Shown in pieces: positions 1-64,000 of a DNA stretch of 64,000 nucleotides. Each line of letters starts with the position of its first letter. The stretch's first letter is position 1. The translations under genes were made by a program, and so were the position numbers. Below the pieces are notes generated by a model, which did not search any database, was not told the origin of the DNA, and worked only from the letters and a program-made list of their open reading frames with translations. Source of the DNA: Pirellulales bacterium (GTDB lineage Bacteria; Planctomycetota; Planctomycetia; Pirellulales; PALSA-1355); the NCBI GenBank assembly GCA_022844125.1, contig JALHMI010000011.1, positions 124,001 to 188,000 of the forward strand. Reading direction: 5' to 3'.

Positions 1-1025
1 ATCGCGCCTGTCGCGGCCGCTCGCCCGAGTTGTAGTTCGTCCAGCAGGGCGTACTCTCCGCGATAGCCCACGTTCGCCACGATGCGGTCGAATTGCTGTT
101 CAATCTCTTCGCCGCTCAGCCGGACCCCAAAGCGGTCGAGATCGGCATGCCACGAGACACTACACACGGTCTGCCCGGGCAGATGCGTCACGTGGTTGGC
201 GTCCCCTTCGGCGAGCTGCCGCGCGCGGGCGTGCAAGCGGGCGGAGGCCGTCTGATCGTAACCCGCCGTAGCACGCTCGGACCCTTCCGGCGGCTTCCGT
301 GTAAGCCATGTAATCCAGGTATCCGATGTCTGGGAGGCCAGTTCCGCGAGCGCTACCAGGGTGCTGACGGCCGAATCGCCATCGCCCACCAGCAAGACAC
401 TGCGCCCCGCGTACCGCCCGCGAGCGCTCCCCAAGACATCGGGCAGGCCGTACTCGATGTGCGATCGGGCTGCCATTTCGCCCGCGGCAGGCAAGCCGTC
501 GGCGCCCAACCAGTTCCCGCAGCCGTACGTGCCCGTTGTGTCGATGACCGCTTCGGCCGAGAAGATCTTTTCGTGCAGGTGACCGCCGGCGTCGCGCTCG
601 CGTACAAGCAGGCGGAAGTCGCTGTCCGCGCGGTCGTCACTCCCGGCTCCTTCACCGCGGAGCCAACCCTCGCGGCCAATCGCCAGCACCTCGGTATGGG
701 CGTGGACACAGTCCACGATCAGGTCCGACTTCGCGAGCGGCATGAGGTACCGCGCGGCATATTCGCGACCGGTAAGAAACGCGTCATCGGCCGGAGGCTG
801 CCACTGCGAATCTTGGGCGGTGAGCGCCGCAAGCGCGAGCGGAGTGCAGTTCTCGCCAAATGGCGTGAACATCCGCACATGCCCCCAGTGCCGCACGTGC
901 TCGGCCAATTCGCCGCGTTCGAACAAGTCGACGTCGTAGCCCAGGTAGCGGGCATAGAGCGCCGCTTCGAGTCCGATGGGACCCGCGCCGATGATGGCAA
1001 TCTTTGCGGGGGTATCAATGGCCAT
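1..1025 (-). CDS. FAD/NAD(P)-binding oxidoreductase, C-terminus cut by window edge
   Basis: The frame runs open from an ATG at 1025 to the window edge, so the C-terminus is missing. The first 20 residues form a dinucleotide-binding Rossmann loop (GAGPIG at residues 13-18) followed by a chain resembling the FAD half of flavin-dependent oxidoreductases or monooxygenases. A second glycine-rich stretch (LLVGDGDSA) in the middle looks like the NAD(P)-binding loop of the two-dinucleotide-fold families. The substrate cannot be told from the sequence. It starts 12 bases after the stop of the thiO gene on the same strand, so the two are very likely co-transcribed. A weak ribosome binding site precedes the start. 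Confidence 0.8.
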   Translation of the reverse strand, partial: MAIDTPAKIAIIGAGPIGLEAALYARYLGYDVDLFERGELAEHVRHWGHVRMFTPFGENCTPLALAALTAQDSQWQPPADDAFLTGREYAARYLMPLAKSDLIVDCVHAHTEVLAIGREGWLRGEGAGSDDRADSDFRLLVRERDAGGHLHEKIFSAEAVIDTTGTYGCGNWLGADGLPAAGEMAARSHIEYGLPDVLGSARGRYAGRSVLLVGDGDSAVSTLVALAELASQTSDTWITWLTRKPPEGSERATAGYDQTASARLHARARQLAEGDANHVTHLPGQTVCSVSWHADLDRFGVRLSGEEIEQQFDRIVANVGYRGEYALLDELQLGRAAATGA

Positions 1026-1037
1026 GCTGGAACCCGT

Positions 1038-2168
1038 TTAATTGGCAGCCGAGGCTTCGGCGCCGGCGTGGCGACCGGGCCGAAACTGGCTGAGATCAAT
1101 CGTGGGCGGCTTCCCCGCGAGCAAGTCGTTGATCACGACCGCGGTTCCTGGCGAAAGCTGCAGGCCGCTGCGAAAATGCCCCGCCGCGACGAAGGCATTC
1201 TCCAGTTCTGGCACCTGCCCCAGGTAGGGCAGCCCGTCGCGCGATGCCGGTCGCAAACCGGCCCAGCTCTTTTCGAGCGGCGCTTCCGACAACTGGGGAA
1301 CCAGGCTCGCGGCGAACTCGATCAGCCCGGCAATGATGTCTTCCGAAGTCGAGTGGTCGAACCCCGCGTCCTCTTCCGTTGAACCGACGATCACCCGGCC
1401 GTCCAGCCGTGGCACGAGATAACGTTTCCCCTCATTCACGATCCGCGAGAACAGCGGGCGCTCGCACTTGAGGAGAGCGATCTGCCCGCGGATCGGTTTG
1501 ATCGCCAGCCGCAGCCGCAGCTTACGAGCCAGCGCCGTCGTCCAGCTCCCAGCGGCCAGGCAGTATTGGTCAGCGACGAAATTTCCGCTCTCGGTGCGAA
1601 CCGAGGCAAGGCGGCTGCCTTTAATCTCGAAGTCCTCGGCCGCTGCCGCGGGAACGATCTCCACGCCGCGCTGCCGGCATCCTTCCATCAAGGCTTTGAG
1701 GTGCCTTGGGTTGCGAAGCTGGCATTCGCCGGGCAGCAGTGCCGCGTCGACGCGCCCGCCCGTGGGCCGCAGCGCCGGCTCGATCCGCGTCAGCTCGCCG
1801 CGCGGCAGCGGCTCAATCGCAACGTCCTCGGCCGATGCCCAGGTGTGCAATCTTCCCAGCTCCTCGCGAGTCGGCTCGTCACGAGCTACGTACAACCCTC
1901 CGCACGGTTGATAGCCGTTGTCGATACCGGTCGTGTTTTGAAATTCTGCCGCCCAAACGCGATGCAAGCGGTTACTGAGCGCCGTCAGTTGTTCCAGGGG
2001 ATTGGCCGAGTGCTCACCGGCCGGCGGCAGGATGCCCGCGCCTGCCCAGGATGCCTCGCGGGCCGGCTGCTGCGCGTCGATCAGATGCACCGAAGATCCG
2101 CGGCCGGCCGCTTCGTAAGCGATCGACAGGCCGATGACGCCTCCGCCGATCACGAGCAAGTCCGACAT
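1038..2168 (-). CDS. thiO: Glycine oxidase ThiO
   Basis: This 376-residue protein belongs to the D-amino-acid oxidase family. It begins with a classical FAD-binding loop (VIGGGVIGLSIA, residues 5-16), has the SWAGAGILPP segment typical of ThiO, and ends with the GLRPASRDGLPYLG and AAGHFRSGLQLSPGT segments that close the FAD site. In thiamine synthesis ThiO oxidises glycine to iminoglycine for the thiazole ring. The ATG at 2168 was chosen because the FAD loop begins four residues later; a longer in-frame extension upstream is arginine-rich and looks non-coding. No thiG or thiS lies beside it, but thiC occurs about 18 kb away. The gene is followed after 12 bases by an oxidoreductase gene. Confidence 0.88.
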   Translation of the reverse strand: MSDLLVIGGGVIGLSIAYEAAGRGSSVHLIDAQQPAREASWAGAGILPPAGEHSANPLEQLTALSNRLHRVWAAEFQNTTGIDNGYQPCGGLYVARDEPTREELGRLHTWASAEDVAIEPLPRGELTRIEPALRPTGGRVDAALLPGECQLRNPRHLKALMEGCRQRGVEIVPAAAAEDFEIKGSRLASVRTESGNFVADQYCLAAGSWTTALARKLRLRLAIKPIRGQIALLKCERPLFSRIVNEGKRYLVPRLDGRVIVGSTEEDAGFDHSTSEDIIAGLIEFAASLVPQLSEAPLEKSWAGLRPASRDGLPYLGQVPELENAFVAAGHFRSGLQLSPGTAVVINDLLAGKPPTIDLSQFRPGRHAGAEASAAN

Positions 2169-2296
2169 CGCAGGTCCCCAATCAACGCGAGCTGTGCCAA
2201 CATCGCGAGCCAAGAACGAGCCATTGTATCGGTTCGCCAAAGCCAGGACGAGCGGCTGGTTCGCACGACGGGCCCCGAAATTGCTGTCTCGCGGTT

Positions 2297-2533
2297 TTAC
2301 TTGGCTTCGCGGTGCACGAGCAGCCGGCGGAGCAGCAGTTCGTCGATCCGGCCGCGGAATCGCTCGCGCCCATCGATCACCACGACCGGCACGCACTCTT
2401 CGTAGCGCTCGCGAAGTGTAGGATCGGCGTCAATGTCCACCACGTCGAACGACAGCATGTTCCGCAAGAGCACGTCGGCTGCGATATCGCACAGATGGCA
2501 CCCCTCGCGAGAGTAGAGCGTAATGGATTGCAT
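2297..2533 (-). CDS. Glutaredoxin-like (DUF836-type) thiol protein
   Basis: A 78-residue protein with a thioredoxin-fold start (beta strand SITLYSREG) and a CHLC redox motif at residues 12-15, followed by the cis-proline segment VPVVVIDG near residue 50. This matches short glutaredoxin-like proteins, which reduce disulfides or carry thiols; the partner is unknown. A good ribosome binding site (GAGGAG) lies eight bases before the ATG. It lies 128 bases upstream of thiO on the same strand and may be part of the same transcript. Confidence 0.85.
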   Translation of the reverse strand: MQSITLYSREGCHLCDIAADVLLRNMLSFDVVDIDADPTLRERYEECVPVVVIDGRERFRGRIDELLLRRLLVHREAK

Positions 2534-2781
2534 AGCCCGATCTCCTCAAATGGCGTGAATCTGACGAAATACAGCTCAGGGGAGCCGGATTAGCAACAAT
2601 CCGAGGCTCCCGCCCGGCCGTCGCGACGTACTCTTTCCGCAGGGTATTCTCCAAGTTATTGTCACAGTTAAGTTCTCGCTGGTGAAGGTCGCGCCTCACG
2701 AATCATGGCCCGGCCGTAGAATGAGTGGAGATTCTCGCACTCGTCATTGCCGTTGGCGGTCACGTTCCGCTCTCGAGTCAC

Positions 2782-4287
2782 ATGGCCAAGTTCGCGGTCG
2801 ACAGGTTTATCGCGCTGGTGGAGCGAAGCGGCCTCATCGAGCCTGTTCGCCTGGGCACGCTTGTCTCCGCCTGGAAACAGGCCGCCGGCGCCGCCGAACT
2901 CGACGATGCGGAGCGCCTGGGCCGCTTTCTCATCGAGTCGGGCGCCCTGACCAGCTGGCAGTGCCACAAACTGCTCGAGGGTCGGCACCGTGGCTTCATG
3001 CTCGGCAACTACAAGCTGCAGGGCCACCTGGGCAGCGGCGGCATGAGCAACGTCTATCTGGCCGAACATGTCCTGATGCAGCGCCGCGTGGCGATCAAGG
3101 TGCTTCCCGAGCACCGCGTAAGCGACGCCGAATATCTCGCCCGCTTCCACTTTGAAGGCCAGGCCGTCGCCGCGCTCGACCACCCCAATATCGTCAGGGC
3201 CTACGACCTGGGAAATGAAGGCAAGATTCATTACCTGGTGATGGAATACGTTGAGGGGAGCGATCTCGAGGCGCTCGTCGAACGGCACGGACCGATGCCC
3301 GCGCATATCGCCGCGAGCTATATCGCTCAGGCCGCCGCAGGTCTCGAGCACGCTCATGGCGCCGGCTTGATCCATCGGGACGTGAAGCCCGCGAATCTTC
3401 TGGTCGATCGCCGAGGGGTCGTCAAGCTGCTCGACCTGGGACTGGCCAAATCCACCGCAGAAACCCCCGCGTCTGCCCTGTTTTCGCGAGACGACCAGGT
3501 GCTGGGCACCGCCGCCTACTTCGCCCCCGAGCAGGCCACCAGCAGCAACTCGGTCGACGCTCGGGCGGATATCTACGGCCTGGGGTGCACGCTGTATTTC
3601 CTGCTCACGGGGCATCCGCCCTTCGGCGGCACGACACCAACGGAGTTGATGCGAGCCCATCAGCGCGAGCTGGCCGCCAGCATCAGCATCGTGCGGCCTG
3701 AGGTTTCTCTGGACTTGATCAAGATCTGCGAACGCATGATGGCCAAACGTGCGGAGGATCGGTATCAATCGGCCCAGGAAGTGGCTGCCGCCATTGCCAC
3801 TTGGCTTAAATCCGAGCGGATTGCCGGTCGGCTCGACGAATCAGCAGAGCAGCAGGCGTGGTTGGGAGCAGACGCCGCGATGTTCCGCGACACGCAGCCG
3901 AACCTGAACGAAACGGCTCGCGTTCCACGCCAGGGAAGTAGCCTATCTTCACACGTGATTTCGAAATCCGCGGGGAGCGGTTCGGATCGATCGCTTGGCG
4001 GATCCGACGCCAAGGAGCCTCCACCTGCACCGTTGCCACCCGCGGTTCCCCCCCCGCGCCAATCTGGAGAGATGCCCACGGTGAGCGCGGTGTGGAGCGC
4101 GGCGCCCGTGCCGCGCGCGGCCATTGCGGAGCCTTCGCAGCCGGTCTCAACCATTCGTTTGAGCGCGCGCAAACGTGGCACGAGCAGGTTAGGTCGGCAC
4201 GCTAAGACGGCGCGCGTCTGGTGGGCAAGTTTAATCGCCGCGCTGTTCGTCGTCGCCGCGCTCTTGGCGATCGTCGCGCTGTCTTAG
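2782..4287 (+). CDS. Membrane-anchored Ser/Thr protein kinase
   Basis: A 501-residue Hanks-type kinase. Residues 1-75 form an N-terminal domain often found in planctomycete kinases. The kinase domain starts at the glycine loop (GSGGMS, 84-89), with VAIK lysine 106, catalytic loop HRDVKPAN (198-205), a DLG in place of DFG (218-220), and APEQ (248-251). After the domain comes a proline- and serine-rich linker (about 370-470), then a single transmembrane segment at the extreme C-terminus (about 478-500). The kinase domain should therefore face the cytoplasm with only a very short external tail, so it has no obvious external sensor. An upstream in-frame GTG at 2725 is a possible alternative start. 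Confidence 0.9.
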   Translation: MAKFAVDRFIALVERSGLIEPVRLGTLVSAWKQAAGAAELDDAERLGRFLIESGALTSWQCHKLLEGRHRGFMLGNYKLQGHLGSGGMSNVYLAEHVLMQRRVAIKVLPEHRVSDAEYLARFHFEGQAVAALDHPNIVRAYDLGNEGKIHYLVMEYVEGSDLEALVERHGPMPAHIAASYIAQAAAGLEHAHGAGLIHRDVKPANLLVDRRGVVKLLDLGLAKSTAETPASALFSRDDQVLGTAAYFAPEQATSSNSVDARADIYGLGCTLYFLLTGHPPFGGTTPTELMRAHQRELAASISIVRPEVSLDLIKICERMMAKRAEDRYQSAQEVAAAIATWLKSERIAGRLDESAEQQAWLGADAAMFRDTQPNLNETARVPRQGSSLSSHVISKSAGSGSDRSLGGSDAKEPPPAPLPPAVPPPRQSGEMPTVSAVWSAAPVPRAAIAEPSQPVSTIRLSARKRGTSRLGRHAKTARVWWASLIAALFVVAALLAIVALS

Positions 4288-4617
4288 CTCGCTTGCTTGA
4301 GCCTGCCTCGAATTTACCCATCAGGGGGGATTGTGAACCCTGGCAGACTGCCCCCGTCAAGACCCCCATCTGGCAGAAAAACAGGACCTGTGCGGAAACT
4401 GTAAGTTGTTTGAAATAAGCAACTTAAGAAACTTTGTTGAATTCTTTCCAAACCTGCACGTAGGATAGGTATAGCCGGTCAGGTGACCGGGCCCCACAGG
4501 GAGCTCCTCGGCGGTCTTAGAGGAGCACGCAGCAGGCTCAACCAACCACGGTCCGGGCCTCTAAGGACAGACTCGTGCTGCTCCGATTCGTATGTTCCTC
4601 GGCGCTCCTTTCGTGCC
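4288..4617 (+). promoter_or_regulatory. Structured intergenic leader with three inverted repeats
   Basis: These 330 bases contain no convincing gene. Three inverted repeats are visible: TAAGTTG/CAACTTA at 4402-4408 and 4420-4426 in an unusually A+T-rich patch, CCGGTCA/TGACCGG at 4475-4481 and 4484-4490, and GCTCCTC/GAGGAGC at 4503-4509 and 4520-4526. None is followed by a T-run, so a simple terminator is unlikely. A structured 5' leader or operator for the zincin gene at 4618 is the best guess. No known riboswitch consensus was recognised. Confidence 0.45.
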
Positions 4618-5343
4618 ATGCAACGCAGCCAACACAATCTTAAGAGCCGGTTCACCAAGGCGCAGTATGCCAATGCTGTTGCCCTCGGTAAGTCGCGCCG
4701 TCGTGGTGGCCAGGCACATAAGCGTTCGCGCACCGGTCCCCGCAACTTGAAGCTGCCGTTTGTACCCCCCGAAGACTGGCATGAGCCTAAGGAAAACGGC
4801 GCGCCCTATCGGATCATCGTCCAATCGCCGGGGGATGGCTTCCGCCATATCCTGACGCCGAAGGATGTCCGCGCTCGGCTGGCAGATCTGCCCGAGTGGA
4901 TGACCAGCGAGCTCGAGGTCGTGCAGTTCAGCCGAATGACCCGTAAGAAGCAGAGTTTCCCTTGCTATGGCATGCAGTGGGGCGCCTCGATTTACCTCTA
5001 CCCGATCGAAACCGGCCTGATCGAGTACTACAACGCCCCGCCCACACCGGCCCAGGTCAACGAGGCCCGGATGTATGGCGGCGCCTGGCGAGAAACCTCG
5101 CGCGGCGTCTGGGGACTGCACTGGAACGAGGAGTCCGTTCGCGACTACTACCTCAATAACATCCTGATCCACGAACTGGGCCATCTGGTCGACAGCCGCA
5201 ATACGGGCTACGAAGCCCGCGAGCGGTTCGCCGAGTGGTTTGCGGTTGAATACGGCTACAAGCGCAGCACCACCGCTCGTCCGCCGAAGAAAATCACCCG
5301 CCGGCATCATCCTAGCGGCCGCAGCCGGACAAAGTCGGCCTGA
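4618..5343 (+). CDS. Basic zincin-like metallopeptidase of unknown function
   Basis: A 241-residue protein that I cannot assign to a named family. A zinc-binding HELGH lies at residues 185-189, followed by NTGYEARERFAEWFA, where Glu202 or Glu206 could be a third ligand as in gluzincins or ImmA/IrrE-type peptidases. Both ends are strongly basic (residues 1-45 and 215-241 hold many Arg, Lys and His), suggesting contact with nucleic acid or ribosomes. There is no signal peptide or membrane segment. The ATG at 4618 is the first credible start; an upstream in-frame extension runs through the hairpins of the leader. The gene stands alone between a kinase and a cytochrome gene. Confidence 0.7.
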   Translation: MQRSQHNLKSRFTKAQYANAVALGKSRRRGGQAHKRSRTGPRNLKLPFVPPEDWHEPKENGAPYRIIVQSPGDGFRHILTPKDVRARLADLPEWMTSELEVVQFSRMTRKKQSFPCYGMQWGASIYLYPIETGLIEYYNAPPTPAQVNEARMYGGAWRETSRGVWGLHWNEESVRDYYLNNILIHELGHLVDSRNTGYEARERFAEWFAVEYGYKRSTTARPPKKITRRHHPSGRSRTKSA

Positions 5344-5394
5344 CCGGTGCCGGGGTCGAACGGCGCCGGCATTCTGCGTGCGAGCATTTCGCAG

Positions 5395-5423
5395 TTCGAA
5401 CATCTTCGCGCTCGAACTATAAT
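5395..5423 (+). promoter_or_regulatory. Probable sigma-70-type promoter
   Basis: A perfect TATAAT lies at 5418-5423, with a weak -35 (TTCGAA, 5395-5400) 17 bases before it. It points to the cytochrome gene starting at 5499 and is one of very few clean -10 boxes in this G+C-rich window. Confidence 0.4.
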
Positions 5424-5498
5424 GGCGCACGTCCACGTCGATGCCGGCCCTGTGACCTCTGGCGCGCCGCGGACAGCCTCTTCCCCCAGATCGGCGTA

Positions 5499-7361
5499 AT
5501 GCGCGAGACGCGAAGTTTGTGGCTCCGTAGCCTGCTGGCGGCGTGCCTGTTATTCGGCATTCCGTCGCTGGTCGGTGCTGCGCCGCCGACGGCCAAAGAT
5601 CGGGCCGAAATTCGCCGGGCCGAAGCCGCGATCGCCAAGGCGGGCAACTTTTACCGCGGGGCCAAATACCGCGAATCCGGCGAGGCCGCGCGCGCTGCGC
5701 TCGACATTCTAGCTGCGCTGCCTGTCGACGACTCGCCGACCTGGAAGACGGCGCTGGCCACACCGCTCAAGCAACTCGGCCGCGCACGCGAGCTCCTGGC
5801 CGCTCAAGAAGTCACCGTGCCCGATTGGAAGCCCGGTGAGTCTGCACCAACGGGCGACACGGTCAGCTTCGTTCGCGAGGTGGCGCCGATTCTCGTCGCC
5901 AAATGTGGCGGCTGCCACATCAACCGCTCGCAGGGCGAATTCAGCATGGCAAACTTCGCCGCCCTGGAGAAAGGTTCCTCCTCGGGCGTCGTTTTCATGG
6001 CCGGAGATGCCGCTGGCAGCCGGATGATCGAACTCGTCGAAAGCGGCGACATGCCCCGCGGTGAAGGCGAAGTGACCAAGGCCGAGCTGGAAAAGCTCAA
6101 ACGCTGGATTGCGGGTGGCGCGAAGTTCGACGGCGACGATCCAAGTGCCTCGCTCGCCAGCCTTGTGCCCGGCGGCCAGCCCGATCGCGCGCCGAACGTT
6201 CCGGTCGTGATGGCTGACCCAGACGATGAGGTGCAGTTTGCCCGAGACGTTGCCCCCATCTTGCAACAGCACTGTTTGGAGTGTCACGGACAGCAGAATG
6301 GCGGCAACGGGTTCAGCCTCGCCACGTTCGACCGGCTGTTGCAAGGAGGCGGCAATGGTCCGCCGGTGGTTGTCGCCAAACCGGCCGAAAGTCTGCTGAT
6401 CAAAAAACTCCGCGGCACGGCCACGCTAGGCGCACGCATGCCGCAAGGGCGCGATCCGCTGCCGGAAGAAACCATCGCCAAGATCGAGAAATGGATCGAA
6501 TTGGGCGCGAAGTTCGACGGTTTCGCAGCCAATGCCTCGCTCGAAGACACGATCGCACAGCGAGCCGCTGGCGGTCTCACGCACGAGGAGCTTGCCAAAC
6601 AGCGGCTTGAGCGGGCCGAGAAGACCTGGCGGCTGATCCTGCCCGATACGCCCGCCAATCATGTGGCAAGCGACGAAGTGCTGGTCGTGGGTGGCGCGAG
6701 CCCCGAGATCCTCTCGGCGGTGAAGACCATGGCCGACGAGCAGATCGTTAAGCTCCGCAAGATGTTCAAGACGCCCGCAGCCCAGCCGCTGATCAAGGGG
6801 CGCATGACGCTGTTCGTCTTCGACAAGCGGTACGACTACGGCGAGATCGGCACGATGCTCGAAGGCCGCGAACTACCCGCCACTTGGCGCGGGCACTGGA
6901 TGTACAACCCGCTCGATCCTTATGGTTGCGTGCTGCTGGAGAAGGACGGCACGGCTGCTCCGGGCGTCGTCGCCCAGCAGATCGCCGGGGTCTATGTGGC
7001 GAGCCTCGGCAAAGTTCCCCGCTGGTTCGCCGAGGGAAGTGCCCGGGCGGTTGCCGCGCGGATCGACCCGCGCGATTCCCGTGTGCAGGGTTGGGATCGG
7101 CAGGTGGCCGAGGTCCTGGACAGCCTGGAGCGGCCGGAGGGCTTCCTGGCCGGCGCGCTCGCGCCGGAGGAAGGGGATGTGCTGAGCTATAGTTTCGTTT
7201 CGAAGCTCCTGATGGCCCCGGCCAGCCGATACGTCGGCGTGATCGGTGCACTGCAAAGCGGGGCGCCGTTCGGGGAGGCCTTTGCCAAGATCTACGGCGG
7301 CGAACCGACAGATTTGATTGATCCTTGGACGACCCGCGTCACGCCGCGGAAACGTAAGTAG
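5499..7361 (+). CDS. Secreted protein with two planctomycete-type c-heme domains and a degenerate peptidase-like tail
   Basis: A 620-residue exported protein with a signal peptide (about 1-28). Two repeats follow, each with a CxxCH heme site: CGGCH at 136-140 and CLECH at 259-263, each preceded by VxFxRxVAPIL and followed by an MPRG/MPQG-type Met segment and IxxWIxxGAKFDG. These match the planctomycete cytochrome C (PSCyt1-like) domain. The C-terminal third (about 370-600) resembles DUF1570-type peptidase folds, with PRWFAEGSARAVA at 507-519, but the usual HExxH is replaced by QQIAG (493-497), so it is probably not an active peptidase. A promoter-like site lies 75 bases upstream. The partner of the hemes is unknown. 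Confidence 0.82.
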   Translation: MRETRSLWLRSLLAACLLFGIPSLVGAAPPTAKDRAEIRRAEAAIAKAGNFYRGAKYRESGEAARAALDILAALPVDDSPTWKTALATPLKQLGRARELLAAQEVTVPDWKPGESAPTGDTVSFVREVAPILVAKCGGCHINRSQGEFSMANFAALEKGSSSGVVFMAGDAAGSRMIELVESGDMPRGEGEVTKAELEKLKRWIAGGAKFDGDDPSASLASLVPGGQPDRAPNVPVVMADPDDEVQFARDVAPILQQHCLECHGQQNGGNGFSLATFDRLLQGGGNGPPVVVAKPAESLLIKKLRGTATLGARMPQGRDPLPEETIAKIEKWIELGAKFDGFAANASLEDTIAQRAAGGLTHEELAKQRLERAEKTWRLILPDTPANHVASDEVLVVGGASPEILSAVKTMADEQIVKLRKMFKTPAAQPLIKGRMTLFVFDKRYDYGEIGTMLEGRELPATWRGHWMYNPLDPYGCVLLEKDGTAAPGVVAQQIAGVYVASLGKVPRWFAEGSARAVAARIDPRDSRVQGWDRQVAEVLDSLERPEGFLAGALAPEEGDVLSYSFVSKLLMAPASRYVGVIGALQSGAPFGEAFAKIYGGEPTDLIDPWTTRVTPRKRK

Positions 7362-7374
7362 TCAAGCGATGTGT

Positions 7375-8199
7375 TTACCCCGCGCTGATGTTCACCAGTG
7401 CGTTCAAGCTTCCCGAGCGAAACCCTTCCAGGTCCAGCGTCACGTACTTGAACCCTAGCTCTTTCAGTCGGGCCACCAGCGGCCCGCGAACTTCATCGCT
7501 CGCCAGTCGGCCAATCGCAAGGGTCGGAACTTCCAGTCGGGCCACGTCACCGCGGTGATAGCGGACTCGTACGGTCGGCAGGTCCAGCGCGCGCAGATAC
7601 TGCTCGGCTGCGTCGATCATCGCCAGTCGCTCGGGAGTAACCGCTTCGCCGTACGCAATCCGGCTGCTCAGGCACGGCGAAGCCGGCTTGTCCCAAGTCG
7701 GCAGCTCCCACTCCCGTGCCAGCGCACGGACGTCCGCCTTGGTAAAGCCGCAGTTGGCAAGCGGGCTGAGCACCCGATGTTCACCGGCGGCCTGCATTCC
7801 GGGACGATAGTCTCCCAGGTCGTCGAGATTGGCGCCGTTGACGATTGCCGCCACACCCAGGCGCTCGGCAACGCCCTCCAACTGAGTATAAAGCTCGGTC
7901 TTGCAGTGATAACAGCGATCCGGCGCGTTGCGCAGGTACTCCGGTCGCGAGAACTCGTCGGTATCGATCACCTCGTGGCGAATTCCGATCAACGCGGCAA
8001 TCCGCCGGGCGACTTCCAGCTCGCCGGCGGCGAGGCTGGCACTGGAACCGGTCACGGCCACAGCACCGTCCCCCAGCGCAAGTCGTGCAGCCTTGGCCAC
8101 CACCGTACTATCGATACCCGCGGAGAAAGCCACGGCGCAACTGCCCAAGTCACGCAGCGTGGCCAGCAGTCGATCTCGTTTTTGAGACAGGTCGGACAT
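7375..8199 (-). CDS. larE: ATP-dependent sacrificial sulfur transferase LarE
   Basis: A 274-residue PP-loop protein. The nucleotide loop is AFSAGIDST (24-32). CYHC lies at 96-99 and PCLSSR at 175-180, placing Cys176 at the position of the sulfur-donating cysteine described for Lactobacillus LarE. LarE sulfurates the pyridinium dicarboxylate that becomes the nickel-pincer cofactor of lactate racemase. No larA, larB or larC is nearby, so its client cannot be named here. The ATG at 8199 gives the usual family length; a 21-residue upstream extension is possible but unlikely. It is convergent with the cytochrome gene, 13 bases apart. Confidence 0.88.
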   Translation of the reverse strand: MSDLSQKRDRLLATLRDLGSCAVAFSAGIDSTVVAKAARLALGDGAVAVTGSSASLAAGELEVARRIAALIGIRHEVIDTDEFSRPEYLRNAPDRCYHCKTELYTQLEGVAERLGVAAIVNGANLDDLGDYRPGMQAAGEHRVLSPLANCGFTKADVRALAREWELPTWDKPASPCLSSRIAYGEAVTPERLAMIDAAEQYLRALDLPTVRVRYHRGDVARLEVPTLAIGRLASDEVRGPLVARLKELGFKYVTLDLEGFRSGSLNALVNISAG

Positions 8200-8282
8200 C
8201 AGGGGAATTATACCGCCTGAAATCATCGCGAGAACGGGCGGTTCGATGCCCGGACGGCACAATCCCTTTCCGAGGGTCGCCG

Positions 8283-8570
8283 GTGAAGCGGAAGACTGAT
8301 CTACGGCTGGCCACTCCGCTCAAATCGGACGGTTATCCTGCGACGTGTGAAGAGGGTTGCGGCTCGCGGTTTGGTCAATCTGATGCACGGGCGACGCGCG
8401 ACCATGCCGAAAACTGCCGCGTTAAGTTTGTCGAGCCCGTTGATGAGTCGGTCGTCTACGACCTCGATTTCCGCTTTGGACAGGCAACGGTAGACGACTC
8501 CGCGAAAGGCGGCAGCGGCCCTAATGGCGAACCACGGATGACGACTGCCGGTCAACCGCCGGGAGGTTAA
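8283..8570 (+). CDS. Doubtful 95-residue hypothetical protein
   Basis: The 500 bases between larE and hisA hold no clear gene. The best candidate is this GTG-started frame, which encodes an acidic protein with natural-looking composition and three cysteines (CEEGCGSRF and DHAENC). No ribosome binding site is obvious and no family was recognised. A competing frame on the other strand (8301-8585) also lacks recognisable features. It may be a decayed gene. Confidence 0.25.
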   Translation: MKRKTDLRLATPLKSDGYPATCEEGCGSRFGQSDARATRDHAENCRVKFVEPVDESVVYDLDFRFGQATVDDSAKGGSGPNGEPRMTTAGQPPGG

Positions 8571-8695
8571 GGTAAGCTTCCTAAGTGACGCGGGAGGCGA
8601 TCGGTCACAGGCTTGCATGGCATATTTGTCTGTGGGATAGTTACGGTTGCGACACCACTCGCGGCGGGCACTTCGTCTTTCACTTCGGGCGTGGC

Positions 8696-9409
8696 ATGCA
8701 GATCTGGCCGGCAATCGACCTGCGCGATGGTAAATGCGTTCGCCTCCAGCAGGGCGATTACGCGCGCGAAACCGTATTCGGCAACGATCCCGCCGAGATG
8801 GCCAAACACTGGGTCGACGAAGGCGGGCAGTATCTGCACCTGGTCGATCTCGACGGCGCCAAAGCCGGCAGCGTGGCCAACTGGGACAGCCTCGAGCGCA
8901 TTCGCAGCGCGGTGAGTGTCCCCTGCGAGGTCGGCGGTGGCGTGCGTGACGAGAGGACGATCGCCCGCTTGCTGAGTTTGGGGATCGACCGCGTCGTGAT
9001 CGGCACCCTGGCGATCAAACAGCCCGACTGGTTTCGCCAGATGTGCGCTAAGTTTCCCGGCCAGCTTGTGCTGGGCATCGACGCGCGTGGAGGACTTGTA
9101 GCAACGGAAGGCTGGCTGGAGACCAGCCACGTGAAAGCCGTGGACTTGGCGCAGAGTTTTACCCGCGAGCGGCTCGCGGCAATTATCTATACGGACATCG
9201 AAACCGACGGCATGCTCAGCGGGCCGAATCTCGGTGCGCTCGAGCAGATGGCCAAGGCCGTCGACCTACCCGTGATTGCTTCCGGCGGAGTGGCCACCGC
9301 CGAGGACGTGGCTCAGTTGTCCAAGTTGCCCGTGGCAGGTTGCATCATCGGGCGCGCACTTTACGAAGGCACCTTGAAACTAGCCGACGCGCTAGAACGA
9401 GCGCGTTGA
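8696..9409 (+). CDS. hisA: HisA, ProFAR isomerase of histidine synthesis
   Basis: A 237-residue TIM-barrel enzyme of full length. It isomerises ProFAR to PRFAR in histidine biosynthesis. Family marks are IWPAIDLRDGKCVRL at the start with the catalytic Asp, VDLDGAKAG, VGGGVRD, YTDIETDGMLSGPN with the second catalytic Asp, and ASGGVA near the C-terminus that binds phosphate. The ATG at 8696 immediately precedes the first beta strand; an upstream in-frame ATG at 8585 would add a non-homologous stretch. It is followed 31 bases later by an EF-G-like gene on the same strand. No other his gene is near, as is usual for scattered his genes in planctomycetes. Confidence 0.95.
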   Translation: MQIWPAIDLRDGKCVRLQQGDYARETVFGNDPAEMAKHWVDEGGQYLHLVDLDGAKAGSVANWDSLERIRSAVSVPCEVGGGVRDERTIARLLSLGIDRVVIGTLAIKQPDWFRQMCAKFPGQLVLGIDARGGLVATEGWLETSHVKAVDLAQSFTRERLAAIIYTDIETDGMLSGPNLGALEQMAKAVDLPVIASGGVATAEDVAQLSKLPVAGCIIGRALYEGTLKLADALERAR

Positions 9410-9440
9410 CTGGCTTTCCTTACATGAAAGGGAAACTAGC

Positions 9441-11537
9441 ATGGCGCAGGTCCAGGTCCAAAATATCCGCAACATTGTGTTCGGCGGCCACGGGTTGGCC
9501 GGAAAAACGTCTCTGTGCGACAAGGCTTTGAACGTCACCGGCGCCGTCAAACGCCCCGCCAGCGTTGACGACGGCACCAGCATTTGCGATTTCGACGAAG
9601 AAGAAAAGCACCATCATCACTCGGTCGAATCGGCCTTGATTCACTTCGACCACGCCGGCAAGCACTTCAACGTGCTGGACACGCCGGGCTATCCGGACCT
9701 CATTGGCCAGGTGCTCGGCGCGCTGAACGCCGTCGAGACGGCCGTGATTGTCATCGACGCCCACAGTGGCATCGGAGTTAACACTCGCCGCGTGTTCAAT
9801 GAAGCCGGTGCCCGCGGCCTCGGCCGGATCATCGTCATCAACAAGATGGATGCCGAGAACGTCGATTATCCCGGTCTCATCCATTCGATCCAGGAACTGT
9901 TCGGCCACAACTGTATCCCCTTCGACGTTCCGATCGGGCACGGTCACGACTTCAGGGGCGTCGTCCCCGTGCTGAGCGGGAGTCCCACGCCGGGCGCACT
10001 AATGGATTTGAAAGCCCTGCGAGAGTCGCTCATCGAGGCGATCGTCGAGGTCGACGATGCGGCGACCGAGCGCTACTTCGAAGGTACGCTGCCCACGGAC
10101 GACGAGATTCAGCGACTGCTCGTCGAGTCGGTGGCCGCGGGGACGCTTGTGCCCATCGTGGCCTGTTCGGCCAAGAGCGGTGTCGGACTCACTGAGATGC
10201 TCGACGCGCTGGCAACTTGCGCGCTGCCGCCAGATCGTGTTGAACGACATGGCAAAGAGCACGCCAACGGCGAGGCGATTATTTCGGCCGATCCCGCCAA
10301 ACCGCTCGTGGCGCAAGTCTTCAAGACGCGCATCGATCCCTTCGTTCACAAGCTGAGCTTCATTCGCATCTTTTCCGGCTCGCTTAAGAAGGACGACAGC
10401 GTGCACATCTCGGGCGTTAAGAAGAACGTGAAGCTCCATCAGTTGCTCGACGTGCAGGGAGGCGAAACGCATCCACTCGACGAGGCTTCCGCCGGAGAGA
10501 TCGTGGCCGTCGCCAAAGTCGACGAGCTGCACACCGGCTGTTCGCTTGGTGAAGTGGAAATGCCGCAGCTCAAGTTTCCCACGCCGATGGTCGGCCTGGC
10601 CGTCACGCCCAAAAGCCGTGGCGACGAAACCAAGCTTTCCGGCGCGCTGCACAAGATCGTCGAGGAGGATCCCACGATCCAGCTCCATCGCGACGCGCAA
10701 ACTCATGAGCTGGTGATGAACGGTATGAGCGAGCTCCACTTGCAGATGATCCAGGAGCGGCTCAAACGGCGCGACAAGGTGGAAGTCGACACCAAGGAGC
10801 CCAAGATCCCCTATCGCGAAACAATCCAGGCCCAGGCCGAAGGCAGCTATCGTCACAAGAAGCAGAGCGGCGGCCGCGGCCAATTCGGTGAAGTGCACAT
10901 CCGCCTGTATCCCTTCCCCTCCGGCTCCGATCCGGCCAAGTTCTGCTCCAAGGAACGCTTCCCCAGCATGCGCGAGTTCCATTTCGACCCCGCGCACAAC
11001 TTCCTCTGGGTCGACTCGATCGTTGGCGGTTCGATTCCCAATAACTTTCTGCCGGCCGTGGAGAAGGGTTTCAAGGAACGCATCGCCCGCGGCGTGATCG
11101 CCGGCTATCAGATCGAGAACGTGTGCGTCGAAGTGTTCTTCGGCAAGCATCATCCGGTCGATAGTTCTGAAGCCGCGTTCAAGACGGCCGGCTCGATGGC
11201 CTTCCGTAACGTGTTTCAGGAAGCCAAACCGGGGCTCCTCGAGCCGATCGTCACGCTGCACGTCACGGTGCCAGGCAGTAAGCTGGGCGACATTAGCAGC
11301 GACATGTCCGGCCGCCGCGGCCGCGTGCTGGGCATGGACTCCGCCGGCGGCGATCTGCAAACTGTCACGGCTGAAGTCCCGCTCTCGGAAGTGACGACCT
11401 ACGCCCGCAGCCTGTCGAGCATCACAGGTGGGCAGGGGAGTTACACGATGGAGTTTAACCGTTACGAGCTGGTGCCCGGCAACGTGCAGAAAGAGATCGT
11501 CGACAAGGCGGTACTCAAGGAGGAAGAAGAAGAGTAG
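9441..11537 (+). CDS. Elongation factor G-like GTPase paralogue
   Basis: A 698-residue five-domain translation-factor GTPase. The P-loop is GGHGLAGKT (15-23), the G3 motif DTPG lies at 80-83 and NKMD at 134-137. Domain IV-V landmarks (GGRGQFG, PNNFLPAVEKGF, DMSGRRGRVLGMD) are all present. Compared with canonical EF-G (AHIDAGKTT) the P-loop is changed and the switch region holds a run HHHH at 57-60. This fits the EF-G2-like paralogues that are usually not the main translocase. A good ribosome binding site (AGGGAA) precedes the ATG. A strong terminator follows 34 bases after the stop, so hisA and this gene probably form one unit. Confidence 0.9.
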   Translation: MAQVQVQNIRNIVFGGHGLAGKTSLCDKALNVTGAVKRPASVDDGTSICDFDEEEKHHHHSVESALIHFDHAGKHFNVLDTPGYPDLIGQVLGALNAVETAVIVIDAHSGIGVNTRRVFNEAGARGLGRIIVINKMDAENVDYPGLIHSIQELFGHNCIPFDVPIGHGHDFRGVVPVLSGSPTPGALMDLKALRESLIEAIVEVDDAATERYFEGTLPTDDEIQRLLVESVAAGTLVPIVACSAKSGVGLTEMLDALATCALPPDRVERHGKEHANGEAIISADPAKPLVAQVFKTRIDPFVHKLSFIRIFSGSLKKDDSVHISGVKKNVKLHQLLDVQGGETHPLDEASAGEIVAVAKVDELHTGCSLGEVEMPQLKFPTPMVGLAVTPKSRGDETKLSGALHKIVEEDPTIQLHRDAQTHELVMNGMSELHLQMIQERLKRRDKVEVDTKEPKIPYRETIQAQAEGSYRHKKQSGGRGQFGEVHIRLYPFPSGSDPAKFCSKERFPSMREFHFDPAHNFLWVDSIVGGSIPNNFLPAVEKGFKERIARGVIAGYQIENVCVEVFFGKHHPVDSSEAAFKTAGSMAFRNVFQEAKPGLLEPIVTLHVTVPGSKLGDISSDMSGRRGRVLGMDSAGGDLQTVTAEVPLSEVTTYARSLSSITGGQGSYTMEFNRYELVPGNVQKEIVDKAVLKEEEEE

Positions 11538-11570
11538 CCAGCAATCACTGGTGCTGTCAGAACTGCGATA

Positions 11571-11613
11571 GCCCCCGCGGCGCGCCGCCGGTTGCGCCGC
11601 GGGGGCATTTTTG
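11571..11613 (+). terminator. Strong intrinsic terminator after the EF-G-like gene
   Basis: A perfect 13-bp G+C stem (GCCCCCGCGGCGC at 11571-11583 with its complement at 11594-11606) encloses a 10-base loop and is followed at once by ATTTTT. It ends the hisA/EF-G-like transcript. Confidence 0.9.
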
Positions 11614-11965
11614 CGCGCCGCCGCTAAACTCCGCTGCCAGAGCGGTCCGAAGACAAGAGCGTGGAAGCTTGATTTCGCCGTTCCCGGCGCCTACGATTAG
11701 CCGACATGGCGCCAAAACTGCTAGCACGCCCGAGCGCGTCTGGCCGGCGCCGTCTGCCAGACCGGAGTGCACCAATCACCATGACCCCGACCATGATTCC
11801 GTTGGCTCGCGGTTGTCGCTGCTCTTGTACCAGGTAGCCCGTTGGTGGCTACCAGTTCTCCGCGTTCGCACTCTTCTCTTTCTTCTGGCTGGCCCCGCAC
11901 GTGGGGCACACAACTTTCGCGCAAGATCGTCGCACGACGTGCGCGAACCTGGAGTTTGAACAATC
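11614..11965. other. Intergenic stretch without a convincing gene
   Basis: Between the terminator and cysE no frame on either strand looks coding. A minus-strand frame ends with CPTCGASQKK, reminiscent of a zinc ribbon, but it has no upstream domain or start and is judged accidental. The stretch presumably holds the cysE promoter, which could not be pinpointed. Confidence 0.4.
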
Positions 11966-12925
11966 ATGGCCTCGGACCTTCGTCGCAAAGAACAATTGCC
12001 GGAACTCACCGCCCGGATTGTCGAAACCTACAACGAGCTTCCCTCGATCAGCCACCTGGGCCACTGCCCGCTGCCGAACTACAAGGTCGTCATCAGCGCG
12101 ATCGAGGACATCAAGGAAATCCTCTATCCCGGCTACCGGCGGCGCGAGGGCTTGCACATCGGCAACGTCACCTACCACGTGGGCGACCTGATCGACGGAC
12201 TGCACGACAAGCTCACCACGCAAATTGCCCGGGCCATGCGTCACGACGCCGGCTATTCGGATAGCTGTGACTCGACGGATGTTGACTTCGAAGCCCTCGG
12301 CCAGGCCAAAGCGATCCTGTTTCTCGAAGAGCTGCCCGAGCTGCGCAAGACGCTGGCGATGGACGTGCAGGCCGCGCACGACGGCGACCCCGCGGTCAAA
12401 ACGCTGGACGAGATCATCTTCTGCTATCCGGGGCTCGAAGCGGTCACGGTCTATCGCGTCGCGCACTTGTTGCATCAACTGAACGTCCCGCTGATCCCGC
12501 GCATGATGACCGAATGGGCCCACTCGAAGACCGGCATCGACATCCACCCCGGCGCCACGATCGGCAATCACTTTTTCATTGATCACGGCACTGGTGTCGT
12601 CATCGGCGAGACCTGCGAGATCGGCAACCACGTGAAGCTCTACCAGGGCGTGACGCTCGGCGCGCTGTCGTTCGCCATCGATGGCGAGGGAAACCTCGTG
12701 CGCGGCACGAAACGCCATCCCACGATCGAGAATCACGTCGTGATCTACGCCAATGCCACGGTGCTCGGCGGAGCAACCGTGATTGGGCATCACTCGGTCA
12801 TTGGCTCCAGCGTCTGGCTCACGCGCAGCCTTGAGCCGCATACGACCGTGGTGCTCGAAAAGCCCAAGCTGAAAATGCGGGCCGATATTGCCGAAATGAC
12901 CCCCGAGATGAACTTTCAGATCTGA
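11966..12925 (+). CDS. cysE: Serine O-acetyltransferase
   Basis: A 319-residue enzyme that acetylates serine with acetyl-CoA, the first step of cysteine synthesis. The N-terminal half is the helical SATase domain; the C-terminal half is a left-handed beta helix with hexapeptide repeats ([58 protein letters not shown]). The catalytic His and Asp residues lie in the DIHPGA and IDHGTG segments. The length and the epsC-like N-terminus match the longer type of SATase. It stands alone, converging on the YfhO-like gene, with no cysK next to it. Confidence 0.92.
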
Positions 12926-12956
12926 TCGCTCATAAGCGTCCGGACTTGCCTGGGGG

Positions 12957-15734
12957 CTATCGAACCCGTTGCAGCGGAGCATGCCTCTGTCGCCGCCAGC
13001 GCGCCAGGACCGCAAGTCCCACGCCCACACATGCCGCCGCGCTCAAGATCGCTCCGGCATAGAAGCTCCGTGGTCGATAGCGATAAACCAGCAGGTGCTC
13101 GCCCGGCGGCAGCACAACGCCGCGCAGGACACGATTCGTCCGGAGAATCGGCTGCGTCCGCGATTGGCCGTCGGTCTCGACGGTCAACTCCCAGCCAGGA
13201 AAAAACTGATCGGCGAGCACCACGAGCCCCGGCGTCGTGAGCCGAGCCCTGATCTCGACCATCAGCGGCTCGTCGCGCTCGATCGTGCAAGTTTCGCCAG
13301 GGGCCGCCGGCACGGCGTCGGCGGCGGGCAGACTCACTGCCTCCGCGGTTTCCACCACGGCGACCTTGCGCCAGTCGCGCGGCTTGTTGTCAGGAAACAG
13401 CATCTCGCGCGTCATTTCGCGCGTGCCCCGCTCCGAGCGGCTGTCGAACGGTGGACGCACGTCGACCTGGTGCACGATCCAGGCCCGGGGCATTACGGTT
13501 GGTCGCTCGCCCAGAAAAATTCCCTCGGCAATCTGTCGGGGATGGTCGACCGCGTCGCGGTCCCGCTCGCCGACAACGCACACCTGGACATTGAGCATGT
13601 CGAGCACAGCGGCTTCGGGTAGGTTGTGCCGCGACATTCGCCGCGTGTAGAGCCGCGCGGCGTCGATTAACTGGTTGAAATCCGCTCCGGCTACGCTCTG
13701 CGCCGCAGGCATGGCGCGAATGTGCAGCGGCAGGGGATACTTGGGGGAGAGCGTCTCACGCTCCAGCGTGATCGCCTCGGCATATCGGTGCTCGGATCGC
13801 ATTTTTTCGAAAGACGGCGGAATCAGTGAGGCCTGCCGATAAACCCTGGCCGAAAAGTCAGGATGCCGCTCGGCGAACTCGATCGGTTTCGACCAGAGCG
13901 CGGCAGGTGCAAAGTCGAGCAGATGCTGCTGCGCCACGGCCAGATCGATTGCAGTTATCGCCACCGCCGCCATCTGCAGCACGCGGCGATCACGCGGACT
14001 ACGCCTGGCCGTCCAGATCAATCCCGCCAGGACAATCGCCAGCAGGCTGGCATGGGTCAGCCCGTCGAACGCATCGCTCCAGGCCCCATCCCAGTCAATG
14101 GGTCCTTGGTAGTTGGCCTGGGCCTGACCGACCAACTCCCCCTGCAAGTAATACCAGGCAACCGACAGCGAAATCGTGGCAATCAAGCTCAAGACCGGCA
14201 CGGCCGCTAACAGGCAGAGCACGTTTCTGTTCCTGGTCCATGCCGTTCGCCAACGGCGTGCCGCGAGCATGCTCAGCGCCAGGCTCGTAAGCACGAACAA
14301 CTTGACGGGATAGCGAAACTGGACGTATCCCGGCAGCAGTGTCACAAACCACCAATAGACGCCGCCGAGTTCATCGCCAACGGCAAGCTCATCTGCGCCA
14401 ATCATCGATCGCAGCAGATATCCGATGCCATAGGAACCGAAGCTGGCCAGCGTTGCCAGGAGCGCCAGCCACGACAGGCCGCGAACCTCAACCGGAGCAC
14501 GCCGCCGGAGGCTGAAGCCGCCAATCGCCAACACCAGCGGCAACAACCCAAAGTACAGTGAAGGCAGCCACAACGTATCCTCAACGCCGAAGGCGAGTAG
14601 CCAGCGACGATGCGTCGGAAACAACCGGCCAGTCACGTTCGGCCAGATCGATTCAATCGCTCGCCACGGGGCCAGACTGAACGCATAAACATGCGCGTGA
14701 TGCCCGAGCGTGGGGACCTTCAGCAGCCGCTCGTAGGACACGCTGCCCTCGCTCGTCGCCTGTTGATAGGCATATTCGTAAACGGTCCGCGGCGAGTCGT
14801 AGTGCGACCGCTCGCCGTAGGGCGAAGCCTCGAGCGACGGTAGCACTTGCACAGCCGCGATCAGTCCCGCAATCAGCGTTCCGATCGCCAGGTAGACCAG
14901 CCGCCAGGGCACGCTGCGTGGCAGCGAGTCTGCCGAGGCTACAGCGCTGCCCGTCGCCAATCGGTCTCGGCGTGTGCGCCGTTCGTTCCACCACAGCAGC
15001 ACTGCGTAGCCGCCCGAAACGAGACCGATGTTATAAGCCAGATGCGGGTCGCCCCCCAGCACGATCAGAGCGACCACGACGCCGAACCCCACTGCGGCCC
15101 AGGATTGTTTCAGCCGCAACATCCGGTCGGCGTACAGCAGCGCCCGCGGCAGCCAGGCTGCGCCAACCAGGAAGATCACGTTGCAGTACTGAAACAGCAC
15201 GCAGCCACTGAAGGCATACGACAGCGCACCGATAGTCGCCCCCAGCGTGCTGGCCCGCAGATGCCGCGCCAGCCCATAGCTGGTTGCCGCGGCCAGCACC
15301 ACGTGCCCCACGATGTACACGTTGTATAGCCACGTGTAGTCCAGCGGCAGGGCGAAGAGCAGCTTTCCGGGATAGAACACGCTCGAGGTGTTCTCCGCCA
15401 CGAGCGGCACGCCGAGGTTCTCATAAGGATTCCACAGCGGCACGCGCCCCGCGCCCCACTCGCCACGAATGTACTCGAACAGCGGATGATAGAAGTGCGC
15501 GGCATCACGAAAGGCGAAACTCGCACCGCCCGTGAGCGCCGGCGCGAACAGCCAACCGACCAGCGCGGCCGTGATCACAAGCAGTAACAGCCAGGCTTTG
15601 CGCACAGCAGCTGAACCGGTTCCGCGGGGAGCGTGTCCGAGATTGAGGCCAAGTCTGCTCAATCGTAACACATTGGCCCGCGGCAGGGGACGCCGTCGGC
15701 AGGGTCCGCCCGCGCGACGCGATTGCCCGGTCAA
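12957..15734 (-). CDS. YfhO-like polytopic membrane protein
   Basis: A protein of up to 925 residues with about a dozen hydrophobic segments in its first two thirds and a soluble C-terminal domain of some 250 residues before a final membrane segment. It resembles the YfhO family of large glycosyltransferase-like membrane proteins, seen from the FRDAAHFYHPLFEYIRGE and VPLWNPYENLGVPL segments and the C-terminal region with FFPGWE. Family members are linked to cell-surface glycan or lipid-sugar handling; the substrate is unknown. The listed TTG start directly abuts the stop of the FHA gene upstream (TAG then TTG). A GTG at 15605, just before the first membrane helix, is an equally good start. 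Confidence 0.78.
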   Translation of the reverse strand: MTGQSRRAGGPCRRRPLPRANVLRLSRLGLNLGHAPRGTGSAAVRKAWLLLLVITAALVGWLFAPALTGGASFAFRDAAHFYHPLFEYIRGEWGAGRVPLWNPYENLGVPLVAENTSSVFYPGKLLFALPLDYTWLYNVYIVGHVVLAAATSYGLARHLRASTLGATIGALSYAFSGCVLFQYCNVIFLVGAAWLPRALLYADRMLRLKQSWAAVGFGVVVALIVLGGDPHLAYNIGLVSGGYAVLLWWNERRTRRDRLATGSAVASADSLPRSVPWRLVYLAIGTLIAGLIAAVQVLPSLEASPYGERSHYDSPRTVYEYAYQQATSEGSVSYERLLKVPTLGHHAHVYAFSLAPWRAIESIWPNVTGRLFPTHRRWLLAFGVEDTLWLPSLYFGLLPLVLAIGGFSLRRRAPVEVRGLSWLALLATLASFGSYGIGYLLRSMIGADELAVGDELGGVYWWFVTLLPGYVQFRYPVKLFVLTSLALSMLAARRWRTAWTRNRNVLCLLAAVPVLSLIATISLSVAWYYLQGELVGQAQANYQGPIDWDGAWSDAFDGLTHASLLAIVLAGLIWTARRSPRDRRVLQMAAVAITAIDLAVAQQHLLDFAPAALWSKPIEFAERHPDFSARVYRQASLIPPSFEKMRSEHRYAEAITLERETLSPKYPLPLHIRAMPAAQSVAGADFNQLIDAARLYTRRMSRHNLPEAAVLDMLNVQVCVVGERDRDAVDHPRQIAEGIFLGERPTVMPRAWIVHQVDVRPPFDSRSERGTREMTREMLFPDNKPRDWRKVAVVETAEAVSLPAADAVPAAPGETCTIERDEPLMVEIRARLTTPGLVVLADQFFPGWELTVETDGQSRTQPILRTNRVLRGVVLPPGEHLLVYRYRPRSFYAGAILSAAACVGVGLAVLARWRRQRHAPLQRVR

Positions 15735-16244
15735 CTAGCCCGCAAAAAGTCGCAGCGGCGCCGCCGGGCGAAACCTCTCGACATCGCGCAGCAGCCGTTC
15801 GAGCGCCGCGTCGTCGTCGATGGCGCCCGGCGTTTGAAACTCCGCCGGGCACTGCGCAGATTGGCGGGCGGGAGTCCACTCAATGCCCACACGAAACTCG
15901 AATGGTCCCAACCGCAGCCGATCGCCATGCTCGAGCGCGGCCACGCTGGCTACTTCATCTCCCACGCAAAGATCCGGCCCGACCCCCAGCCGCCGAATCG
16001 TCACCCGATCGGGACGAAGCATTACGTAGCTATACAATTCATCAAAGCGAGCATCTCCCAGCACCAGGTCGCTGTCCGGCGCCGAACCGATCAGGAACGC
16101 GCGACTGCGAACTTCTCGCGTACGCTCCCGGGCTCGACCGCGTGTGATTTCGAGGGCAACCTGCGGAAGAGAGTTGCCGTGGATTGAGCCGCTGCTTGTC
16201 GAATCCTGGGAGTGCATCCTGTCGTCGATCCGCCTGAGGTGCAT
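15735..16244 (-). CDS. FHA-like domain protein
   Basis: A 169-residue cytoplasmic protein. The middle resembles a forkhead-associated (phosphothreonine-binding) domain or its degenerate form: RSRAFLIGSAPDSDLVLGD corresponds to the first strands with the GS-type loop, and ELYSYVMLRPDRVTIRRL and GDRLRLGPFEFRVGIEW to later strands. The usual SRxH is replaced by LYSYVM, so phosphopeptide binding is uncertain. The first ATG at 16244 is used; a second in-frame ATG at 16217 is possible. Its stop codon is immediately followed by the start of the YfhO-like gene, which implies translational coupling. Confidence 0.6.
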   Translation of the reverse strand: MHLRRIDDRMHSQDSTSSGSIHGNSLPQVALEITRGRARERTREVRSRAFLIGSAPDSDLVLGDARFDELYSYVMLRPDRVTIRRLGVGPDLCVGDEVASVAALEHGDRLRLGPFEFRVGIEWTPARQSAQCPAEFQTPGAIDDDAALERLLRDVERFRPAAPLRLFAG

Positions 16245-16628
16245 GAGTGATTCTTAAAGGGCCGTAGCTCTTCGCTTGGCGGCTCGCGGCCCTCATCTGG
16301 CAAGGGCCATGACAGCAGTTTTCGGCAGCACGCCCGGCTGGCGGTGAACCAGACCGCGCGCCCCTGTGCCGTTTTGCCCAGTCGCCGGGTGCGGTGGGTC
16401 GACATGGTGAAGCTGCGCCAGCCCCCGGGTGACAAACTCAAGAGCGGCCAACGAGAAACTCACGAAGTTTGCCGCCGACGAGACCTCGACGCACGGTCCG
16501 GGCGTGACATTCTCTCCCGGAGCAAGCCTGAATCATCGGTGCCGAATATTCCCAATTGCCGATCCCCGTGTTACACTAATGCGCAATTCACTGCACGCGT
16601 TCCTGTCGCGCGTTCCCGGAGCATCCGC
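16245..16628. other. Divergent intergenic region
   Basis: This 384-base stretch lies between the divergent FHA and di-heme cytochrome genes and should carry both promoters. I see no gene, no strong palindrome and no clear -35/-10 pair in it; the frames that cross it are upstream extensions of the flanking genes. Confidence 0.4.
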
Positions 16629-18008
16629 ATGAAGCCGCTGTTTGCTGTCCTGTTCGGACTTGCGCTCCAAGTAGCCGCCGCGGCGAACGACAATTGCACT
16701 CCCGACGAGGTACAGCCGGCTGTAAATCGTTTTAGCGGTGCTGGTTACGATTTTCTGACGAAGTTTTCGACGATGCCTCCCGACTGGGATCAGGAGGTGT
16801 TCGATAACCTCTGGCAGGTCTGGGAAGAGCCCGTCCGCAGCGAGGCCGCCCAGGCCACGCCCGAACAGCGGCGGGAGATGGCATTTTCCCGCTACGGTTT
16901 GACCAGTGAGCCAGGCGACACATCCGGCAAGCCCCAGCAATATGTTGTCGATGCCCAAGGCGGTTGGACCATGAACTGCCTATCTTGCCATCAGGGCAAG
17001 GTCGCGGGGCAGGTGATTCCCGGGGTGCCGAATGCTCACTTCGCCCTCCAGTCATTGATGGAAGACGTTCGCAACACGAAGCGCATACTCGGCAAGCGGA
17101 TGGTTCGCATGGACATGGCCTCGGCCATCTTCCCGCTGGGCACGACCAACGGCTCGACCAATGCGGTCATGTTTGGCATGGCCCTGATGGCCAACCGGGA
17201 TGCAAAACTCAACGTGCGGCCGGGCCTGCCGCCGGCGATGACCCACCACGACCACGATGCCCCGGCCTGGTGGAACTTCAAAAAGAAGACGCGGCTCTAC
17301 AGCGACGGCTTCTCCGCCAAGGGGCACCGCCCGCTGATGCAGTTCATGCTCGTACCCGAGAACGGCCCCGAAGTATTCGCCGATCGTGAAGACGAGTTCC
17401 AGGAGGTTTATGCCTGGCTGGAATCGCTCGAAGCTCCCAAATATCCGTTCGCGATCGATCACAAACTGGCCGCCAAGGGCGAAGTGGTCTTCAGCAATCA
17501 CTGCGCTGAGTGTCATGGAACCTATGGCAAGGACGAGACCTATCCAAACAAGATTGTGCCGATCGACGTGGTCGGCACCGATCCGGTGCGACTCGGCGCG
17601 CTATCGCCCGAGCATCGCCATGCTTACGGCCAGAGCTGGTTCGCCCATTTTGGCGAGCATCCGACAATCGACGATCCGGGCGGATACGTCGCCCCGCCGC
17701 TCGACGGCATCTGGGCCTCGGCGCCATACTTCCACAACGGCTCGGTTCCCACGCTGTGGCACGTTATGAATAGCAGCGAGCGGCCTGGCATCTGGCGCCG
17801 TACGGAAGACGGGTACGATCAGGAGAAGGTCGGGCTGGAAGTCGCCACGTTCGACGAAGTGCCCGCCGAGGCTGCAAAGATCGGCCGCGAACGCCGCAAG
17901 TACTTCGACACTTCGAAGAACGGCAAGAGTGCCGCGGGTCATACGTTTCCAGATGCCCTCGAAGAAGCTGAGAAACACGCGGTGCTCGAGTACCTGAAAA
18001 CGCTCTAG
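16629..18008 (+). CDS. Exported di-heme c-type cytochrome
   Basis: A 459-residue protein with a signal peptide (about 1-20). Two heme-attachment motifs are visible: CLSCH at 117-121 and CAECH at 292-296. Between them lie a His-rich MTHHDHD segment and WWNFKKKTRLYSDG, and after the second heme comes PPLDGIWASAPYFHNGSVPTL, which is typical of the di-heme cytochrome peroxidase/thiol-oxidase-like (MauG-related) group. A periplasmic electron-transfer or oxidase role is likely; the substrate is unknown. The ATG at 16629 directly precedes the signal peptide. Convergent with the small exported protein at 18095, with a short dispersed repeat between them. Confidence 0.85.
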   Translation: MKPLFAVLFGLALQVAAAANDNCTPDEVQPAVNRFSGAGYDFLTKFSTMPPDWDQEVFDNLWQVWEEPVRSEAAQATPEQRREMAFSRYGLTSEPGDTSGKPQQYVVDAQGGWTMNCLSCHQGKVAGQVIPGVPNAHFALQSLMEDVRNTKRILGKRMVRMDMASAIFPLGTTNGSTNAVMFGMALMANRDAKLNVRPGLPPAMTHHDHDAPAWWNFKKKTRLYSDGFSAKGHRPLMQFMLVPENGPEVFADREDEFQEVYAWLESLEAPKYPFAIDHKLAAKGEVVFSNHCAECHGTYGKDETYPNKIVPIDVVGTDPVRLGALSPEHRHAYGQSWFAHFGEHPTIDDPGGYVAPPLDGIWASAPYFHNGSVPTLWHVMNSSERPGIWRRTEDGYDQEKVGLEVATFDEVPAEAAKIGRERRKYFDTSKNGKSAAGHTFPDALEEAEKHAVLEYLKTL

Positions 18009-18039
18009 TCGCGATTCCGGCTTCCATCGCCAACCGCAC

Positions 18040-18070
18040 GAAGAACCCTACCGGCAAAGCCGGGGGCTAA
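18040..18070 (+). repeat. Dispersed repeat family B, copy 1
   Basis: A 31-base unit starting GAAGAACCC and containing the mini-hairpin CCGGC-AAA-GCCGG, then GGGCTAA. A second copy lies at 41039-41068 with a one-base gap and a few substitutions. It sits between two convergent genes. Confidence 0.6.
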
Positions 18071-18094
18071 GCAACCGTGGCGTTGACGAATTCG

Positions 18095-18508
18095 CTAATC
18101 GCTCTTCTTGTGCACCACCAGCACAACGCCAGAGTCTGCCTTGCTCTCAAACGCGGTGGGCCGGGCGTCTCCTTCAAGTGCGTACGCCAGCTTCAGCGTC
18201 GTGCCGTCGATTTCGTAGATCCCCCGCAGGGTGCGGTCGCCGAGCATCAGATCGATTTGCTGGGGCGTCTGCGCGGCATCGATCTTGAGCGTGCCGCTGA
18301 AGGTTTGTCCGCTCTTGGGCGTGAGCGTGTACTGATCCCCTTTGAACTCGCGTACGGCGGCAATCATCTCGGCAACCGGCTGGCCGTTGAATTCGAAGGA
18401 TTCGACGGTCCATTTGCCGGAAAGCTTGGTGAGCTCGTCGTCGGCCAAAGCCGTCTCGGCGAAGTTCACAGCCGCAAGCGAAAACGCAATGAGCACTGCA
18501 GTTCTCAT
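18095..18508 (-). CDS. Small exported TIGR03067-like protein
   Basis: A 137-residue protein with a signal peptide (about 1-21) followed by a lipocalin-like beta domain: LSGKWTVESFEFNGQP near the mature N-terminus, then QYTLT, SGTLKIDAAQTPQQIDL, GIYEIDGTTLKLAYA and RPTAFES. This pattern matches the TIGR03067 family, which is expanded in planctomycetes and of unknown function. The ATG at 18508 was chosen because it starts the signal peptide; a 16-residue upstream extension is cysteine-rich and unlikely. Confidence 0.8.
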   Translation of the reverse strand: MRTAVLIAFSLAAVNFAETALADDELTKLSGKWTVESFEFNGQPVAEMIAAVREFKGDQYTLTPKSGQTFSGTLKIDAAQTPQQIDLMLGDRTLRGIYEIDGTTLKLAYALEGDARPTAFESKADSGVVLVVHKKSD

Positions 18509-18743
18509 AACAGCATCCCTCTGCCAATGGCAGCAGTCCCAAGATGACGTAAGCACCCCTCGCTTGGCCCGGCGCGCCAGAATATAACACGCCCGCCGCG
18601 CCGTTGCATCAGGAGTTGTGTGGTTTCTTCGGGGGGCGAAAATGTTTGGAGCAGCAAACCAATAATTCTACAATCGTCGGTGCCCGGGGGTGGCTGCTCA
18701 CCCTTGTTCTCGATCGTCACGCATTCTTCCAGGGAGTATCGCC

Positions 18744-19808
18744 ATGGCCAAACCCACCGCGCAGTCCGCTCGTCGCGACTTTTTGAAGTCCAGTGCCGTG
18801 GCCGCAGGCACGACCCTGGCCGCCGGCACAACGCTGCTCGGCGGTGCAGCCATCGCCGCGGCACCAGATGCTCCGAGCCTTAGTCCAGATGGTCTGCCGC
18901 TCCGCCCTTTCGGCAAAACGGGGCACACGCTCCCGGTCCTCGGCCTGGGCGGCTCGGCATTCGTGCAATTGTTTAACGCCAGCTACGGCGTGCCGCTCTT
19001 GAGCGAAGACGAACGTGTGGCGATTGTCCGCCGCGGATACGACGCCGGCATTCGCTACTTCGACACCGCCCGGGTCTACGGCGAAAGTGAGCGGATCATG
19101 GGCCGCGGGCTGAAGGGCGTCCGCGAGAACTGCTACGTGGCCACCAAGGTCCATGTGCCCGACCCGAAGCGGGTGCGCGAGAGTGTCGAGCGCTCGCTCA
19201 AAGAGCTCGACATGGATCATGTTGACTGCGTGCAGATTCACAGTCCCGCGATCGAAGCCATCGGCTTTGAGGGTGCGATGAAGATGCACGCCGAGCTGCT
19301 GAAGCTGCGCGACGAGAAGTTGCTGCGGTTCATTGGCCTCACCACGCACGTCGCCTTCGAGACCGTCCACAAGATGATCGAGACCGGCGGGTTCGACCAG
19401 GTGCTCCTGGCCTACGGTTATGTACGGCGCGGAATGAACACGATCCTCTCCAATGGCAATGTCGAGTTCCGCAACATGTGCCTGGCCGCCGCGCACGAAC
19501 GGGGCATGGCCATCGTGGCCATGAAAGTGATGGGCGCGAACATGCTCAATCACAATTCACCCAAGATGGTCGCCGACTTTCCGGCCAGCCGACGCGCGAA
19601 ATTGCCCGCCGCCGCCATTCGCTGGGTGCTCCAGGACGAACGCGTCTCGATGCTCAATATCGGCGTCTCGTTAGCGAGCGACGTCGATCAGAACGTTGCC
19701 ACCTTGCGGGGTGAAACTCGTTACACGCCGGCCGACGCCCGGCTGCTCGCCGACTTCAGCGCCAAGCTCTACGAGGCCGAGCCGGTCAAAGCCATGCCGG
19801 TGAGCTAG
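18744..19808 (+). CDS. Tat-exported aldo/keto reductase
   Basis: A 354-residue oxidoreductase. The N-terminus is a twin-arginine signal (ARRDFLKSS, residues 9-17, then an alanine-rich stretch to about 41). The mature part is an aldo/keto reductase barrel: the active-site Asp and Tyr lie in the IRYFDTARVYGESE segment, with CYVATKVHVPD, DHVDCVQIHSP and a C-terminal ARRAKLPAAAIRWVLQ segment. Tat export implies it folds with its NADP(H)-type cofactor before crossing the membrane. The usual cofactor-binding C-terminus is short. An AGGGAG ribosome binding site precedes the ATG. The substrate is unknown. Confidence 0.88.
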   Translation: MAKPTAQSARRDFLKSSAVAAGTTLAAGTTLLGGAAIAAAPDAPSLSPDGLPLRPFGKTGHTLPVLGLGGSAFVQLFNASYGVPLLSEDERVAIVRRGYDAGIRYFDTARVYGESERIMGRGLKGVRENCYVATKVHVPDPKRVRESVERSLKELDMDHVDCVQIHSPAIEAIGFEGAMKMHAELLKLRDEKLLRFIGLTTHVAFETVHKMIETGGFDQVLLAYGYVRRGMNTILSNGNVEFRNMCLAAAHERGMAIVAMKVMGANMLNHNSPKMVADFPASRRAKLPAAAIRWVLQDERVSMLNIGVSLASDVDQNVATLRGETRYTPADARLLADFSAKLYEAEPVKAMPVS

Positions 19809-19952
19809 CTCGCTCCCTGGGCCAACGGGGGCGTTCGAGGGCAGCGCAACCTCTCGCGCCGCTTGCATTTGACATTCGTCCCCCGACCGATACGATGGCA
19901 TTCGGTACGGGCTACGGACAAATGAGCTCGTGCCCGGCTTGTTCGCCGTTGA

Positions 19953-21320
<1,368 letters not shown>

Positions 21321-21345
21321 ACACGCTGCGAAGCAGAAGCCAACT

Positions 21346-22029
21346 CTACCGCAGCACGTACGCGAACCACGCTATCAGCGCGATTCCGCCGCCGGTGATT
21401 GCCAGCAGCAGGAAAATCGACCGCGCATTCAATTGCTCGGCCAGAATCGACTGCATCGAGGTCCTCGTGCTCGCCACGCGCACGGGCAGCTCATAGCCGT
21501 CGGCAAACCGATGCCCACACCACTCGCAGCGCGCCGGGTGCCGCGGAGCGAACACCTCGTCGCAGGTCGGACAAATCACCATCGTTGACTTCGCGCCCTC
21601 AGCGTCTGGTTCGTTCTCGGGCAGAAACGCCGCGACAAAGTCAGTGCCCGAGGTCTTGCACACGGGGCAGGTAGCTAGCCGCGGCCGAGCGCAGTGCGGA
21701 CACAAGGGCCACGACTCCTCGCCATTTTCCGACTCCAGCGTCACCAGTTCAGGTGCCGGCTGACCATGCAGGATCAACTTCTCGGCGGCCAGCAGGATCT
21801 CGCGAGCTTCTTCGGCGTCGTTCTCATGGACGACCAGTTTGGGAGCGGTCGGCAAAAATCCCGGTCCGCCGGCTGCCCGCACCAGCCAGTCCGCGTTGGC
21901 AAAGTGCACGGAGTTCAGCGTCTCATTGCTCACAAACGAACTGATGCCCGCTTCCTCCAGCAGATTGCGGAGCAAATGGGCCTGGTGTGGATCGGTGGCG
22001 ATGTAGACCACGACGTGCTGGTCGCTCAC
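21346..22029 (-). CDS. DUF2007-like signal-transducing domain with zinc ribbons and a membrane anchor
   Basis: A 227-residue protein. The N-terminal 90 residues (VYIATDPHQAHLLRNLLEEA, then LVVHENDAEEAREIL) match the DUF2007 putative signal-transducing domain. Cysteine pairs follow: CPHC and CPVC, then CPTC and CEWCG, which form two zinc ribbons. A single hydrophobic segment near the C-terminus (IFLLLAITGGGIALIAWFAY) anchors it. The GTG at 22029 begins the first recognisable strand; further upstream the frame turns arginine-rich. A second protein of this type lies at 29906. Confidence 0.75.
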   Translation of the reverse strand: MSDQHVVVYIATDPHQAHLLRNLLEEAGISSFVSNETLNSVHFANADWLVRAAGGPGFLPTAPKLVVHENDAEEAREILLAAEKLILHGQPAPELVTLESENGEESWPLCPHCARPRLATCPVCKTSGTDFVAAFLPENEPDAEGAKSTMVICPTCDEVFAPRHPARCEWCGHRFADGYELPVRVASTRTSMQSILAEQLNARSIFLLLAITGGGIALIAWFAYVLR

Positions 22030-22207
22030 GTTACTCGTCCTTGGACCGGGGAAGGGCGGGGGGCCTGCCGTACATTTTCGGCGGCAGAATGGGTCACCAC
22101 GCTGGAAATCGCCTCGGCGGACGCCTATTCTAACAGTTGCCCGCCGGAAATCACCCCGCTTCGGCATCCGCCCGAACCGCCAGTAACCCACCTAAATTCG
22201 CACTCCT

Positions 22208-24421
22208 ATGACGCACTATCGCAGTCTCGCCTCGTGGTCGTTCGCATGTTCGCTGCTCGCCTTGAGTCTTGCCGAGGCGGCGGCACAAAGCCCGCGGGTT
22301 CTGCCTGAGGGGCAGCCGCCCAAAGACGTTCGGCTCGGTCCGCTCAAGGATCTTAACGGCTACTTCCCATTCACTCCGGCGAAGTCGAAGGAAGAATGGG
22401 CTCCGCGCGCGGCGGAAGCTCGCCGCCGCATCCTGGTAGCGAACGGACTCTGGCCGATGCCCGACCGCACGCCGCCGAACGCAGTCGTCCACGGCAAGGT
22501 CGATCGCGACACCTATACGATCGAGCGTGTGTATCTCGAAAGTTATCCCGGCCATTTCGTGACGGGCAGTCTCTATCGTCCCAAAGGAAAGGAAGGCAAG
22601 CTTCCCGCGGTGCTCAGCCCGCACGGCCATTGGGCGAACGGCCGGTTTTACGATGCCGGCGTCGATCAGGCGCGCAAGGACATCGTCAATGGCGCGGAGC
22701 GTTTCGAGAACGGCGGTCGCTCGCCACTGCAAGCTCGCTGCGTGCAACTCGCCCGGATGGGCTGCGTGGTGTTTCACTACGACATGGTCGGCCGCGCCGA
22801 CAGCCAACAGCTCACGGAAGAAATCGCCCACGGCTTTGCCAAGCAGCGCCCGGAGTTCGATGGCCGCGATAACTGGGGCTTCTATAGCACCCAGGCCGAA
22901 CTGCGATTGCAGAGCATCATGGGTCTGCACACCTACAACAGTATCCGGGCCCTCGACTGGCTCAGCGAACTGCCCGACGTCGATCCAGCCCGTATCGGCG
23001 TGACCGGCGCCAGTGGCGGCGGGACACAGACATTCATCCTTTCCGCGATCGACGAGCGACCCGCCGCAGCCTTTCCCGCCGTGATGGTCTCGACCGCCAT
23101 GCAAGGCGGCTGCACCTGCGAGAACTGCAGCTTGCTTCGCGTGGGCACCGGCAACATCGAGTTCGCCTCGCTCACCTCGCCCCGTCCGCTGGGCATGACC
23201 GGCGCCGACGACTGGACCCGCGAGCTCGACATCAAGGGTTTTCCCGAGCTCAAGCAGCACTATGCCAACCTGGGCGTGCCAGACCTGGTGATGGCCAAGG
23301 TGCTGCCGCAGTTTGGCCACAACTACAACTTCGTATCCCGCGAGGTGATGTATCACTTCTTCAACAAACACCTGGGCTTGAACCTGCCCGAGCCGATTAT
23401 CGAGGAGGACTTCCAGATCTCCACGATTCCGGAAATGACGGTCTGGGACGACGCCCATCCGCGACCGCCCAGCGGCCCCGACTACGAGCGCTCGCTGCTC
23501 AAACAAATCACCGAGAGTTCGGATCGACAGATCGCGGCCCTGACGCCCAGCGACGCGGCCTCATTCGCCAAGTTTCGCGAGGTGGTTGGCGGCGGCGTCG
23601 ACGTGCTGATCGGCCGCAAGCTGCCTCCTGCCGACTCGCTCGAATATGAAGCGACCAGCGCCGATCAACAGCCCGAGTATACGCTGCAGAACGCCCTGAT
23701 CCGCAACCAAGCGGCGGGTGAAGAGCTGCCGGTCGTGATCCTGCATCCACCCGCCTGGAACAAGCGAGTCGTTGTCTGGATTCACGAGAACGGCAAAAAC
23801 GGTTTGTTCGCTTCGGACGGCAGCCTCGCGCCGGAAACCAAGACGCTGCTGGCGTCAGGCTCGGCCGTAATTGGCGCCGATCTCATTTACCAGGGCGAGT
23901 TCCTCACAGGCAGCCAGCCGCTTACGGAAACGCGGCGCGTGGAAAATCCGCGTGAGTTCGCCGGCTACACGCTAGGTTACAACCCGGCGCTGTTTGCTCA
24001 GCGCGTGCACGACGTGCTCACGCTCGTCAGCTTTGCGAGCACGTATGCCGGCGAGAAGCCAGCGGTTGACCTGCTGGGGCTTGGGCCAATGGCTGGCCCC
24101 TGGGTGGCCGCCGCTCGTGCGCAGGCAGGAGAAACCGTCTCGCGGGCAGCGATCGACACCGGTGGCTTCCGCTTCGCCACGAGCGTCAAGGGAATTCGTG
24201 ACTTGCAGTTCCTGCCCGGCGCCGCCAAGTACGGCGACTTGCCCGGCATCCTTGCGCTGAGCGCACCGGGTACGCTGTGGCTGGCCGATCAGGGACCGAT
24301 GGCGCCGGGCCTGGTGAGCGCGGCCTTCACGGCTGCCGCGGCAGCGGGAAAGCTACACACCGCAGACGGCCCGCCCGCCGAACGTGCCGCCGCCGCCATT
24401 GGCTGGCTGGTGAAGCCGTAA
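22208..24421 (+). CDS. Large secreted alpha/beta hydrolase, acetyl-xylan-esterase-like
   Basis: A 737-residue exported protein with a signal peptide (about 1-27). The first half is an alpha/beta hydrolase of the acetyl-xylan esterase type: the strand VVFHYDMVG, the nucleophile elbow GVTGASGGG with Ser269, and a conserved CTCENCSLLR segment; the acid and His are probably in the FGHNYN region (about residue 375). The second half (about 480-737) is a smaller hydrolase-like repeat whose elbow is altered (LLGLGPMAG), suggesting a non-catalytic second lobe. Likely role: removing acetyl or similar ester groups from polysaccharides outside the cell. A terminator-like hairpin follows. Confidence 0.78.
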   Translation: MTHYRSLASWSFACSLLALSLAEAAAQSPRVLPEGQPPKDVRLGPLKDLNGYFPFTPAKSKEEWAPRAAEARRRILVANGLWPMPDRTPPNAVVHGKVDRDTYTIERVYLESYPGHFVTGSLYRPKGKEGKLPAVLSPHGHWANGRFYDAGVDQARKDIVNGAERFENGGRSPLQARCVQLARMGCVVFHYDMVGRADSQQLTEEIAHGFAKQRPEFDGRDNWGFYSTQAELRLQSIMGLHTYNSIRALDWLSELPDVDPARIGVTGASGGGTQTFILSAIDERPAAAFPAVMVSTAMQGGCTCENCSLLRVGTGNIEFASLTSPRPLGMTGADDWTRELDIKGFPELKQHYANLGVPDLVMAKVLPQFGHNYNFVSREVMYHFFNKHLGLNLPEPIIEEDFQISTIPEMTVWDDAHPRPPSGPDYERSLLKQITESSDRQIAALTPSDAASFAKFREVVGGGVDVLIGRKLPPADSLEYEATSADQQPEYTLQNALIRNQAAGEELPVVILHPPAWNKRVVVWIHENGKNGLFASDGSLAPETKTLLASGSAVIGADLIYQGEFLTGSQPLTETRRVENPREFAGYTLGYNPALFAQRVHDVLTLVSFASTYAGEKPAVDLLGLGPMAGPWVAAARAQAGETVSRAAIDTGGFRFATSVKGIRDLQFLPGAAKYGDLPGILALSAPGTLWLADQGPMAPGLVSAAFTAAAAAGKLHTADGPPAERAAAAIGWLVKP

Positions 24422-24470
24422 AGGCGAACGGCACTCCGCGCATCCCAAAATCCGGCGGATATCAAAAACA

Positions 24471-24500
24471 AACGGACGGCAAACATACCGTCCGTTTTCG
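24471..24500 (+). terminator. Bidirectional intrinsic terminator
   Basis: A perfect 9-bp stem (AACGGACGG at 24471-24479, CCGTCCGTT at 24488-24496) with an 8-base loop is followed by TTCGTTATT and preceded by an A-rich run. It can end the hydrolase gene on the + strand and the small gene at 24526 on the - strand. Confidence 0.8.
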
Positions 24501-24525
24501 TTATTCGGTTTGATGAAGTGCCAGC

Positions 24526-24723
24526 TTAACGGCTCAGCGAGCCGCGTTTGGAAGGCCGCTGCGAATTGGGGGCGGCCGTATGAATCCACTCGGCGACAAG
24601 CAACTCCAACTGCTCATCCATCCACTGGTCGAACACGGCCAGCGTGTCCAGGCTCTGGCGAACCTCGTCCGCCGTGGGAAGTTTGTTTTCTGACGTCGGG
24701 CTGGGTAGCGATTCGTGCATCAT
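24526..24723 (-). CDS. Small conserved-looking hypothetical protein
   Basis: A 65-residue acidic protein without signal peptide, cysteine or membrane segment. The middle (ADEVRQSLDTLAVFDQWMDE) looks like two amphipathic helices. No family was recognised. It is followed on its strand by the bidirectional terminator at 24471, which supports a real transcript. Confidence 0.5.
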   Translation of the reverse strand: MMHESLPSPTSENKLPTADEVRQSLDTLAVFDQWMDEQLELLVAEWIHTAAPNSQRPSKRGSLSR

Positions 24724-24833
24724 GGCTCTGGTCCGCCTTTCTTCCTCTGTCCGAAGGCCGCGATTGTAGTTCGTGTTCCGGGGATTGCCCTATTCCAATT
24801 GCGCCCCTTTTTCCGCCCTTCTTCGAGCTTCGT

Positions 24834-25148
24834 CTAGGCGGCCTCCCACCGCTCGTCGTGGCGATAATGCAACTCGCGGTCCAAATCGCGCCAATTGCAC
24901 TGCTCCCACCTCTCACCATTACGGACATCAGGACTGCCAGTTCGGGTTCGCGCGACCGAATCGGCTGTTATTTCTCGACGTTTTACCGGGGAATTCCCCT
25001 CCGCGAGCATCGCGTCCTCCCCATCAGAAATTTCTTCGCCCGCACGCCCCGCAACTTGGCTGAACACCGCTTCCCGTGCTATTTCGGCGGTTTGCTTCGT
25101 CGCGAATTGCCAACAACCTGAGCATCCCTGTTGCTTTACCGCAGCCAT
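24834..25148 (-). CDS. Doubtful 104-residue hypothetical protein
   Basis: This frame lies in an otherwise empty region and encodes a soluble protein with an N-terminal CSGC pair and a Trp-rich acidic C-terminus. Codon use is less G+C-rich in third positions than in neighbouring real genes. No ribosome binding site is evident and no family was recognised. It may be a foreign or decayed gene. Confidence 0.25.
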   Translation of the reverse strand: MAAVKQQGCSGCWQFATKQTAEIAREAVFSQVAGRAGEEISDGEDAMLAEGNSPVKRREITADSVARTRTGSPDVRNGERWEQCNWRDLDRELHYRHDERWEAA

Positions 25149-25358
25149 TGTGAGGTCCGTCACAAAGTTGCGTCCACGGACCCCGCACGCGCCAAACTGG
25201 TCAAAACGAAACCACGTCAGAATTGGCCAGAGTGTCCCGCCTGCGGCATTCCAAGCCGAGCCTTTCCGCTCACCGCGGCCTACCGCATGCTGCCGCGATA
25301 CAAATGCGGCAGTTGCCGGTCGGTGAGCCTGGTCTGGCTCTTGCGGCCCAGGAAGTAA
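25131..25358 (+). CDS. Possible small zinc-ribbon protein
   Basis: A TTG-started frame of 75 residues with the pattern CPACG (residues 35-39) and KCGSC about 20 residues later, which looks like a small zinc ribbon. Its 3' end overlaps the tail of the convergent methyltransferase gene by 79 bases, and it slightly overlaps the doubtful gene at 24834. The overlap lowers confidence; the cysteine pairs and fluent reading raise it. Confidence 0.35.
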   Translation: MLYRSHCEVRHKVASTDPARAKLVKTKPRQNWPECPACGIPSRAFPLTAAYRMLPRYKCGSCRSVSLVWLLRPRK

Positions 25359-26266
25359 AACCCCGAGGCCGCGTCGTATGCCCCCGGATGGTTGGCGAGA
25401 AAGCGGTCGAAGTACTTCAGCCAGAAGGCCGATCCCCGCGCTGCTGCCGAGGCGATCGTTCGCGTCATCGGCCGGCGGGCGAACGACAGCAGAAAGTAGC
25501 GCCAGGCCCACGCCAGGGCCATTCCTGGCCCGCAGGCCACGCCGCTGGCGAGTTCTTCGAAGTCGCGCCATAACCGGCGATGCCCCAGGTGCGTGAACCG
25601 CGTGAAGTCGTACGCTCCTTCGTGCACCTGCTGCATGAATGGCGTCTCGGCATAGACCACGCCCTGCGGACCGAGCACGCGGCGGATTTCCGCTGCACAC
25701 CGCACCGGGTCGACCACGTGTTCGAGCACCGCTTGCACGATCACGCCGTCAAACGTCTCGTCCTCGAACGGAATGTCGTGCGCGTCGAACACCACGGCCG
25801 GCCGCGGACCGATCTCGACGTCGCTCTCCACCAACTCGATGTCGTCTCGATCGGCCAGCACTTCCATGCCGCTACCCGCGACGCGTGAGCCGATCACCAG
25901 CACCCGAGCCGGAGCGTTGAGCTCCAGGACCGCGCGGGCGAAAGCTTCATAGTTTTTCTTGCCCACCAGGTTTGAGCTCAACGTCGGCGCTATCGATGAG
26001 AGCATCTGCCGCAACGGCTTCTGCTCCTCGGGAAACGCCTTTTCCGAGCCGGCCAGCACCCCCGCGATCGAAAACAGGCTGTTCGACTCGTTGATCAGCA
26101 CGGGCACCTGCCGCCGCACCGGGTAGCTCGCCCCGCAACCGGGATGCGTGCAATCGCACTCAGTGCGCTGGATTTCCAGCCGGCATTTGCAGCGTGGACA
26201 AACCAGCCGGGTTTCGAGGTCCGCAGGAAGGCGGGTGAAGAATTCGGTGACTTCGGCGATACTCAC
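25280..26266 (-). CDS. SAM-dependent methyltransferase with Trm112-type zinc ribbon
   Basis: A 328-residue cytoplasmic protein. The N-terminal part (about 20-55) is a Trm112-like zinc ribbon (CPRCKCRL, then CDCTHPGCG). From about residue 115 comes a class I methyltransferase domain (Methyltransf_11): ARVLVIGSRVAGSG is the altered SAM loop, VVFDAHDIPFEDETFDGVIVQAVLEHV motif II and the catalytic strand. The substrate is unknown; related planctomycete proteins are annotated only as methyltransferase-domain proteins. The GTG at 26266 has a good ribosome binding site (GGAG, eight bases upstream), so the longer upstream frame was rejected. Confidence 0.75.
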   Translation of the reverse strand: MSIAEVTEFFTRLPADLETRLVCPRCKCRLEIQRTECDCTHPGCGASYPVRRQVPVLINESNSLFSIAGVLAGSEKAFPEEQKPLRQMLSSIAPTLSSNLVGKKNYEAFARAVLELNAPARVLVIGSRVAGSGMEVLADRDDIELVESDVEIGPRPAVVFDAHDIPFEDETFDGVIVQAVLEHVVDPVRCAAEIRRVLGPQGVVYAETPFMQQVHEGAYDFTRFTHLGHRRLWRDFEELASGVACGPGMALAWAWRYFLLSFARRPMTRTIASAAARGSAFWLKYFDRFLANHPGAYDAASGFYFLGRKSQTRLTDRQLPHLYRGSMR

Positions 26267-26433
26267 GTGCTTTCTCCGTGCGCGCTCGGGGGGCAGGTCC
26301 ATCCGAGGGCGGACCGTATCCAGCAACTCTAGCTCGATGGGCGGTGAAACGAGCGATTATCGCCTGGAGTTGCGGCCTGAGCCGTTGCGATCGGCTTGTG
26401 TGCTACAGCCGGAATGATTGGTAACCCGCGGGC

Positions 26434-26480
26434 ACAAAAAAACAGGCATCGAGCCAGGGGGGTGGCACTCGATGCCTGTC
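26434..26480 (-). terminator. Intrinsic terminator of the EF-hand gene
   Basis: On the minus strand a 12-bp stem (ACAGGCATCGAG at 26442-26453 with its complement at 26468-26479) is followed by a run of seven T, read from the A-run at 26436-26442. It lies 89 bases past the stop of the EF-hand gene. Confidence 0.85.
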
Positions 26481-26568
26481 AGTTCGAACGCTCAAGATCC
26501 TGACGAGCAGGACACAAACATTCGATGGGGCCGAGAGATCGTGGAAGGCGAAATCTGGCGCCTGGCGG

Positions 26569-27627
26569 TTACTGCTGAGCTTGCTCGGGCTTCTGGCCAG
26601 GCTGTTTCTTTTTCTTCGCTCCGGCGGGCTTCTGACCGTTGGCCGGTTTCTCGCCCCGGGCGATCTCTTTCGCCGTCACGTTGCCGTCGCCATTCTTATC
26701 GAGCGACTTGATCGCGTCCGACGCGCCCCTGATTTCATCGCCGCTCAGCGTGCCATCGCGATCTTTATCCACCGCGCGGAACAGGCTCGCCGGCATCGCT
26801 TGCGCCTGACCGGGGTTGTTCTTTTTGGTCACAGCGGCCGCTGCGGCGGGTTTCTGGCCGGGTTCGGAGTTTGGCTTCTCGGTTCGCATTTTCACGGCTT
26901 CGGCCCGCTGTTTGGCAACAGCCGCGAACTCTTCCTGCGACAACGCCCCATCGCCGTCCTTGTCACCGCGGCGAATCATTCGGGCCACCTGCTCGCGGCG
27001 CGCTTCGGGCGCTTCGTCGGCGGTCGCTTTGCCGTCGCCGTTGGCGTCCATTCGCTTGAACATCGCATCGGCCATGGCTCCATCGCGCTTCAGACTGGCG
27101 GGCTGGGCTGTTCCACCGGCCGGAATCTCGGCTTTCGATAGAGCACCATCCCCGTCTTTATCAAGCCGGGCGACCAGCTTCTGGAAGTTCTCGCGGCGCT
27201 CGTCGGGCACTTCATCCGGCGAAATCTTGCCATCGCCATTCTTGTCGAGCTGGGCCAGGAAACGTCCCGGCGCCGGACGCGCCGCCTTGCCGGGGCGTCC
27301 GGGCCGGGCCTTGGTCGGCTTTGTCTTGGCGTCGCCTTCCGCGGGAGCGGCAGTCTTCGATTCGCCACCCGCCAGGCCCACGGCAAATTCGTCGGCCGAG
27401 AGTTTGCCATCCGCGTTGCCATCGCCAAGCCGAACCAACCGATCGAACAGGGATTTCTTTTCTTCCGGCACCTCGTCCGCGCTCAGGTGGCCATCGCTGT
27501 TGGCGTCGAGCTGCCCGAACAGCGCTTTGGCGTCCACTGCGGGTGGAACTTCGTCGGCCCAGGCCACGGCCGAGCTTGCCAAGAAACCGAGACCGGCCAG
27601 AATCATCCATCGCGATTGGTTCAGCAC
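26569..27627 (-). CDS. Exported calcium-binding protein with eight EF-hand loops
   Basis: A 352-residue protein with a signal peptide (about 1-24). Eight EF-hand-type loops of the form D-x-N/D-x-D-G are spaced along it: DANSDG, DGNADG, DKNGDG, DKDGDG, DANGDG, DKDGDG, DKDRDG and DKNGDG, separated by alanine/lysine/proline-rich linkers. The C-terminus is a lysine- and glutamine-rich tail. It probably binds calcium in the periplasm or at the surface. The start is GTG at 27627, with GAGGA seven bases upstream. The gene has its own terminator on the minus strand. Confidence 0.9.
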   Translation of the reverse strand: MLNQSRWMILAGLGFLASSAVAWADEVPPAVDAKALFGQLDANSDGHLSADEVPEEKKSLFDRLVRLGDGNADGKLSADEFAVGLAGGESKTAAPAEGDAKTKPTKARPGRPGKAARPAPGRFLAQLDKNGDGKISPDEVPDERRENFQKLVARLDKDGDGALSKAEIPAGGTAQPASLKRDGAMADAMFKRMDANGDGKATADEAPEARREQVARMIRRGDKDGDGALSQEEFAAVAKQRAEAVKMRTEKPNSEPGQKPAAAAAVTKKNNPGQAQAMPASLFRAVDKDRDGTLSGDEIRGASDAIKSLDKNGDGNVTAKEIARGEKPANGQKPAGAKKKKQPGQKPEQAQQ

Positions 27628-28362
27628 CGTAAGTTCCTCGTGCGTTTTGCGGGCTAGCTAATTGAATGGTCGCCGGCCCCGGTACCCTCGGGGGACGCCG
27701 TGCCTAAGGAATTGAACCACGGCGACGGGAAGGGGTTTCGCTCTCAGGGTCAGAATAAAGTCCGCAGTCTGCCCAGACCCTGCGCAGGTGCGAAACGCTA
27801 GCGGGGCCAGCCTCGATTTGCCGCCAGAGATCCAGCCGCGTTTCGCTCTTGTGACCCCGCGCGGCCGTTCCTATAATCCGCCGCCCAAGAGTGCCGGGTG
27901 CGATCCGCAGACTCGCGTGTGATTGAACTCTGCGGCCAAACCGCGGCACGGGCGTTAAGTTGCATCCACACAAGTAGTTGGAGGACTGACGGTTTTCCGT
28001 TAATGGCCGTATTGCCGGTATGCCGATACCAAGGGTGCTCACTCACGCGCTCGCGAAGTCGCTCCCAGACATGGATTGCGGCGCCGGTAAGCGATAGTTC
28101 CAGCAGCGTACTGACTCGACAGGACGTGTTCGATTTCCAAGAGGTTTGTCGGACCAAATCACCCATTCGCAGGCTCTTTCGAGCCCCGGGTCACGACGAA
28201 CAGGCGAATCGAATCTGTCAGCAAGACGCTTTCTGCTGGAGAAATCACCGGCCATTTCACAGTAATCCATAGTTCGTTTGGCTCGCTTTCCACAGCCGCT
28301 TGGTGGTCTTGTTCGACCACTGCATTCGGCAGTAGCCTAAGCTTGCCAGAGGGAGAATCACC
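27628..28362. other. Long intergenic region without a convincing gene
   Basis: These 735 bases separate the divergent EF-hand gene and flgM. Frames on both strands in this stretch are arginine/serine-rich and look like shadows. Base composition is slightly less G+C-rich than neighbouring genes. No tRNA, riboswitch or clear promoter was recognised; a small RNA or decayed gene cannot be ruled out. Confidence 0.35.
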
Positions 28363-28644
28363 ATGCAGATCTACGGTCCTTCGCAGCTTCACGGCGCTCA
28401 ATCGATTCACGGTGCTCATGCCGCTCGTCCGGCTGAAGCCGCCCCGCAAACCGGCGCTGCCCAGCCCTTGGCCGATCGGCTCGAAATCTCCGAGGCCGGC
28501 CGCATTGCCAGCCAACTCGCCGAGATTCCGGACGTCCGTTGGGAACGCGTCGAATCGCTTCGTGCAGCCATTGCCGGCGGCGCTTACGAAACCGACGACA
28601 AGCTGAACGTTGCGCTCGAACGCCTGCTCGACGAAATCGCTTAG
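28363..28644 (+). CDS. flgM: Anti-sigma-28 factor FlgM-like
   Basis: A 93-residue protein. The N-terminal 35 residues are low-complexity and probably disordered, as in FlgM; the C-terminal half (RIASQLAEIPDVRWERVESL, then YETDDKLNVALERLL) matches the sigma-28-binding helices. FlgM blocks the flagellar sigma factor until the hook is complete. A GAGGGAG ribosome binding site precedes the ATG. No flagellar gene lies beside it in this window. The following gene is a small lipoprotein 146 bases away. Confidence 0.82.
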   Translation: MQIYGPSQLHGAQSIHGAHAARPAEAAPQTGAAQPLADRLEISEAGRIASQLAEIPDVRWERVESLRAAIAGGAYETDDKLNVALERLLDEIA

Positions 28645-28790
28645 GCGAAATCGCGCGGGCGGACTGCAGCTGCGCATGGCTCCAGTCCGCGGCGACGCTG
28701 ACGGTGCCGTTGCGCCATATCGACACTGACATCGCCCCAGGGAAGGGGCTGGTCGTACAAACCAGGTGCATGCTCTGGGAGAGCATCAGG

Positions 28791-29060
28791 ATGGCGAAGT
28801 CGCAACTCCTTCTCGCAACCGCATTGCTGCTGGCCACGACCGGCTGCATGATGGTCGACAAGGTCTCGGATCCCGCAGGCTTCGAGGCGGGCACCTACAA
28901 GCCGATCTTCCCCTGGTATCCCGAGTACCTCTTCAGTCGCGATGCGCGCGAATACGGGCGCTGGTGGCGGGAGAATCCCGACGCGATGGAGAAGATGCGC
29001 GACCCCGCCACGGCGCATCCCGAAAACTGCGCCTGCTGCACTCCAGAGCACGTGGAATGA
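28791..29060 (+). CDS. Small lipoprotein with a cysteine cluster
   Basis: An 89-residue protein with a lipoprotein signal ending in ATTGC (Cys about residue 19) and a C-terminal cluster ENCACC. The mature part is short and rich in aromatic residues (FPWYPEYLFSRDAREYGRWW), and no family was recognised. A GGGAGAG ribosome binding site precedes the ATG at 28791. The three cysteines near the C-terminus could bind metal or form disulfides. It is followed by a short dispersed hairpin and then the Fur gene. Confidence 0.65.
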   Translation: MAKSQLLLATALLLATTGCMMVDKVSDPAGFEAGTYKPIFPWYPEYLFSRDAREYGRWWRENPDAMEKMRDPATAHPENCACCTPEHVE

Positions 29061-29065
29061 GCCCC

Positions 29066-29086
29066 AAAAAGTGCCCGGAACCTTTT
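29066..29086 (+). repeat. Dispersed hairpin family C, copy 1
   Basis: A 21-base unit with AAAAG/CTTTT arms around GTGCCCGGAAC, just after the lipoprotein stop. A better-paired relative occurs at 41003-41025. Confidence 0.45.
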
Positions 29087-29153
29087 CGCGAAAACGGCTC
29101 CCCACACCTTTTTCGTCGCATCCTTACGGCTTGATTTCGCGGCCAATCCCCCT

Positions 29154-29171
29154 AGAATCAATAATGATTCT
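29154..29171 (+). promoter_or_regulatory. Probable Fur box in front of fur
   Basis: The palindrome AGAATCA-ATAA-TGATTCT (7-bp arms, 4-base spacer) lies 64 bases before the fur start. Its core (AATCAATAATGATT) resembles the inverted-repeat Fur box, so Fur very likely regulates its own gene. Confidence 0.6.
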
Positions 29172-29235
29172 TGGTTTTGGAAGCAGCTAAACTTACTGTG
29201 GCTGCCCCCAGTCGGCTCCCCTGGTTTCAATCGTC

Positions 29236-29736
29236 ATGTCGCAAGACTTCTCCCTCGGCACGGTTAACGTCGCTCTGTCGCCTCGCGAGCGGTTCGAGGA
29301 GTTCCTGCAGAGCAAAGGGAAGCGGATCACTCAGCAGCGGCTGGTGATCGTCGACGAAGTCTTCCGCCGGCACGACCATTTCGACGCCGAGGACCTGATC
29401 CTGCACCTTTCGAAGGTCGCCGAGGGGCAGCGCGTCAGCCGGCCGACCGTCTACCGCACCCTTAGCGAACTGGTCGATTCGGGCCTGCTGCGGAGCATGA
29501 ACCTCAGCGGCCGCACCGTCTACGAGCACGACTACGGCTATCCGCAGCACGACCACCTGCACTGCGAGAAGTGCAACAAGCTGATCGAGTTTCACAGCGA
29601 CGAGCTGGCCGCCATCGGCGAAGCCCTCGAGCGGCAGTACCAGTTCCGCGTCACTGGTCACCGGCTGATCTTCACCGGTCTCTGTTCCGACTGCCGCGTG
29701 CACAAGCGACCGGCCCGGAAGCTGGATCTGGTCTAA
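29236..29736 (+). CDS. fur: Fur-family metal-responsive repressor
   Basis: A 166-residue regulator. Residues 15-100 form the winged helix (RITQQRLVIVDEVF, HFDAEDLI, SRPTVYRTLSELV). The C-terminal part holds metal ligands: HDHLHCEKC in the HDH-x-H-x-C-x-x-C pattern and a second CSDC pair near residue 151, so a structural zinc is likely. The HDHxHC pattern and general length fit Fur rather than Zur or PerR, but the exact metal cannot be told. A palindromic Fur-box-like site lies in its own promoter region. Confidence 0.88.
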   Translation: MSQDFSLGTVNVALSPRERFEEFLQSKGKRITQQRLVIVDEVFRRHDHFDAEDLILHLSKVAEGQRVSRPTVYRTLSELVDSGLLRSMNLSGRTVYEHDYGYPQHDHLHCEKCNKLIEFHSDELAAIGEALERQYQFRVTGHRLIFTGLCSDCRVHKRPARKLDLV

Positions 29737-29905
29737 TCGCTCCACGCCGATTGCCGAACGTTTCTGCGTCAGCGACTCTTCTCAATCGCCAAGTCAGGTC
29801 AAGCTCTGCGCCCCTGCGGCGAATTGCTATACACTGCCCGGTATCGGACTGCCAAGCACTTTGCTGCCAGAAAACCTGTTCGCACGACCACAACCGGAGC
29901 AAACC

Positions 29906-30262
29906 ATGGAACGCGAAGCTGTGGAGTTCACCGCCGACGAGCAGCCGGTGAAGGTCTATGACGCGGGTAGCGGAATCGAGGCGCAGTTTCTGGTGGATTG
30001 GCTGCGAGGCGCCGGCATCGAGGCTCGCATCGCCAGCACGGCCATCGAGCCACTCGCGGGCAAGGTCCCGTTTCAGATTGCAACCTGTCCGGTCCCGGTG
30101 GCCAGGCGCGACGCCGAGCGCGCGCTGGCGGAAGTGCCTGCCTTCGAAGCTCGGCTAGCCGAGCGTGGCGGTGAGGCGGGCTTCTGCTACCACTGCGGCG
30201 CCGCTCTCGACACCCGGCCGGCGACCTGCCCGGCCTGTGCTGGCACGTTGGATTGGTCGTAA
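29906..30262 (+). CDS. DUF2007-like domain with C-terminal zinc ribbon
   Basis: A 118-residue protein. Residues 10-90 (VKVYDAGSGIEAQFLVDWLR, then VPFQIATCPVPVARRDAERA) resemble the DUF2007 putative signal-transducing domain, and the C-terminus has two cysteine pairs (CYHCG, CPAC) that form a zinc ribbon. It shares this layout with the longer protein at 21346, but lacks the membrane anchor. The ATG at 29906 was chosen since it begins the domain; an upstream in-frame start would add a 15-residue tail. Confidence 0.7.
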   Translation: MEREAVEFTADEQPVKVYDAGSGIEAQFLVDWLRGAGIEARIASTAIEPLAGKVPFQIATCPVPVARRDAERALAEVPAFEARLAERGGEAGFCYHCGAALDTRPATCPACAGTLDWS

Positions 30263-30283
30263 GCTCGCAATCGCTGCAGCCGC

Positions 30284-30724
30284 TTATACGCTCTCGGAGC
30301 CGCCGTTAGCCTCGATGGCCGCCGCGTGATCCAGCTTGCGCGAGCGTCCTTCGAACACGCGCACGACGACCAGCGCCATCAGCGTCACGATGAAAAACAC
30401 CAGGAGCACCCAGGCCAGACCCTGCAGCGTTTCGATCACGGTGCGATAGATCTCCAGAATCCACCGCTCGCTGGTCAGTTCGACGACCTCGGCTCCTTCG
30501 AATTGTGGTCGGGTAATGTACTTCTCGAGTTCCCAGACGCGCACTCCGCTCGAAATGCCCACCACGAACAGGGCGAACATCAGGTAGCGATGCCACTCGC
30601 GCCCCAGCCCCTCGGGAATGATCCGGTCCAGGATCCGCTGCACGGGCTTGTTGAACACCAAAGCGACCACGGCCGACACCAGCGCCGCGACTGTAAACGT
30701 CACGATTAGCAGCGTGAGGAACAT
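30284..30724 (-). CDS. Membrane protein with three predicted helices
   Basis: A 146-residue protein with hydrophobic segments at about 1-25, 47-63 and 104-125, and a charged linker between the second and third. No family was recognised. The ATG at 30724 was taken because a GGTGGAG ribosome binding site lies seven bases upstream; the longer frame adds 18 unlikely residues. It converges with the DUF2007-like gene. Confidence 0.65.
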   Translation of the reverse strand: MFLTLLIVTFTVAALVSAVVALVFNKPVQRILDRIIPEGLGREWHRYLMFALFVVGISSGVRVWELEKYITRPQFEGAEVVELTSERWILEIYRTVIETLQGLAWVLLVFFIVTLMALVVVRVFEGRSRKLDHAAAIEANGGSESV

Positions 30725-30836
30725 GAAGGGCTCCACCTGTTGGACTTGCAGAAGAATGGCGCACCGGTCGCGCACCATTTAGTCGCCACGGGACGCTCGC
30801 CGGTCACGAATTCCTGATGTGCCCATGAATCCGCGC

Positions 30837-33650
30837 TTAGGGTAGTCCCGCCAGCGACTTTTCCAGTTGGGCGATCTCTTCGGCCGTCAGCTTTTGGGCG
30901 GTCGCCTCGAGCATCTTGCGCAAATGCCGAACTCCCTCCGGTTCGCTGGGCATACCAATGTTGCCCAGCGGCCCCTTACTCGTGATCAGCACCTTCCCGT
31001 CGGGCTCGACGATGGCGTGGAACGGAATGCCCTCGGATTGCGAGCCCGGGAGCAGCGGGTCGATCACTTCCGCGTTCTTGTCCATGCCGCCCATGACTTT
31101 CACCAGCACATAGTCCTTTTCGAGCAGTGCGTGCTGTCCTTCCATCCACCGCGCCAGCCGAAAGCACGGTCCGCAGCGTGGCCCACCACTGATCACCCAC
31201 AGCCGCCGACCACTTTGCTTGGCCTCCGCTTGGGCGCTGGCGAGCAGTTCCGCGGCGTCGCGCTGTGCGGGTCGGTGCTTGGCCAGCAATTGTCTGGCCT
31301 CCGAAAGGGATTTATCCCGCGTCGCGGCGGAGATCGTCAAGCTCTCGAACACTTCGCCGGCTTCGCTCAGCACCAACACGATCGCCTGACCTGCAGCGGC
31401 CGCCGGCCACTGGCGGGCCGCGAGTTCAGCCGCCTCGGCTTTCGCACGCTCCGGCGATACCGAGATCACACGGTAGGCGTAAATGTCCGGCGTATCTCCA
31501 CCATTCAACAGCCGGGACGTCAGATCGCGCAGCTCTACCGATTCGTCTCCTTCGATCAGCACCAGCACGCCCATGTGGTTGAGCCTGGCGTCGCGCCGAG
31601 CCGTCTCGATCGACTCGGCTAGTTTCGGGTCGGGCAGTTTCACCGTCGAGTTGTCGCCGGTCCTGCGCAGCAGCACCCGGTCGTTCTCGCGATTCTCGCC
31701 TGGCGCGAATTCCCGGTCGCCGCGGGTGATGTAGAACGGCTGCTTTTGAAAGATGCTCCCCCGCAAGCGTGCCGTCAGCGAGACGTCGCTCGGCACGTTC
31801 GCAAAATGAAACTTCCCGTTCGCGTCCGTCTGCGTGGCCGCGAGCGACGCCGTCCAGTGCCCCTTGGGGCCAAGATAAAACTCCTGGTCGGCAACCGGCT
31901 GATTGGCGGCATCCACCAGCGTTCCGCTGTAGCTGGCAGTCGGTTTCAGGTCGATCGTCACTTCGGTGTCGTCGAGTCCGATCTCGACGGCGCCGCTGCG
32001 CTTGAGCGCCGGATCGAAAAACACGATGGCCGCCGTTTCCGCGTCGAAGGTGAGCTCAAACTCTCCCCCTTCGAGCAGGCGCGGGGCATGCTGCAACGGG
32101 AATCGCGGGGATCGCTCGGTCCAGGCCAGGATCTCCGCCTCGGCGGACGGCGTAAACGGCTTCCCCTCGTCCACGAGCTTTCCCCGCAGTTTGCGCTGCC
32201 CAATCCAGGGGCGATGGAACTCCACGTTGATCGGCTCCTCGGACGTGACGTCAAGTTTCCGCTCTTCCGTCCAATCGTGCGCCGATAGATTGAGCGTGTG
32301 CTCGCCGCGGCCGACACCGAGTTGCGCGCGGCCCTGTGCGTCGGTGACCAGCCATTCGCCAATGCTCGCGTGGGCCGTTTGCCGCCGACCCTCTTCGCCG
32401 GTGAACTTGAGCGGCCGCGCGATCTGACTGCTTACATACTCGTTCGCCACCGGCTCGTGATCCCGGCCTCGCGTCACCCGCACCGTGAGCGGCGTGGCGG
32501 GATAAAGCTTCAGCTCGATCTGCACGTCACTTTCAGGGGCATCCGTCTTAAAGTCTCCGGTCCAGACGTCGGCCGCCCATTCGCGGTCCATGACTCCCAG
32601 GATATAACTGTGTCCCGGTACCGCCATCACCGTGAAGGTTCCGTCGGACCTGACGCGAGACGCTTGCCGGGCGATGGTACGGCCGGTCCCCCAGCCATCG
32701 CCGATCACCAGGATCCCTGTCGGATCCACTCCCTCGGGCACGATCACGCGGCCGGTGACCGGATGCTTTCGCCGCAGCGTCTGCACCGAGAAGCCGTCCT
32801 TCACGTGCTCATAGTCGAGCTTGTCCGACTTCCACTCGTCGCTCCAGACTTCCGGCGTCAGGATGCGCAAATTCCGCGGCGGCCAGTTCACCTTGGCGAC
32901 GCCCTGTTCGTCGGTCCGAACCTGCGCACTCTTCAGCCCGGCAACGGCGATCCACCCGGCATCGTTGTCCGTGAGCGCGGCCACGTTGAGTGGCAGTTCC
33001 ATACCCGCGACGGGTTTGCCACCTTCGTCAATGATGCGAATCTCGTGCGGAGCAGGGGGGAGGAGCTCAATCGCGTGTGTTTCGCCTGCCAGCGAGTCCT
33101 CCTGCGCGCGGAGCCCGCCCACGCCAAGCTCCGGGTGGAGTGCGGCAACGCTGTGTGGAGCGCGACCCGCCGGGACCGAGACCACGGCTTTACCTTCCGC
33201 GTCGGTCTTGCCCTGCATGAGGTAGCCGGCCGCCTTGATGACGACGCCAGCCCCCGCCACGGGTTTTCCGTCGCGCGTCACGCTGACCGAGTGCTGCCTG
33301 GCGGGTGCGAGCTGGATCGTGTGCGATTTGGCGGCCTCGACACGTACGCTGGCTGGCGGCAGATTGAACGTTGCCTGCTCGCGACCGTCAACGCTGCGCG
33401 CCTGCAGCTTCACGCCATCGTCAAAGTCATCCGTGAACGAAAAACGTCCCTCGCCGTCCGCCGTTGTCGTCGCGATGGACGTCTGATTGATGCCCAATTT
33501 TTCGACGATCGCGCCCGCGACCGGCTTGCCGTCGGTCGAAAGCACCTGACCACGAAGCGTGAACTCAACAGGTTTTGCGAATGCGAAATTCGCGATCGAG
33601 ATCACGATGCCCAGACAAACCGCCGCTCGAACCACGCGCGATGCAACCAT
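30837..33650 (-). CDS. Large exported repeat protein with C-terminal thioredoxin domain
   Basis: A 937-residue protein with a signal peptide (about 1-25). The N-terminal three quarters are beta-rich carboxypeptidase-regulatory-like (CarboxypepD_reg-type) repeats, seen as segments of the form G-x-V-x-x-x-x-G-x-P-x-x-G-A-x-V (for example GQVLSTDGKPVAGAIV, then ITRDG-type turns). The C-terminal part is thioredoxin-like with a CGPC motif at 826-829, a VKVMGGMDKN stretch, and GIPFHAIVEPDGKVL containing the cis-proline. It probably works outside the cytoplasmic membrane, binding surfaces and reducing or exchanging disulfides. A ribosome binding site (AAGGGG) precedes the ATG. Confidence 0.82.
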   Translation of the reverse strand: MVASRVVRAAVCLGIVISIANFAFAKPVEFTLRGQVLSTDGKPVAGAIVEKLGINQTSIATTTADGEGRFSFTDDFDDGVKLQARSVDGREQATFNLPPASVRVEAAKSHTIQLAPARQHSVSVTRDGKPVAGAGVVIKAAGYLMQGKTDAEGKAVVSVPAGRAPHSVAALHPELGVGGLRAQEDSLAGETHAIELLPPAPHEIRIIDEGGKPVAGMELPLNVAALTDNDAGWIAVAGLKSAQVRTDEQGVAKVNWPPRNLRILTPEVWSDEWKSDKLDYEHVKDGFSVQTLRRKHPVTGRVIVPEGVDPTGILVIGDGWGTGRTIARQASRVRSDGTFTVMAVPGHSYILGVMDREWAADVWTGDFKTDAPESDVQIELKLYPATPLTVRVTRGRDHEPVANEYVSSQIARPLKFTGEEGRRQTAHASIGEWLVTDAQGRAQLGVGRGEHTLNLSAHDWTEERKLDVTSEEPINVEFHRPWIGQRKLRGKLVDEGKPFTPSAEAEILAWTERSPRFPLQHAPRLLEGGEFELTFDAETAAIVFFDPALKRSGAVEIGLDDTEVTIDLKPTASYSGTLVDAANQPVADQEFYLGPKGHWTASLAATQTDANGKFHFANVPSDVSLTARLRGSIFQKQPFYITRGDREFAPGENRENDRVLLRRTGDNSTVKLPDPKLAESIETARRDARLNHMGVLVLIEGDESVELRDLTSRLLNGGDTPDIYAYRVISVSPERAKAEAAELAARQWPAAAAGQAIVLVLSEAGEVFESLTISAATRDKSLSEARQLLAKHRPAQRDAAELLASAQAEAKQSGRRLWVISGGPRCGPCFRLARWMEGQHALLEKDYVLVKVMGGMDKNAEVIDPLLPGSQSEGIPFHAIVEPDGKVLITSKGPLGNIGMPSEPEGVRHLRKMLEATAQKLTAEEIAQLEKSLAGLP

Positions 33651-33780
33651 CGTTGAGCCCCTTCCGGTGTAGGTCGCTGAATGGCCAGTGGACGTGACCG
33701 CTCATTGTAGCGTCCGGCGGGCTGCCAGGCGTGGGGCGAGGGCCACGAAAGTCTCGCGGCGGGAAACGGCCAGCCGCTCG

Positions 33781-34059
33781 CTAGCCGTTAGGCTCCCCGT
33801 CCAGCAGCCGGGCGTGCTCACGCAGGTGCTCGGCCAGCTTTTGCTGCTGCTCCTGCTCGCCGCTGCGCAAGGCGAGGGCAACCTGCTCCAGCAACTCTTC
33901 CGGCGGCAGATGATCCGCTCCGACGAAGATCCGCCCCGCCAGATCCCCCAGCGCATACGAAAGATGGTTCTCCGGCCGATCCTGAGGCCGCTCGCGCCCC
34001 AGGACTTCAGCCAAAGCCAGGTACGCTGCGGCCAGATGCTGGCGGTCGAATTCATCCAT
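33781..34059 (-). CDS. Small hypothetical helical protein
   Basis: A 92-residue soluble protein, predicted mainly alpha-helical and rich in Leu, Glu and Gln (EVLGRERPQDRPENHLSYAL, then EQEQQQKLAEHLREHARLL). No domain was recognised. It begins 12 bases after the stop of the ABM-type monooxygenase gene on the same strand, so both are likely one transcript and may act together. Confidence 0.55.
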   Translation of the reverse strand: MDEFDRQHLAAAYLALAEVLGRERPQDRPENHLSYALGDLAGRIFVGADHLPPEELLEQVALALRSGEQEQQQKLAEHLREHARLLDGEPNG

Positions 34060-34070
34060 CGTGGTTTCCT

Positions 34071-34433
34071 TTAGCCCCGCGGCTCTTCGTCCGTCGTCAG
34101 AAAAACTTCGTGCACGTCGAGCTCGCTCGGCCCGCGAAACATCTCCTTCGGCGCTCGGTTGGCATGCGCCTTGGCAAAGGCTTCGCTCCGCGTCCAGGCC
34201 ACGAAGTCATCCAGCGATCGCCACCAGGTCTTCACTTCGTAATAGCCCTCTCGCGAAGGATCGTCAACGAAGCGGCCCGACTCGTGGTCAAACTTCATGG
34301 GCTTTGGCCGGTGCACTTCGTTGCGGATGAAACCCGGCGCTTGATCCACCAGGTGCACGCGATTCTGAAAGCGGTCTTCGAAGTCGATTTCGTGCCCGCG
34401 GGCGACCGGAATCCGATTGGTGACGACAAACAT
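34071..34433 (-). CDS. Antibiotic biosynthesis monooxygenase (ABM) family protein
   Basis: A 120-residue protein of the dimeric ferredoxin-like ABM fold (HmoA/IsdG-like). Marks are FVVTNRIPVARGHEIDFEDRF at the N-terminus, PGFIRNEVHRP, YEVKTWWRSLDDFVAWT and the C-terminal strand. Such proteins are heme-degrading or small-molecule oxygenases; several Trp residues are present but the active residues cannot be assigned with confidence. The downstream small gene follows after 12 bases. Confidence 0.8.
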   Translation of the reverse strand: MFVVTNRIPVARGHEIDFEDRFQNRVHLVDQAPGFIRNEVHRPKPMKFDHESGRFVDDPSREGYYEVKTWWRSLDDFVAWTRSEAFAKAHANRAPKEMFRGPSELDVHEVFLTTDEEPRG

Positions 34434-34815
34434 GCTTTACTCAACCTGCTAGCGGGCCCGTGGAAGGCATTAGAGTCAGCCCCATTGTAAAGGTTTAACA
34501 GCCCCTGCGTCAGCGGCTTTCGAAGAGAGCTTTTGGCGGCCAACTCTGCCGGCTGTAGCTGCCGTGTGGGTGGGCAAAATCTTTCGGAATGGGTCAGGTT
34601 CGCCAGCCGCACGGTCCGAATATCGAGTATAGGCTGGCCGACCCACCTACGTTTGACCCACATCATCCGGCCGCCCACTGTCCTGTCAGCAGATCAGTCC
34701 CGTCACCAAATCACTTCCCCACAAGCGCGTCGAACCTGCGCTAAATCGGCAACCCGCAATTTGCCGGCTTGGCCCGCGTCGGTGCCGCTGCGCCCAGCAC
34801 GAGGATTCAACAGTT
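34434..34815. other. Divergent intergenic region
   Basis: About 380 bases between the ABM-type gene (- strand) and the Pro-rich lipoprotein (+ strand). It has no convincing coding frame, and no clear repeat or palindrome was seen. It must contain the promoters of both genes, which could not be located with certainty. Confidence 0.4.
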
Positions 34816-35487
34816 ATGCGAGTGTTCACCGCCGCCGGTATGGCCGCGGCCAGCCTGGCAATTGCCACGAGCGGCTGCTCCTCGATGAAGATGCCGAAGC
34901 TGCCCACGTTCGGCAAGAAAGACAAACCAGCCGCCACAACCGACGGACCGCAGCTCACCAATGCGCCGCCGGCTCCGACCAATGGCACCGTGGCGGCCAA
35001 TGCGCCGCCCGCTGGCACGCAGGCTCAGGCGCCCACGCCGTGGAGCAATTTGCCGATGCATCCCGGCACGACCTATCCCGTGACGCCGCATCCCGCGCCA
35101 GCGATTGCCCAGGCTCAGCACACGGCATCCCCCTATGGCGCTCCGCAAGCGGCACCGGCTTATGGCATGATGCCCGCACAGGCTGCGCCGGCGACTGCGG
35201 CTTACACGCCCTACCCGAGCACTCCAGCTCCGGCCGCCAATCCGTATGCCCCGCCGGCCGCTCAGCCGCAAGGCGGAAGCTACGCCGCGGCTGTGCCGAC
35301 CGCGCAAGGGCCCGCCGTGCAAACTCCGGCAGCTCCGGTCTATGCTCAGCAAGCCCCGCCGTACACGGCCCCGGCGAATCCTTACACGACGCCGGCCAAT
35401 CCCTACGCGGGTCCGGCGAATCCGTATGCCGCTCCGCCTGCAGCGCAGAACGCTTCGAATCCGTATGCCGGTAGCGTGACGCGCTAG
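34816..35487 (+). CDS. Pro/Ala-rich lipoprotein with NPY repeats
   Basis: A 223-residue protein. A lipoprotein signal ends near ATSGC (Cys about 21). The mature part is almost entirely low-complexity Pro, Ala and Tyr sequence. Near the C-terminus a seven-residue unit repeats (ANPYTTP, ANPYAGP, ANPYAAP), and NPY occurs five times in all. This is probably an extended, surface-exposed spacer or adhesive part. No domain was recognised. A ribosome binding site (AGGATT) precedes the ATG only weakly. Confidence 0.7.
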   Translation: MRVFTAAGMAAASLAIATSGCSSMKMPKLPTFGKKDKPAATTDGPQLTNAPPAPTNGTVAANAPPAGTQAQAPTPWSNLPMHPGTTYPVTPHPAPAIAQAQHTASPYGAPQAAPAYGMMPAQAAPATAAYTPYPSTPAPAANPYAPPAAQPQGGSYAAAVPTAQGPAVQTPAAPVYAQQAPPYTAPANPYTTPANPYAGPANPYAAPPAAQNASNPYAGSVTR

Positions 35488-35653
35488 ACGCGACAAATAG
35501 TCAGTCAGATCAACACCCGCACGGCCCAGGCATTTCACACTCGGGATGTCTGGGCCGCGTTTGCGTTGGTGCACGCGAATGCAGGTGATAACGAGTCGGC
35601 GATCGCGGTTAACCTTGCCAGAACCACAACGCGACGGCCGGATCGACACCCTC

Positions 35654-35896
35654 ATGAGAATCGAGCCCAGCAGAATTTCATCGGGCTGCTGTCTGCTCCA
35701 ACTCGGCCTGGCCGTTTTCGGGGGATTGTTTTTGTACGCAGTGTTCGGCCCAGATGGCTCAATCTTCGACGACCCCGAGCACTATTGGTCGCCCTACTCC
35801 GGGCGACCGGCGATTGCCGTGATTCTTGGGCTTTGCCTGGCGGGGTTCGGCGGCGGCGCCTTGCTGACGTGGCTACTCACACGGCGCCTTCCATGA
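35654..35896 (+). CDS. Small two-helix membrane protein
   Basis: An 80-residue protein with two hydrophobic segments (about 12-29 and 53-74) and a loop with FGPDGSIFDDPEHYWSPYSG between them. No family was recognised. The ATG at 35654 lies inside a longer frame whose upstream part is arginine-rich. It lies about 100 bases before an ABC-transporter gene on the same strand but its link to it is uncertain. Confidence 0.5.
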   Translation: MRIEPSRISSGCCLLQLGLAVFGGLFLYAVFGPDGSIFDDPEHYWSPYSGRPAIAVILGLCLAGFGGGALLTWLLTRRLP

Positions 35897-35999
35897 CTCA
35901 CCGGCCCCTGGCGGGCGGCTTGCCGGACGGGGTAACATAGAGCGCGTCACCTGAACCGCGTCTTTCGTTTCGCCGCCCACCGTTCGAACCAGCCACAGC

Positions 36000-36974
36000 A
36001 TGCAACGCGCTCCGCACGCCCACTTCAGCGACGAAACGCACCACGTGGCCGAGCGGCCGCTGCTGCTCGAGTTCGAGCACGTCACGAAGTTCTACGGCGC
36101 CGTGATCGGCATCAACAACGTCACCTGCCACGTCGGCCCCGGAATCACGGGCCTGTTGGGCGCCAACGGCGCCGGCAAAAGCACGCTCATCAAGCTGGCC
36201 AGCGGTCAGCTTCGTCCCACGCAAGGCCGCGTGACGATCGGCGGGCACGACGCCTGGAGCACCGCAGCCAAGCATCACCTCGGCTACAGCCCCGACATCA
36301 ACAGCTTCTACGAAGAAATGACCGGCCGCGAGTTCGTGTACGCCATGGCCCGGCTGCACGGCTTCTCGCGCACCGAAGCCCGCGAGCGGACCGAACACGT
36401 GCTGGACGAAGTGGGGATGGCCGATCGGGCCCAGCGCCGGCTCGCCGGTTGCAGTCACGGCATGCGACAGCGGATCAAGCTGGCCCAGGCCCTGGTGCAC
36501 GATCCCTGGCTGCTGCTCCTTGACGAACCGCTGACCGGCATCGATCCCGGCGGCCGTCGCGAAATCAACGAACTCTTGTTTCGGCTCTCCGGCCAGGGGA
36601 AGACGATTCTGGTCTCGAGCCACATCCTGGTCGAGATCGAGCAACTGTGCAGTTCGATCGTGATGATGTCCCGCGGCCGCTTGATCGCCGCAGGCACCCT
36701 GGCCGAAGTGCGCCAGATGATGCAGCACCGGCCGCAGGTGATCCAAATCGTGGCCGAACCTTCGCGCCGCGTGGCGGCACTGCTGGCCGAGCATCAAGAC
36801 GTGCTGGCCGTGGAAATGCGCGATCCCGGCCTCGTGATCAAAACCCGCAACCCGCTCGATTTCTTCGCTCGGGTGGGCGAACTGGTCTGCGAGCAGGGGA
36901 TCGAAGTTCGCCAGATTCAGATTTTGGATGCGGGCGCGGACGCCGTGTTCGACTACTTGCAGCAAGGGAAGTGA
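36000..36974 (+). CDS. ABC transporter ATP-binding protein, module 1
   Basis: A 324-residue ATPase. The Walker A GANGAGKST lies near residue 54, the signature is degenerate (CSHGMRQRIKLAQAL instead of LSGGQ), and Walker B is LLLLDEPLTGIDP. A switch HILVEIEQ and a C-terminal regulatory part follow. Such proteins pair with membrane permeases of ABC-2 type that export or move substrates. The stop overlaps the start of the permease by one base (TGATG), giving translational coupling. The N-terminal 20 residues carry an unusual HAHFSDETHH. Confidence 0.9.
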   Translation: MQRAPHAHFSDETHHVAERPLLLEFEHVTKFYGAVIGINNVTCHVGPGITGLLGANGAGKSTLIKLASGQLRPTQGRVTIGGHDAWSTAAKHHLGYSPDINSFYEEMTGREFVYAMARLHGFSRTEARERTEHVLDEVGMADRAQRRLAGCSHGMRQRIKLAQALVHDPWLLLLDEPLTGIDPGGRREINELLFRLSGQGKTILVSSHILVEIEQLCSSIVMMSRGRLIAAGTLAEVRQMMQHRPQVIQIVAEPSRRVAALLAEHQDVLAVEMRDPGLVIKTRNPLDFFARVGELVCEQGIEVRQIQILDAGADAVFDYLQQGK

Positions 36975-37732
36975 TGAAACTCGTTCGCGCCTGGAGCACG
37001 CTCGCCTCGCTGTCGTTCGTGCGGCTGTTCTGGTCCACGAGCACGCTGATGGTCATGCTGCCGTTGGCCGGCTGCCTGCTGTTCGTCCTGCGTCGGCACT
37101 ACAATCATCCCGAGTTCACGCAGCGTGAGTTTCGCGAGTTCAGCGAGTTCCTGATCGTGGTGTTCGCTTCGTTCGTCGTGCCGGTCTGTGCCTTGGCCTT
37201 CGGTACGGCCAGCATCGGCGGCGATCGCGAAGACCGCACGCTGGTGTTCCTGCTGGTGCGGCCGATCCCGCGTTGGTTGATTCTCTTGGCAAAATTCAGC
37301 GCCACATTGCCGCTCGTACTTGGGATCGTGCTCGGCAGCTACTGGCTTTATTGCCGGTTGGCAGGGGCGGTCGGCCAGGTGGCGTTCGATCTGTATCTGC
37401 CGGCGATCACCTACATGACGCTGGCCTACGTCTGCCTGTTCCACCTGTTCGCGGTTTCGTTTCGCCACGCCACGATCATCGCACTCGTCTATGCGCTGTT
37501 CATGGAGACGCTCATCGGCAACCTGCCGGGCATCGTCAAGCGGGTCGCTGTGAACTACTACGGCCGCTCGCTGCTCTATGCCGCGGGCGAAGCCGACGGA
37601 GCCCGCATGCCCGAAGGCTTCCAGCCGCTGTCGTTTGTAGTGGCCACCTGGGCTCTGGCCGGCATCGCCATCGGCGGCCTGATCCTGGCCTGCGTGGTGT
37701 TCTCCCGCCGCGAGTATCGCGATCTGACGTGA
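36974..37732 (+). CDS. ABC-2-type permease, module 1
   Basis: A 252-residue membrane protein with about six hydrophobic segments. It begins with VRLFWSTSTLMVMLPLAGCLLF and ends with a membrane helix followed by SRREYRDLT. A GDREDRTLVFLLVRPIPRWLIL segment is typical of ABC-2 permeases (the cytoplasmic coupling loop). It is coupled to the ATPase by a one-base overlap. Substrate not predictable. It converges with the second module 25 bases away. Confidence 0.85.
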   Translation: MKLVRAWSTLASLSFVRLFWSTSTLMVMLPLAGCLLFVLRRHYNHPEFTQREFREFSEFLIVVFASFVVPVCALAFGTASIGGDREDRTLVFLLVRPIPRWLILLAKFSATLPLVLGIVLGSYWLYCRLAGAVGQVAFDLYLPAITYMTLAYVCLFHLFAVSFRHATIIALVYALFMETLIGNLPGIVKRVAVNYYGRSLLYAAGEADGARMPEGFQPLSFVVATWALAGIAIGGLILACVVFSRREYRDLT

Positions 37733-37757
37733 TCGCGAAGCTAAAGGACATCGCCGG

Positions 37758-38651
37758 CTACTCGACGATGTCCACCGCGCGCACCCGGTGGACGAGCGCC
37801 ACCAGCGCCACGCTGCACACGCCAACGAGCAACAGCGTCGCCCACACGGCCAGTTCACCTTCGACTTCGGTACGGAACGAACCGAAGATCATCCGCCCCA
37901 CGATCCGCATGTCCCACCAGGGATCCATCAGCCGCCAGCGCTCGTCCTCGGTCGCCCGGCGCAGGTAGCCCGAGAGACTGCCGAGCAGCAGGAAGATCGT
38001 GGCCCAGGTGATCGTGATGGGCACGATCCGCTGCAGGTAGGCCGAGAGCGTCACCAGCAGGATGCTGTTCACCAGGCACAGCACCAGTCCAAACGCCAGC
38101 ACGGCCAGCGGAATCTGCCAGTTGTCGATCCAGTACTGCGTCGAGGCCGTGAACATGCCGTATTCGACAAACAGCAGCAGCGCTGGCACCACCGTCAGCA
38201 GCATGATGATACTGCTCACCGCCAGCAGTTTGCCGACGATGTAATGCCGGCGATCGATTCGCCGGGCCAGGTAGAACGGCAGCGCCCGCAGCCGAAAGTC
38301 ACTCCCCACCAGCAGGCTTCCGCTGAACGCCAGCAGGATCATCACGATGATCTGCTGCCCTTCCATGAACCGCATATAGCCGTTGTTCTGGTCCGCGTCG
38401 TTGCCCGCCGTGAAGCCAAACTCCTTGAGGAACACGTTGTTTGTCTCCTCAGGCAGCGGCAGTTGCGTCACGGCCCAGATGATGCTCCAGAACGCCAGAA
38501 ACCTGAGCGACCCCAGCGCCAGCACAACCCAGTAGGCCTTGTTCCGAAACACCTGCATGAGCGCCACGCGGACGATCGCCAGACACGCCATCCACGGCGA
38601 TTGCAGGCGTCGATCTTCCCAACCGTGATAACGTGCTTGATCGAAGTCCAT
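37758..38651 (-). CDS. ABC-2-type permease, module 2
   Basis: A 297-residue membrane protein with about six hydrophobic segments. SDFRLRALPFYLARRIDRRHYIVGKL forms the cytoplasmic coupling region. A large external loop with PLPEETNNVFLKEFGFTAGN lies between the first helices. It lies 71 bases after the ATPase gene on the same strand; the pair faces the first module tail to tail. Confidence 0.85.
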   Translation of the reverse strand: MDFDQARYHGWEDRRLQSPWMACLAIVRVALMQVFRNKAYWVVLALGSLRFLAFWSIIWAVTQLPLPEETNNVFLKEFGFTAGNDADQNNGYMRFMEGQQIIVMILLAFSGSLLVGSDFRLRALPFYLARRIDRRHYIVGKLLAVSSIIMLLTVVPALLLFVEYGMFTASTQYWIDNWQIPLAVLAFGLVLCLVNSILLVTLSAYLQRIVPITITWATIFLLLGSLSGYLRRATEDERWRLMDPWWDMRIVGRMIFGSFRTEVEGELAVWATLLLVGVCSVALVALVHRVRAVDIVE

Positions 38652-38722
38652 AGTGGGAAGGATGAAGTCAGCAGGAAGAATTAGTAACCCGAAGCGAGGC
38701 AGTCCGCCGAACGAATTAACTT

Positions 38723-39661
38723 CTAGGCCGTGACGGGAACCTCTTGTGCCGTCACTCGGAAGAACAGCCGTTCGAGATTCTCCTCGTCGGCCTTGAGTTC
38801 GGTCAGCACCACACCGCAGGACCGCGCGATCTCGAAAAACTGCCGCGTCGTGAAGCCCTCTGGCACCGCCACCATCACGCCGTTCTGGCCGGTTTCGTCT
38901 GGTTCGGTGAACGTCACGCCGACGGCGGAAAGCGCCGCGCGATACGCCCGCTCATCGCCCGACCAGCCGATTGCCCACCGCCCCGAGATGTGCGCTCGCA
39001 GTTCGTCCATCGTGCCGGCGCGAACCACGGTGCCGCGGTCGAGCACGACGACTTGCTTGCACAACCGCTCAACGTCGCCCAGCAAATGGGTGCAGAGGAT
39101 GATGCTCTTGCCGGTCTCAGCGATCAGGTCTTCGAGCAACTCGAGCATTCCCATCCGGCCGGCCGGATCGAGGCCGTTGGTGGGTTCGTCCAGTAGCAAG
39201 AGCTGCGGATCGTGGACGAGCGCCGCCGCCAGCTTGAGCCTTTGAATGTTGCCGGTCGAATACTCGTCCAGCCGGCGATAGCGCAGCTCGCCCAGGCCCA
39301 CGTAGTTCAGCACTTCGTGGGCCCGGCGCTTCGCCTCGCGGTGCGGCATGCCGTACAGATCGCCGCCGAAGGAGACGTACTCCACCCCTTTGAGCATCGG
39401 AATCAGGGCCGCCGCCTCGGGCATGTAGCCGACGCGTCCGCGCAATTCCCGCGAAGCCCGGCGAATGTCGCAGCCCAGGATCGTGCCCTCGCCGCTGTCG
39501 GGCTCAAGCAGCCCCAGCAGCACTTTGAGCAGCGTGCTCTTGCCGGCCCCGTTGTTGCCCACCAGGCCAATCGTGCCGGCCCGCAGCGAAAGGTTCACGT
39601 CGCGCAGGGCCTTGACACTGCCAAAACTGCGGCTGACATGATGGATATCAACGATTTGCAT
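38723..39661 (-). CDS. ABC transporter ATP-binding protein, module 2
   Basis: A 312-residue ATPase with Walker A GNNGAGKST (residues about 36-44), Q-loop region, Walker B LLLLDEPTNGLDP and the switch HLLGDVERLCKQ. The signature is degenerate (YSTGNIQRLKLAAAL). The C-terminal part (about 225-312) is a regulatory extension. The ATG at 39661 begins the first beta strand (MQIVDIHHVSRSFGSVKAL); the upstream 88 residues of the open frame look non-coding. It likely works with the permease downstream. Confidence 0.9.
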   Translation of the reverse strand: MQIVDIHHVSRSFGSVKALRDVNLSLRAGTIGLVGNNGAGKSTLLKVLLGLLEPDSGEGTILGCDIRRASRELRGRVGYMPEAAALIPMLKGVEYVSFGGDLYGMPHREAKRRAHEVLNYVGLGELRYRRLDEYSTGNIQRLKLAAALVHDPQLLLLDEPTNGLDPAGRMGMLELLEDLIAETGKSIILCTHLLGDVERLCKQVVVLDRGTVVRAGTMDELRAHISGRWAIGWSGDERAYRAALSAVGVTFTEPDETGQNGVMVAVPEGFTTRQFFEIARSCGVVLTELKADEENLERLFFRVTAQEVPVTA

Positions 39662-39817
39662 GCCGAAAACCGCGGTCTCAGGAGGCAGCGCCGCCGGTAG
39701 TTTGAGCGCCCGGTGAATGATACCATTGAACTCTACCCAGGACCACGCCCCGCGGTTTGACCATCCACCAAACAGCCGATCAACCAATCCTTCCCAGAGT
39801 TCGGAGTCACCAGAACA

Positions 39818-40993
39818 ATGCGTTTGCTTCTTGCGCTCGTCATTTATTCCGCCGCGCTGCCAGCGCTGGCCGAACCCGCGTATCGCGAAGAGCTGGTGTT
39901 TCCGCTCAACCCGGTGCACAACCACGCGCCGGGCATCGTCGAGTGCCCCAACGGCGATCTCTTGGCCAGTTGGTATCGCGGCTCGGGCGAGCGCCGGGCC
40001 GACGACGTCGCCGTGCTCGGCTCGCGCCTCCGCAAGGGCGAAAGCACCTGGAGCGATAGCTTCGTGCTGGCCGACAATCCCGAGTTCCCCGATTGCAACA
40101 CCACGATGATGATCGACCCCCAGGGCAAGCTCTGGGTCTTCTGGCCGATCATTCTGGACAACAACTGGGAGTCGGCGCTCACGCTCTACCGCACCTCGAC
40201 CGACTACGAAGGCGACGGCTCGCCGAAGTGGGACTGGCAGGGCGTCGTGTGGCTCAAGCCCGAGGACTTCAAGGACGAGGCGCTCAAGCTTCTGGAAGAG
40301 GGCCTCAAGAAGCTGCCGCCCCCGCTGGTCGAGCGCATCCGCAAAGCCTTCGGCAAGGAACTCGAGGAACGACTCGGCAGCAAACTCTATCAGCGCATGG
40401 GCTGGCAGCCGCGTTGCAAGCCCACCATCCTCAAGAGCGGCCGCATCGTCCTGCCGCTCTATAGCGACACCTATTCATTCTCACTGATGGCCCTGAGCGA
40501 CGACGGCGGCGAGACCTGGTACGCCAGCAAGCCGCTAATGGGTTTCGGCAACATCCAGCCGGCCGTACTCGAGCGCAACGACGGCACGCTCGTCACGTAC
40601 ATGCGCGAAAACGGCATCACCGACAAAATTCGCGTTGCCGAGTCCTCCGACGGCGGCAAGACCTGGGGCCCGGTGGGCGAAATCGAAATGCCGAACCCCG
40701 GTTCCGGCCTCGACGCCGTGCGTCTGGCCAACGGCCACTGGGTGCTGATCCACAACGATCAGACGAATGGCCGCAATTCGCTGGCCGTCTCGCTCTCCGA
40801 GGATGAAGGAAAGACCTGGCCGCACGTCCGGCATTTGGAAAAACAGCCCAAGGGTTCGTTTCACTACCCGGCGATCATCCAAGGCAAGGACGGCACGATC
40901 CACGCCATCTACAGCTACTTCGTCGACACTGGCAAGTCGATGAAGCACGCCGCCTTCAACGAAGACTGGATCAAGGCCGGTGACGGGAAGTAG
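39818..40993 (+). CDS. Exported sialidase-like (Asp-box) hydrolase
   Basis: A 391-residue protein with a signal peptide (about 1-18). It has the six-bladed propeller pattern of exo-sialidases and related enzymes, with Asp-box motifs SDDGGETW, SSDGGKTW and SEDEGKTW. An Arg-rich region with PVHNHAPGIVECPNGDLLASWYRG matches the N-terminal blade. Active residues for sialic acid cannot be assigned, and planctomycete members often act on other sugars or sulfated glycans. It probably cleaves sugars from environmental glycans in the periplasm. Next to a ChbG-like deacetylase gene on the same strand. Confidence 0.85.
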   Translation: MRLLLALVIYSAALPALAEPAYREELVFPLNPVHNHAPGIVECPNGDLLASWYRGSGERRADDVAVLGSRLRKGESTWSDSFVLADNPEFPDCNTTMMIDPQGKLWVFWPIILDNNWESALTLYRTSTDYEGDGSPKWDWQGVVWLKPEDFKDEALKLLEEGLKKLPPPLVERIRKAFGKELEERLGSKLYQRMGWQPRCKPTILKSGRIVLPLYSDTYSFSLMALSDDGGETWYASKPLMGFGNIQPAVLERNDGTLVTYMRENGITDKIRVAESSDGGKTWGPVGEIEMPNPGSGLDAVRLANGHWVLIHNDQTNGRNSLAVSLSEDEGKTWPHVRHLEKQPKGSFHYPAIIQGKDGTIHAIYSYFVDTGKSMKHAAFNEDWIKAGDGK

Positions 40994-41002
40994 CGCGCCA
41001 AG

Positions 41003-41025
41003 AAAACGGTGCCAGGAACCGTTTT
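41003..41025 (+). repeat. Dispersed hairpin family C, copy 2
   Basis: An 8-bp stem (AAAACGGT at 41003-41010, ACCGTTTT at 41018-41025) with the loop GCCAGGA. It resembles short planctomycete repeats containing a GTGYCAGGAACC core. The related copy at 29066 has a changed stem. Confidence 0.6.
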
Positions 41026-41038
41026 AAGAAATGGATAC

Positions 41039-41068
41039 GAAGAACCCCCCGGCAAAGCCGAGGGCTGA
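41039..41068 (+). repeat. Dispersed repeat family B, copy 2
   Basis: The unit GAAGAACCCCCCGGCAAAGC followed by CGAGGGCTGA matches the copy at 18040 apart from a one-base gap and a few changes. It stands beside a family C hairpin, between two + strand genes. Confidence 0.6.
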
Positions 41069-41103
41069 AACTTCACGCGACTCTCAACACAGAGCTTTAC
41101 ATC

Positions 41104-42030
41104 ATGCCGCGTAATGCCCTCGCACTTCTCTCGCTCATCCTACTCGCGTCGACAACTTTCGCCGCCGAGCCCGACGCCAAGCGCTACGTCATCATCCACG
41201 CTGACGACGCCGGCATGTCGCACTCCGTCAATCGGGCCACGATCGAGTCGATGGAGCAGGGGATCGTCTCCTCAGCCTCGATCATGGTGCCGTGCCCCTG
41301 GTTCAAGGAGATCGCCGCCTATGCCAAGGCGCATCCGGAAAAGGACTTCGGCATCCACCTCACGCTTAACAGCGAGTGGGACAACTATCGCTGGGCACCG
41401 GTCGCTGGGTGCGACAAGGTCCCCAGCCTGTGCGACAAGGAAGGCTACCTGTGGGGCGGCGTCCCCGCCGTCGTCGTCAACGCCAAGGCCGAGGAGGTGG
41501 AAACCGAGCTCCGCGCCCAGATCCAGCGGGCGCTTGACTTTGGCGTGCCCGTCACGCATCTCGATACGCACATGGGGGCGGTCGTCAGCCGCCCCGACCT
41601 GATCGAGGTCTATGTGAAGCTCGGCATCGAGTTTGGCGTGCCGGTGTTCTTTCTGCGGAACCTCGGTCGCGAGATTCCCGACGAACGCATCCGCGCTCGT
41701 GCGACGGAGCTGGTCAAAACGCTTGAAGAACACAAATTGCCCGTGCTCGATCACATGACGCAGCTCTACACAAAGGGCACCGTTGAAGAGAAACAAGCCC
41801 GGTATCTAAAGGCAATCGCCGACAGCCCGCCGGGCGTGCACTACCTGATCCTGCACTGCGGCTACAACGATCATGAACTGCAAGCGATCACCACCAGCGC
41901 GCAGCTTCGCGACACCGACCGCGTAATCTTCACCGATCCCGAGTTCATCGAAGCCGTCAAGAAGACCGGCGTCGAGATCGTCACCTGGAAGCAGGTCCGC
42001 GAACTGAACGACAAGCGTGCAGCGGAGTAG
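41104..42030 (+). CDS. Exported ChbG/YdjC-type polysaccharide deacetylase
   Basis: A 308-residue protein with a signal peptide (about 1-21). The metal-binding HADDAG (32-37) at the start of the mature part and the later HLDTHMG mark the ChbG/HpnK/YdjC family, which removes acetyl groups from sugars with a metal ion. The region HLTLNSEWD and LILHCGYNDHE near the C-terminus complete the site. Most family members are cytoplasmic, so an exported form is of note. It follows the sialidase-like gene and may deacetylate sugars released by it. Confidence 0.85.
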   Translation: MPRNALALLSLILLASTTFAAEPDAKRYVIIHADDAGMSHSVNRATIESMEQGIVSSASIMVPCPWFKEIAAYAKAHPEKDFGIHLTLNSEWDNYRWAPVAGCDKVPSLCDKEGYLWGGVPAVVVNAKAEEVETELRAQIQRALDFGVPVTHLDTHMGAVVSRPDLIEVYVKLGIEFGVPVFFLRNLGREIPDERIRARATELVKTLEEHKLPVLDHMTQLYTKGTVEEKQARYLKAIADSPPGVHYLILHCGYNDHELQAITTSAQLRDTDRVIFTDPEFIEAVKKTGVEIVTWKQVRELNDKRAAE

Positions 42031-42046
42031 TCGCTCCACTTTCCAC

Positions 42047-42082
42047 CTAAAGCCCGGGGGGATACTTTCCCCGGGAACGGCT
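42047..42082 (+). repeat. Dispersed palindrome family A, copy 1
   Basis: A 36-base unit (core TAAAGCCC... GGGAACGGCT) with a stem of ten pairs (seven of them canonical CCCGGGG/CCCCGGG, plus two G-T and an A-T) around loop TAC. It sits between two convergent genes. Relatives lie at 50237, 53161 and 60020. Confidence 0.7.
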
Positions 42083-42095
42083 GACTCACTCCCCG

Positions 42096-43319
42096 CTACA
42101 GCTTCAGATAAATCCCGTCCTTCTCCAGCTTGCGGATGAACAGGTACGTGATCCCAAAGTAGATCAAGAATCCGCAGGTTACGTACCAACCCGGCGAATC
42201 GCGCGGAATGAACGGGCTTACCGCGCCGTCGACCATCCCGTGCAGGATGTAGCCGACCAGGGCATTGGTCCCCAGCGTGCGGAACAAACCGAGCTGCCAG
42301 CCCCAGATGTCGCACGCGATATAAAAGAGCGCATACAGCGCGAGCGACAGTCCGCCGGCGAACGTGTGGTAGGAGAGCGTCGCCGCCCGCTGGCTCATCA
42401 TCCAGTAGTTGTGCTTGCGGTGCAGCGCGTCCGGCGGCGGGACGAACGGCGGTTCGGCCCAGGTGAGCCGCGCCGTCTCCATCCGCTCGCTCGCAGGAAT
42501 CACTGCATCCGGCGCATACCTTTGCTTGGCAAGCGCGGCGACTTGCTCCTCGGGCACGTCGTAGAGCGTCGTCAGGTTCGACAGGCCCCAGCCGGCGCCC
42601 ATTAGCAGCACGCCCCACACGATGATGCTCACCAGTCGCGGCGGGCCGTCCTTGCGCGTCACGGCGTCGCACGCCAGCGTTCCCAGAATCGTGGGAATCG
42701 TCCAGGCCAGAAAGCCCAACAGTCCGCCGTCGATGCCGGTTCGGCCGTCGATGACACCGTTGACCCAATCGAAATAGAACCAGTACGAGAGTGCGAAGTG
42801 CAGCGCGGCTGAGAACAGCATGTAGGCGATCCGCACCCGCGCGCCGGCGCGAATTACCGGCGTAATCCACAGCGAGGTGACCGCAATGTGCATCAGCGTC
42901 TGAAACCACGAGCCGCGAATCGAATCCCAGAGCGCGGTCAGCGGCCCCTTATCCAGGAACTGTTGCCAGGTATTGGCCGCTTGGGGCGCGTTATAGATCA
43001 CCAATGCCACCAGCGCGAGCCCCAGGAATCGCTGCACGACGTGCCAGTAGGCGCTGGCCAGACCATCGGCGTGCAGTCGTCTGCCGAACGTCAGTCGAAA
43101 GGCGAATCCCACCGCAAAAAAGAACTGCGGCATGATCGTGTCGGCGTAGCTGCAGAACGTGTTCTTGTGCGTCAGGATAATCGGCGTCGCCAGGTAGCCG
43201 CCCAGGAAGTTCACCAGAAACATTCCGGCCACGGTGTAGCCGCGAAACTGATCGAGCGAAGCGATGCGAGTGGAGGGCGCCTTCTTAATGGCGACCGGAC
43301 TGACAGAGGCAGTGGACAT
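42096..43319 (-). CDS. HGSNAT-like membrane acyltransferase (DUF5009/DUF1624-type)
   Basis: A 407-residue membrane protein with about ten to eleven hydrophobic segments. It starts with RIASLDQFRGYTVAGMFLVNF, the signature of heparan-alpha-glucosaminide N-acetyltransferase-like and DUF5009 proteins. Later helices carry DIWGWQLGLFRTLGTNALVGYI. These proteins move an acyl (usually acetyl) group across the membrane to sugars. The exact substrate is unknown, but the neighbouring deacetylase and esterase genes also act on acylated sugars. Converges with the deacetylase gene with palindrome A between them. Confidence 0.82.
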   Translation of the reverse strand: MSTASVSPVAIKKAPSTRIASLDQFRGYTVAGMFLVNFLGGYLATPIILTHKNTFCSYADTIMPQFFFAVGFAFRLTFGRRLHADGLASAYWHVVQRFLGLALVALVIYNAPQAANTWQQFLDKGPLTALWDSIRGSWFQTLMHIAVTSLWITPVIRAGARVRIAYMLFSAALHFALSYWFYFDWVNGVIDGRTGIDGGLLGFLAWTIPTILGTLACDAVTRKDGPPRLVSIIVWGVLLMGAGWGLSNLTTLYDVPEEQVAALAKQRYAPDAVIPASERMETARLTWAEPPFVPPPDALHRKHNYWMMSQRAATLSYHTFAGGLSLALYALFYIACDIWGWQLGLFRTLGTNALVGYILHGMVDGAVSPFIPRDSPGWYVTCGFLIYFGITYLFIRKLEKDGIYLKL

Positions 43320-43426
43320 GTTTTAGCGGCGGGGGGCGGGAGTGCACGTGGGGGTGTGAATGTGCATGATCGTAGCGGCCGGCAACAGCACCCCGCAATA
43401 ACGCCCCAGCACGATGCGAAAAAAAA

Positions 43427-43453
43427 GCACCGGGGAATGACTTCCCCGGCGCT
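43427..43453 (-). terminator. Terminator-type hairpin after the esterase gene
   Basis: A stem of CCGGGGAA/TTCCCCGG plus flanking GC pairs, with a T-run on the minus strand (A-run at 43419-43426), lies 37 bases past the stop of the esterase gene at 43490. A few T bases on the other side could also stop + strand transcription. Confidence 0.8.
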
Positions 43454-43489
43454 TTTCTGTTTGAAACGTTACTTGTTCGAACGCGGCGT

Positions 43490-44359
43490 CTACTTGCCGG
43501 CCAATTGCTTGTCGAACCACTCGGCAATCACGCCAACCTCTTCGTGAATCGTCGGCCAGGGATGCCCACCCCCCGCCTTGACGATCAACTGGCACTGCGC
43601 GCCGCATTCGTCGAGGGCTTTCTTGAGCATCTCCGACTGGTCGAGCGGCACCAGCGGATCGGCGTCGCCGTGAATGATCAGAAACGGCGGGGCCTCTTTC
43701 GTCGCCAGCAGCGCGGGACTGATTGCCTTCAGCCCTTCGATCAGCTTGGCGGTGTCCTTCGGCGCGTTGCCGTTGGGATAGAGCAGCGCCTTGACCATCG
43801 TGAACCGTTCCGGCGGCGAATTCTCGTCGATCTCCACGCCGCGGAAGTTCAAAAAGTTCGTGGGCGGAAAGAAAATCCCCACGGCCTGCACCCTGGTTTT
43901 GTCGTCCGCCGTCACCGCTACCAGCGAAGCCAGGTGCCCGCCGGCCGAAGCGCCCGCCAGGCCCAGCTTGTTCGGATCGACCTTGTACTCCTCGGCATGC
44001 TCCTTCACCCAGGCAATGCCCTGCTTCACGTGCTTGGCCATTTCGGCAAGCGTGAACTTGCTCTTCGAACCCGGGCGCACGCCGAACACGGTGTAGCCCT
44101 TGCCGCAGAAGATGTCATACATCTTCGCCATCCGGTGCTGTTCGATCTTGCTGCGGTCCGAATCCCAGGCGCCGCTTACGACGTCGACAATCGCCAGGCC
44201 GTTCGGCGTGCCGGTCGGTTCGAAGATATCCATCACGAGACCCACACCGTCGGTCTCGCCATAAACCACGTTCTTGGTTTGCTTATACGGCGAATCGGCC
44301 GCGAGCGCCGGCGCGCACACCGCCAGCAACATCAAAATGAGAAAACTGCGACGCAACAT
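43490..44359 (-). CDS. Secreted alpha/beta esterase, copy 1
   Basis: A 289-residue exported hydrolase with a signal peptide (about 1-21). The nucleophile elbow is GASAGG with Ser138. HGDADPLVPLDQSEML carries the catalytic Asp and GGGHPWP the catalytic His. It belongs to the BD-FAE/esterase-lipase group. A closely related gene of the same architecture lies at 53202. Function: hydrolysis of esters, probably of acylated sugars, outside the cytoplasm. GGAG precedes the ATG at 44359. Confidence 0.85.
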   Translation of the reverse strand: MLRRSFLILMLLAVCAPALAADSPYKQTKNVVYGETDGVGLVMDIFEPTGTPNGLAIVDVVSGAWDSDRSKIEQHRMAKMYDIFCGKGYTVFGVRPGSKSKFTLAEMAKHVKQGIAWVKEHAEEYKVDPNKLGLAGASAGGHLASLVAVTADDKTRVQAVGIFFPPTNFLNFRGVEIDENSPPERFTMVKALLYPNGNAPKDTAKLIEGLKAISPALLATKEAPPFLIIHGDADPLVPLDQSEMLKKALDECGAQCQLIVKAGGGHPWPTIHEEVGVIAEWFDKQLAGK

Positions 44360-44417
44360 AGAACTAAACTCCTGGCTGGATGGATTGCTATTTTGGTTGG
44401 GAAAGCGGGCAAGGCCG

Positions 44418-44619
44418 ACCGCAGAGGACGCCGAGGTTCGCAGAGGGAAAGACAGCGAGAAAGGGTGAAAGGCCAATGCCCTTCCTGCAACTCTCAGCCT
44501 TTTTCTTACCCCGAGTTCATCCGCATCTATCTGTGATTCTACCCCTGTTCTTCTTCCCTGGTTTCTCTCTTCTTACTTCTTCTTCCTCTCCCTCTGCGTA
44601 CCTCCGCGTTCTCTGCGGT
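44418..44619. repeat. Inverted pair of a dispersed 31-bp repeat
   Basis: Positions 44418-44448 are a near-perfect reverse complement (27 of 31) of 44589-44619. The unit (right-arm core CTCTGCGTACCTCCGCGTTC) is of the kind scattered as short repeats in many bacterial genomes. The 140 bases between are pyrimidine-rich and have no gene. Confidence 0.6.
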
Positions 44620-44627
44620 TAAACTCT

Positions 44628-46769
44628 CTATTCACCATCCCAATAGACCACGCTCTTCGACTCCGCGTTTTTAATTAGCTCGTCCTTCTGCAGGAAGTAC
44701 GTCGGTTTCATCGTCCCCTTGCTGAACACTCGCCGAGCCTGATCATCGAAGTGAGGGCTGGTTTCATGGTCGCTTTCGCCCAACGGAAGCACGCTCCACG
44801 ATTGCGGCGGGTTGGTGAGCAGCACGACTTGGGTTGAGGTTTGACCACCACGGCCGCGAAACTGTTTCGTCCCGTCAATCGGCTCGAAGCTGATCGCCCG
44901 CGGCGTGGCGATGTGGTCGTTTGAACCGCCGCCCACCGGCCAGGTCTTGTCGCTGCCGCGCCGGCCCACGCGATAGACTTCGCCAAACGGGACATCGACG
45001 ACTCCGAAGTCGGCCTTCAGTTTCTCGCCCGCTTCGCGCAGCTTGGCGATGCACAGCTCGTCGGTGACTTCGGCCGAAGGGGGCATCCCGAATCGATCGG
45101 CCTGCTTCATCTCACCGCCGAAGGCCTGCTTCCAGTACTTGTAGGCAATCGCGCCGGTTGCCTCCGGATCGCAGCGCCGGTTCCAGGCCGTGATCACGCC
45201 GTAGAGCTTCGCCAGTTCCGCGTCTTGTTTGACATCGGCGCTCGCGGCTTCCCAGGCTTTGCGCAGGCGGTCCTGCCACTTGTCCGCGCCGAACACCGCC
45301 GGGCTCATCGCGATTTCAATCGCGTCGGCAATCGTCACGCGATCGTCGTCATGCAACAGCTCGACGCACATCGCCGCCCGCTGGTGCAGCGGGCTGTCGT
45401 ACGCCTCGTCCATGCTCTTGAAGCCGTTGAACAGATACGGCGCCGCCGGATTCGGCGCGAGTTTGCAGCCCTTGAACAGAAACTGCGGACTGATGTTGCA
45501 GTTCTGCATGTACCCTTCTGGCGGATTCTCGATCTGGACCAGATCCTCGAAGGGATGGATGCCTTGCCAGTCATTCTTCGTCGAATTACCCACCGTGGCC
45601 CGCTTCCAGTCGGCGCCCGGCGCTCGCTTGGGAACGCGGCCCACTCGCACGTAGTAAATGTCTCCCTCGACCGTGCCGACCATGATGTTCTGCATCATGA
45701 GCTGCTGCATCGCCAGGGCTTTCTTCATCTCGTCCAGATTCTTGGCCGTCATCATCAGGTAGGTCTGATCCATCAGCCCCACTTCCTCGGCATACGGAAT
45801 CGCAAACACATAGGCCTTGCCGTCCTTACGGGCGATCACCGGTCCATGCCGCGTGTACAGGATGTCGACCTTCTTCTCTTCCGCGCCCGTTTCGTTCTTC
45901 ACGCGGATCGTCTCGGTCTTCACTTGCATGTCGACCCACTTGCCGTCGACCTTATACTGCTTGGGATTCTCGGGATTCAGTTCCTCCTCGAACACGTCCG
46001 AGGTATCCGGTCCGCCGGTGGTCATCGCCACCGAGCAGTAGCGGTTGTGCCCCAACCCCGGCAACGGCTGGCCGAGGATCGACATGCCGGAGATTTCAAG
46101 CTCGCCGCCGTACAACCGGACTTCATAGAACCGGAAGGCGTCGTACCACGAGAGGTGCGGATCGATCAGCGCGATCGGCGCGCCGTACGCACTCCGCTCC
46201 TTGGCGATGAGCCACTCGTTCGACCCGTGATACTCGACCGGATCACCCTTCAGTCCAATCCGCTCGAGGTCGTCGTTCGCTTCCCCCTCGGGCCAACCCC
46301 ACAACACATAGCGCCCCAGCGCCACGCACATCCACGGCTCCAGCCGCGGAGCCCAGGCCGGTACCTCCGAAGGATGCTCCGCCATGTACTGCTTCACCCC
46401 CGCCAGGTAAGCTTCAACGAGGGCCCGCGACTTGGGGGCGATCGTCGGATACTTGGCTTTCGCCACTTCTTCGTGCCGCCAGACGCGCTGCCGATAGTCG
46501 TCGCGCAAAAAGTCCGGCCCGAACGCTTCACTCATCCGGCCCGTGCAGCGGAGGTACTGCTTGAGCAACTCCTCCAACCGGTCCGCCGCCTGGGCATAAC
46601 CATTGGCAAAGCATGCCCCTTCGGCCGTCTCGGCATAAATGTGCGGCGTGCCAAACTCATCGCGATAGATCGTGATCTCTTCGCGGGCGGTAGCCCGCAG
46701 GGCAAATGTGGCAACAGTCAGGCCTACAAGAACAGCCGCCGCGAGCGGCCGAAGAGTGCGAACATGCAT
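44628..46769 (-). CDS. Penicillin acylase family Ntn hydrolase
   Basis: A 713-residue exported protein with a signal peptide (about 1-28). It follows the penicillin-amidase pattern: a small N-terminal part with EITIYRDEFGTPHIYAET and then the nucleophile Ser in HGSNEW (Ser183), which would be the first residue of the beta subunit after self-cleavage. Further marks are HLSWYDAFRFYEVRL, GQPLPGLGHNRYCSVAMTTGG and a C-terminal HFDDQ. Family members cleave amides such as acyl-homoserine lactones, penicillins or fatty-acyl amides. The exact substrate cannot be told. The ATG at 46769 is at the start of the signal peptide. Confidence 0.88.
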   Translation of the reverse strand: MHVRTLRPLAAAVLVGLTVATFALRATAREEITIYRDEFGTPHIYAETAEGACFANGYAQAADRLEELLKQYLRCTGRMSEAFGPDFLRDDYRQRVWRHEEVAKAKYPTIAPKSRALVEAYLAGVKQYMAEHPSEVPAWAPRLEPWMCVALGRYVLWGWPEGEANDDLERIGLKGDPVEYHGSNEWLIAKERSAYGAPIALIDPHLSWYDAFRFYEVRLYGGELEISGMSILGQPLPGLGHNRYCSVAMTTGGPDTSDVFEEELNPENPKQYKVDGKWVDMQVKTETIRVKNETGAEEKKVDILYTRHGPVIARKDGKAYVFAIPYAEEVGLMDQTYLMMTAKNLDEMKKALAMQQLMMQNIMVGTVEGDIYYVRVGRVPKRAPGADWKRATVGNSTKNDWQGIHPFEDLVQIENPPEGYMQNCNISPQFLFKGCKLAPNPAAPYLFNGFKSMDEAYDSPLHQRAAMCVELLHDDDRVTIADAIEIAMSPAVFGADKWQDRLRKAWEAASADVKQDAELAKLYGVITAWNRRCDPEATGAIAYKYWKQAFGGEMKQADRFGMPPSAEVTDELCIAKLREAGEKLKADFGVVDVPFGEVYRVGRRGSDKTWPVGGGSNDHIATPRAISFEPIDGTKQFRGRGGQTSTQVVLLTNPPQSWSVLPLGESDHETSPHFDDQARRVFSKGTMKPTYFLQKDELIKNAESKSVVYWDGE

Positions 46770-47000
46770 CGGAGGAGTGCCTTGGAAGCGAGAACGGCCG
46801 CGGCCCGATTTACCAGCGAGGGAGTGGCAAATGGCCGAAAACCCCAACCCAAGAGCGGGAGAGGGGACGGAGCGATTGTAAATCAGCCCGCAGACTGATG
46901 CAAAGAACCGCCCAATGCAAAGGATCGCCCAATGCAAAGAAACGAGCCGCTGCGAGGAATTGCCGGATCCGACTCCGGGCGGACTGCTCGGATTCGCCGG

Positions 47001-47114
47001 CTAAATCGCCCCACCGCGGTCATTCCGCGGGGCGGGAAGCGGCTTGGGCTGGGTCGCCAGATCCAGGACCAACAGCAAAACGGCACCAAAACCAAAAGCT
47101 GCTAAGAGGCTCAT
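47001..47114 (-). CDS. Possible small single-helix membrane protein
   Basis: A 37-residue frame: residues 1-20 are a hydrophobic helix (MSLLAAFGFGAVLLLVLDL) and the rest is Pro-rich with charged residues. The ribosome binding site is weak. No neighbour suggests a role. Such short proteins can be real but easily arise by chance. Confidence 0.35.
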   Translation of the reverse strand: MSLLAAFGFGAVLLLVLDLATQPKPLPAPRNDRGGAI

Positions 47115-47681
47115 AGACTCGTTGGGGGCAAGCGGACAATTCTTCTGTTCCGGGCGTTAGGATACACCCGGACGCAATTCTCGCAAGGTTAGTTGCCCTG
47201 ACAAGGCGTCGGCGTCACAAGTTTTTTTGCCCCGTCCAGCTCGGCAGTTGTTGCCAGCAGCCGACTCGGCAGACCTCGATTTCGCGGTCCCCGGACGAAG
47301 TTCGGCCCGGCGCGATCCCTCGATCCGTGGAAGGGACGGGGCCAAGATCGCACCGGCGGCGGCGAAGTACACCCCGGAAACCTTCCGCCCCCCGCCCGAC
47401 ATGGATTCGCCGGGCAACAAACCAGCCGACCAACCGCGAATCCTTCTGGGGATGAAGCCGGTTTCACGGCAGCTTAACGCTTGTGCGGCGAGAATCGCTT
47501 GAAACCGGCCCCCCAGCCTGCACGGTATATGCTCCTAACCTCGTTATTGGAGGGAAGTTGTTTGACACCGTACCACTCCAATGAGAAAGTGGCTTTGGGG
47601 GAGCTTTCGGGGCAGCCTGCGGTGACTCTGCACCCATCTTTCCCCGACCACCAGACGAGCCAGCACGAGAGGTCCGTGGCG
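47115..47681. other. Intergenic stretch without a convincing gene
   Basis: About 570 bases between the small frame and the FHA-GAF-PP2C gene. In-frame upstream extension of that gene to 47481 is possible but reads as low-quality sequence. No palindrome or promoter was recognised with confidence. Confidence 0.35.
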
Positions 47682-49358
47682 ATGGCGACTCTCGAGGTCT
47701 GCACCGGCACCGGCGGGCGCGAGCTGCACGAGCTAGCATCCGAGGAGATGCTGGTCGGACGCGACCAGTTTTGCGATATCGTCCTGCGGAACCATACGGT
47801 TTCGCGGCAGCACGCTCGGATTGTGCGCGCACCAGACGGCTACTACCTCGAAGACCTGGGCAGCCTGAACGGCACCTACGTCAACGGCCATCGCCTCGAA
47901 GGCCGCACCAAGCTCAAGGATGGCGACAAGATCCACATCTACGAGGTCGTGACGATCTTCCACTCGGGCGTGCCCCGCAACGAGGATGACGTCAACGAAA
48001 CGCTGGCCGACGTTCCGCTCCCCGAGGAGATCGCTCGCACGCGTTCGGCCGCCCGCGCAATGCTGGCCCCCGCGGCCGCTGGCAGTGTCGCGGCAGACTC
48101 CGCCAGCGAGGTTTCGCCGCAGGCCCGCTTTCGCGCCGCGCTTAAGATCTCGGCCGACTTCGAAGGTCAGCCCGATGTCGATCAACTCCTGCCGCGGATT
48201 CTCGACACGCTCTTCGAGATCTTTCCGCAGGCGGCCCGCGGCTACATCCTGCTCGAAGAGGGCACCGAAGGCCATCTCGTGCCTCGCGCGATCAAGCATC
48301 GTCAGAGCGAAGCCGGCCACAGCATGACGTTCGGGCCCATCAGCCGCAAAATGGCCCTCCACGTGATGGGTAGCGCGCAGCCGGTGCTGATGGACGACAC
48401 GCCGGCCGACGCGGCGGATGCAAATCAATCCGTGTTTGAAGTGCAGGTGCTCTCGATGATTTGTGCGCCGCTTAAGGGCGCCGCCCGCCGCCCTTTGGGG
48501 ATCATCTATCTCGACACGACTGAACTCGCGCGGCGGTTCACACAGGCCGATCTCGATGTCCTGGCGAGCGTCGCCGCGATGGCCGCCCAGGGGGTCGAAT
48601 CCGCCGGCGCGCAGCAAACGCCCTTCGATGGCGCCACCTATCAGCGGCAGCTCGGCACGGCCAAGCAGATGCAGCTCCAGTTCCTGCCTCAAAGCCGGCC
48701 GGAAGTTCCCGGCTACCAGTTCTTCGATTACTACCAGCCGGCCGACGAGGTGGGCGGAGATTATTTCGGCTACATCCCGCTGCCCGATGGCCGACTCGCA
48801 CTGGCGATTGGCGACGTGGCCGGCAAGGGCGTCTCGGCCGCGCTGCTGATGGCGCACTTCTCGGCCGAGGTCCGCTACTGCCTCGCGACCTGCGCTTCAC
48901 CGGCCGCCGCGGTCGATCAGCTCAATCTTGATCTCGCCAGCGAACTGGCAAACTACCACTTTGTCACGTTCGCGCTCTGCGTGCTCGATCCACGCGAGCA
49001 CAAGCTCACGATGGTCAATGCCGGCCACTTGCCGCCGCTTTTATTGCGCGGCGGCAAGCTCGAAGTGCTGTGCGGCGAAGGGGGACTGCCGCTCGGGTGC
49101 GACGCCGACCGGCGCTACGAACAAATCGAACTCCCGCTCGAGCCAGGCGACGCCGTCGTGCTCTATACCGATGGCATCACCGACGCGATGGACGCTGCCG
49201 GCACGGTCTATGGCGGCCAGCGATTGCAGCAAACGCTTCTCACCGCTCCCCGCAAGATCGAAGGCCTCGGCAGTGCACTCCTCACCGACGTGCAGCGCCA
49301 CGTCCGCGGCCGCCTGCAAAGCGACGACATCTGCCTGGTCTGCTTCGCCCGGGACTAG
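47682..49358 (+). CDS. FHA-GAF-SpoIIE phosphatase regulator
   Basis: A 558-residue cytoplasmic protein. Residues 1-95 are an FHA domain with the GR, SRQH (41-44) and NGT (63-65) residues needed to bind phosphothreonine. Residues about 150-310 form a GAF domain. Residues about 325-555 are a PP2C-type SpoIIE phosphatase: DEVGGDYFGY, IGDVAGKGVSAALLMA and YTDGITDAMD carry the metal-binding Asp residues. It probably receives a phosphorylated protein (perhaps from Ser/Thr kinases like that at 2782) and removes phosphate from an anti-sigma-type partner. The ATG at 47682 begins the FHA fold. Confidence 0.9.
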   Translation: MATLEVCTGTGGRELHELASEEMLVGRDQFCDIVLRNHTVSRQHARIVRAPDGYYLEDLGSLNGTYVNGHRLEGRTKLKDGDKIHIYEVVTIFHSGVPRNEDDVNETLADVPLPEEIARTRSAARAMLAPAAAGSVAADSASEVSPQARFRAALKISADFEGQPDVDQLLPRILDTLFEIFPQAARGYILLEEGTEGHLVPRAIKHRQSEAGHSMTFGPISRKMALHVMGSAQPVLMDDTPADAADANQSVFEVQVLSMICAPLKGAARRPLGIIYLDTTELARRFTQADLDVLASVAAMAAQGVESAGAQQTPFDGATYQRQLGTAKQMQLQFLPQSRPEVPGYQFFDYYQPADEVGGDYFGYIPLPDGRLALAIGDVAGKGVSAALLMAHFSAEVRYCLATCASPAAAVDQLNLDLASELANYHFVTFALCVLDPREHKLTMVNAGHLPPLLLRGGKLEVLCGEGGLPLGCDADRRYEQIELPLEPGDAVVLYTDGITDAMDAAGTVYGGQRLQQTLLTAPRKIEGLGSALLTDVQRHVRGRLQSDDICLVCFARD

Positions 49359-49378
49359 TCTGCTTCGCTCGCGATTAG
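49339..49378 (+). repeat. Tandem duplication at a gene end
   Basis: Two 20-base units, 49339-49358 and 49359-49378, share 16 of 20 bases; the first includes the stop codon of the phosphatase gene and the second has the same ending. It looks like a slippage duplication after the gene. Confidence 0.6.
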
Positions 49379-49740
49379 CGGGGTGCAACAAATCGCCAAC
49401 TCTGCAGCTGGTTTCTTCTGATCACATCGTCTTCTTTGTTGGAACGAGCGTTTGGCACGCCGCTCGCAAGCGTGTGGTGCGCCTCGCCATCTTCTCTAAC
49501 CCATTGCCGGGGCGAAACTTTCGCCACCCGCCTGGGCCCAGAAATTTGACAGCATTCCGCCCCGGAACCTAGACTTGTGGGGGGCGCTAGCGACTGCTCC
49601 CCATCATTCTTCATTTCCTGACATCCAAAGCTAGCGTCACAAGCGATCAACCGCTGCTGCCTCAGTTCGCGAAACGAATCCGCAAAGCCAACGCTTTTTA
49701 GATAGGCCGAGGGGCGACGTACTTTCCGCAGGAGGACGAT
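49379..49740. other. Intergenic stretch without a convincing gene
   Basis: About 360 bases between the phosphatase and the hemerythrin-like gene. No coding frame, known RNA or strong palindrome was found; a strong AGGAGG ribosome binding site just before 49741 belongs to the hemerythrin-like gene. Confidence 0.4.
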
Positions 49741-50217
49741 ATGGCAATCGCAATGCGCACCGTCTCGATTAATCCCGCTTTCCTCCGGGAGATCAAGGAC
49801 GACCACCACGAGCTGCGGCAATTGATCCACCACTCCTCGGCCATGCTCGATCACTCGGGTCCGGTAGAGATCGACTACCAACGTTTAGGCGAGCTGCTTA
49901 CCAAGCTGCGTGATCAACTGGCCATGCACTTCTCGCTCGAAGAAGCGTACGGCTACTTCGAAGACGCGATCATGGTCGCGCCACACTTGTGTCGCCGGGC
50001 CGAGTCGCTGCGCTCGCAGCACTTCGACCTGTTTGCCGAAATGTGCCGCGTCGTGGAGACGTCGGAGCAACTGCTCTACCACGAGATGCCCGCCCGGCTG
50101 CTGCAGCGGCTGGCCGGCCAATATCACTTGTTCCTCAGCCGCTTCCACGAGCACGAAGCTGCCGAGTGCGACCTGATTCTGGAAGCCTTCAACGACGACA
50201 TCGGCACCGGCGATTAA
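49741..50217 (+). CDS. Hemerythrin-like HHE domain protein
   Basis: A 158-residue four-helix protein. The likely iron ligands are the His/Glu residues in KDDHHELRQLIHHS, MHFSLEEAYGYF, RSQHFDLFAEM and FHEHEAAECDL. These fit the hemerythrin/HHE pattern and suggest a di-iron site for oxygen or NO sensing or storage. No signal peptide. A strong AGGAGG site precedes the ATG. It stands alone, followed by palindrome A. Confidence 0.82.
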   Translation: MAIAMRTVSINPAFLREIKDDHHELRQLIHHSSAMLDHSGPVEIDYQRLGELLTKLRDQLAMHFSLEEAYGYFEDAIMVAPHLCRRAESLRSQHFDLFAEMCRVVETSEQLLYHEMPARLLQRLAGQYHLFLSRFHEHEAAECDLILEAFNDDIGTGD

Positions 50218-50236
50218 GCGCCTTTGCTGCCGTACG

Positions 50237-50273
50237 CTCTAAAGCCAGGGGAATACATTCCCCTGGACCTGCT
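50237..50273 (+). repeat. Dispersed palindrome family A, copy 2
   Basis: A perfect 9-bp stem (CCAGGGGAA at 50245-50253, TTCCCCTGG at 50258-50266) around TACA. The third pair is A-T here but G-C in the other copies, a paired change that keeps the stem. Confidence 0.75.
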
Positions 50274-50379
50274 TTCCGCGAGCGCTCACTCCGCGCGCCA
50301 ATTGCACCGCGCCCGCGTGACGACTATCCTGGCGGTGCAAGCCAGCCCTCCCGCCTTAGCTCCACAGGATGCCCTTCCG

Positions 50380-51660
50380 ATGTCCGCCCATGTATCGCGC
50401 CGCCGCTTCCTGCAGGCAGCCGCTGCCGCCACCGCCGCCGGCCCCACGATTCTCACGGCGCTTCCCAAGGCCCGCGCCGCCGCAAGTGAACGACTCACCA
50501 TCGGCGTGATCGGCGTCGGCACGATGGGCCGCGGCCACGTCGGCCGCTTCCTGGGATATGGCGACGTGCAGATCATCGCCGTCAGCGACGTCGTGGCCGA
50601 GCGCCGCGAGCACAGTCGCAAAAACATCGAAGACCACTACGCCAAACAAACAGGACAGGGGAGTTACAAAGGGTGCAGCGTGCACAACGACCTCCGCGAG
50701 CTGCTCGCGCTCGATGGCCTCGATGCCGTCGTGATCGCTACGCCCGATCACTGGCATGTGCCCGGCGCGATTCTGGCCGCTCGGGCGAAGAAGGACATCT
50801 ACTGCGAAAAACCGCTGACGCTCACGATCGGCGAAGGCCGCCACCTGGTGAACGAGGTCCGCAAGCACAACATCGTGTTCCAGACCGGCAGCCAGCAGCG
50901 GAGCGAGTTCGGCGGCCTGTTCGAGCAGGCAGTGAACCTGATTCGCAATGGCAAGATCGGCCGCGTGAAGACCGTTCGCGTCGGCGTTGGTGCTCCGCCC
51001 GTGCCGTGCGAGCTACCCGAGGAGCAGGTGCCCGAAGGGACCGACTGGGACCTGTGGCTCGGCCAGGCGCCGTGGCGCGGCTACAACGAAATCCTCTGCC
51101 CCAAGGGAGTGCATCAGCACTTCCCGGCATTCCGCAACTATCGCGAGTATGCCGGCGGCGGGCTGGCCGACATGGGCGCCCACCACTTCGATATCGCCCA
51201 GTGGGCGCTCGACATGGATGGGAGCGGCCCGGTGAAGGTCGAACCGCCGGCCGCCGGGGACAGCGGCTTGAGGTTCACCTATGCCGATGGCGTGGAGATG
51301 CTTCACGCTGGCCCCAGCGGCTGCACATTCGAAGGCGAGCTCGGCACGATCTACGTCGACCGTGGCAAGCTGGAGAGCACGCCCGAGTCGATCGTCAAAA
51401 CGCCGCTCGAAGAGGGCGCCCCACGTGTCGAGCACGCCACCGATCACGGTCGCAACTGGCTCGACGCGATCAAAAGCCGCCAAAAGCCGATCTGCGATGT
51501 CGAGGTCGGCCACCGCTCGGCCAGCGTTTGCCACCTGGCGAATCTCGGCTACCAGCTCCGCCGAACGCTCACCTGGGACCCAGCTGCCGAGCGCTTTGCC
51601 GATGACGACGAGGCCAACGCGCTCCTGAACCGCGAAGCCCGTTCTCCCTGGAACGTATGA
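50380..51660 (+). CDS. Tat-exported Gfo/Idh/MocA oxidoreductase
   Basis: A 426-residue oxidoreductase with a twin-arginine signal (SRRRFLQ at 6-12, then alanine-rich to about 35). The Rossmann loop is GVIGVGTMGRGHVGRF, the EKPL motif is in the IYCEKPLTLT segment, and MGAHHFDIAQWALD is the typical C-terminal active-site stretch. Such exported NAD(P)-dependent sugar oxidoreductases are abundant in planctomycetes. It lies just before a DUF1080 gene on the same strand, the two often occurring together in sugar oxidation and cleavage. Confidence 0.9.
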   Translation: MSAHVSRRRFLQAAAAATAAGPTILTALPKARAAASERLTIGVIGVGTMGRGHVGRFLGYGDVQIIAVSDVVAERREHSRKNIEDHYAKQTGQGSYKGCSVHNDLRELLALDGLDAVVIATPDHWHVPGAILAARAKKDIYCEKPLTLTIGEGRHLVNEVRKHNIVFQTGSQQRSEFGGLFEQAVNLIRNGKIGRVKTVRVGVGAPPVPCELPEEQVPEGTDWDLWLGQAPWRGYNEILCPKGVHQHFPAFRNYREYAGGGLADMGAHHFDIAQWALDMDGSGPVKVEPPAAGDSGLRFTYADGVEMLHAGPSGCTFEGELGTIYVDRGKLESTPESIVKTPLEEGAPRVEHATDHGRNWLDAIKSRQKPICDVEVGHRSASVCHLANLGYQLRRTLTWDPAAERFADDDEANALLNREARSPWNV

Positions 51661-51752
51661 CGCGGGCACCAGAACCGTTTAGTCCGGCGGCATCGCCGAC
51701 GGCGCGTCCTGCACACCGACCAACTTTGATGCACCAACTGGGAGTAACTCCG

Positions 51753-52502
51753 ATGCTTTCTTTATTCTTCGCCGCCGTGCTGCTCCTGCTTCCCGCCGCT
51801 TCCCTGGCCGCCGACTACAAAGTCGAGAAGTTCGACAACGCTGGCTTCGTGTCGATCTTTAACGGCCAGAACCTCGACGGCTGGCACGTCAGTTCGCAGA
51901 CCGGCCACAGCCGTGCGAGCAAGAACCAATCCGGCGGCCGCTGGGTCGTCGAAGACGGCGCGATCATCGGCAGCCAGGACATTCCCAACAACGGCGGCAT
52001 CGTCCTCACCGACAAACAGTACCGCAACTTCGAAGTCGCCCTGGAGATGAACAACGACTTTGTCCCTGACAGCGGGCTGTTCCTCCGCAGCAACGAACGC
52101 GGTCAGGCCTACCAGTACATGATCGACTACCACGCCGGCGGCAACCTGGCCGGCGTCTATGGCGAAGGCCTCTCCGGCGGCATCCATCACCGCAACTTCA
52201 GCTTTCTGGAGAAGGTCACCGACATCAAACAGGACGCCGACCCGTTCCCGCTCCCCGTCAAGCCGGCCGACTGGCCCAAGTTCTGGCAGCACGGCAAATG
52301 GAACGAGCTTCGCGCCCGGATCGAAGGCAACCCGCCGAAGGTCACGACCTGGATCAACGGCGTCCGGTTTATGGAGTTTCAAGACACCGAGAAGCGGCAC
52401 GCCGACTCCGGCGGCATCGCCCTGCAGGTTCACGGTGGCGGTGGCGACCTCACCAAGCATTACGTCCGCTATCGCAACGTCCGGGTCAAAGAACTGCCAT
52501 AA
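51753..52502 (+). CDS. Exported 3-keto-disaccharide hydrolase (DUF1080)
   Basis: A 249-residue protein with a signal peptide (about 1-19). It is a jelly-roll DUF1080 domain: FVSIFNGQNLDGWHVS, DFVPDSGLFLRS, YQYMIDYHAGGNLAGVYGE, KWNELRARIEGNP and SGGIALQVHGGGG. Family members cleave 3-keto-sugars or related glycosides. The neighbouring Gfo/Idh/MocA protein may supply the 3-keto group by oxidation. A GGGAG ribosome binding site precedes the ATG at 51753. Confidence 0.88.
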   Translation: MLSLFFAAVLLLLPAASLAADYKVEKFDNAGFVSIFNGQNLDGWHVSSQTGHSRASKNQSGGRWVVEDGAIIGSQDIPNNGGIVLTDKQYRNFEVALEMNNDFVPDSGLFLRSNERGQAYQYMIDYHAGGNLAGVYGEGLSGGIHHRNFSFLEKVTDIKQDADPFPLPVKPADWPKFWQHGKWNELRARIEGNPPKVTTWINGVRFMEFQDTEKRHADSGGIALQVHGGGGDLTKHYVRYRNVRVKELP

Positions 52503-52774
52503 CAGTTCATCACGTTGTGCGCTGCTGCTGGCTAGCCGTCGCCTTGTTGCGCGCGTCTCGTGCACGCAACAGTTCGTCATCATTTCGAAAACACTTCGCG
52601 CGACTGCTATCACACGCACGAATTTCGAAACGTCCACATTTGCGGGCGTTCACGTGAATTCTTTGCGTTGGCACACCCCGTGCGATTATCTCGCGTCGAG
52701 GGGGAATGAATCCAAGGGGAAGCGTGCTCGTGAGAGTCGCTTCTCGACTGCACCATTGCGAAGGGAGCCTTGTC

Positions 52775-53086
52775 ATGCGACGCGTGTTTGTAGGACTTGC
52801 GTGTGTAGCGGTACTTGTGTTTGCGGGAACGTCAACGGCCTTGGCCAAGGGACCGCACCACGGCGGTCACGGTGGTCATGGTCGCGGCCCCGGCGGGCAC
52901 TGCAACTGGAATCACCACGGCCATTACCATCATGCGTATCGGTTGCCGCCGCCCCGGGTTTTTCGCCCGCCGGTGTGTGGCCCGGTTTACCCGGTCTATC
53001 CGGCGCCGGTCGTGGCCTATCCGGCATACCCGCGGATGGGCTTCGGCCTGGGCGGTTCAAACTTCTCGTTCTGGTATCAGCAGTGA
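52775..53086 (+). CDS. Small exported His/Gly/Pro-rich protein
   Basis: A 103-residue exported protein with a signal peptide (about 1-24). The mature N-terminal part is Gly- and His-rich (HHGGHGGHG), followed by NHHGHYHH and a Pro/Tyr-rich part (VYPVYPAPVVAYPAYP), ending in a Gly-rich tail. His-rich stretches suggest metal binding, but no family was recognised. A clear AAGGGAG ribosome binding site precedes the ATG, and a terminator follows 28 bases after the stop. Confidence 0.7.
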   Translation: MRRVFVGLACVAVLVFAGTSTALAKGPHHGGHGGHGRGPGGHCNWNHHGHYHHAYRLPPPRVFRPPVCGPVYPVYPAPVVAYPAYPRMGFGLGGSNFSFWYQQ

Positions 53087-53114
53087 CCGGCTGACCCACG
53101 CGAGCGCATCAAAA

Positions 53115-53150
53115 AAACGCCGGATCGAGCCCGCGCTCGGTCCGGCGTTT
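53115..53150 (+). terminator. Intrinsic terminator after the His-rich gene
   Basis: A 16-base arm (AAACGCCGGATCGAGC) at 53115-53130 pairs with 53135-53150 (one mismatch) around a four-base loop; it is flanked by A-runs on one side and GTGTTTC on the other. It serves the + strand gene and perhaps also the - strand gene at 53202. Confidence 0.85.
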
Positions 53151-53160
53151 GTGTTTCTAT

Positions 53161-53199
53161 CTCTCCAAAGCCGGGGGAAAACTTTCCCCCGGAACTGCC
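53161..53199 (+). repeat. Dispersed palindrome family A, copy 3
   Basis: A perfect 9-bp stem (CCGGGGGAA at 53171-53179, TTCCCCCGG at 53184-53192) around AACT. It lies between two convergent genes and is next to a terminator hairpin. Confidence 0.75.
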
Positions 53200-53201
53200 T
53201 T

Positions 53202-54182
53202 TCACTTCGCGGCCTGTTCGGCCGGCTTGTCTGCCGCGGGCTTGGCCTCTTCCGGCTTCGCTTCCTTGTCGAGCAAGTGCTGATCGAACCAGTCGGCAAA
53301 CGCCCCGAAGTCCTGGATCAGCATCGATGGCCAGACGCCGTGCCCGGCGCCTTTCTTGACGACGAGCTCAGCCGGCACACCCTCTTCCTTGAACTTCTCG
53401 ACGATGATCTCCGATTGCTGCAGCGGCACCAGGTCGTCGGCGTCGCCGTGCATGATCAAGGCCGGAGCATCGCCCTCGCTCACGTGATAGATCGGCGAGA
53501 CTTCCTTCACGATCTTCTCGCGCGTCTCCATGTCGACGGGCACGAACGTTTTCGTCTGTGCGTCGTAGGTCCTGAAATCGAACGGCGCCTTGAATTTGTG
53601 CTCCGGCTCGATGCCCAGCGACTTCACGCCCGGCTGGCCGTAGTTCAAAAAGTCGGTCGGCGGAAAGAAACATGCCACGGCCTGCACGCAGCTGCTGGCC
53701 CGATCGACCGGGTCCTTGGCGTTCGGATCGCCTTCGCAACCGGCGCAGCCCAGCATCAGCGACAGGTGGCCGCCGGCCGAAGCGCCCGTGATGCCGATCT
53801 TGTCTCCGTCGATCTTGAAGTCGTCCGCATGCGTGCGGATGTAACGCACCGCGCGGTTGACGTCTTCCACGCACTCGGGAATCGTAAACTTCGGCTGGCT
53901 GCCATGCACCACCGCAAACACAGTGTAGCCGCGGTTGAGCAGCGTCAAGGCGAACGCCGGTTGAATCTGTTCGTGATTCGACACCCAGCCGCCGCTAATG
54001 CACACGATCACCGCCGCGCCGTTTTGCTCGGCCGGCGTGAACACGTCCATCGTCAGCGCGGTCCCGAACTTGCGGCCATAGATGATGTCTTGCTGCCTTG
54101 TCCACTTGGCTGGCTTAGCCGCTTCCGCCGCACTCACCAACGCCATTAGCACCAACAGTGCACCGACCAGCACACGCTTCAT
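53202..54182 (-). CDS. Secreted alpha/beta esterase, copy 2
   Basis: A 326-residue exported hydrolase with a signal peptide (about 1-22). The nucleophile elbow is GASAGG with Ser135; HGDADDLVPLQQSEI has the Asp and GAGHGVWP the His. It is a paralogue of the esterase at 43490, with the same fold order and flanking segments (FFPPTDFLNY). The C-terminus has an added Lys/Ala/Glu-rich tail of about 25 residues. The substrate is not known. It has a terminator and palindrome A downstream on its strand. Confidence 0.85.
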   Translation of the reverse strand: MKRVLVGALLVLMALVSAAEAAKPAKWTRQQDIIYGRKFGTALTMDVFTPAEQNGAAVIVCISGGWVSNHEQIQPAFALTLLNRGYTVFAVVHGSQPKFTIPECVEDVNRAVRYIRTHADDFKIDGDKIGITGASAGGHLSLMLGCAGCEGDPNAKDPVDRASSCVQAVACFFPPTDFLNYGQPGVKSLGIEPEHKFKAPFDFRTYDAQTKTFVPVDMETREKIVKEVSPIYHVSEGDAPALIMHGDADDLVPLQQSEIIVEKFKEEGVPAELVVKKGAGHGVWPSMLIQDFGAFADWFDQHLLDKEAKPEEAKPAADKPAEQAAK

Positions 54183-54415
54183 GACTCACGCCCCCAGAAG
54201 ATTGGTCACACGCGAAAGATTCTGCAGCCCCTGCCGTTACCGCCTTCCAGTCTACCCGCCCGCTAAGCCCAGAAAAAGCAGTGGATTGGCCCGCTTTTCC
54301 CCTCGGCGAAGGTCGGCCGGCGAGATTTCTTGCTCTCCCGGCAGATCTGCTACACTGACCCCCGCGCATCGCGGGGTTTGCGGTTTCCTATTGAGCCGTG
54401 AAGCTGGAGGATCCA

Positions 54416-55354
54416 ATGCCGACTCGCATCGAGACCCGACGCAATCACATTTCACGGCAATTGGCACTCGCCTGCTTGATTGCGGCCGCTGTCTCCTTCG
54501 CGACCGCTGCTGCGGAAGACTCCGCGTCGGCCGACAAGCCCGTCTTACCACCACTCGGCAAGGTATCGCGGAACATTCTCAAAGAGCCGACCTACAAGGC
54601 GACTCCTCGCTACGCGCTGATGGTCTTCGGCTTGCAGGCCGAAACCCGGGTGTGGATGGTCGAGGACGGTAACGTCCTTTATGTCGACAAGAACGCCAAC
54701 GGCGACCTGACCGATGACGGGCAGCCGCTCGAACCATCGAACGTTCGCCAGCTCAACCAATCAGGCACACAGCGAGATTACAACTACTTGCTGGATGAGA
54801 TTGTGCCGGCAGACGGTTCGGCAAAGCACACGAAACTCGATCTACGGCGCTGGAACTACGAGAATCCCGAGGATCGCTACGGTTTGTCGATCAATGTCGA
54901 GGGTTCCATTCCGATGTACGCGGGCTGGTTTGGAACATTCTGGGCGAAGTCGCCGGCCGATGTGGACATCCTGTACTTCGGCGGACCGCTGAAGCCCCGA
55001 AAGCTTCGCGAGAAAGTGTTCCGGCATGGAAGTCGAGAAAGATTGAGCTTTGCCTTTGAGAACCAGCCGGGCGAGCCGGGCAGTACGACTCGGCTCAACT
55101 ATGAAGCACTCCCGCCCAACGTCATCCCGCGAGTTGAGATCGACTGGCCCGTCCCAGCCGGCAGTCCGCCGCTGCGGACGACCGAGACGCTTACCGAGCG
55201 CTGCTGTTATTGGGAGTTCTACAGCTCGACCTTCCGTGTTCCGAAAGAAGCGGTGAATGGCACTGCTAAGGTGACCTTCTCGTTCACCGGCGGCTGGCTA
55301 CCCTTCGAGCTGGCAACTCCGTACATCGCGGTGCCCGTGCAAGCGTCGAAGTAG
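54416..55354 (+). CDS. Exported hypothetical protein
   Basis: A 312-residue protein with an N-terminal signal peptide preceded by an arginine-rich stretch. The mature part is predicted beta-rich (VDKNANGDLTDDGQPLEPSN resembles a calcium-binding-like loop with DKNANGDL). It recalls planctomycete exported proteins without known function. A GGAGG ribosome binding site precedes the ATG at 54416. It stands alone on the + strand, convergent with the nitrilase gene. Confidence 0.65.
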   Translation: MPTRIETRRNHISRQLALACLIAAAVSFATAAAEDSASADKPVLPPLGKVSRNILKEPTYKATPRYALMVFGLQAETRVWMVEDGNVLYVDKNANGDLTDDGQPLEPSNVRQLNQSGTQRDYNYLLDEIVPADGSAKHTKLDLRRWNYENPEDRYGLSINVEGSIPMYAGWFGTFWAKSPADVDILYFGGPLKPRKLREKVFRHGSRERLSFAFENQPGEPGSTTRLNYEALPPNVIPRVEIDWPVPAGSPPLRTTETLTERCCYWEFYSSTFRVPKEAVNGTAKVTFSFTGGWLPFELATPYIAVPVQASK

Positions 55355-55419
55355 AGGCGCGAGCCGGCGCTCGATCGAGTCTGGGGTTTAGCCGCAATTC
55401 CAAGTAGAAGTCGGGTGCT

Positions 55420-56202
55420 TTAGAGTAATCCCAAAAACTCCCCGCGAATGTCCTGTAGCGCCGGGAACTTCTCCCGATAGGCCAGCAGCGGCTCGCGCTC
55501 GATCGTCGCCACCAGCAGCTCGGCCTGGGAACTGCATGAGGCCAGCGGCACTCCCTTGGGATCCAGAATCACGCTGTGCCCGGCGTAGGTTACGTACGGA
55601 TCGGCCCCGACGCGGTTCACCCCCACCAGGTAACACTGGTTTTCGATCGCCCGGGCCGGTAGCAGGGCCCGCCAGTGCGAGTCGCGTGCTTCCGGCCAAC
55701 TGGCGATCACCACTAGCAGCTCCGCTCCGCGGACTGCGGCGTGTCGAAACACCTCGGGAAACCGCAGGTCGTAACAAACCAGCGGTGCAATCTTGAATCC
55801 GCCCCACTCGAACACCACGACGCCGTCGCCGCCAGCATAGTGCTTCGTCTCACCGCCATAAGAGAAGGGATGGATTTTAGAGTACCGCGCGAGCAGCTTT
55901 CCCGCCGGATCGAACACGACGGCCTGATTCAAGCCGCGCCCATCCGCCCCGCGCGTCACCACGCCGCCCACAACGGCCGATTTGTGCTCGCTCGCCAGTT
56001 CCGCCAGAAACGCGTGCGTCGGGCCATCCTCCTGCTCGGCAATACCGGCCACGTTCATGCTGAAACCGACTGCAAACATCTCCGGCAGCACGATGAGCCC
56101 GCCCGGCTCGACGTTGCCTTGGGCCAGTTGCTCGCGCACCCGGGCGAAGTTCGCCTGTTTGTCTTCCCACACGATGTCCGATTGCACGGCGACGATTTGC
56201 AT
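55420..56202 (-). CDS. Nitrilase-superfamily amidase, probable omega-amidase
   Basis: A 260-residue C-N hydrolase. The catalytic triad is visible: Glu41 in LPEMF, Lys109 in YSKIHPF, and Cys143 in LVCYDLRFPE. The SKIHPFSYGGE segment is typical of the YafV/Nit2/MtnU omega-amidases, which hydrolyse alpha-ketoglutaramate or the keto-methionine-related amide. The ATG at 56202 gives the normal length. It is followed upstream on the same strand by an aminotransferase gene after 76 bases, which suits the omega-amidase role. Confidence 0.85.
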   Translation of the reverse strand: MQIVAVQSDIVWEDKQANFARVREQLAQGNVEPGGLIVLPEMFAVGFSMNVAGIAEQEDGPTHAFLAELASEHKSAVVGGVVTRGADGRGLNQAVVFDPAGKLLARYSKIHPFSYGGETKHYAGGDGVVVFEWGGFKIAPLVCYDLRFPEVFRHAAVRGAELLVVIASWPEARDSHWRALLPARAIENQCYLVGVNRVGADPYVTYAGHSVILDPKGVPLASCSSQAELLVATIEREPLLAYREKFPALQDIRGEFLGLL

Positions 56203-56233
56203 GAAACGTATACTCGGAGTTATTAGTGGGTGC

Positions 56234-56264
56234 CACGGGTGGCCGCGCCAGCGGCTCACCCGTG
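56234..56264 (+). repeat. Intergenic hairpin between nitrilase and aminotransferase genes
   Basis: CACGGGTG (56234-56241) pairs with CACCCGTG (56257-56264) around GCCGCGCCAGCGGCT. It lies in the 76-base gap of a two-gene unit and could affect the upstream and downstream expression, or be a dispersed repeat. Confidence 0.5.
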
Positions 56265-56278
56265 ATCGTTGGAGTCGA

Positions 56279-57442
56279 TCACTTCACAATCGCATTCAAT
56301 CCCTTCACCAACCGCCCGATTCCCTCGGCGATCGTCGCCCGCTCGAGCGCCCCGTACGCCACTCGCAACGTGCAACCCTGCTCGATGCCGAACGTTGTCC
56401 CCGGGATGACCGCCACGCCGTGCTCGCGCACCAATCGCTCGACGACGTCCATCGCGGCGAGCGGGGTATCGACGCTAACCAGAAAATAAAACGCCCCTAG
56501 CGCCGGCGGGATCCTACAGAACGATCGAACCGCGGCAAGCTCCTCAAGCACCATCGACCGCACTTCGGCCACCCGCGCCAGGTTCTCCCGCCGGTACGAA
56601 GCCGGCGCCCGCAACGCCCCCAGCGCCGCATGCTGCGACACCACCGGCGGACAGATCAGGATCGTGTCCTGCGCCTTGCGAACCGCGACGGTCAGCGCCT
56701 CGGGAATCACCATGTATCCGATCCGCCAGCTCGCGAAGCCATACGCCTTGGAGAATGAGTACAAGGAAATCGTGTGCTCCGCCGAACCGGCGAGCGAAGC
56801 CGGCGAAAAATGCTCCGCGCCGTCGTACACGAAGTATTCATACGCCTCATCGTTGATATGGTAGACGTCGCGCTCCTTGCACAGCCGATTCACGGCCGTG
56901 AGCGATTCGCGCGAGTACACCGCCCCCGACGGGTTGTTCGGCGAGATCGTGACCACGGCCCGGGTGCGCGATGTGATTGCCGCTGCGATCGCCGGCAAGT
57001 CAAGCTGATACTCGGCATCCAGCGGTACGATCACGGCCCGGCAGTTGAGCATCGCCAGGGCCATTTCGTGATTGAAGTAATACGGCGCCAGCAGGATAAT
57101 TTCGTCACTCGGATCGGCAATCGACAGGATCGCGTTGAAGAACGCCATGTTCCCGCCGGCCGTCACCACCACCCGGTTGCTGGCGCTGATCACGACGCCG
57201 TTCTCTGCCATCAGCTTGCCGCTGAGCATTTCGACCAGGGGGGCGATGCCTTCCACGGCGTGGTACTTGTGGTTCAGCGGCTCGGCCGCCATCGGCTGCA
57301 CGGCCTCGAGCGCCTGCCGCGGCGGACCGTAGTGCACCACGCCCTGGCCCAGCGAGATCGTGCCGGGATGCCGACGGATCAGCTCGGCGACGACCGGAAT
57401 GATCGGCGTCTGCACGTCCTGCATGCGTTGGGAAAGATGCAT
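56279..57442 (-). CDS. PLP-dependent class I/II aminotransferase
   Basis: A 387-residue aminotransferase of the AspC fold class. SLGQGVVHYGPP, TAGGNMAF, SPNNPSGAVYSRE and the PLP lysine in YSFSKAYGFASW (Lys232) are present. It resembles glutamine- or methionine-related transaminases (such as those in methionine salvage) that give alpha-keto amides as co-products. The nearby nitrilase would then hydrolyse the keto amide. The substrate is inferred from the pairing, not from the sequence alone. Confidence 0.88.
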   Translation of the reverse strand: MHLSQRMQDVQTPIIPVVAELIRRHPGTISLGQGVVHYGPPRQALEAVQPMAAEPLNHKYHAVEGIAPLVEMLSGKLMAENGVVISASNRVVVTAGGNMAFFNAILSIADPSDEIILLAPYYFNHEMALAMLNCRAVIVPLDAEYQLDLPAIAAAITSRTRAVVTISPNNPSGAVYSRESLTAVNRLCKERDVYHINDEAYEYFVYDGAEHFSPASLAGSAEHTISLYSFSKAYGFASWRIGYMVIPEALTVAVRKAQDTILICPPVVSQHAALGALRAPASYRRENLARVAEVRSMVLEELAAVRSFCRIPPALGAFYFLVSVDTPLAAMDVVERLVREHGVAVIPGTTFGIEQGCTLRVAYGALERATIAEGIGRLVKGLNAIVK

Positions 57443-57694
57443 CGACTATGGCCGTTCGAATAAGGGTCCGCATCGTAGCCGCGGAAGGTGCCAGCAGCAC
57501 CGATGATAGCGTCTCGTCGCGAGACCCACCATGCGAGGCCGTTCCCGCCGTCCCTGGCCAGAAACTGACCTCGGCTCCTTCTGCGTGACGTTTTCGTAAC
57601 TCGGGCGACTTGAACCCCCATTCGTCTTCCGAAGCAATGGGCAATCGGCTACATAGACGCAGCTTTCTCGCCCAAATTCCTCGGGGCCATCGCC

Positions 57695-58957
57695 ATGCCC
57701 GCGCGAGTCTTTTGCCTGTCGCTGTCGACGCTCCTGTTCATCACGCTCGTGGTCAGCGAGCTCGCAGCTCAAACTCCGCGCGAGCTCGCCGCTGCCCGCA
57801 GTTGGCTCGTCGAAAGCGAACTGGCCACCAGCGGCATCAAGAGCCCGCAGGTCCTGGCGGCGATGCGCGAGGTGCCGCGCCACGAGTTCGTTCCCGCCGA
57901 GTTGCGACCCTATGCCTACTTCGACACGACGCTGCCGATCGGCCACGGGCAGACCGTTTCGCCACCCTACATCGTGGCCTGGATGACCGAACAGCTTGAC
58001 CCGCAGCCCGGCGAGCGCGTGCTTGAGATCGGCACCGGCAGCGGCTATCAGGCGGCAGTGCTCAGCCGCCTGGCCAAGGACGTCTATACGATCGAGCTGC
58101 ATCCCGAACTGGCTCGGATGGCGACAGATGCAATCGCGCGGGTAAAGTACAAGAACATCCACGTCCGCCAGGGAGACGGCTTTCAAGGCTGGCCCGAAGC
58201 GGCCCCGTTCGACAAGATCATCGTCACCTGCTCTCCCGAGCAAGTGCCGACGCCACTCGCCGAGCAACTGCGCGAAGGGGGACGGATGCTGATCCCCATC
58301 GGCGAGGGCTTTCAGCAAAACCTCTGCGTGCTGGTGAAGGAAGGGGGCAAGCTTCGCGTCACCTCTCGCACTCCGACCTACTTTGTGCCGATGACCGGTG
58401 TCGCGGACACCCTTCGCAGTCCGACTTCGAACCTGGCGATCACGCCGCTAATTAACGGCAATTTCGAAGAGCTGCTTTCGCCGGGCGTGCCGGCCGCCTG
58501 GTTTTACCTCAGGCAGGCTCAGCTAGCTCCCAGCACGGAGCCGAACCATCCGGGACAGTGCCTGCTGTTCACCAACGCGGTCCCCGGCCGCAGCTCGCAG
58601 GCACTGCAGTCGCTAGGCGTGCAAGGTGATCGCGTCCGCCTGATCACCGTTCAAAGTTGGGTTATGTGTAAGGATGTTCAGCCGGTGGACGCCGCCAACC
58701 CGCGCGACGGTGCCAAGATTCTCGTCACGTTTTTCGACGCCGATCGCAAGACGCTTGACGAACAGATCGTCGGTCTCTGGCGCGAAGACACGGCGTGGAA
58801 AAAGCACATCGGGGTCATCAAAGTACCTCCCACGACGATCGGCATGACCGTGGCCATCGGCCTGTTCGGGGCTACCGGCGAGTTCCGGTGCGATGACATC
58901 GTGGTCCTCCCGGCGCAGGAGCGCGACTGGTCGCGGTTCGGTACGGCCCGCCGCTAG
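57695..58957 (+). CDS. pcm: Exported protein-L-isoaspartate methyltransferase fused to a C-terminal beta domain
   Basis: A 420-residue protein with an N-terminal signal peptide (about 1-25). Residues 30-225 are a PIMT domain: PRHEFVP, TLPIGHGQTVSPPYIVA and VLEIGTGSGYQAAVLS (SAM loop, 109-124). Residues about 254-415 form a beta-sandwich domain with NGNFEELLSPGVPAAWFY, similar to CBM_4_9-type carbohydrate-binding modules. PIMT normally repairs damaged Asp residues inside the cytoplasm, so an exported, fused form is unusual. Alone on the + strand. Confidence 0.88.
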   Translation: MPARVFCLSLSTLLFITLVVSELAAQTPRELAAARSWLVESELATSGIKSPQVLAAMREVPRHEFVPAELRPYAYFDTTLPIGHGQTVSPPYIVAWMTEQLDPQPGERVLEIGTGSGYQAAVLSRLAKDVYTIELHPELARMATDAIARVKYKNIHVRQGDGFQGWPEAAPFDKIIVTCSPEQVPTPLAEQLREGGRMLIPIGEGFQQNLCVLVKEGGKLRVTSRTPTYFVPMTGVADTLRSPTSNLAITPLINGNFEELLSPGVPAAWFYLRQAQLAPSTEPNHPGQCLLFTNAVPGRSSQALQSLGVQGDRVRLITVQSWVMCKDVQPVDAANPRDGAKILVTFFDADRKTLDEQIVGLWREDTAWKKHIGVIKVPPTTIGMTVAIGLFGATGEFRCDDIVVLPAQERDWSRFGTARR

Positions 58958-58983
58958 TCTCCCGATTGTCAAAGGACACATCG

Positions 58984-59853
58984 TCATCGCAGCGGCGCCC
59001 GGTCGCTCGACCAGCTTTTCACGGCCAGCGTCGTGTGCCCTTGGCGGATCTTCGCCGAAAACGCCGGATCGTCGCGATACCGATACGCGATCTCATTGAT
59101 CCGCGCGCCCTCCTTCGTCCGCTCGAAATTCTGGTCGATCTTGATCAGCTTCAGATCGTTTGCCAGCTCGTCCGAGAACGCCGGGAACAGCACCTGGTAC
59201 CCGTACGGCACCTTGTTCGGCGCGATCTCGTTCACGTGTCGCACAATGTTCGTCGTGCAGTTGTTGGTGATCAGGTTATATGACTCGGGCTCCGCAGCCA
59301 GCTTGTTCGCCCGCTTCAGCATGCTCGTAAAGAGCTGCTGCATCTGCTCGCGCGAAGCTTGCGCCCGATACACATACACGTCCGACATCCAGTGAATCGT
59401 CCGCAGTTGGATCAGGTCGCGTTCGTCCCCCACCACGTAGATCAGCTCGGTGGGCTGCGTGAAGCTCTTGATCGGGTCGAAATCGTCGCCGGGCTTGCGG
59501 CGCATCTCGACGCTCACCGCCACGTAATCCTGCCCATCGAATCCGAAGCTCAGGAACGTGTGGGCGCCGCCGGGCACGTCCGGAAAGGGCACCACGATGA
59601 AGTCGACCGAGTCCAACTTCTGCAGGTCGAAGGTCTTGTCGTAGTGATGCACCGTGTAGTCGTCGGCCGTGCGATACTCGGTGTTGCGGATGTTGTGCAC
59701 CGTGATCTGGCTGCCGCTGAAGTCCGCCGTCGGCGCAATCGCGTGGTTCGGCGACCACTCGCTTTTCATGCCGCGGCAGCCCTGCGCGCACACGACCAGC
59801 GCCGCGCAAACGGCGAGCGCCTGCATTTTGGCAGTCAGCTTGAGCATCGGCAT
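58984..59853 (-). CDS. DUF4105-type lipoprotein
   Basis: A 289-residue lipoprotein whose signal ends near VCAQGC. YNLITNNCTTNI and the surrounding region match the DUF4105 (Lnb N-terminal periplasmic) domain, which has a conserved Asn-Cys pair and is often exported. DFIVVPFPDVPGGAHTFLSFGF and the later NEIAPNKVPYGYQ also fit. Function not settled; family members are linked to lipid or envelope handling. The ATG at 59853 was taken; a GTG three bases upstream and another ATG six bases downstream are possible. Confidence 0.75.
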   Translation of the reverse strand: MPMLKLTAKMQALAVCAALVVCAQGCRGMKSEWSPNHAIAPTADFSGSQITVHNIRNTEYRTADDYTVHHYDKTFDLQKLDSVDFIVVPFPDVPGGAHTFLSFGFDGQDYVAVSVEMRRKPGDDFDPIKSFTQPTELIYVVGDERDLIQLRTIHWMSDVYVYRAQASREQMQQLFTSMLKRANKLAAEPESYNLITNNCTTNIVRHVNEIAPNKVPYGYQVLFPAFSDELANDLKLIKIDQNFERTKEGARINEIAYRYRDDPAFSAKIRQGHTTLAVKSWSSDRAPLR

Positions 59854-60019
59854 CACCGGCCATCTGGTCCTTCAGGCGGCCGCACCAGAACTGGCATTAT
59901 CGAACAAGACGTGAGGGCGCATCGGCCCGGCGCAGTTAATAGCACCGCCGGGCTGTTTCGCACAAGAGCGGTGCACCGAGTCCGCGAAGCGAAATCACTG
60001 CTAGCGACACACACGCCAG

Positions 60020-60055
60020 CATAAAGCCGGGGGAATACCTTCCCCCGGAACGCTC
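60020..60055 (+). repeat. Dispersed palindrome family A, copy 4
   Basis: A perfect 9-bp stem (CCGGGGGAA at 60027-60035, TTCCCCCGG at 60040-60048) around TACC, in the gap between two - strand genes. Confidence 0.75.
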
Positions 60056-60071
60056 CGCCGCGTCGATGTGC

Positions 60072-61073
60072 CTACACCGGCACGCTCTCCAGCACCTGGA
60101 CCTCGCTCTCCGTCGGCACGATGCGCTCCAGCCGGAATCCGCCCGCGGCGAATAACTCGCGATACTCCGCCTCGGTTCGCTCCTTTCCGCCGGGCATCAC
60201 CATCATGTTCAGATCCAGCAGCTTGCTGAAGCTTGGCTCATTCCCCGCCGGCACCACCCCTTCGATCACCAGCAGCTTTCCGCCCGGGCCGATCACTTTG
60301 CGAATGTTCTTCAGGATCACCAGCGATTGTTCGTCGGTCCAGTCGTGAATAATGTGCCGCATCAGGTAGGCGTCCGCCCCGGCCGGCACTGCTTCGAAGA
60401 AGTTGGTCGGCTTCAATGCCAGCCGGTCGACAAGCCCGTCCGCCGCGATCAGCGGCTTGGCCCGCTCGAGCACGCCGGGCAGATCGCACAGCATCGCCCG
60501 CACGCCTGGCACGCGCTTCAGGATCGCCCGCAGCACGCTGCCGTTGCCGCCCCCCACGTCGGCCAGCACGCCGAACTGGCTGAAGTCGTAAGCGTCGATC
60601 ATCGCGCCGGTTTCCCGCCCGTGAATGCTGACCATCGCCGCGTCGAACACCGCAGCCTGCTCGGGATGATCGCCCAGCCACTCGAAGATCGGCTTGCCGT
60701 AGATCTTGTCGAACGCCGTCTTGCCGGTCTGCACGCTGTAGAGCAGCTCGCCCCAGGCGTGGTAGTGCTCTTCGCCCATCATGATTGCGATCGCATGCTG
60801 CGAGCCCGGCACATCCTTCCGCAACTGCTCGGCCAGCGGAGTGAGCTCAAACTTGCCGTCGTCGCGCTGGCGGTAGACCTTCAAGCTCGCCAGCGCTCGG
60901 AGCACGCGAAACAGCGGCTCGGCCAGCACTCCGGTGGCCCCGGCGAGCTGCTCGGCCGACTGTGGTCCACTTTTCTGAAGGATGTCCGAGATTCCCAGCT
61001 TGGCGGCCACATACACGGCCTGCGTCGTCCAGTTCGAGGTGATCAACTCACCCAACCGCGGTCCACCGCTCAT
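60072..61073 (-). CDS. SAM-dependent O-methyltransferase (class 2-type)
   Basis: A 333-residue enzyme of the acetylserotonin/caffeate O-methyltransferase type. The N-terminal half has a winged-helix dimer domain (YVAAKLGISDILQKSGPQSA). The SAM site is VLADVGGGNGSVLRAIL, followed by LCDLPGVLERAKPLI and a catalytic region with MRHIIHDWTDEQSLVIL, where His is in the usual base position. It probably methylates a hydroxylated small molecule (secondary metabolite). An AGGAG ribosome binding site lies nine bases before the chosen ATG. Confidence 0.85.
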   Translation of the reverse strand: MSGGPRLGELITSNWTTQAVYVAAKLGISDILQKSGPQSAEQLAGATGVLAEPLFRVLRALASLKVYRQRDDGKFELTPLAEQLRKDVPGSQHAIAIMMGEEHYHAWGELLYSVQTGKTAFDKIYGKPIFEWLGDHPEQAAVFDAAMVSIHGRETGAMIDAYDFSQFGVLADVGGGNGSVLRAILKRVPGVRAMLCDLPGVLERAKPLIAADGLVDRLALKPTNFFEAVPAGADAYLMRHIIHDWTDEQSLVILKNIRKVIGPGGKLLVIEGVVPAGNEPSFSKLLDLNMMVMPGGKERTEAEYRELFAAGGFRLERIVPTESEVQVLESVPV

Positions 61074-61134
61074 CTTGAAAGTCTCCTGCCTACTGATCAT
61101 GCGTCACTTACTGCTTGGCGAATGTTCCAGCTTG

Positions 61135-61593
61135 TTACGCTGCTTCCGGCACGATCTCCGACGTGCAGTTCGGACACCGGCTCGCTTTCTTCGAGATCAT
61201 CGACCGACACATCGGACACTCGCGCGTCGCTGGTGGCGGTGGCGGCGACAGGCGATTCACCTGCCGAACCACCAGGAACACGCAGAACGCGATGATCACA
61301 AAGGTGACGATGTTGTTGATGAATCGGCCGTAGGAGACGGTGGCGATTCCGTGCTCCTTCGCCCAGGCGGCCGAGGTCGCGTTCTTGAAGTCCTCGGCAG
61401 GGGCATTGATCGGCAATGCCCAATCCTGGATGTCGCTCACCTGGCTCACCGACAACAGCACGCCAATCGGCGGCATAATCACGTCGTCGACCATCGAGGT
61501 CACGATCTTGCCGAACGCCGCGCCAATGATCACGCCAATCGCCAGATCGATCACGTTCCCGCGCAGCGCGAACTTCTTGAATTCCTGGAGCAT
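61135..61593 (-). CDS. mscL: Large-conductance mechanosensitive channel with zinc-ribbon tail
   Basis: A 152-residue channel protein. The first part is MscL: FALRGNVIDLAIGVIIGAAF (helix 1), a periplasmic loop with SYGRFINNIVTF and helix 2 (FVIIAFCVFLVVRQVNRL). The C-terminus is extended by a Pro-rich link and a zinc ribbon with CPMC (126-129) and CPNC (140-143), which normal MscL lacks. MscL opens under osmotic stress. A GGAGG ribosome binding site precedes the ATG at 61593. Confidence 0.92.
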   Translation of the reverse strand: MLQEFKKFALRGNVIDLAIGVIIGAAFGKIVTSMVDDVIMPPIGVLLSVSQVSDIQDWALPINAPAEDFKNATSAAWAKEHGIATVSYGRFINNIVTFVIIAFCVFLVVRQVNRLSPPPPPATRECPMCRSMISKKASRCPNCTSEIVPEAA

Positions 61594-61722
61594 GGCCGGC
61601 CTCCGTGCAGTGAGTGGGTGATACGCCTCTAGAAAGCGCCAACTCACCCTTTTATAACGGCCAGCCGATTTTCAGGTAGCCCCACCGAGTGCGGATCGCC
61701 CGGTGCAGCGCAAATGGGGGCG

Positions 61723-64000
61723 CTACTTTACCGGCTTCAGCAGCACGCCGCCAAACTGCATCAGCCTGCCGCGCGGTGCGCCGCGCGAGCGCAGCGTGAT
61801 CTGTTGCGCGCCCGCCGGCAGCTCGATCTCGCCGCACGGCACTTCCACATAGCGGTCAATGCTTCCCGTCGCCACCAGCTTTCCAGTCAGTTGCGGTCCG
61901 GCCGGCTGCGACGCATCAGCGCCCGCCGCCGGCGTACCGCTCGGCTGCACTTCCAGAATCCAACCGTTACCCGCGTCTTCATCCAGCGCGGCATAGTTCA
62001 GCACCATCTCGTACTTGCCGGCCTTCGGTAGCTCGACGTTCCACACCGCCTTGTCGTTTTCACTTTTCCACAGCCCCAGATTCTTATAAAGCTGCTCCAT
62101 CACGATCGTCGGGCCATAGATTTCACAGTTCGTCGGGTAGAGCTGCAGTGTCCCGTCCGTCGTCGGCGTGACCAGCCGCGGCTGGTTGGCTTCGAAAACC
62201 TTCCGCGGAGCACCCGATCCGCGCACATGCGCGATCACGTTCGCCAGCTCCTGCGGACTCATGTCCTTTTCCAAGCCTTCGGGCATCAGCGATTTGCCGG
62301 TCGCTTGCAGCATTTCCAGATCGCTTCGCAAGATCGTCTGCTGCTTCCCTTCCTGGCCCATCAGCGTGACGCTATTTCCGGTCTCGCTCGCGAGCAGCCC
62401 CGTGTGGGTGAGTCCGGACGTGGTCAGTGCCAGGTAATCGCGATACTTCGCTTCCACCGCCTTGTTCGGATCGAGTATCGCCACCAGCAGCGTCTCGGGC
62501 GAAAGATCGGTGAGCGAAGCCAGGTCGGGACCTACCTCGATGCCCACTCCGCGCAGCCGGTGGCACACCGCACAGCGCTTCGTGAACACGGCGACGCCAG
62601 CCGCCGCATCGCCCGGCGTGGCCAGAATCGAGCGGAACTGCTCGACCACCTGCGCGCGGTTCGATTCAATGCCGCCGGCCAGCAATTTCTCGGCCTGAGT
62701 GCGAATCGCCTCATCTTCCGACTGTTGCAGCCGCTGCCGCCGCGCGGCGTCGATGTCCGCGGCCGGAACCTCCTCGCGCTCGATCGCCGCCAAGAGCGCC
62801 TTCTGCCCGCTGGGCCGGCTCAGCAGCACTTCCAGAATCTGCGAACGCAATTCGGGGCCGTGCCCTTTCCAGCCCGAGAGCAGGGCAGGGGGGACCGTGT
62901 CCGAATCGATGCGGGCGAGCGACTCCACCGCGGCCGCCTGCACCGCGCCGCTCGTTTGCGGCACCAGCAGCGCCACCAGCGAGCCGATATCATCCGCTTG
63001 CGACGCGGGACTGCGTCCCAACAGCCGAATCGCCCGGATACGCTGCCCTTCATCGGCCGCGTCGTTGAGCGCCGTTTCGCGCGCGAAGGCGAACATCTTC
63101 GCCAAAGCCTGATCCGGATCGTACTTCTGCCAGTCCGTGCCGCTGCCGGCCAGGGCGTCTAGCAACCCGGCCAGCGAGGTGAGTTGCCAGGCGGCATAGC
63201 TTTCCTTGTGCGGCGCCCCGATTCGCTTGAGTGCGGCCGCCAGCGTCGCTTCGTCGTTATACGCCGTGGCCAGTCCGACAAGTTGCTCCAAAAGTTCCGC
63301 CGGCGGCTCGGCCGGAGCGCGCACGTCTAGCACCGCTTCGGTCACGCCCGCAAGATTCTTCGGCGTCACCGAACTAAGGACCGCGGCCGTCATGTAGCGA
63401 TCGTCACGACTGGCGAGCGCCAGTTCACCCAGAGTCTTGCCCGCTCGCGAATCGTCCCAGGCGCCCAGCGTGTAAGCGACTTGCAGCTTCACTTGTGGAT
63501 CGTTATCGCTCACGCGCTCCAGCAGCGCATCGCCCAGGGCTGGCGACTTTGCCAGATGGCTTTCCGCAATCCGAATCGCCTGCCGGCGCACGCCCGCATG
63601 CTCGTCGCGCATCCGCGCCGCGATTTCGTCGGGCGTCGCTTGACCCAGCAGCTCAAGCGTCCACAGCGCTTGCGCCCGGGTGACCGGTCGCTTGCTTTCG
63701 GCCGCGAGCTTGTGCAGCGGATCATGTGCCGCCGCGTCTGGCTTCCACAGCAGCATCTGCTGCGCCATGTCGCGCTGCCATCCGCTGGGGCTGTCGAGCG
63801 CGGCGACCACTTCCGCCGTCGAAAGCTTGTCCAGCCGTGGAATCGGCCGTCGCTCGCTTCCCACCGGCGAGACGCGATAAATCCGACCCATGTCGCTGCC
63901 GGCTCGCAGATCCACCTGTTTTTGCACGGAGAATGGAATCCACTGCGGATGCTCGATCGTCTGGCGATACATGTCCGTGACCCACAGCGCCCCGTCCGGA
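61723..64000 (-). CDS. Planctomycete membrane-bound-dehydrogenase-like protein with HEAT and heme-binding parts, 5' end cut by window edge
   Basis: The frame runs open to the right window edge, so the N-terminal part is missing. The first visible residues (PDGALWVTDMYRQTIEHPQW) are the end of the TIGR02604-type beta-propeller dehydrogenase domain. HEAT-type repeats follow, then the heme part with CAVCH and GVGIEVGPDLASLTDLSPETL (TIGR02603-like), and last a beta-rich C-terminal domain (about 160 residues) resembling a carbohydrate-binding module. This fusion is characteristic of planctomycetes and is probably exported, acting on sugars or related alcohols with electron transfer to a heme. Confidence 0.88.
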   Translation of the reverse strand, partial: PDGALWVTDMYRQTIEHPQWIPFSVQKQVDLRAGSDMGRIYRVSPVGSERRPIPRLDKLSTAEVVAALDSPSGWQRDMAQQMLLWKPDAAAHDPLHKLAAESKRPVTRAQALWTLELLGQATPDEIAARMRDEHAGVRRQAIRIAESHLAKSPALGDALLERVSDNDPQVKLQVAYTLGAWDDSRAGKTLGELALASRDDRYMTAAVLSSVTPKNLAGVTEAVLDVRAPAEPPAELLEQLVGLATAYNDEATLAAALKRIGAPHKESYAAWQLTSLAGLLDALAGSGTDWQKYDPDQALAKMFAFARETALNDAADEGQRIRAIRLLGRSPASQADDIGSLVALLVPQTSGAVQAAAVESLARIDSDTVPPALLSGWKGHGPELRSQILEVLLSRPSGQKALLAAIEREEVPAADIDAARRQRLQQSEDEAIRTQAEKLLAGGIESNRAQVVEQFRSILATPGDAAAGVAVFTKRCAVCHRLRGVGIEVGPDLASLTDLSPETLLVAILDPNKAVEAKYRDYLALTTSGLTHTGLLASETGNSVTLMGQEGKQQTILRSDLEMLQATGKSLMPEGLEKDMSPQELANVIAHVRGSGAPRKVFEANQPRLVTPTTDGTLQLYPTNCEIYGPTIVMEQLYKNLGLWKSENDKAVWNVELPKAGKYEMVLNYAALDEDAGNGWILEVQPSGTPAAGADASQPAGPQLTGKLVATGSIDRYVEVPCGEIELPAGAQQITLRSRGAPRGRLMQFGGVLLKPVK

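Follow-up and report, generated by a model that had tools for sequence, protein, structure and literature searches.

Four similar palindromes lie dispersed between the genes of a window of 64,000 nucleotides from a Pirellulales bacterium (C11:124001-188000 of a 6.44-Mb assembly), which raises the question of what they are and at which level, RNA or DNA, they are recognized. The initial annotation of this stretch held that paired base changes implied selection on a folded form, either an RNA hairpin or a DNA cruciform. The four copies, named family A, were recovered, all on the plus strand and all intergenic, with refined limits:

42047..42079, plus strand: family A copy 1, CTAAAG-CCCGGGGGGATACTTTCCCCGGG-AACG, flanked by the convergent genes 41104-42030(+) and 42096-43319(-)
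50239..50270, plus strand: family A copy 2, CTAAAG-CCAGGGGAATACATTCCCCTGG-ACCT, 21 bp 3′ of the stop codon of 49741-50217(+), the next gene being co-directional
53112..53155, unstranded: ordinary intrinsic terminator, possibly bidirectional (A-run, GC-rich hairpin, T-rich tail), directly before copy 3, separate from family A and read directly from the sequence
53165..53196, plus strand: family A copy 3, CCAAAG-CCGGGGGAAAACTTTCCCCCGG-AACT, in a convergent gap, with the stop end of 53202-54182(-) 5 bp away
60021..60052, plus strand: family A copy 4, ATAAAG-CCGGGGGAATACCTTCCCCCGG-AACG, both neighbours on the minus strand, 19 bp off the stop end of 60072-61100(-)

The stems of 9-10 bp described for these copies were borne out, as were the extra G-T pairs of copy 1 and the location of two copies (1 and 3) between convergent genes. 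The base change reported at the third stem pair is real, copy 2 having an A-T pair where copies 3 and 4 have G-C; however, copy 1, which had been grouped with the latter, has a C-G pair. DNA folding gave z scores of -3.7 to -4.5 for three copies and of -2.2 for copy 1, whose weaker value is due to its G.T pairs. A strict family A pattern had no chance match in 100 shuffles.

The window also contains a classical intrinsic terminator on the minus strand at 43432-43460, located 3′ of gene 43490-44476(-) and composed of AAAGC, a GC stem with GGGGAA..TTCCCC and T8; it is similar to the family A core, yet bears a T-run. The minus-strand genes 43490-44476 and 53202-54182, ~9.8 kb apart, share stretches that are 77-83% identical and are likely paralogues. 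At 26665-27531, repeat units of ~36-70 nt with 63-77% identity possibly encode, on the minus strand, EF-hand-like calcium-binding repeats.

Family A is neither limited to the four copies of the window nor devoid of covariation when many copies are aligned, the two outcomes that the initial annotation had named as telling against it. Covariance-model searches of the 6.44-Mb genome revealed ~75 clear copies and ~90 with the weaker ones. A five-copy model gave 72 matches at E below 0.001, a scan of genome stretches provided 77 copies for alignment, and a model built on this alignment recovered ~90 distinct sites, a total that is approximate since some weak palindromic matches fall on both strands. 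The consensus is CTAAAG-CCNRGGGAATACYTTCCCYNGG-AAC or, expanded, CTAAAG-CC N R GGGAATACYTTCCC Y N GG-AAC, a 32-bp unit in which the AAAG foot is unpaired, the stem spans 9 bp, the GAATACYTTC core is conserved and the tail reads AAC. Beyond these 32 bp the flanks are unconserved, hence the unit is discrete. At two sites (L089:8734-8765 and L057:10565-10596), a family A copy immediately follows a left half-copy that terminates in AATACC(TT), which possibly marks insertion or slippage junctions.

The 77-copy alignment lends strong support to the proposal that the folded form is under selection. Six of the nine stem pairs have changed on both sides and any matched pair is tolerated at the variable positions, as in pair 3 (A-U 31, C-G 26, G-C 13, U-A 1) and pair 4 (G-C 63, A-U 10). 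The covariation score is 0.266, versus 0.082 in shuffled alignments and no more than 0.06 for slid partners; the alignment leans toward structure, the model being partly built on it, but no slide comes near. Similarly, 96.8% of the cells are paired, versus 87.2% after shuffling. The AAAG foot is present in a large majority of the 77 copies, and both foot and core (AAAG, GAATAC, YTTC) are conserved alongside the stem, suggesting that the unit is recognized by its sequence and not by pairing alone.

No comparable family was found in other genomes. A covariance-model search of 56 relatives, none of the same genus, returned one lone match, in genome G020, and a search of 296 genomes of the order with the larger model, again including none of the same genus, found no comparable family; in the latter search 24 candidates were scored per genome, so low-copy relatives could escape. 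Elsewhere in the order, what the larger model matched appears to be terminators or lone palindromes without an HUH gene. Neither an empty site nor a recently inserted copy was observed. The exact family A pattern had no match in 84,980 species, and Rfam gave nothing at the gathering threshold and chance-level matches only at a permissive one. Family A is thus probably a species-specific population of ~90 non-coding 32-bp units, as part of the REP-like reading developed below.

The genomic context of the copies was drawn from sixty stretches, each no longer than 20 kb, with gene calls from our own gene caller (81% coding density). Among the 77 copies, 74 are intergenic, and stop codons face them at a median distance of 26-28 bp, start codons at 121 bp. 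Convergent gaps are enriched and divergent gaps avoided: 29 elements are in convergent, 38 in tandem and 7 in divergent gaps (n=74), while the background gaps of at least 40 bp comprise 99 convergent, 401 tandem and 142 divergent ones (n=642). In five copies, the element and a gene call share a few bases, and the stop codon apparently lies within the first bases of the element, as expected of insertion at gene ends. Most copies are single and located just 3′ of genes. Roughly one copy in four belongs to an inverted pair whose feet point outward; at least 10 such pairs exist, all in plus-then-minus order and ~40-60 bp from start to start.

The orientation of the copies follows replication and not transcription. 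Single copies in tandem context run with the direction of the genes in 15 cases and against it in 19. By contrast, 45 of 56 single copies lie on the strand of negative GC skew (C-rich, non-leading; 20-kb skew, p 5e-6), a proportion that reaches 37 of 39 for copies in regions with |skew| above 0.03 (p 3e-9). This bias is present in both tandem orientations, and along contigs C11, C12 and C14 the orientation flips, with a few exceptions, wherever the skew changes sign. Because rpoB and the 16S gene are both on the G-rich strand, this strand is taken as leading, on the basis of these two markers only. A bias by replication without a bias by transcription argues for a DNA process acting on one strand. 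Hence, instead of the RNA hairpin or DNA cruciform initially put forward, the counts for genes (15 versus 19) and for replication strand (37 of 39) favour a third option, a hairpin of single-stranded DNA.

An element acting at the RNA level, such as a terminator or a stabiliser of mRNA 3′ ends that is conserved in transcripts and was duplicated around the genome, would account for copies ~25 bp past stop codons, for the enrichment in convergent gaps and for a covarying stem in which some G-U pairs are tolerated; in addition, terminator palindromes elsewhere in the order share a similar AAAGCC..GG core. However, intrinsic terminators combine a GC stem with a T-run in gene sense, whereas the family A stem has no T-run behind it, the tail is AAC and the flank is unconserved. 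The loop and the foot are conserved in addition to the stem, the orientation is balanced relative to genes and skewed relative to replication, and placement at 3′ ends is likewise found for the REPs of other bacteria (PMC3733652). An RNA element is therefore unlikely. The polarity with respect to replication and the conserved core could also point to sites of a chromosome-organising protein, i.e., polar motifs for a DNA translocase, a nucleoid protein or gyrase. Yet one copy per 70 kb is too sparse, the distribution is uneven and the polarity is cancelled in inverted pairs; moreover, such systems are conserved whereas family A is confined to one species, and strong stem covariation is unexpected of a double-strand site. 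This explanation is accordingly very improbable.

We infer mobility, a single-strand mechanism and a type of enzyme: family A probably consists of REP-like elements that a Y1 HUH transposase spreads in single-stranded form. The unit would fold into a hairpin once exposed as single-stranded DNA at the replication fork; the transposase would then read foot and stem, cut the unit and paste it elsewhere. The likeliest type of enzyme would be an IS200-like TnpA of subclass 1.2, whose genes have the same kind of palindrome at their ends ([AT]AGCC...GG). Single-strand transposition would explain why the copies keep a fixed orientation with respect to replication yet disregard that of the genes. One mismatch concerns polarity: AAAG lies on the C-rich strand, but the guide of an IS608-like element would sit on the lagging-strand template (G-rich). 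The active strand may be the one that reads GTT-hairpin-CTTTAG.

The absence of a transposase noted by the initial annotation holds for the window itself, which contains none, but a Y1 transposase gene (C11:196605-197048) is located 8.6 kb past its end. This gene carries inverted TTAATAGCCGGGGGTGGAAACCCCCGGAAAC on both flanks; its ends, TAGCCGGGGGTGGAAACCCCCGG, are related to family A with a distinct loop and occur in about six copies in the genome. The 148-aa protein displays the motifs DHVH, WQ and Y---Q--HH and passes the IS200 model NF033573 (71 bits, cut-off 55), but fails the RAYT model NCBIfam REP_Tyr_transpos NF047646 (31 bits versus a cut-off of 80), and a sequence search matched IS608/ISDra2-type structures only. 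In length, motifs and low copy number it resembles TnpA_Y1 subclass 1.2 and fits the signature of that subclass (Table 1, PMC6006769), the assignment being by signature and not by the authors' HMM. The sole model match among the 56 relatives is in G020, where a homologue 51% identical to this gene is located 68 bp away, and the arrangement is the same in genome G036. The ends of several homologues have AAAG feet, including AAAG-CCAGGGG..CCCCTGG-AAC in G020 and G036. The closest kin of family A are the palindromes present in inverted orientation at the ends of IS200-like subclass 1.2 transposase genes. Judging from these sequences, a subclass 1.2 TnpA is our best guess for the mover of family A, a link drawn from a likeness of ends that is partly a GC-rich palindrome, which can converge.

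A related reading, which differs from this one in the enzyme only, attributes these REP-like elements to another Y1 transposase, lost or unlinked and not of subclass 1.2. The genome has ten Y1_Tnp genes of several kinds; no exact family A copy borders any of them, several carry their own unrelated palindromes, and REPtrons can be lost (PMC3733652). On the other hand, the AGCC-N-RGGG..CCCYNGG-AA layout fits the ends of subclass 1.2 and departs from the palindromes (GGGTGGC or GGCACACG) of the other Y1 genes, which makes another enzyme rather doubtful. The Y1 genes at L044, L047 and L049 have distinct palindrome arrays (GGGTGGC/CACTGACA, GGGTGCCACTGC and GGCACACGCCGTGTGCC), indicating that several REP-like systems coexist.

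Subclass 1.2 was described as occurring chiefly in Cyanobacteria and Bacteroidetes, with no REP listed (Quentin 2018, PMC6006769). Following the retrieval of 80 further homologues from many phyla, 100 loci had usable flanks, and ~80% of them have inverted palindromic ends, at variance with the published absence of REP-like flanks. At an alignment score of at least 19, matching inverted ends were found in 78 of the 100 loci, versus 3% with shuffled partners, the better control; direct repeats amounted to 27, a figure that is not a clean null since palindromes match in both senses. AG-footed hairpins are present in 142 of 203 flanks, where the reversed-sequence control is high (65); 128 of the 142 begin with CC and 10 have an AAAG foot. 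The AGCC palindrome pattern is common in 14 relatives, in which the reversed pattern is almost absent. By eye, the ends of subclass 1.2-type tnpA genes (L112-L220) often comprise a small palindrome, the AGCC palindrome, ~25 nt and, close to the gene, another small palindrome. We tentatively suggest that IS200-like subclass 1.2 HUH transposases have composite inverted palindromic ends across phyla and may be the founders of REP-like populations with non-GTAG feet, of which family A could be one, with a fixed polarity at the fork opposite to the simple IS608 expectation.

Family A would represent an independent REP-like family outside the GTAG and CGTC superfamilies, and its bias by replication strand, with none by transcription, would provide a clear genomic signature of what has long been suspected of REPs, namely that they spread as single strands. 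Family A also draws attention to a transposase subclass until now regarded as REP-free. In IS608 and ISDra2 (IS200/IS605), the transposase recognizes a hairpin and a tetranucleotide just 5′ of its foot, and insertion is biased by replication strand. Family A has a similar layout of hairpin and tetranucleotide foot and a similar bias; however, it encodes nothing, is without pairs of left and right ends, and has AAAG on the strand opposite to the IS608 expectation. By their description, TIRtrons, i.e., Y1 genes (TIRYT genes) with flanking inverted repeats, some of which are self-complementary and some genomically repeated (Di Nocera 2013, PMC3733652), are also alike, but family A copies are lone 32-bp palindromes without the remainder of the ends.

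The REP/REPIN elements associated with RAYTs (TnpA_REP; GTAG and CGTC superfamilies; PMC2817692, PMC3116915, PMC3733652) are covarying palindromes of 20-40 bp, one end of which forms an unpaired foot; they lie between genes near gene 3′ ends, occur as singles and inverted pairs, are species-specific and comprise several families per genome, and family A resembles them in all these respects. As in REPs, its palindrome is kept via compensatory changes and its many copies are intergenic, single or in inverted pairs, the latter with feet outward like REPINs. Its foot is nevertheless AAAG and not GT[AG]G or CGTC, its tail is AAC, no RAYT lies between exact inverted copies, and the nearest enzyme is IS200-like and not a RAYT equivalog. 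Family A thus probably works like a REP and is, by its foot and the lack of a linked RAYT, not a canonical member.
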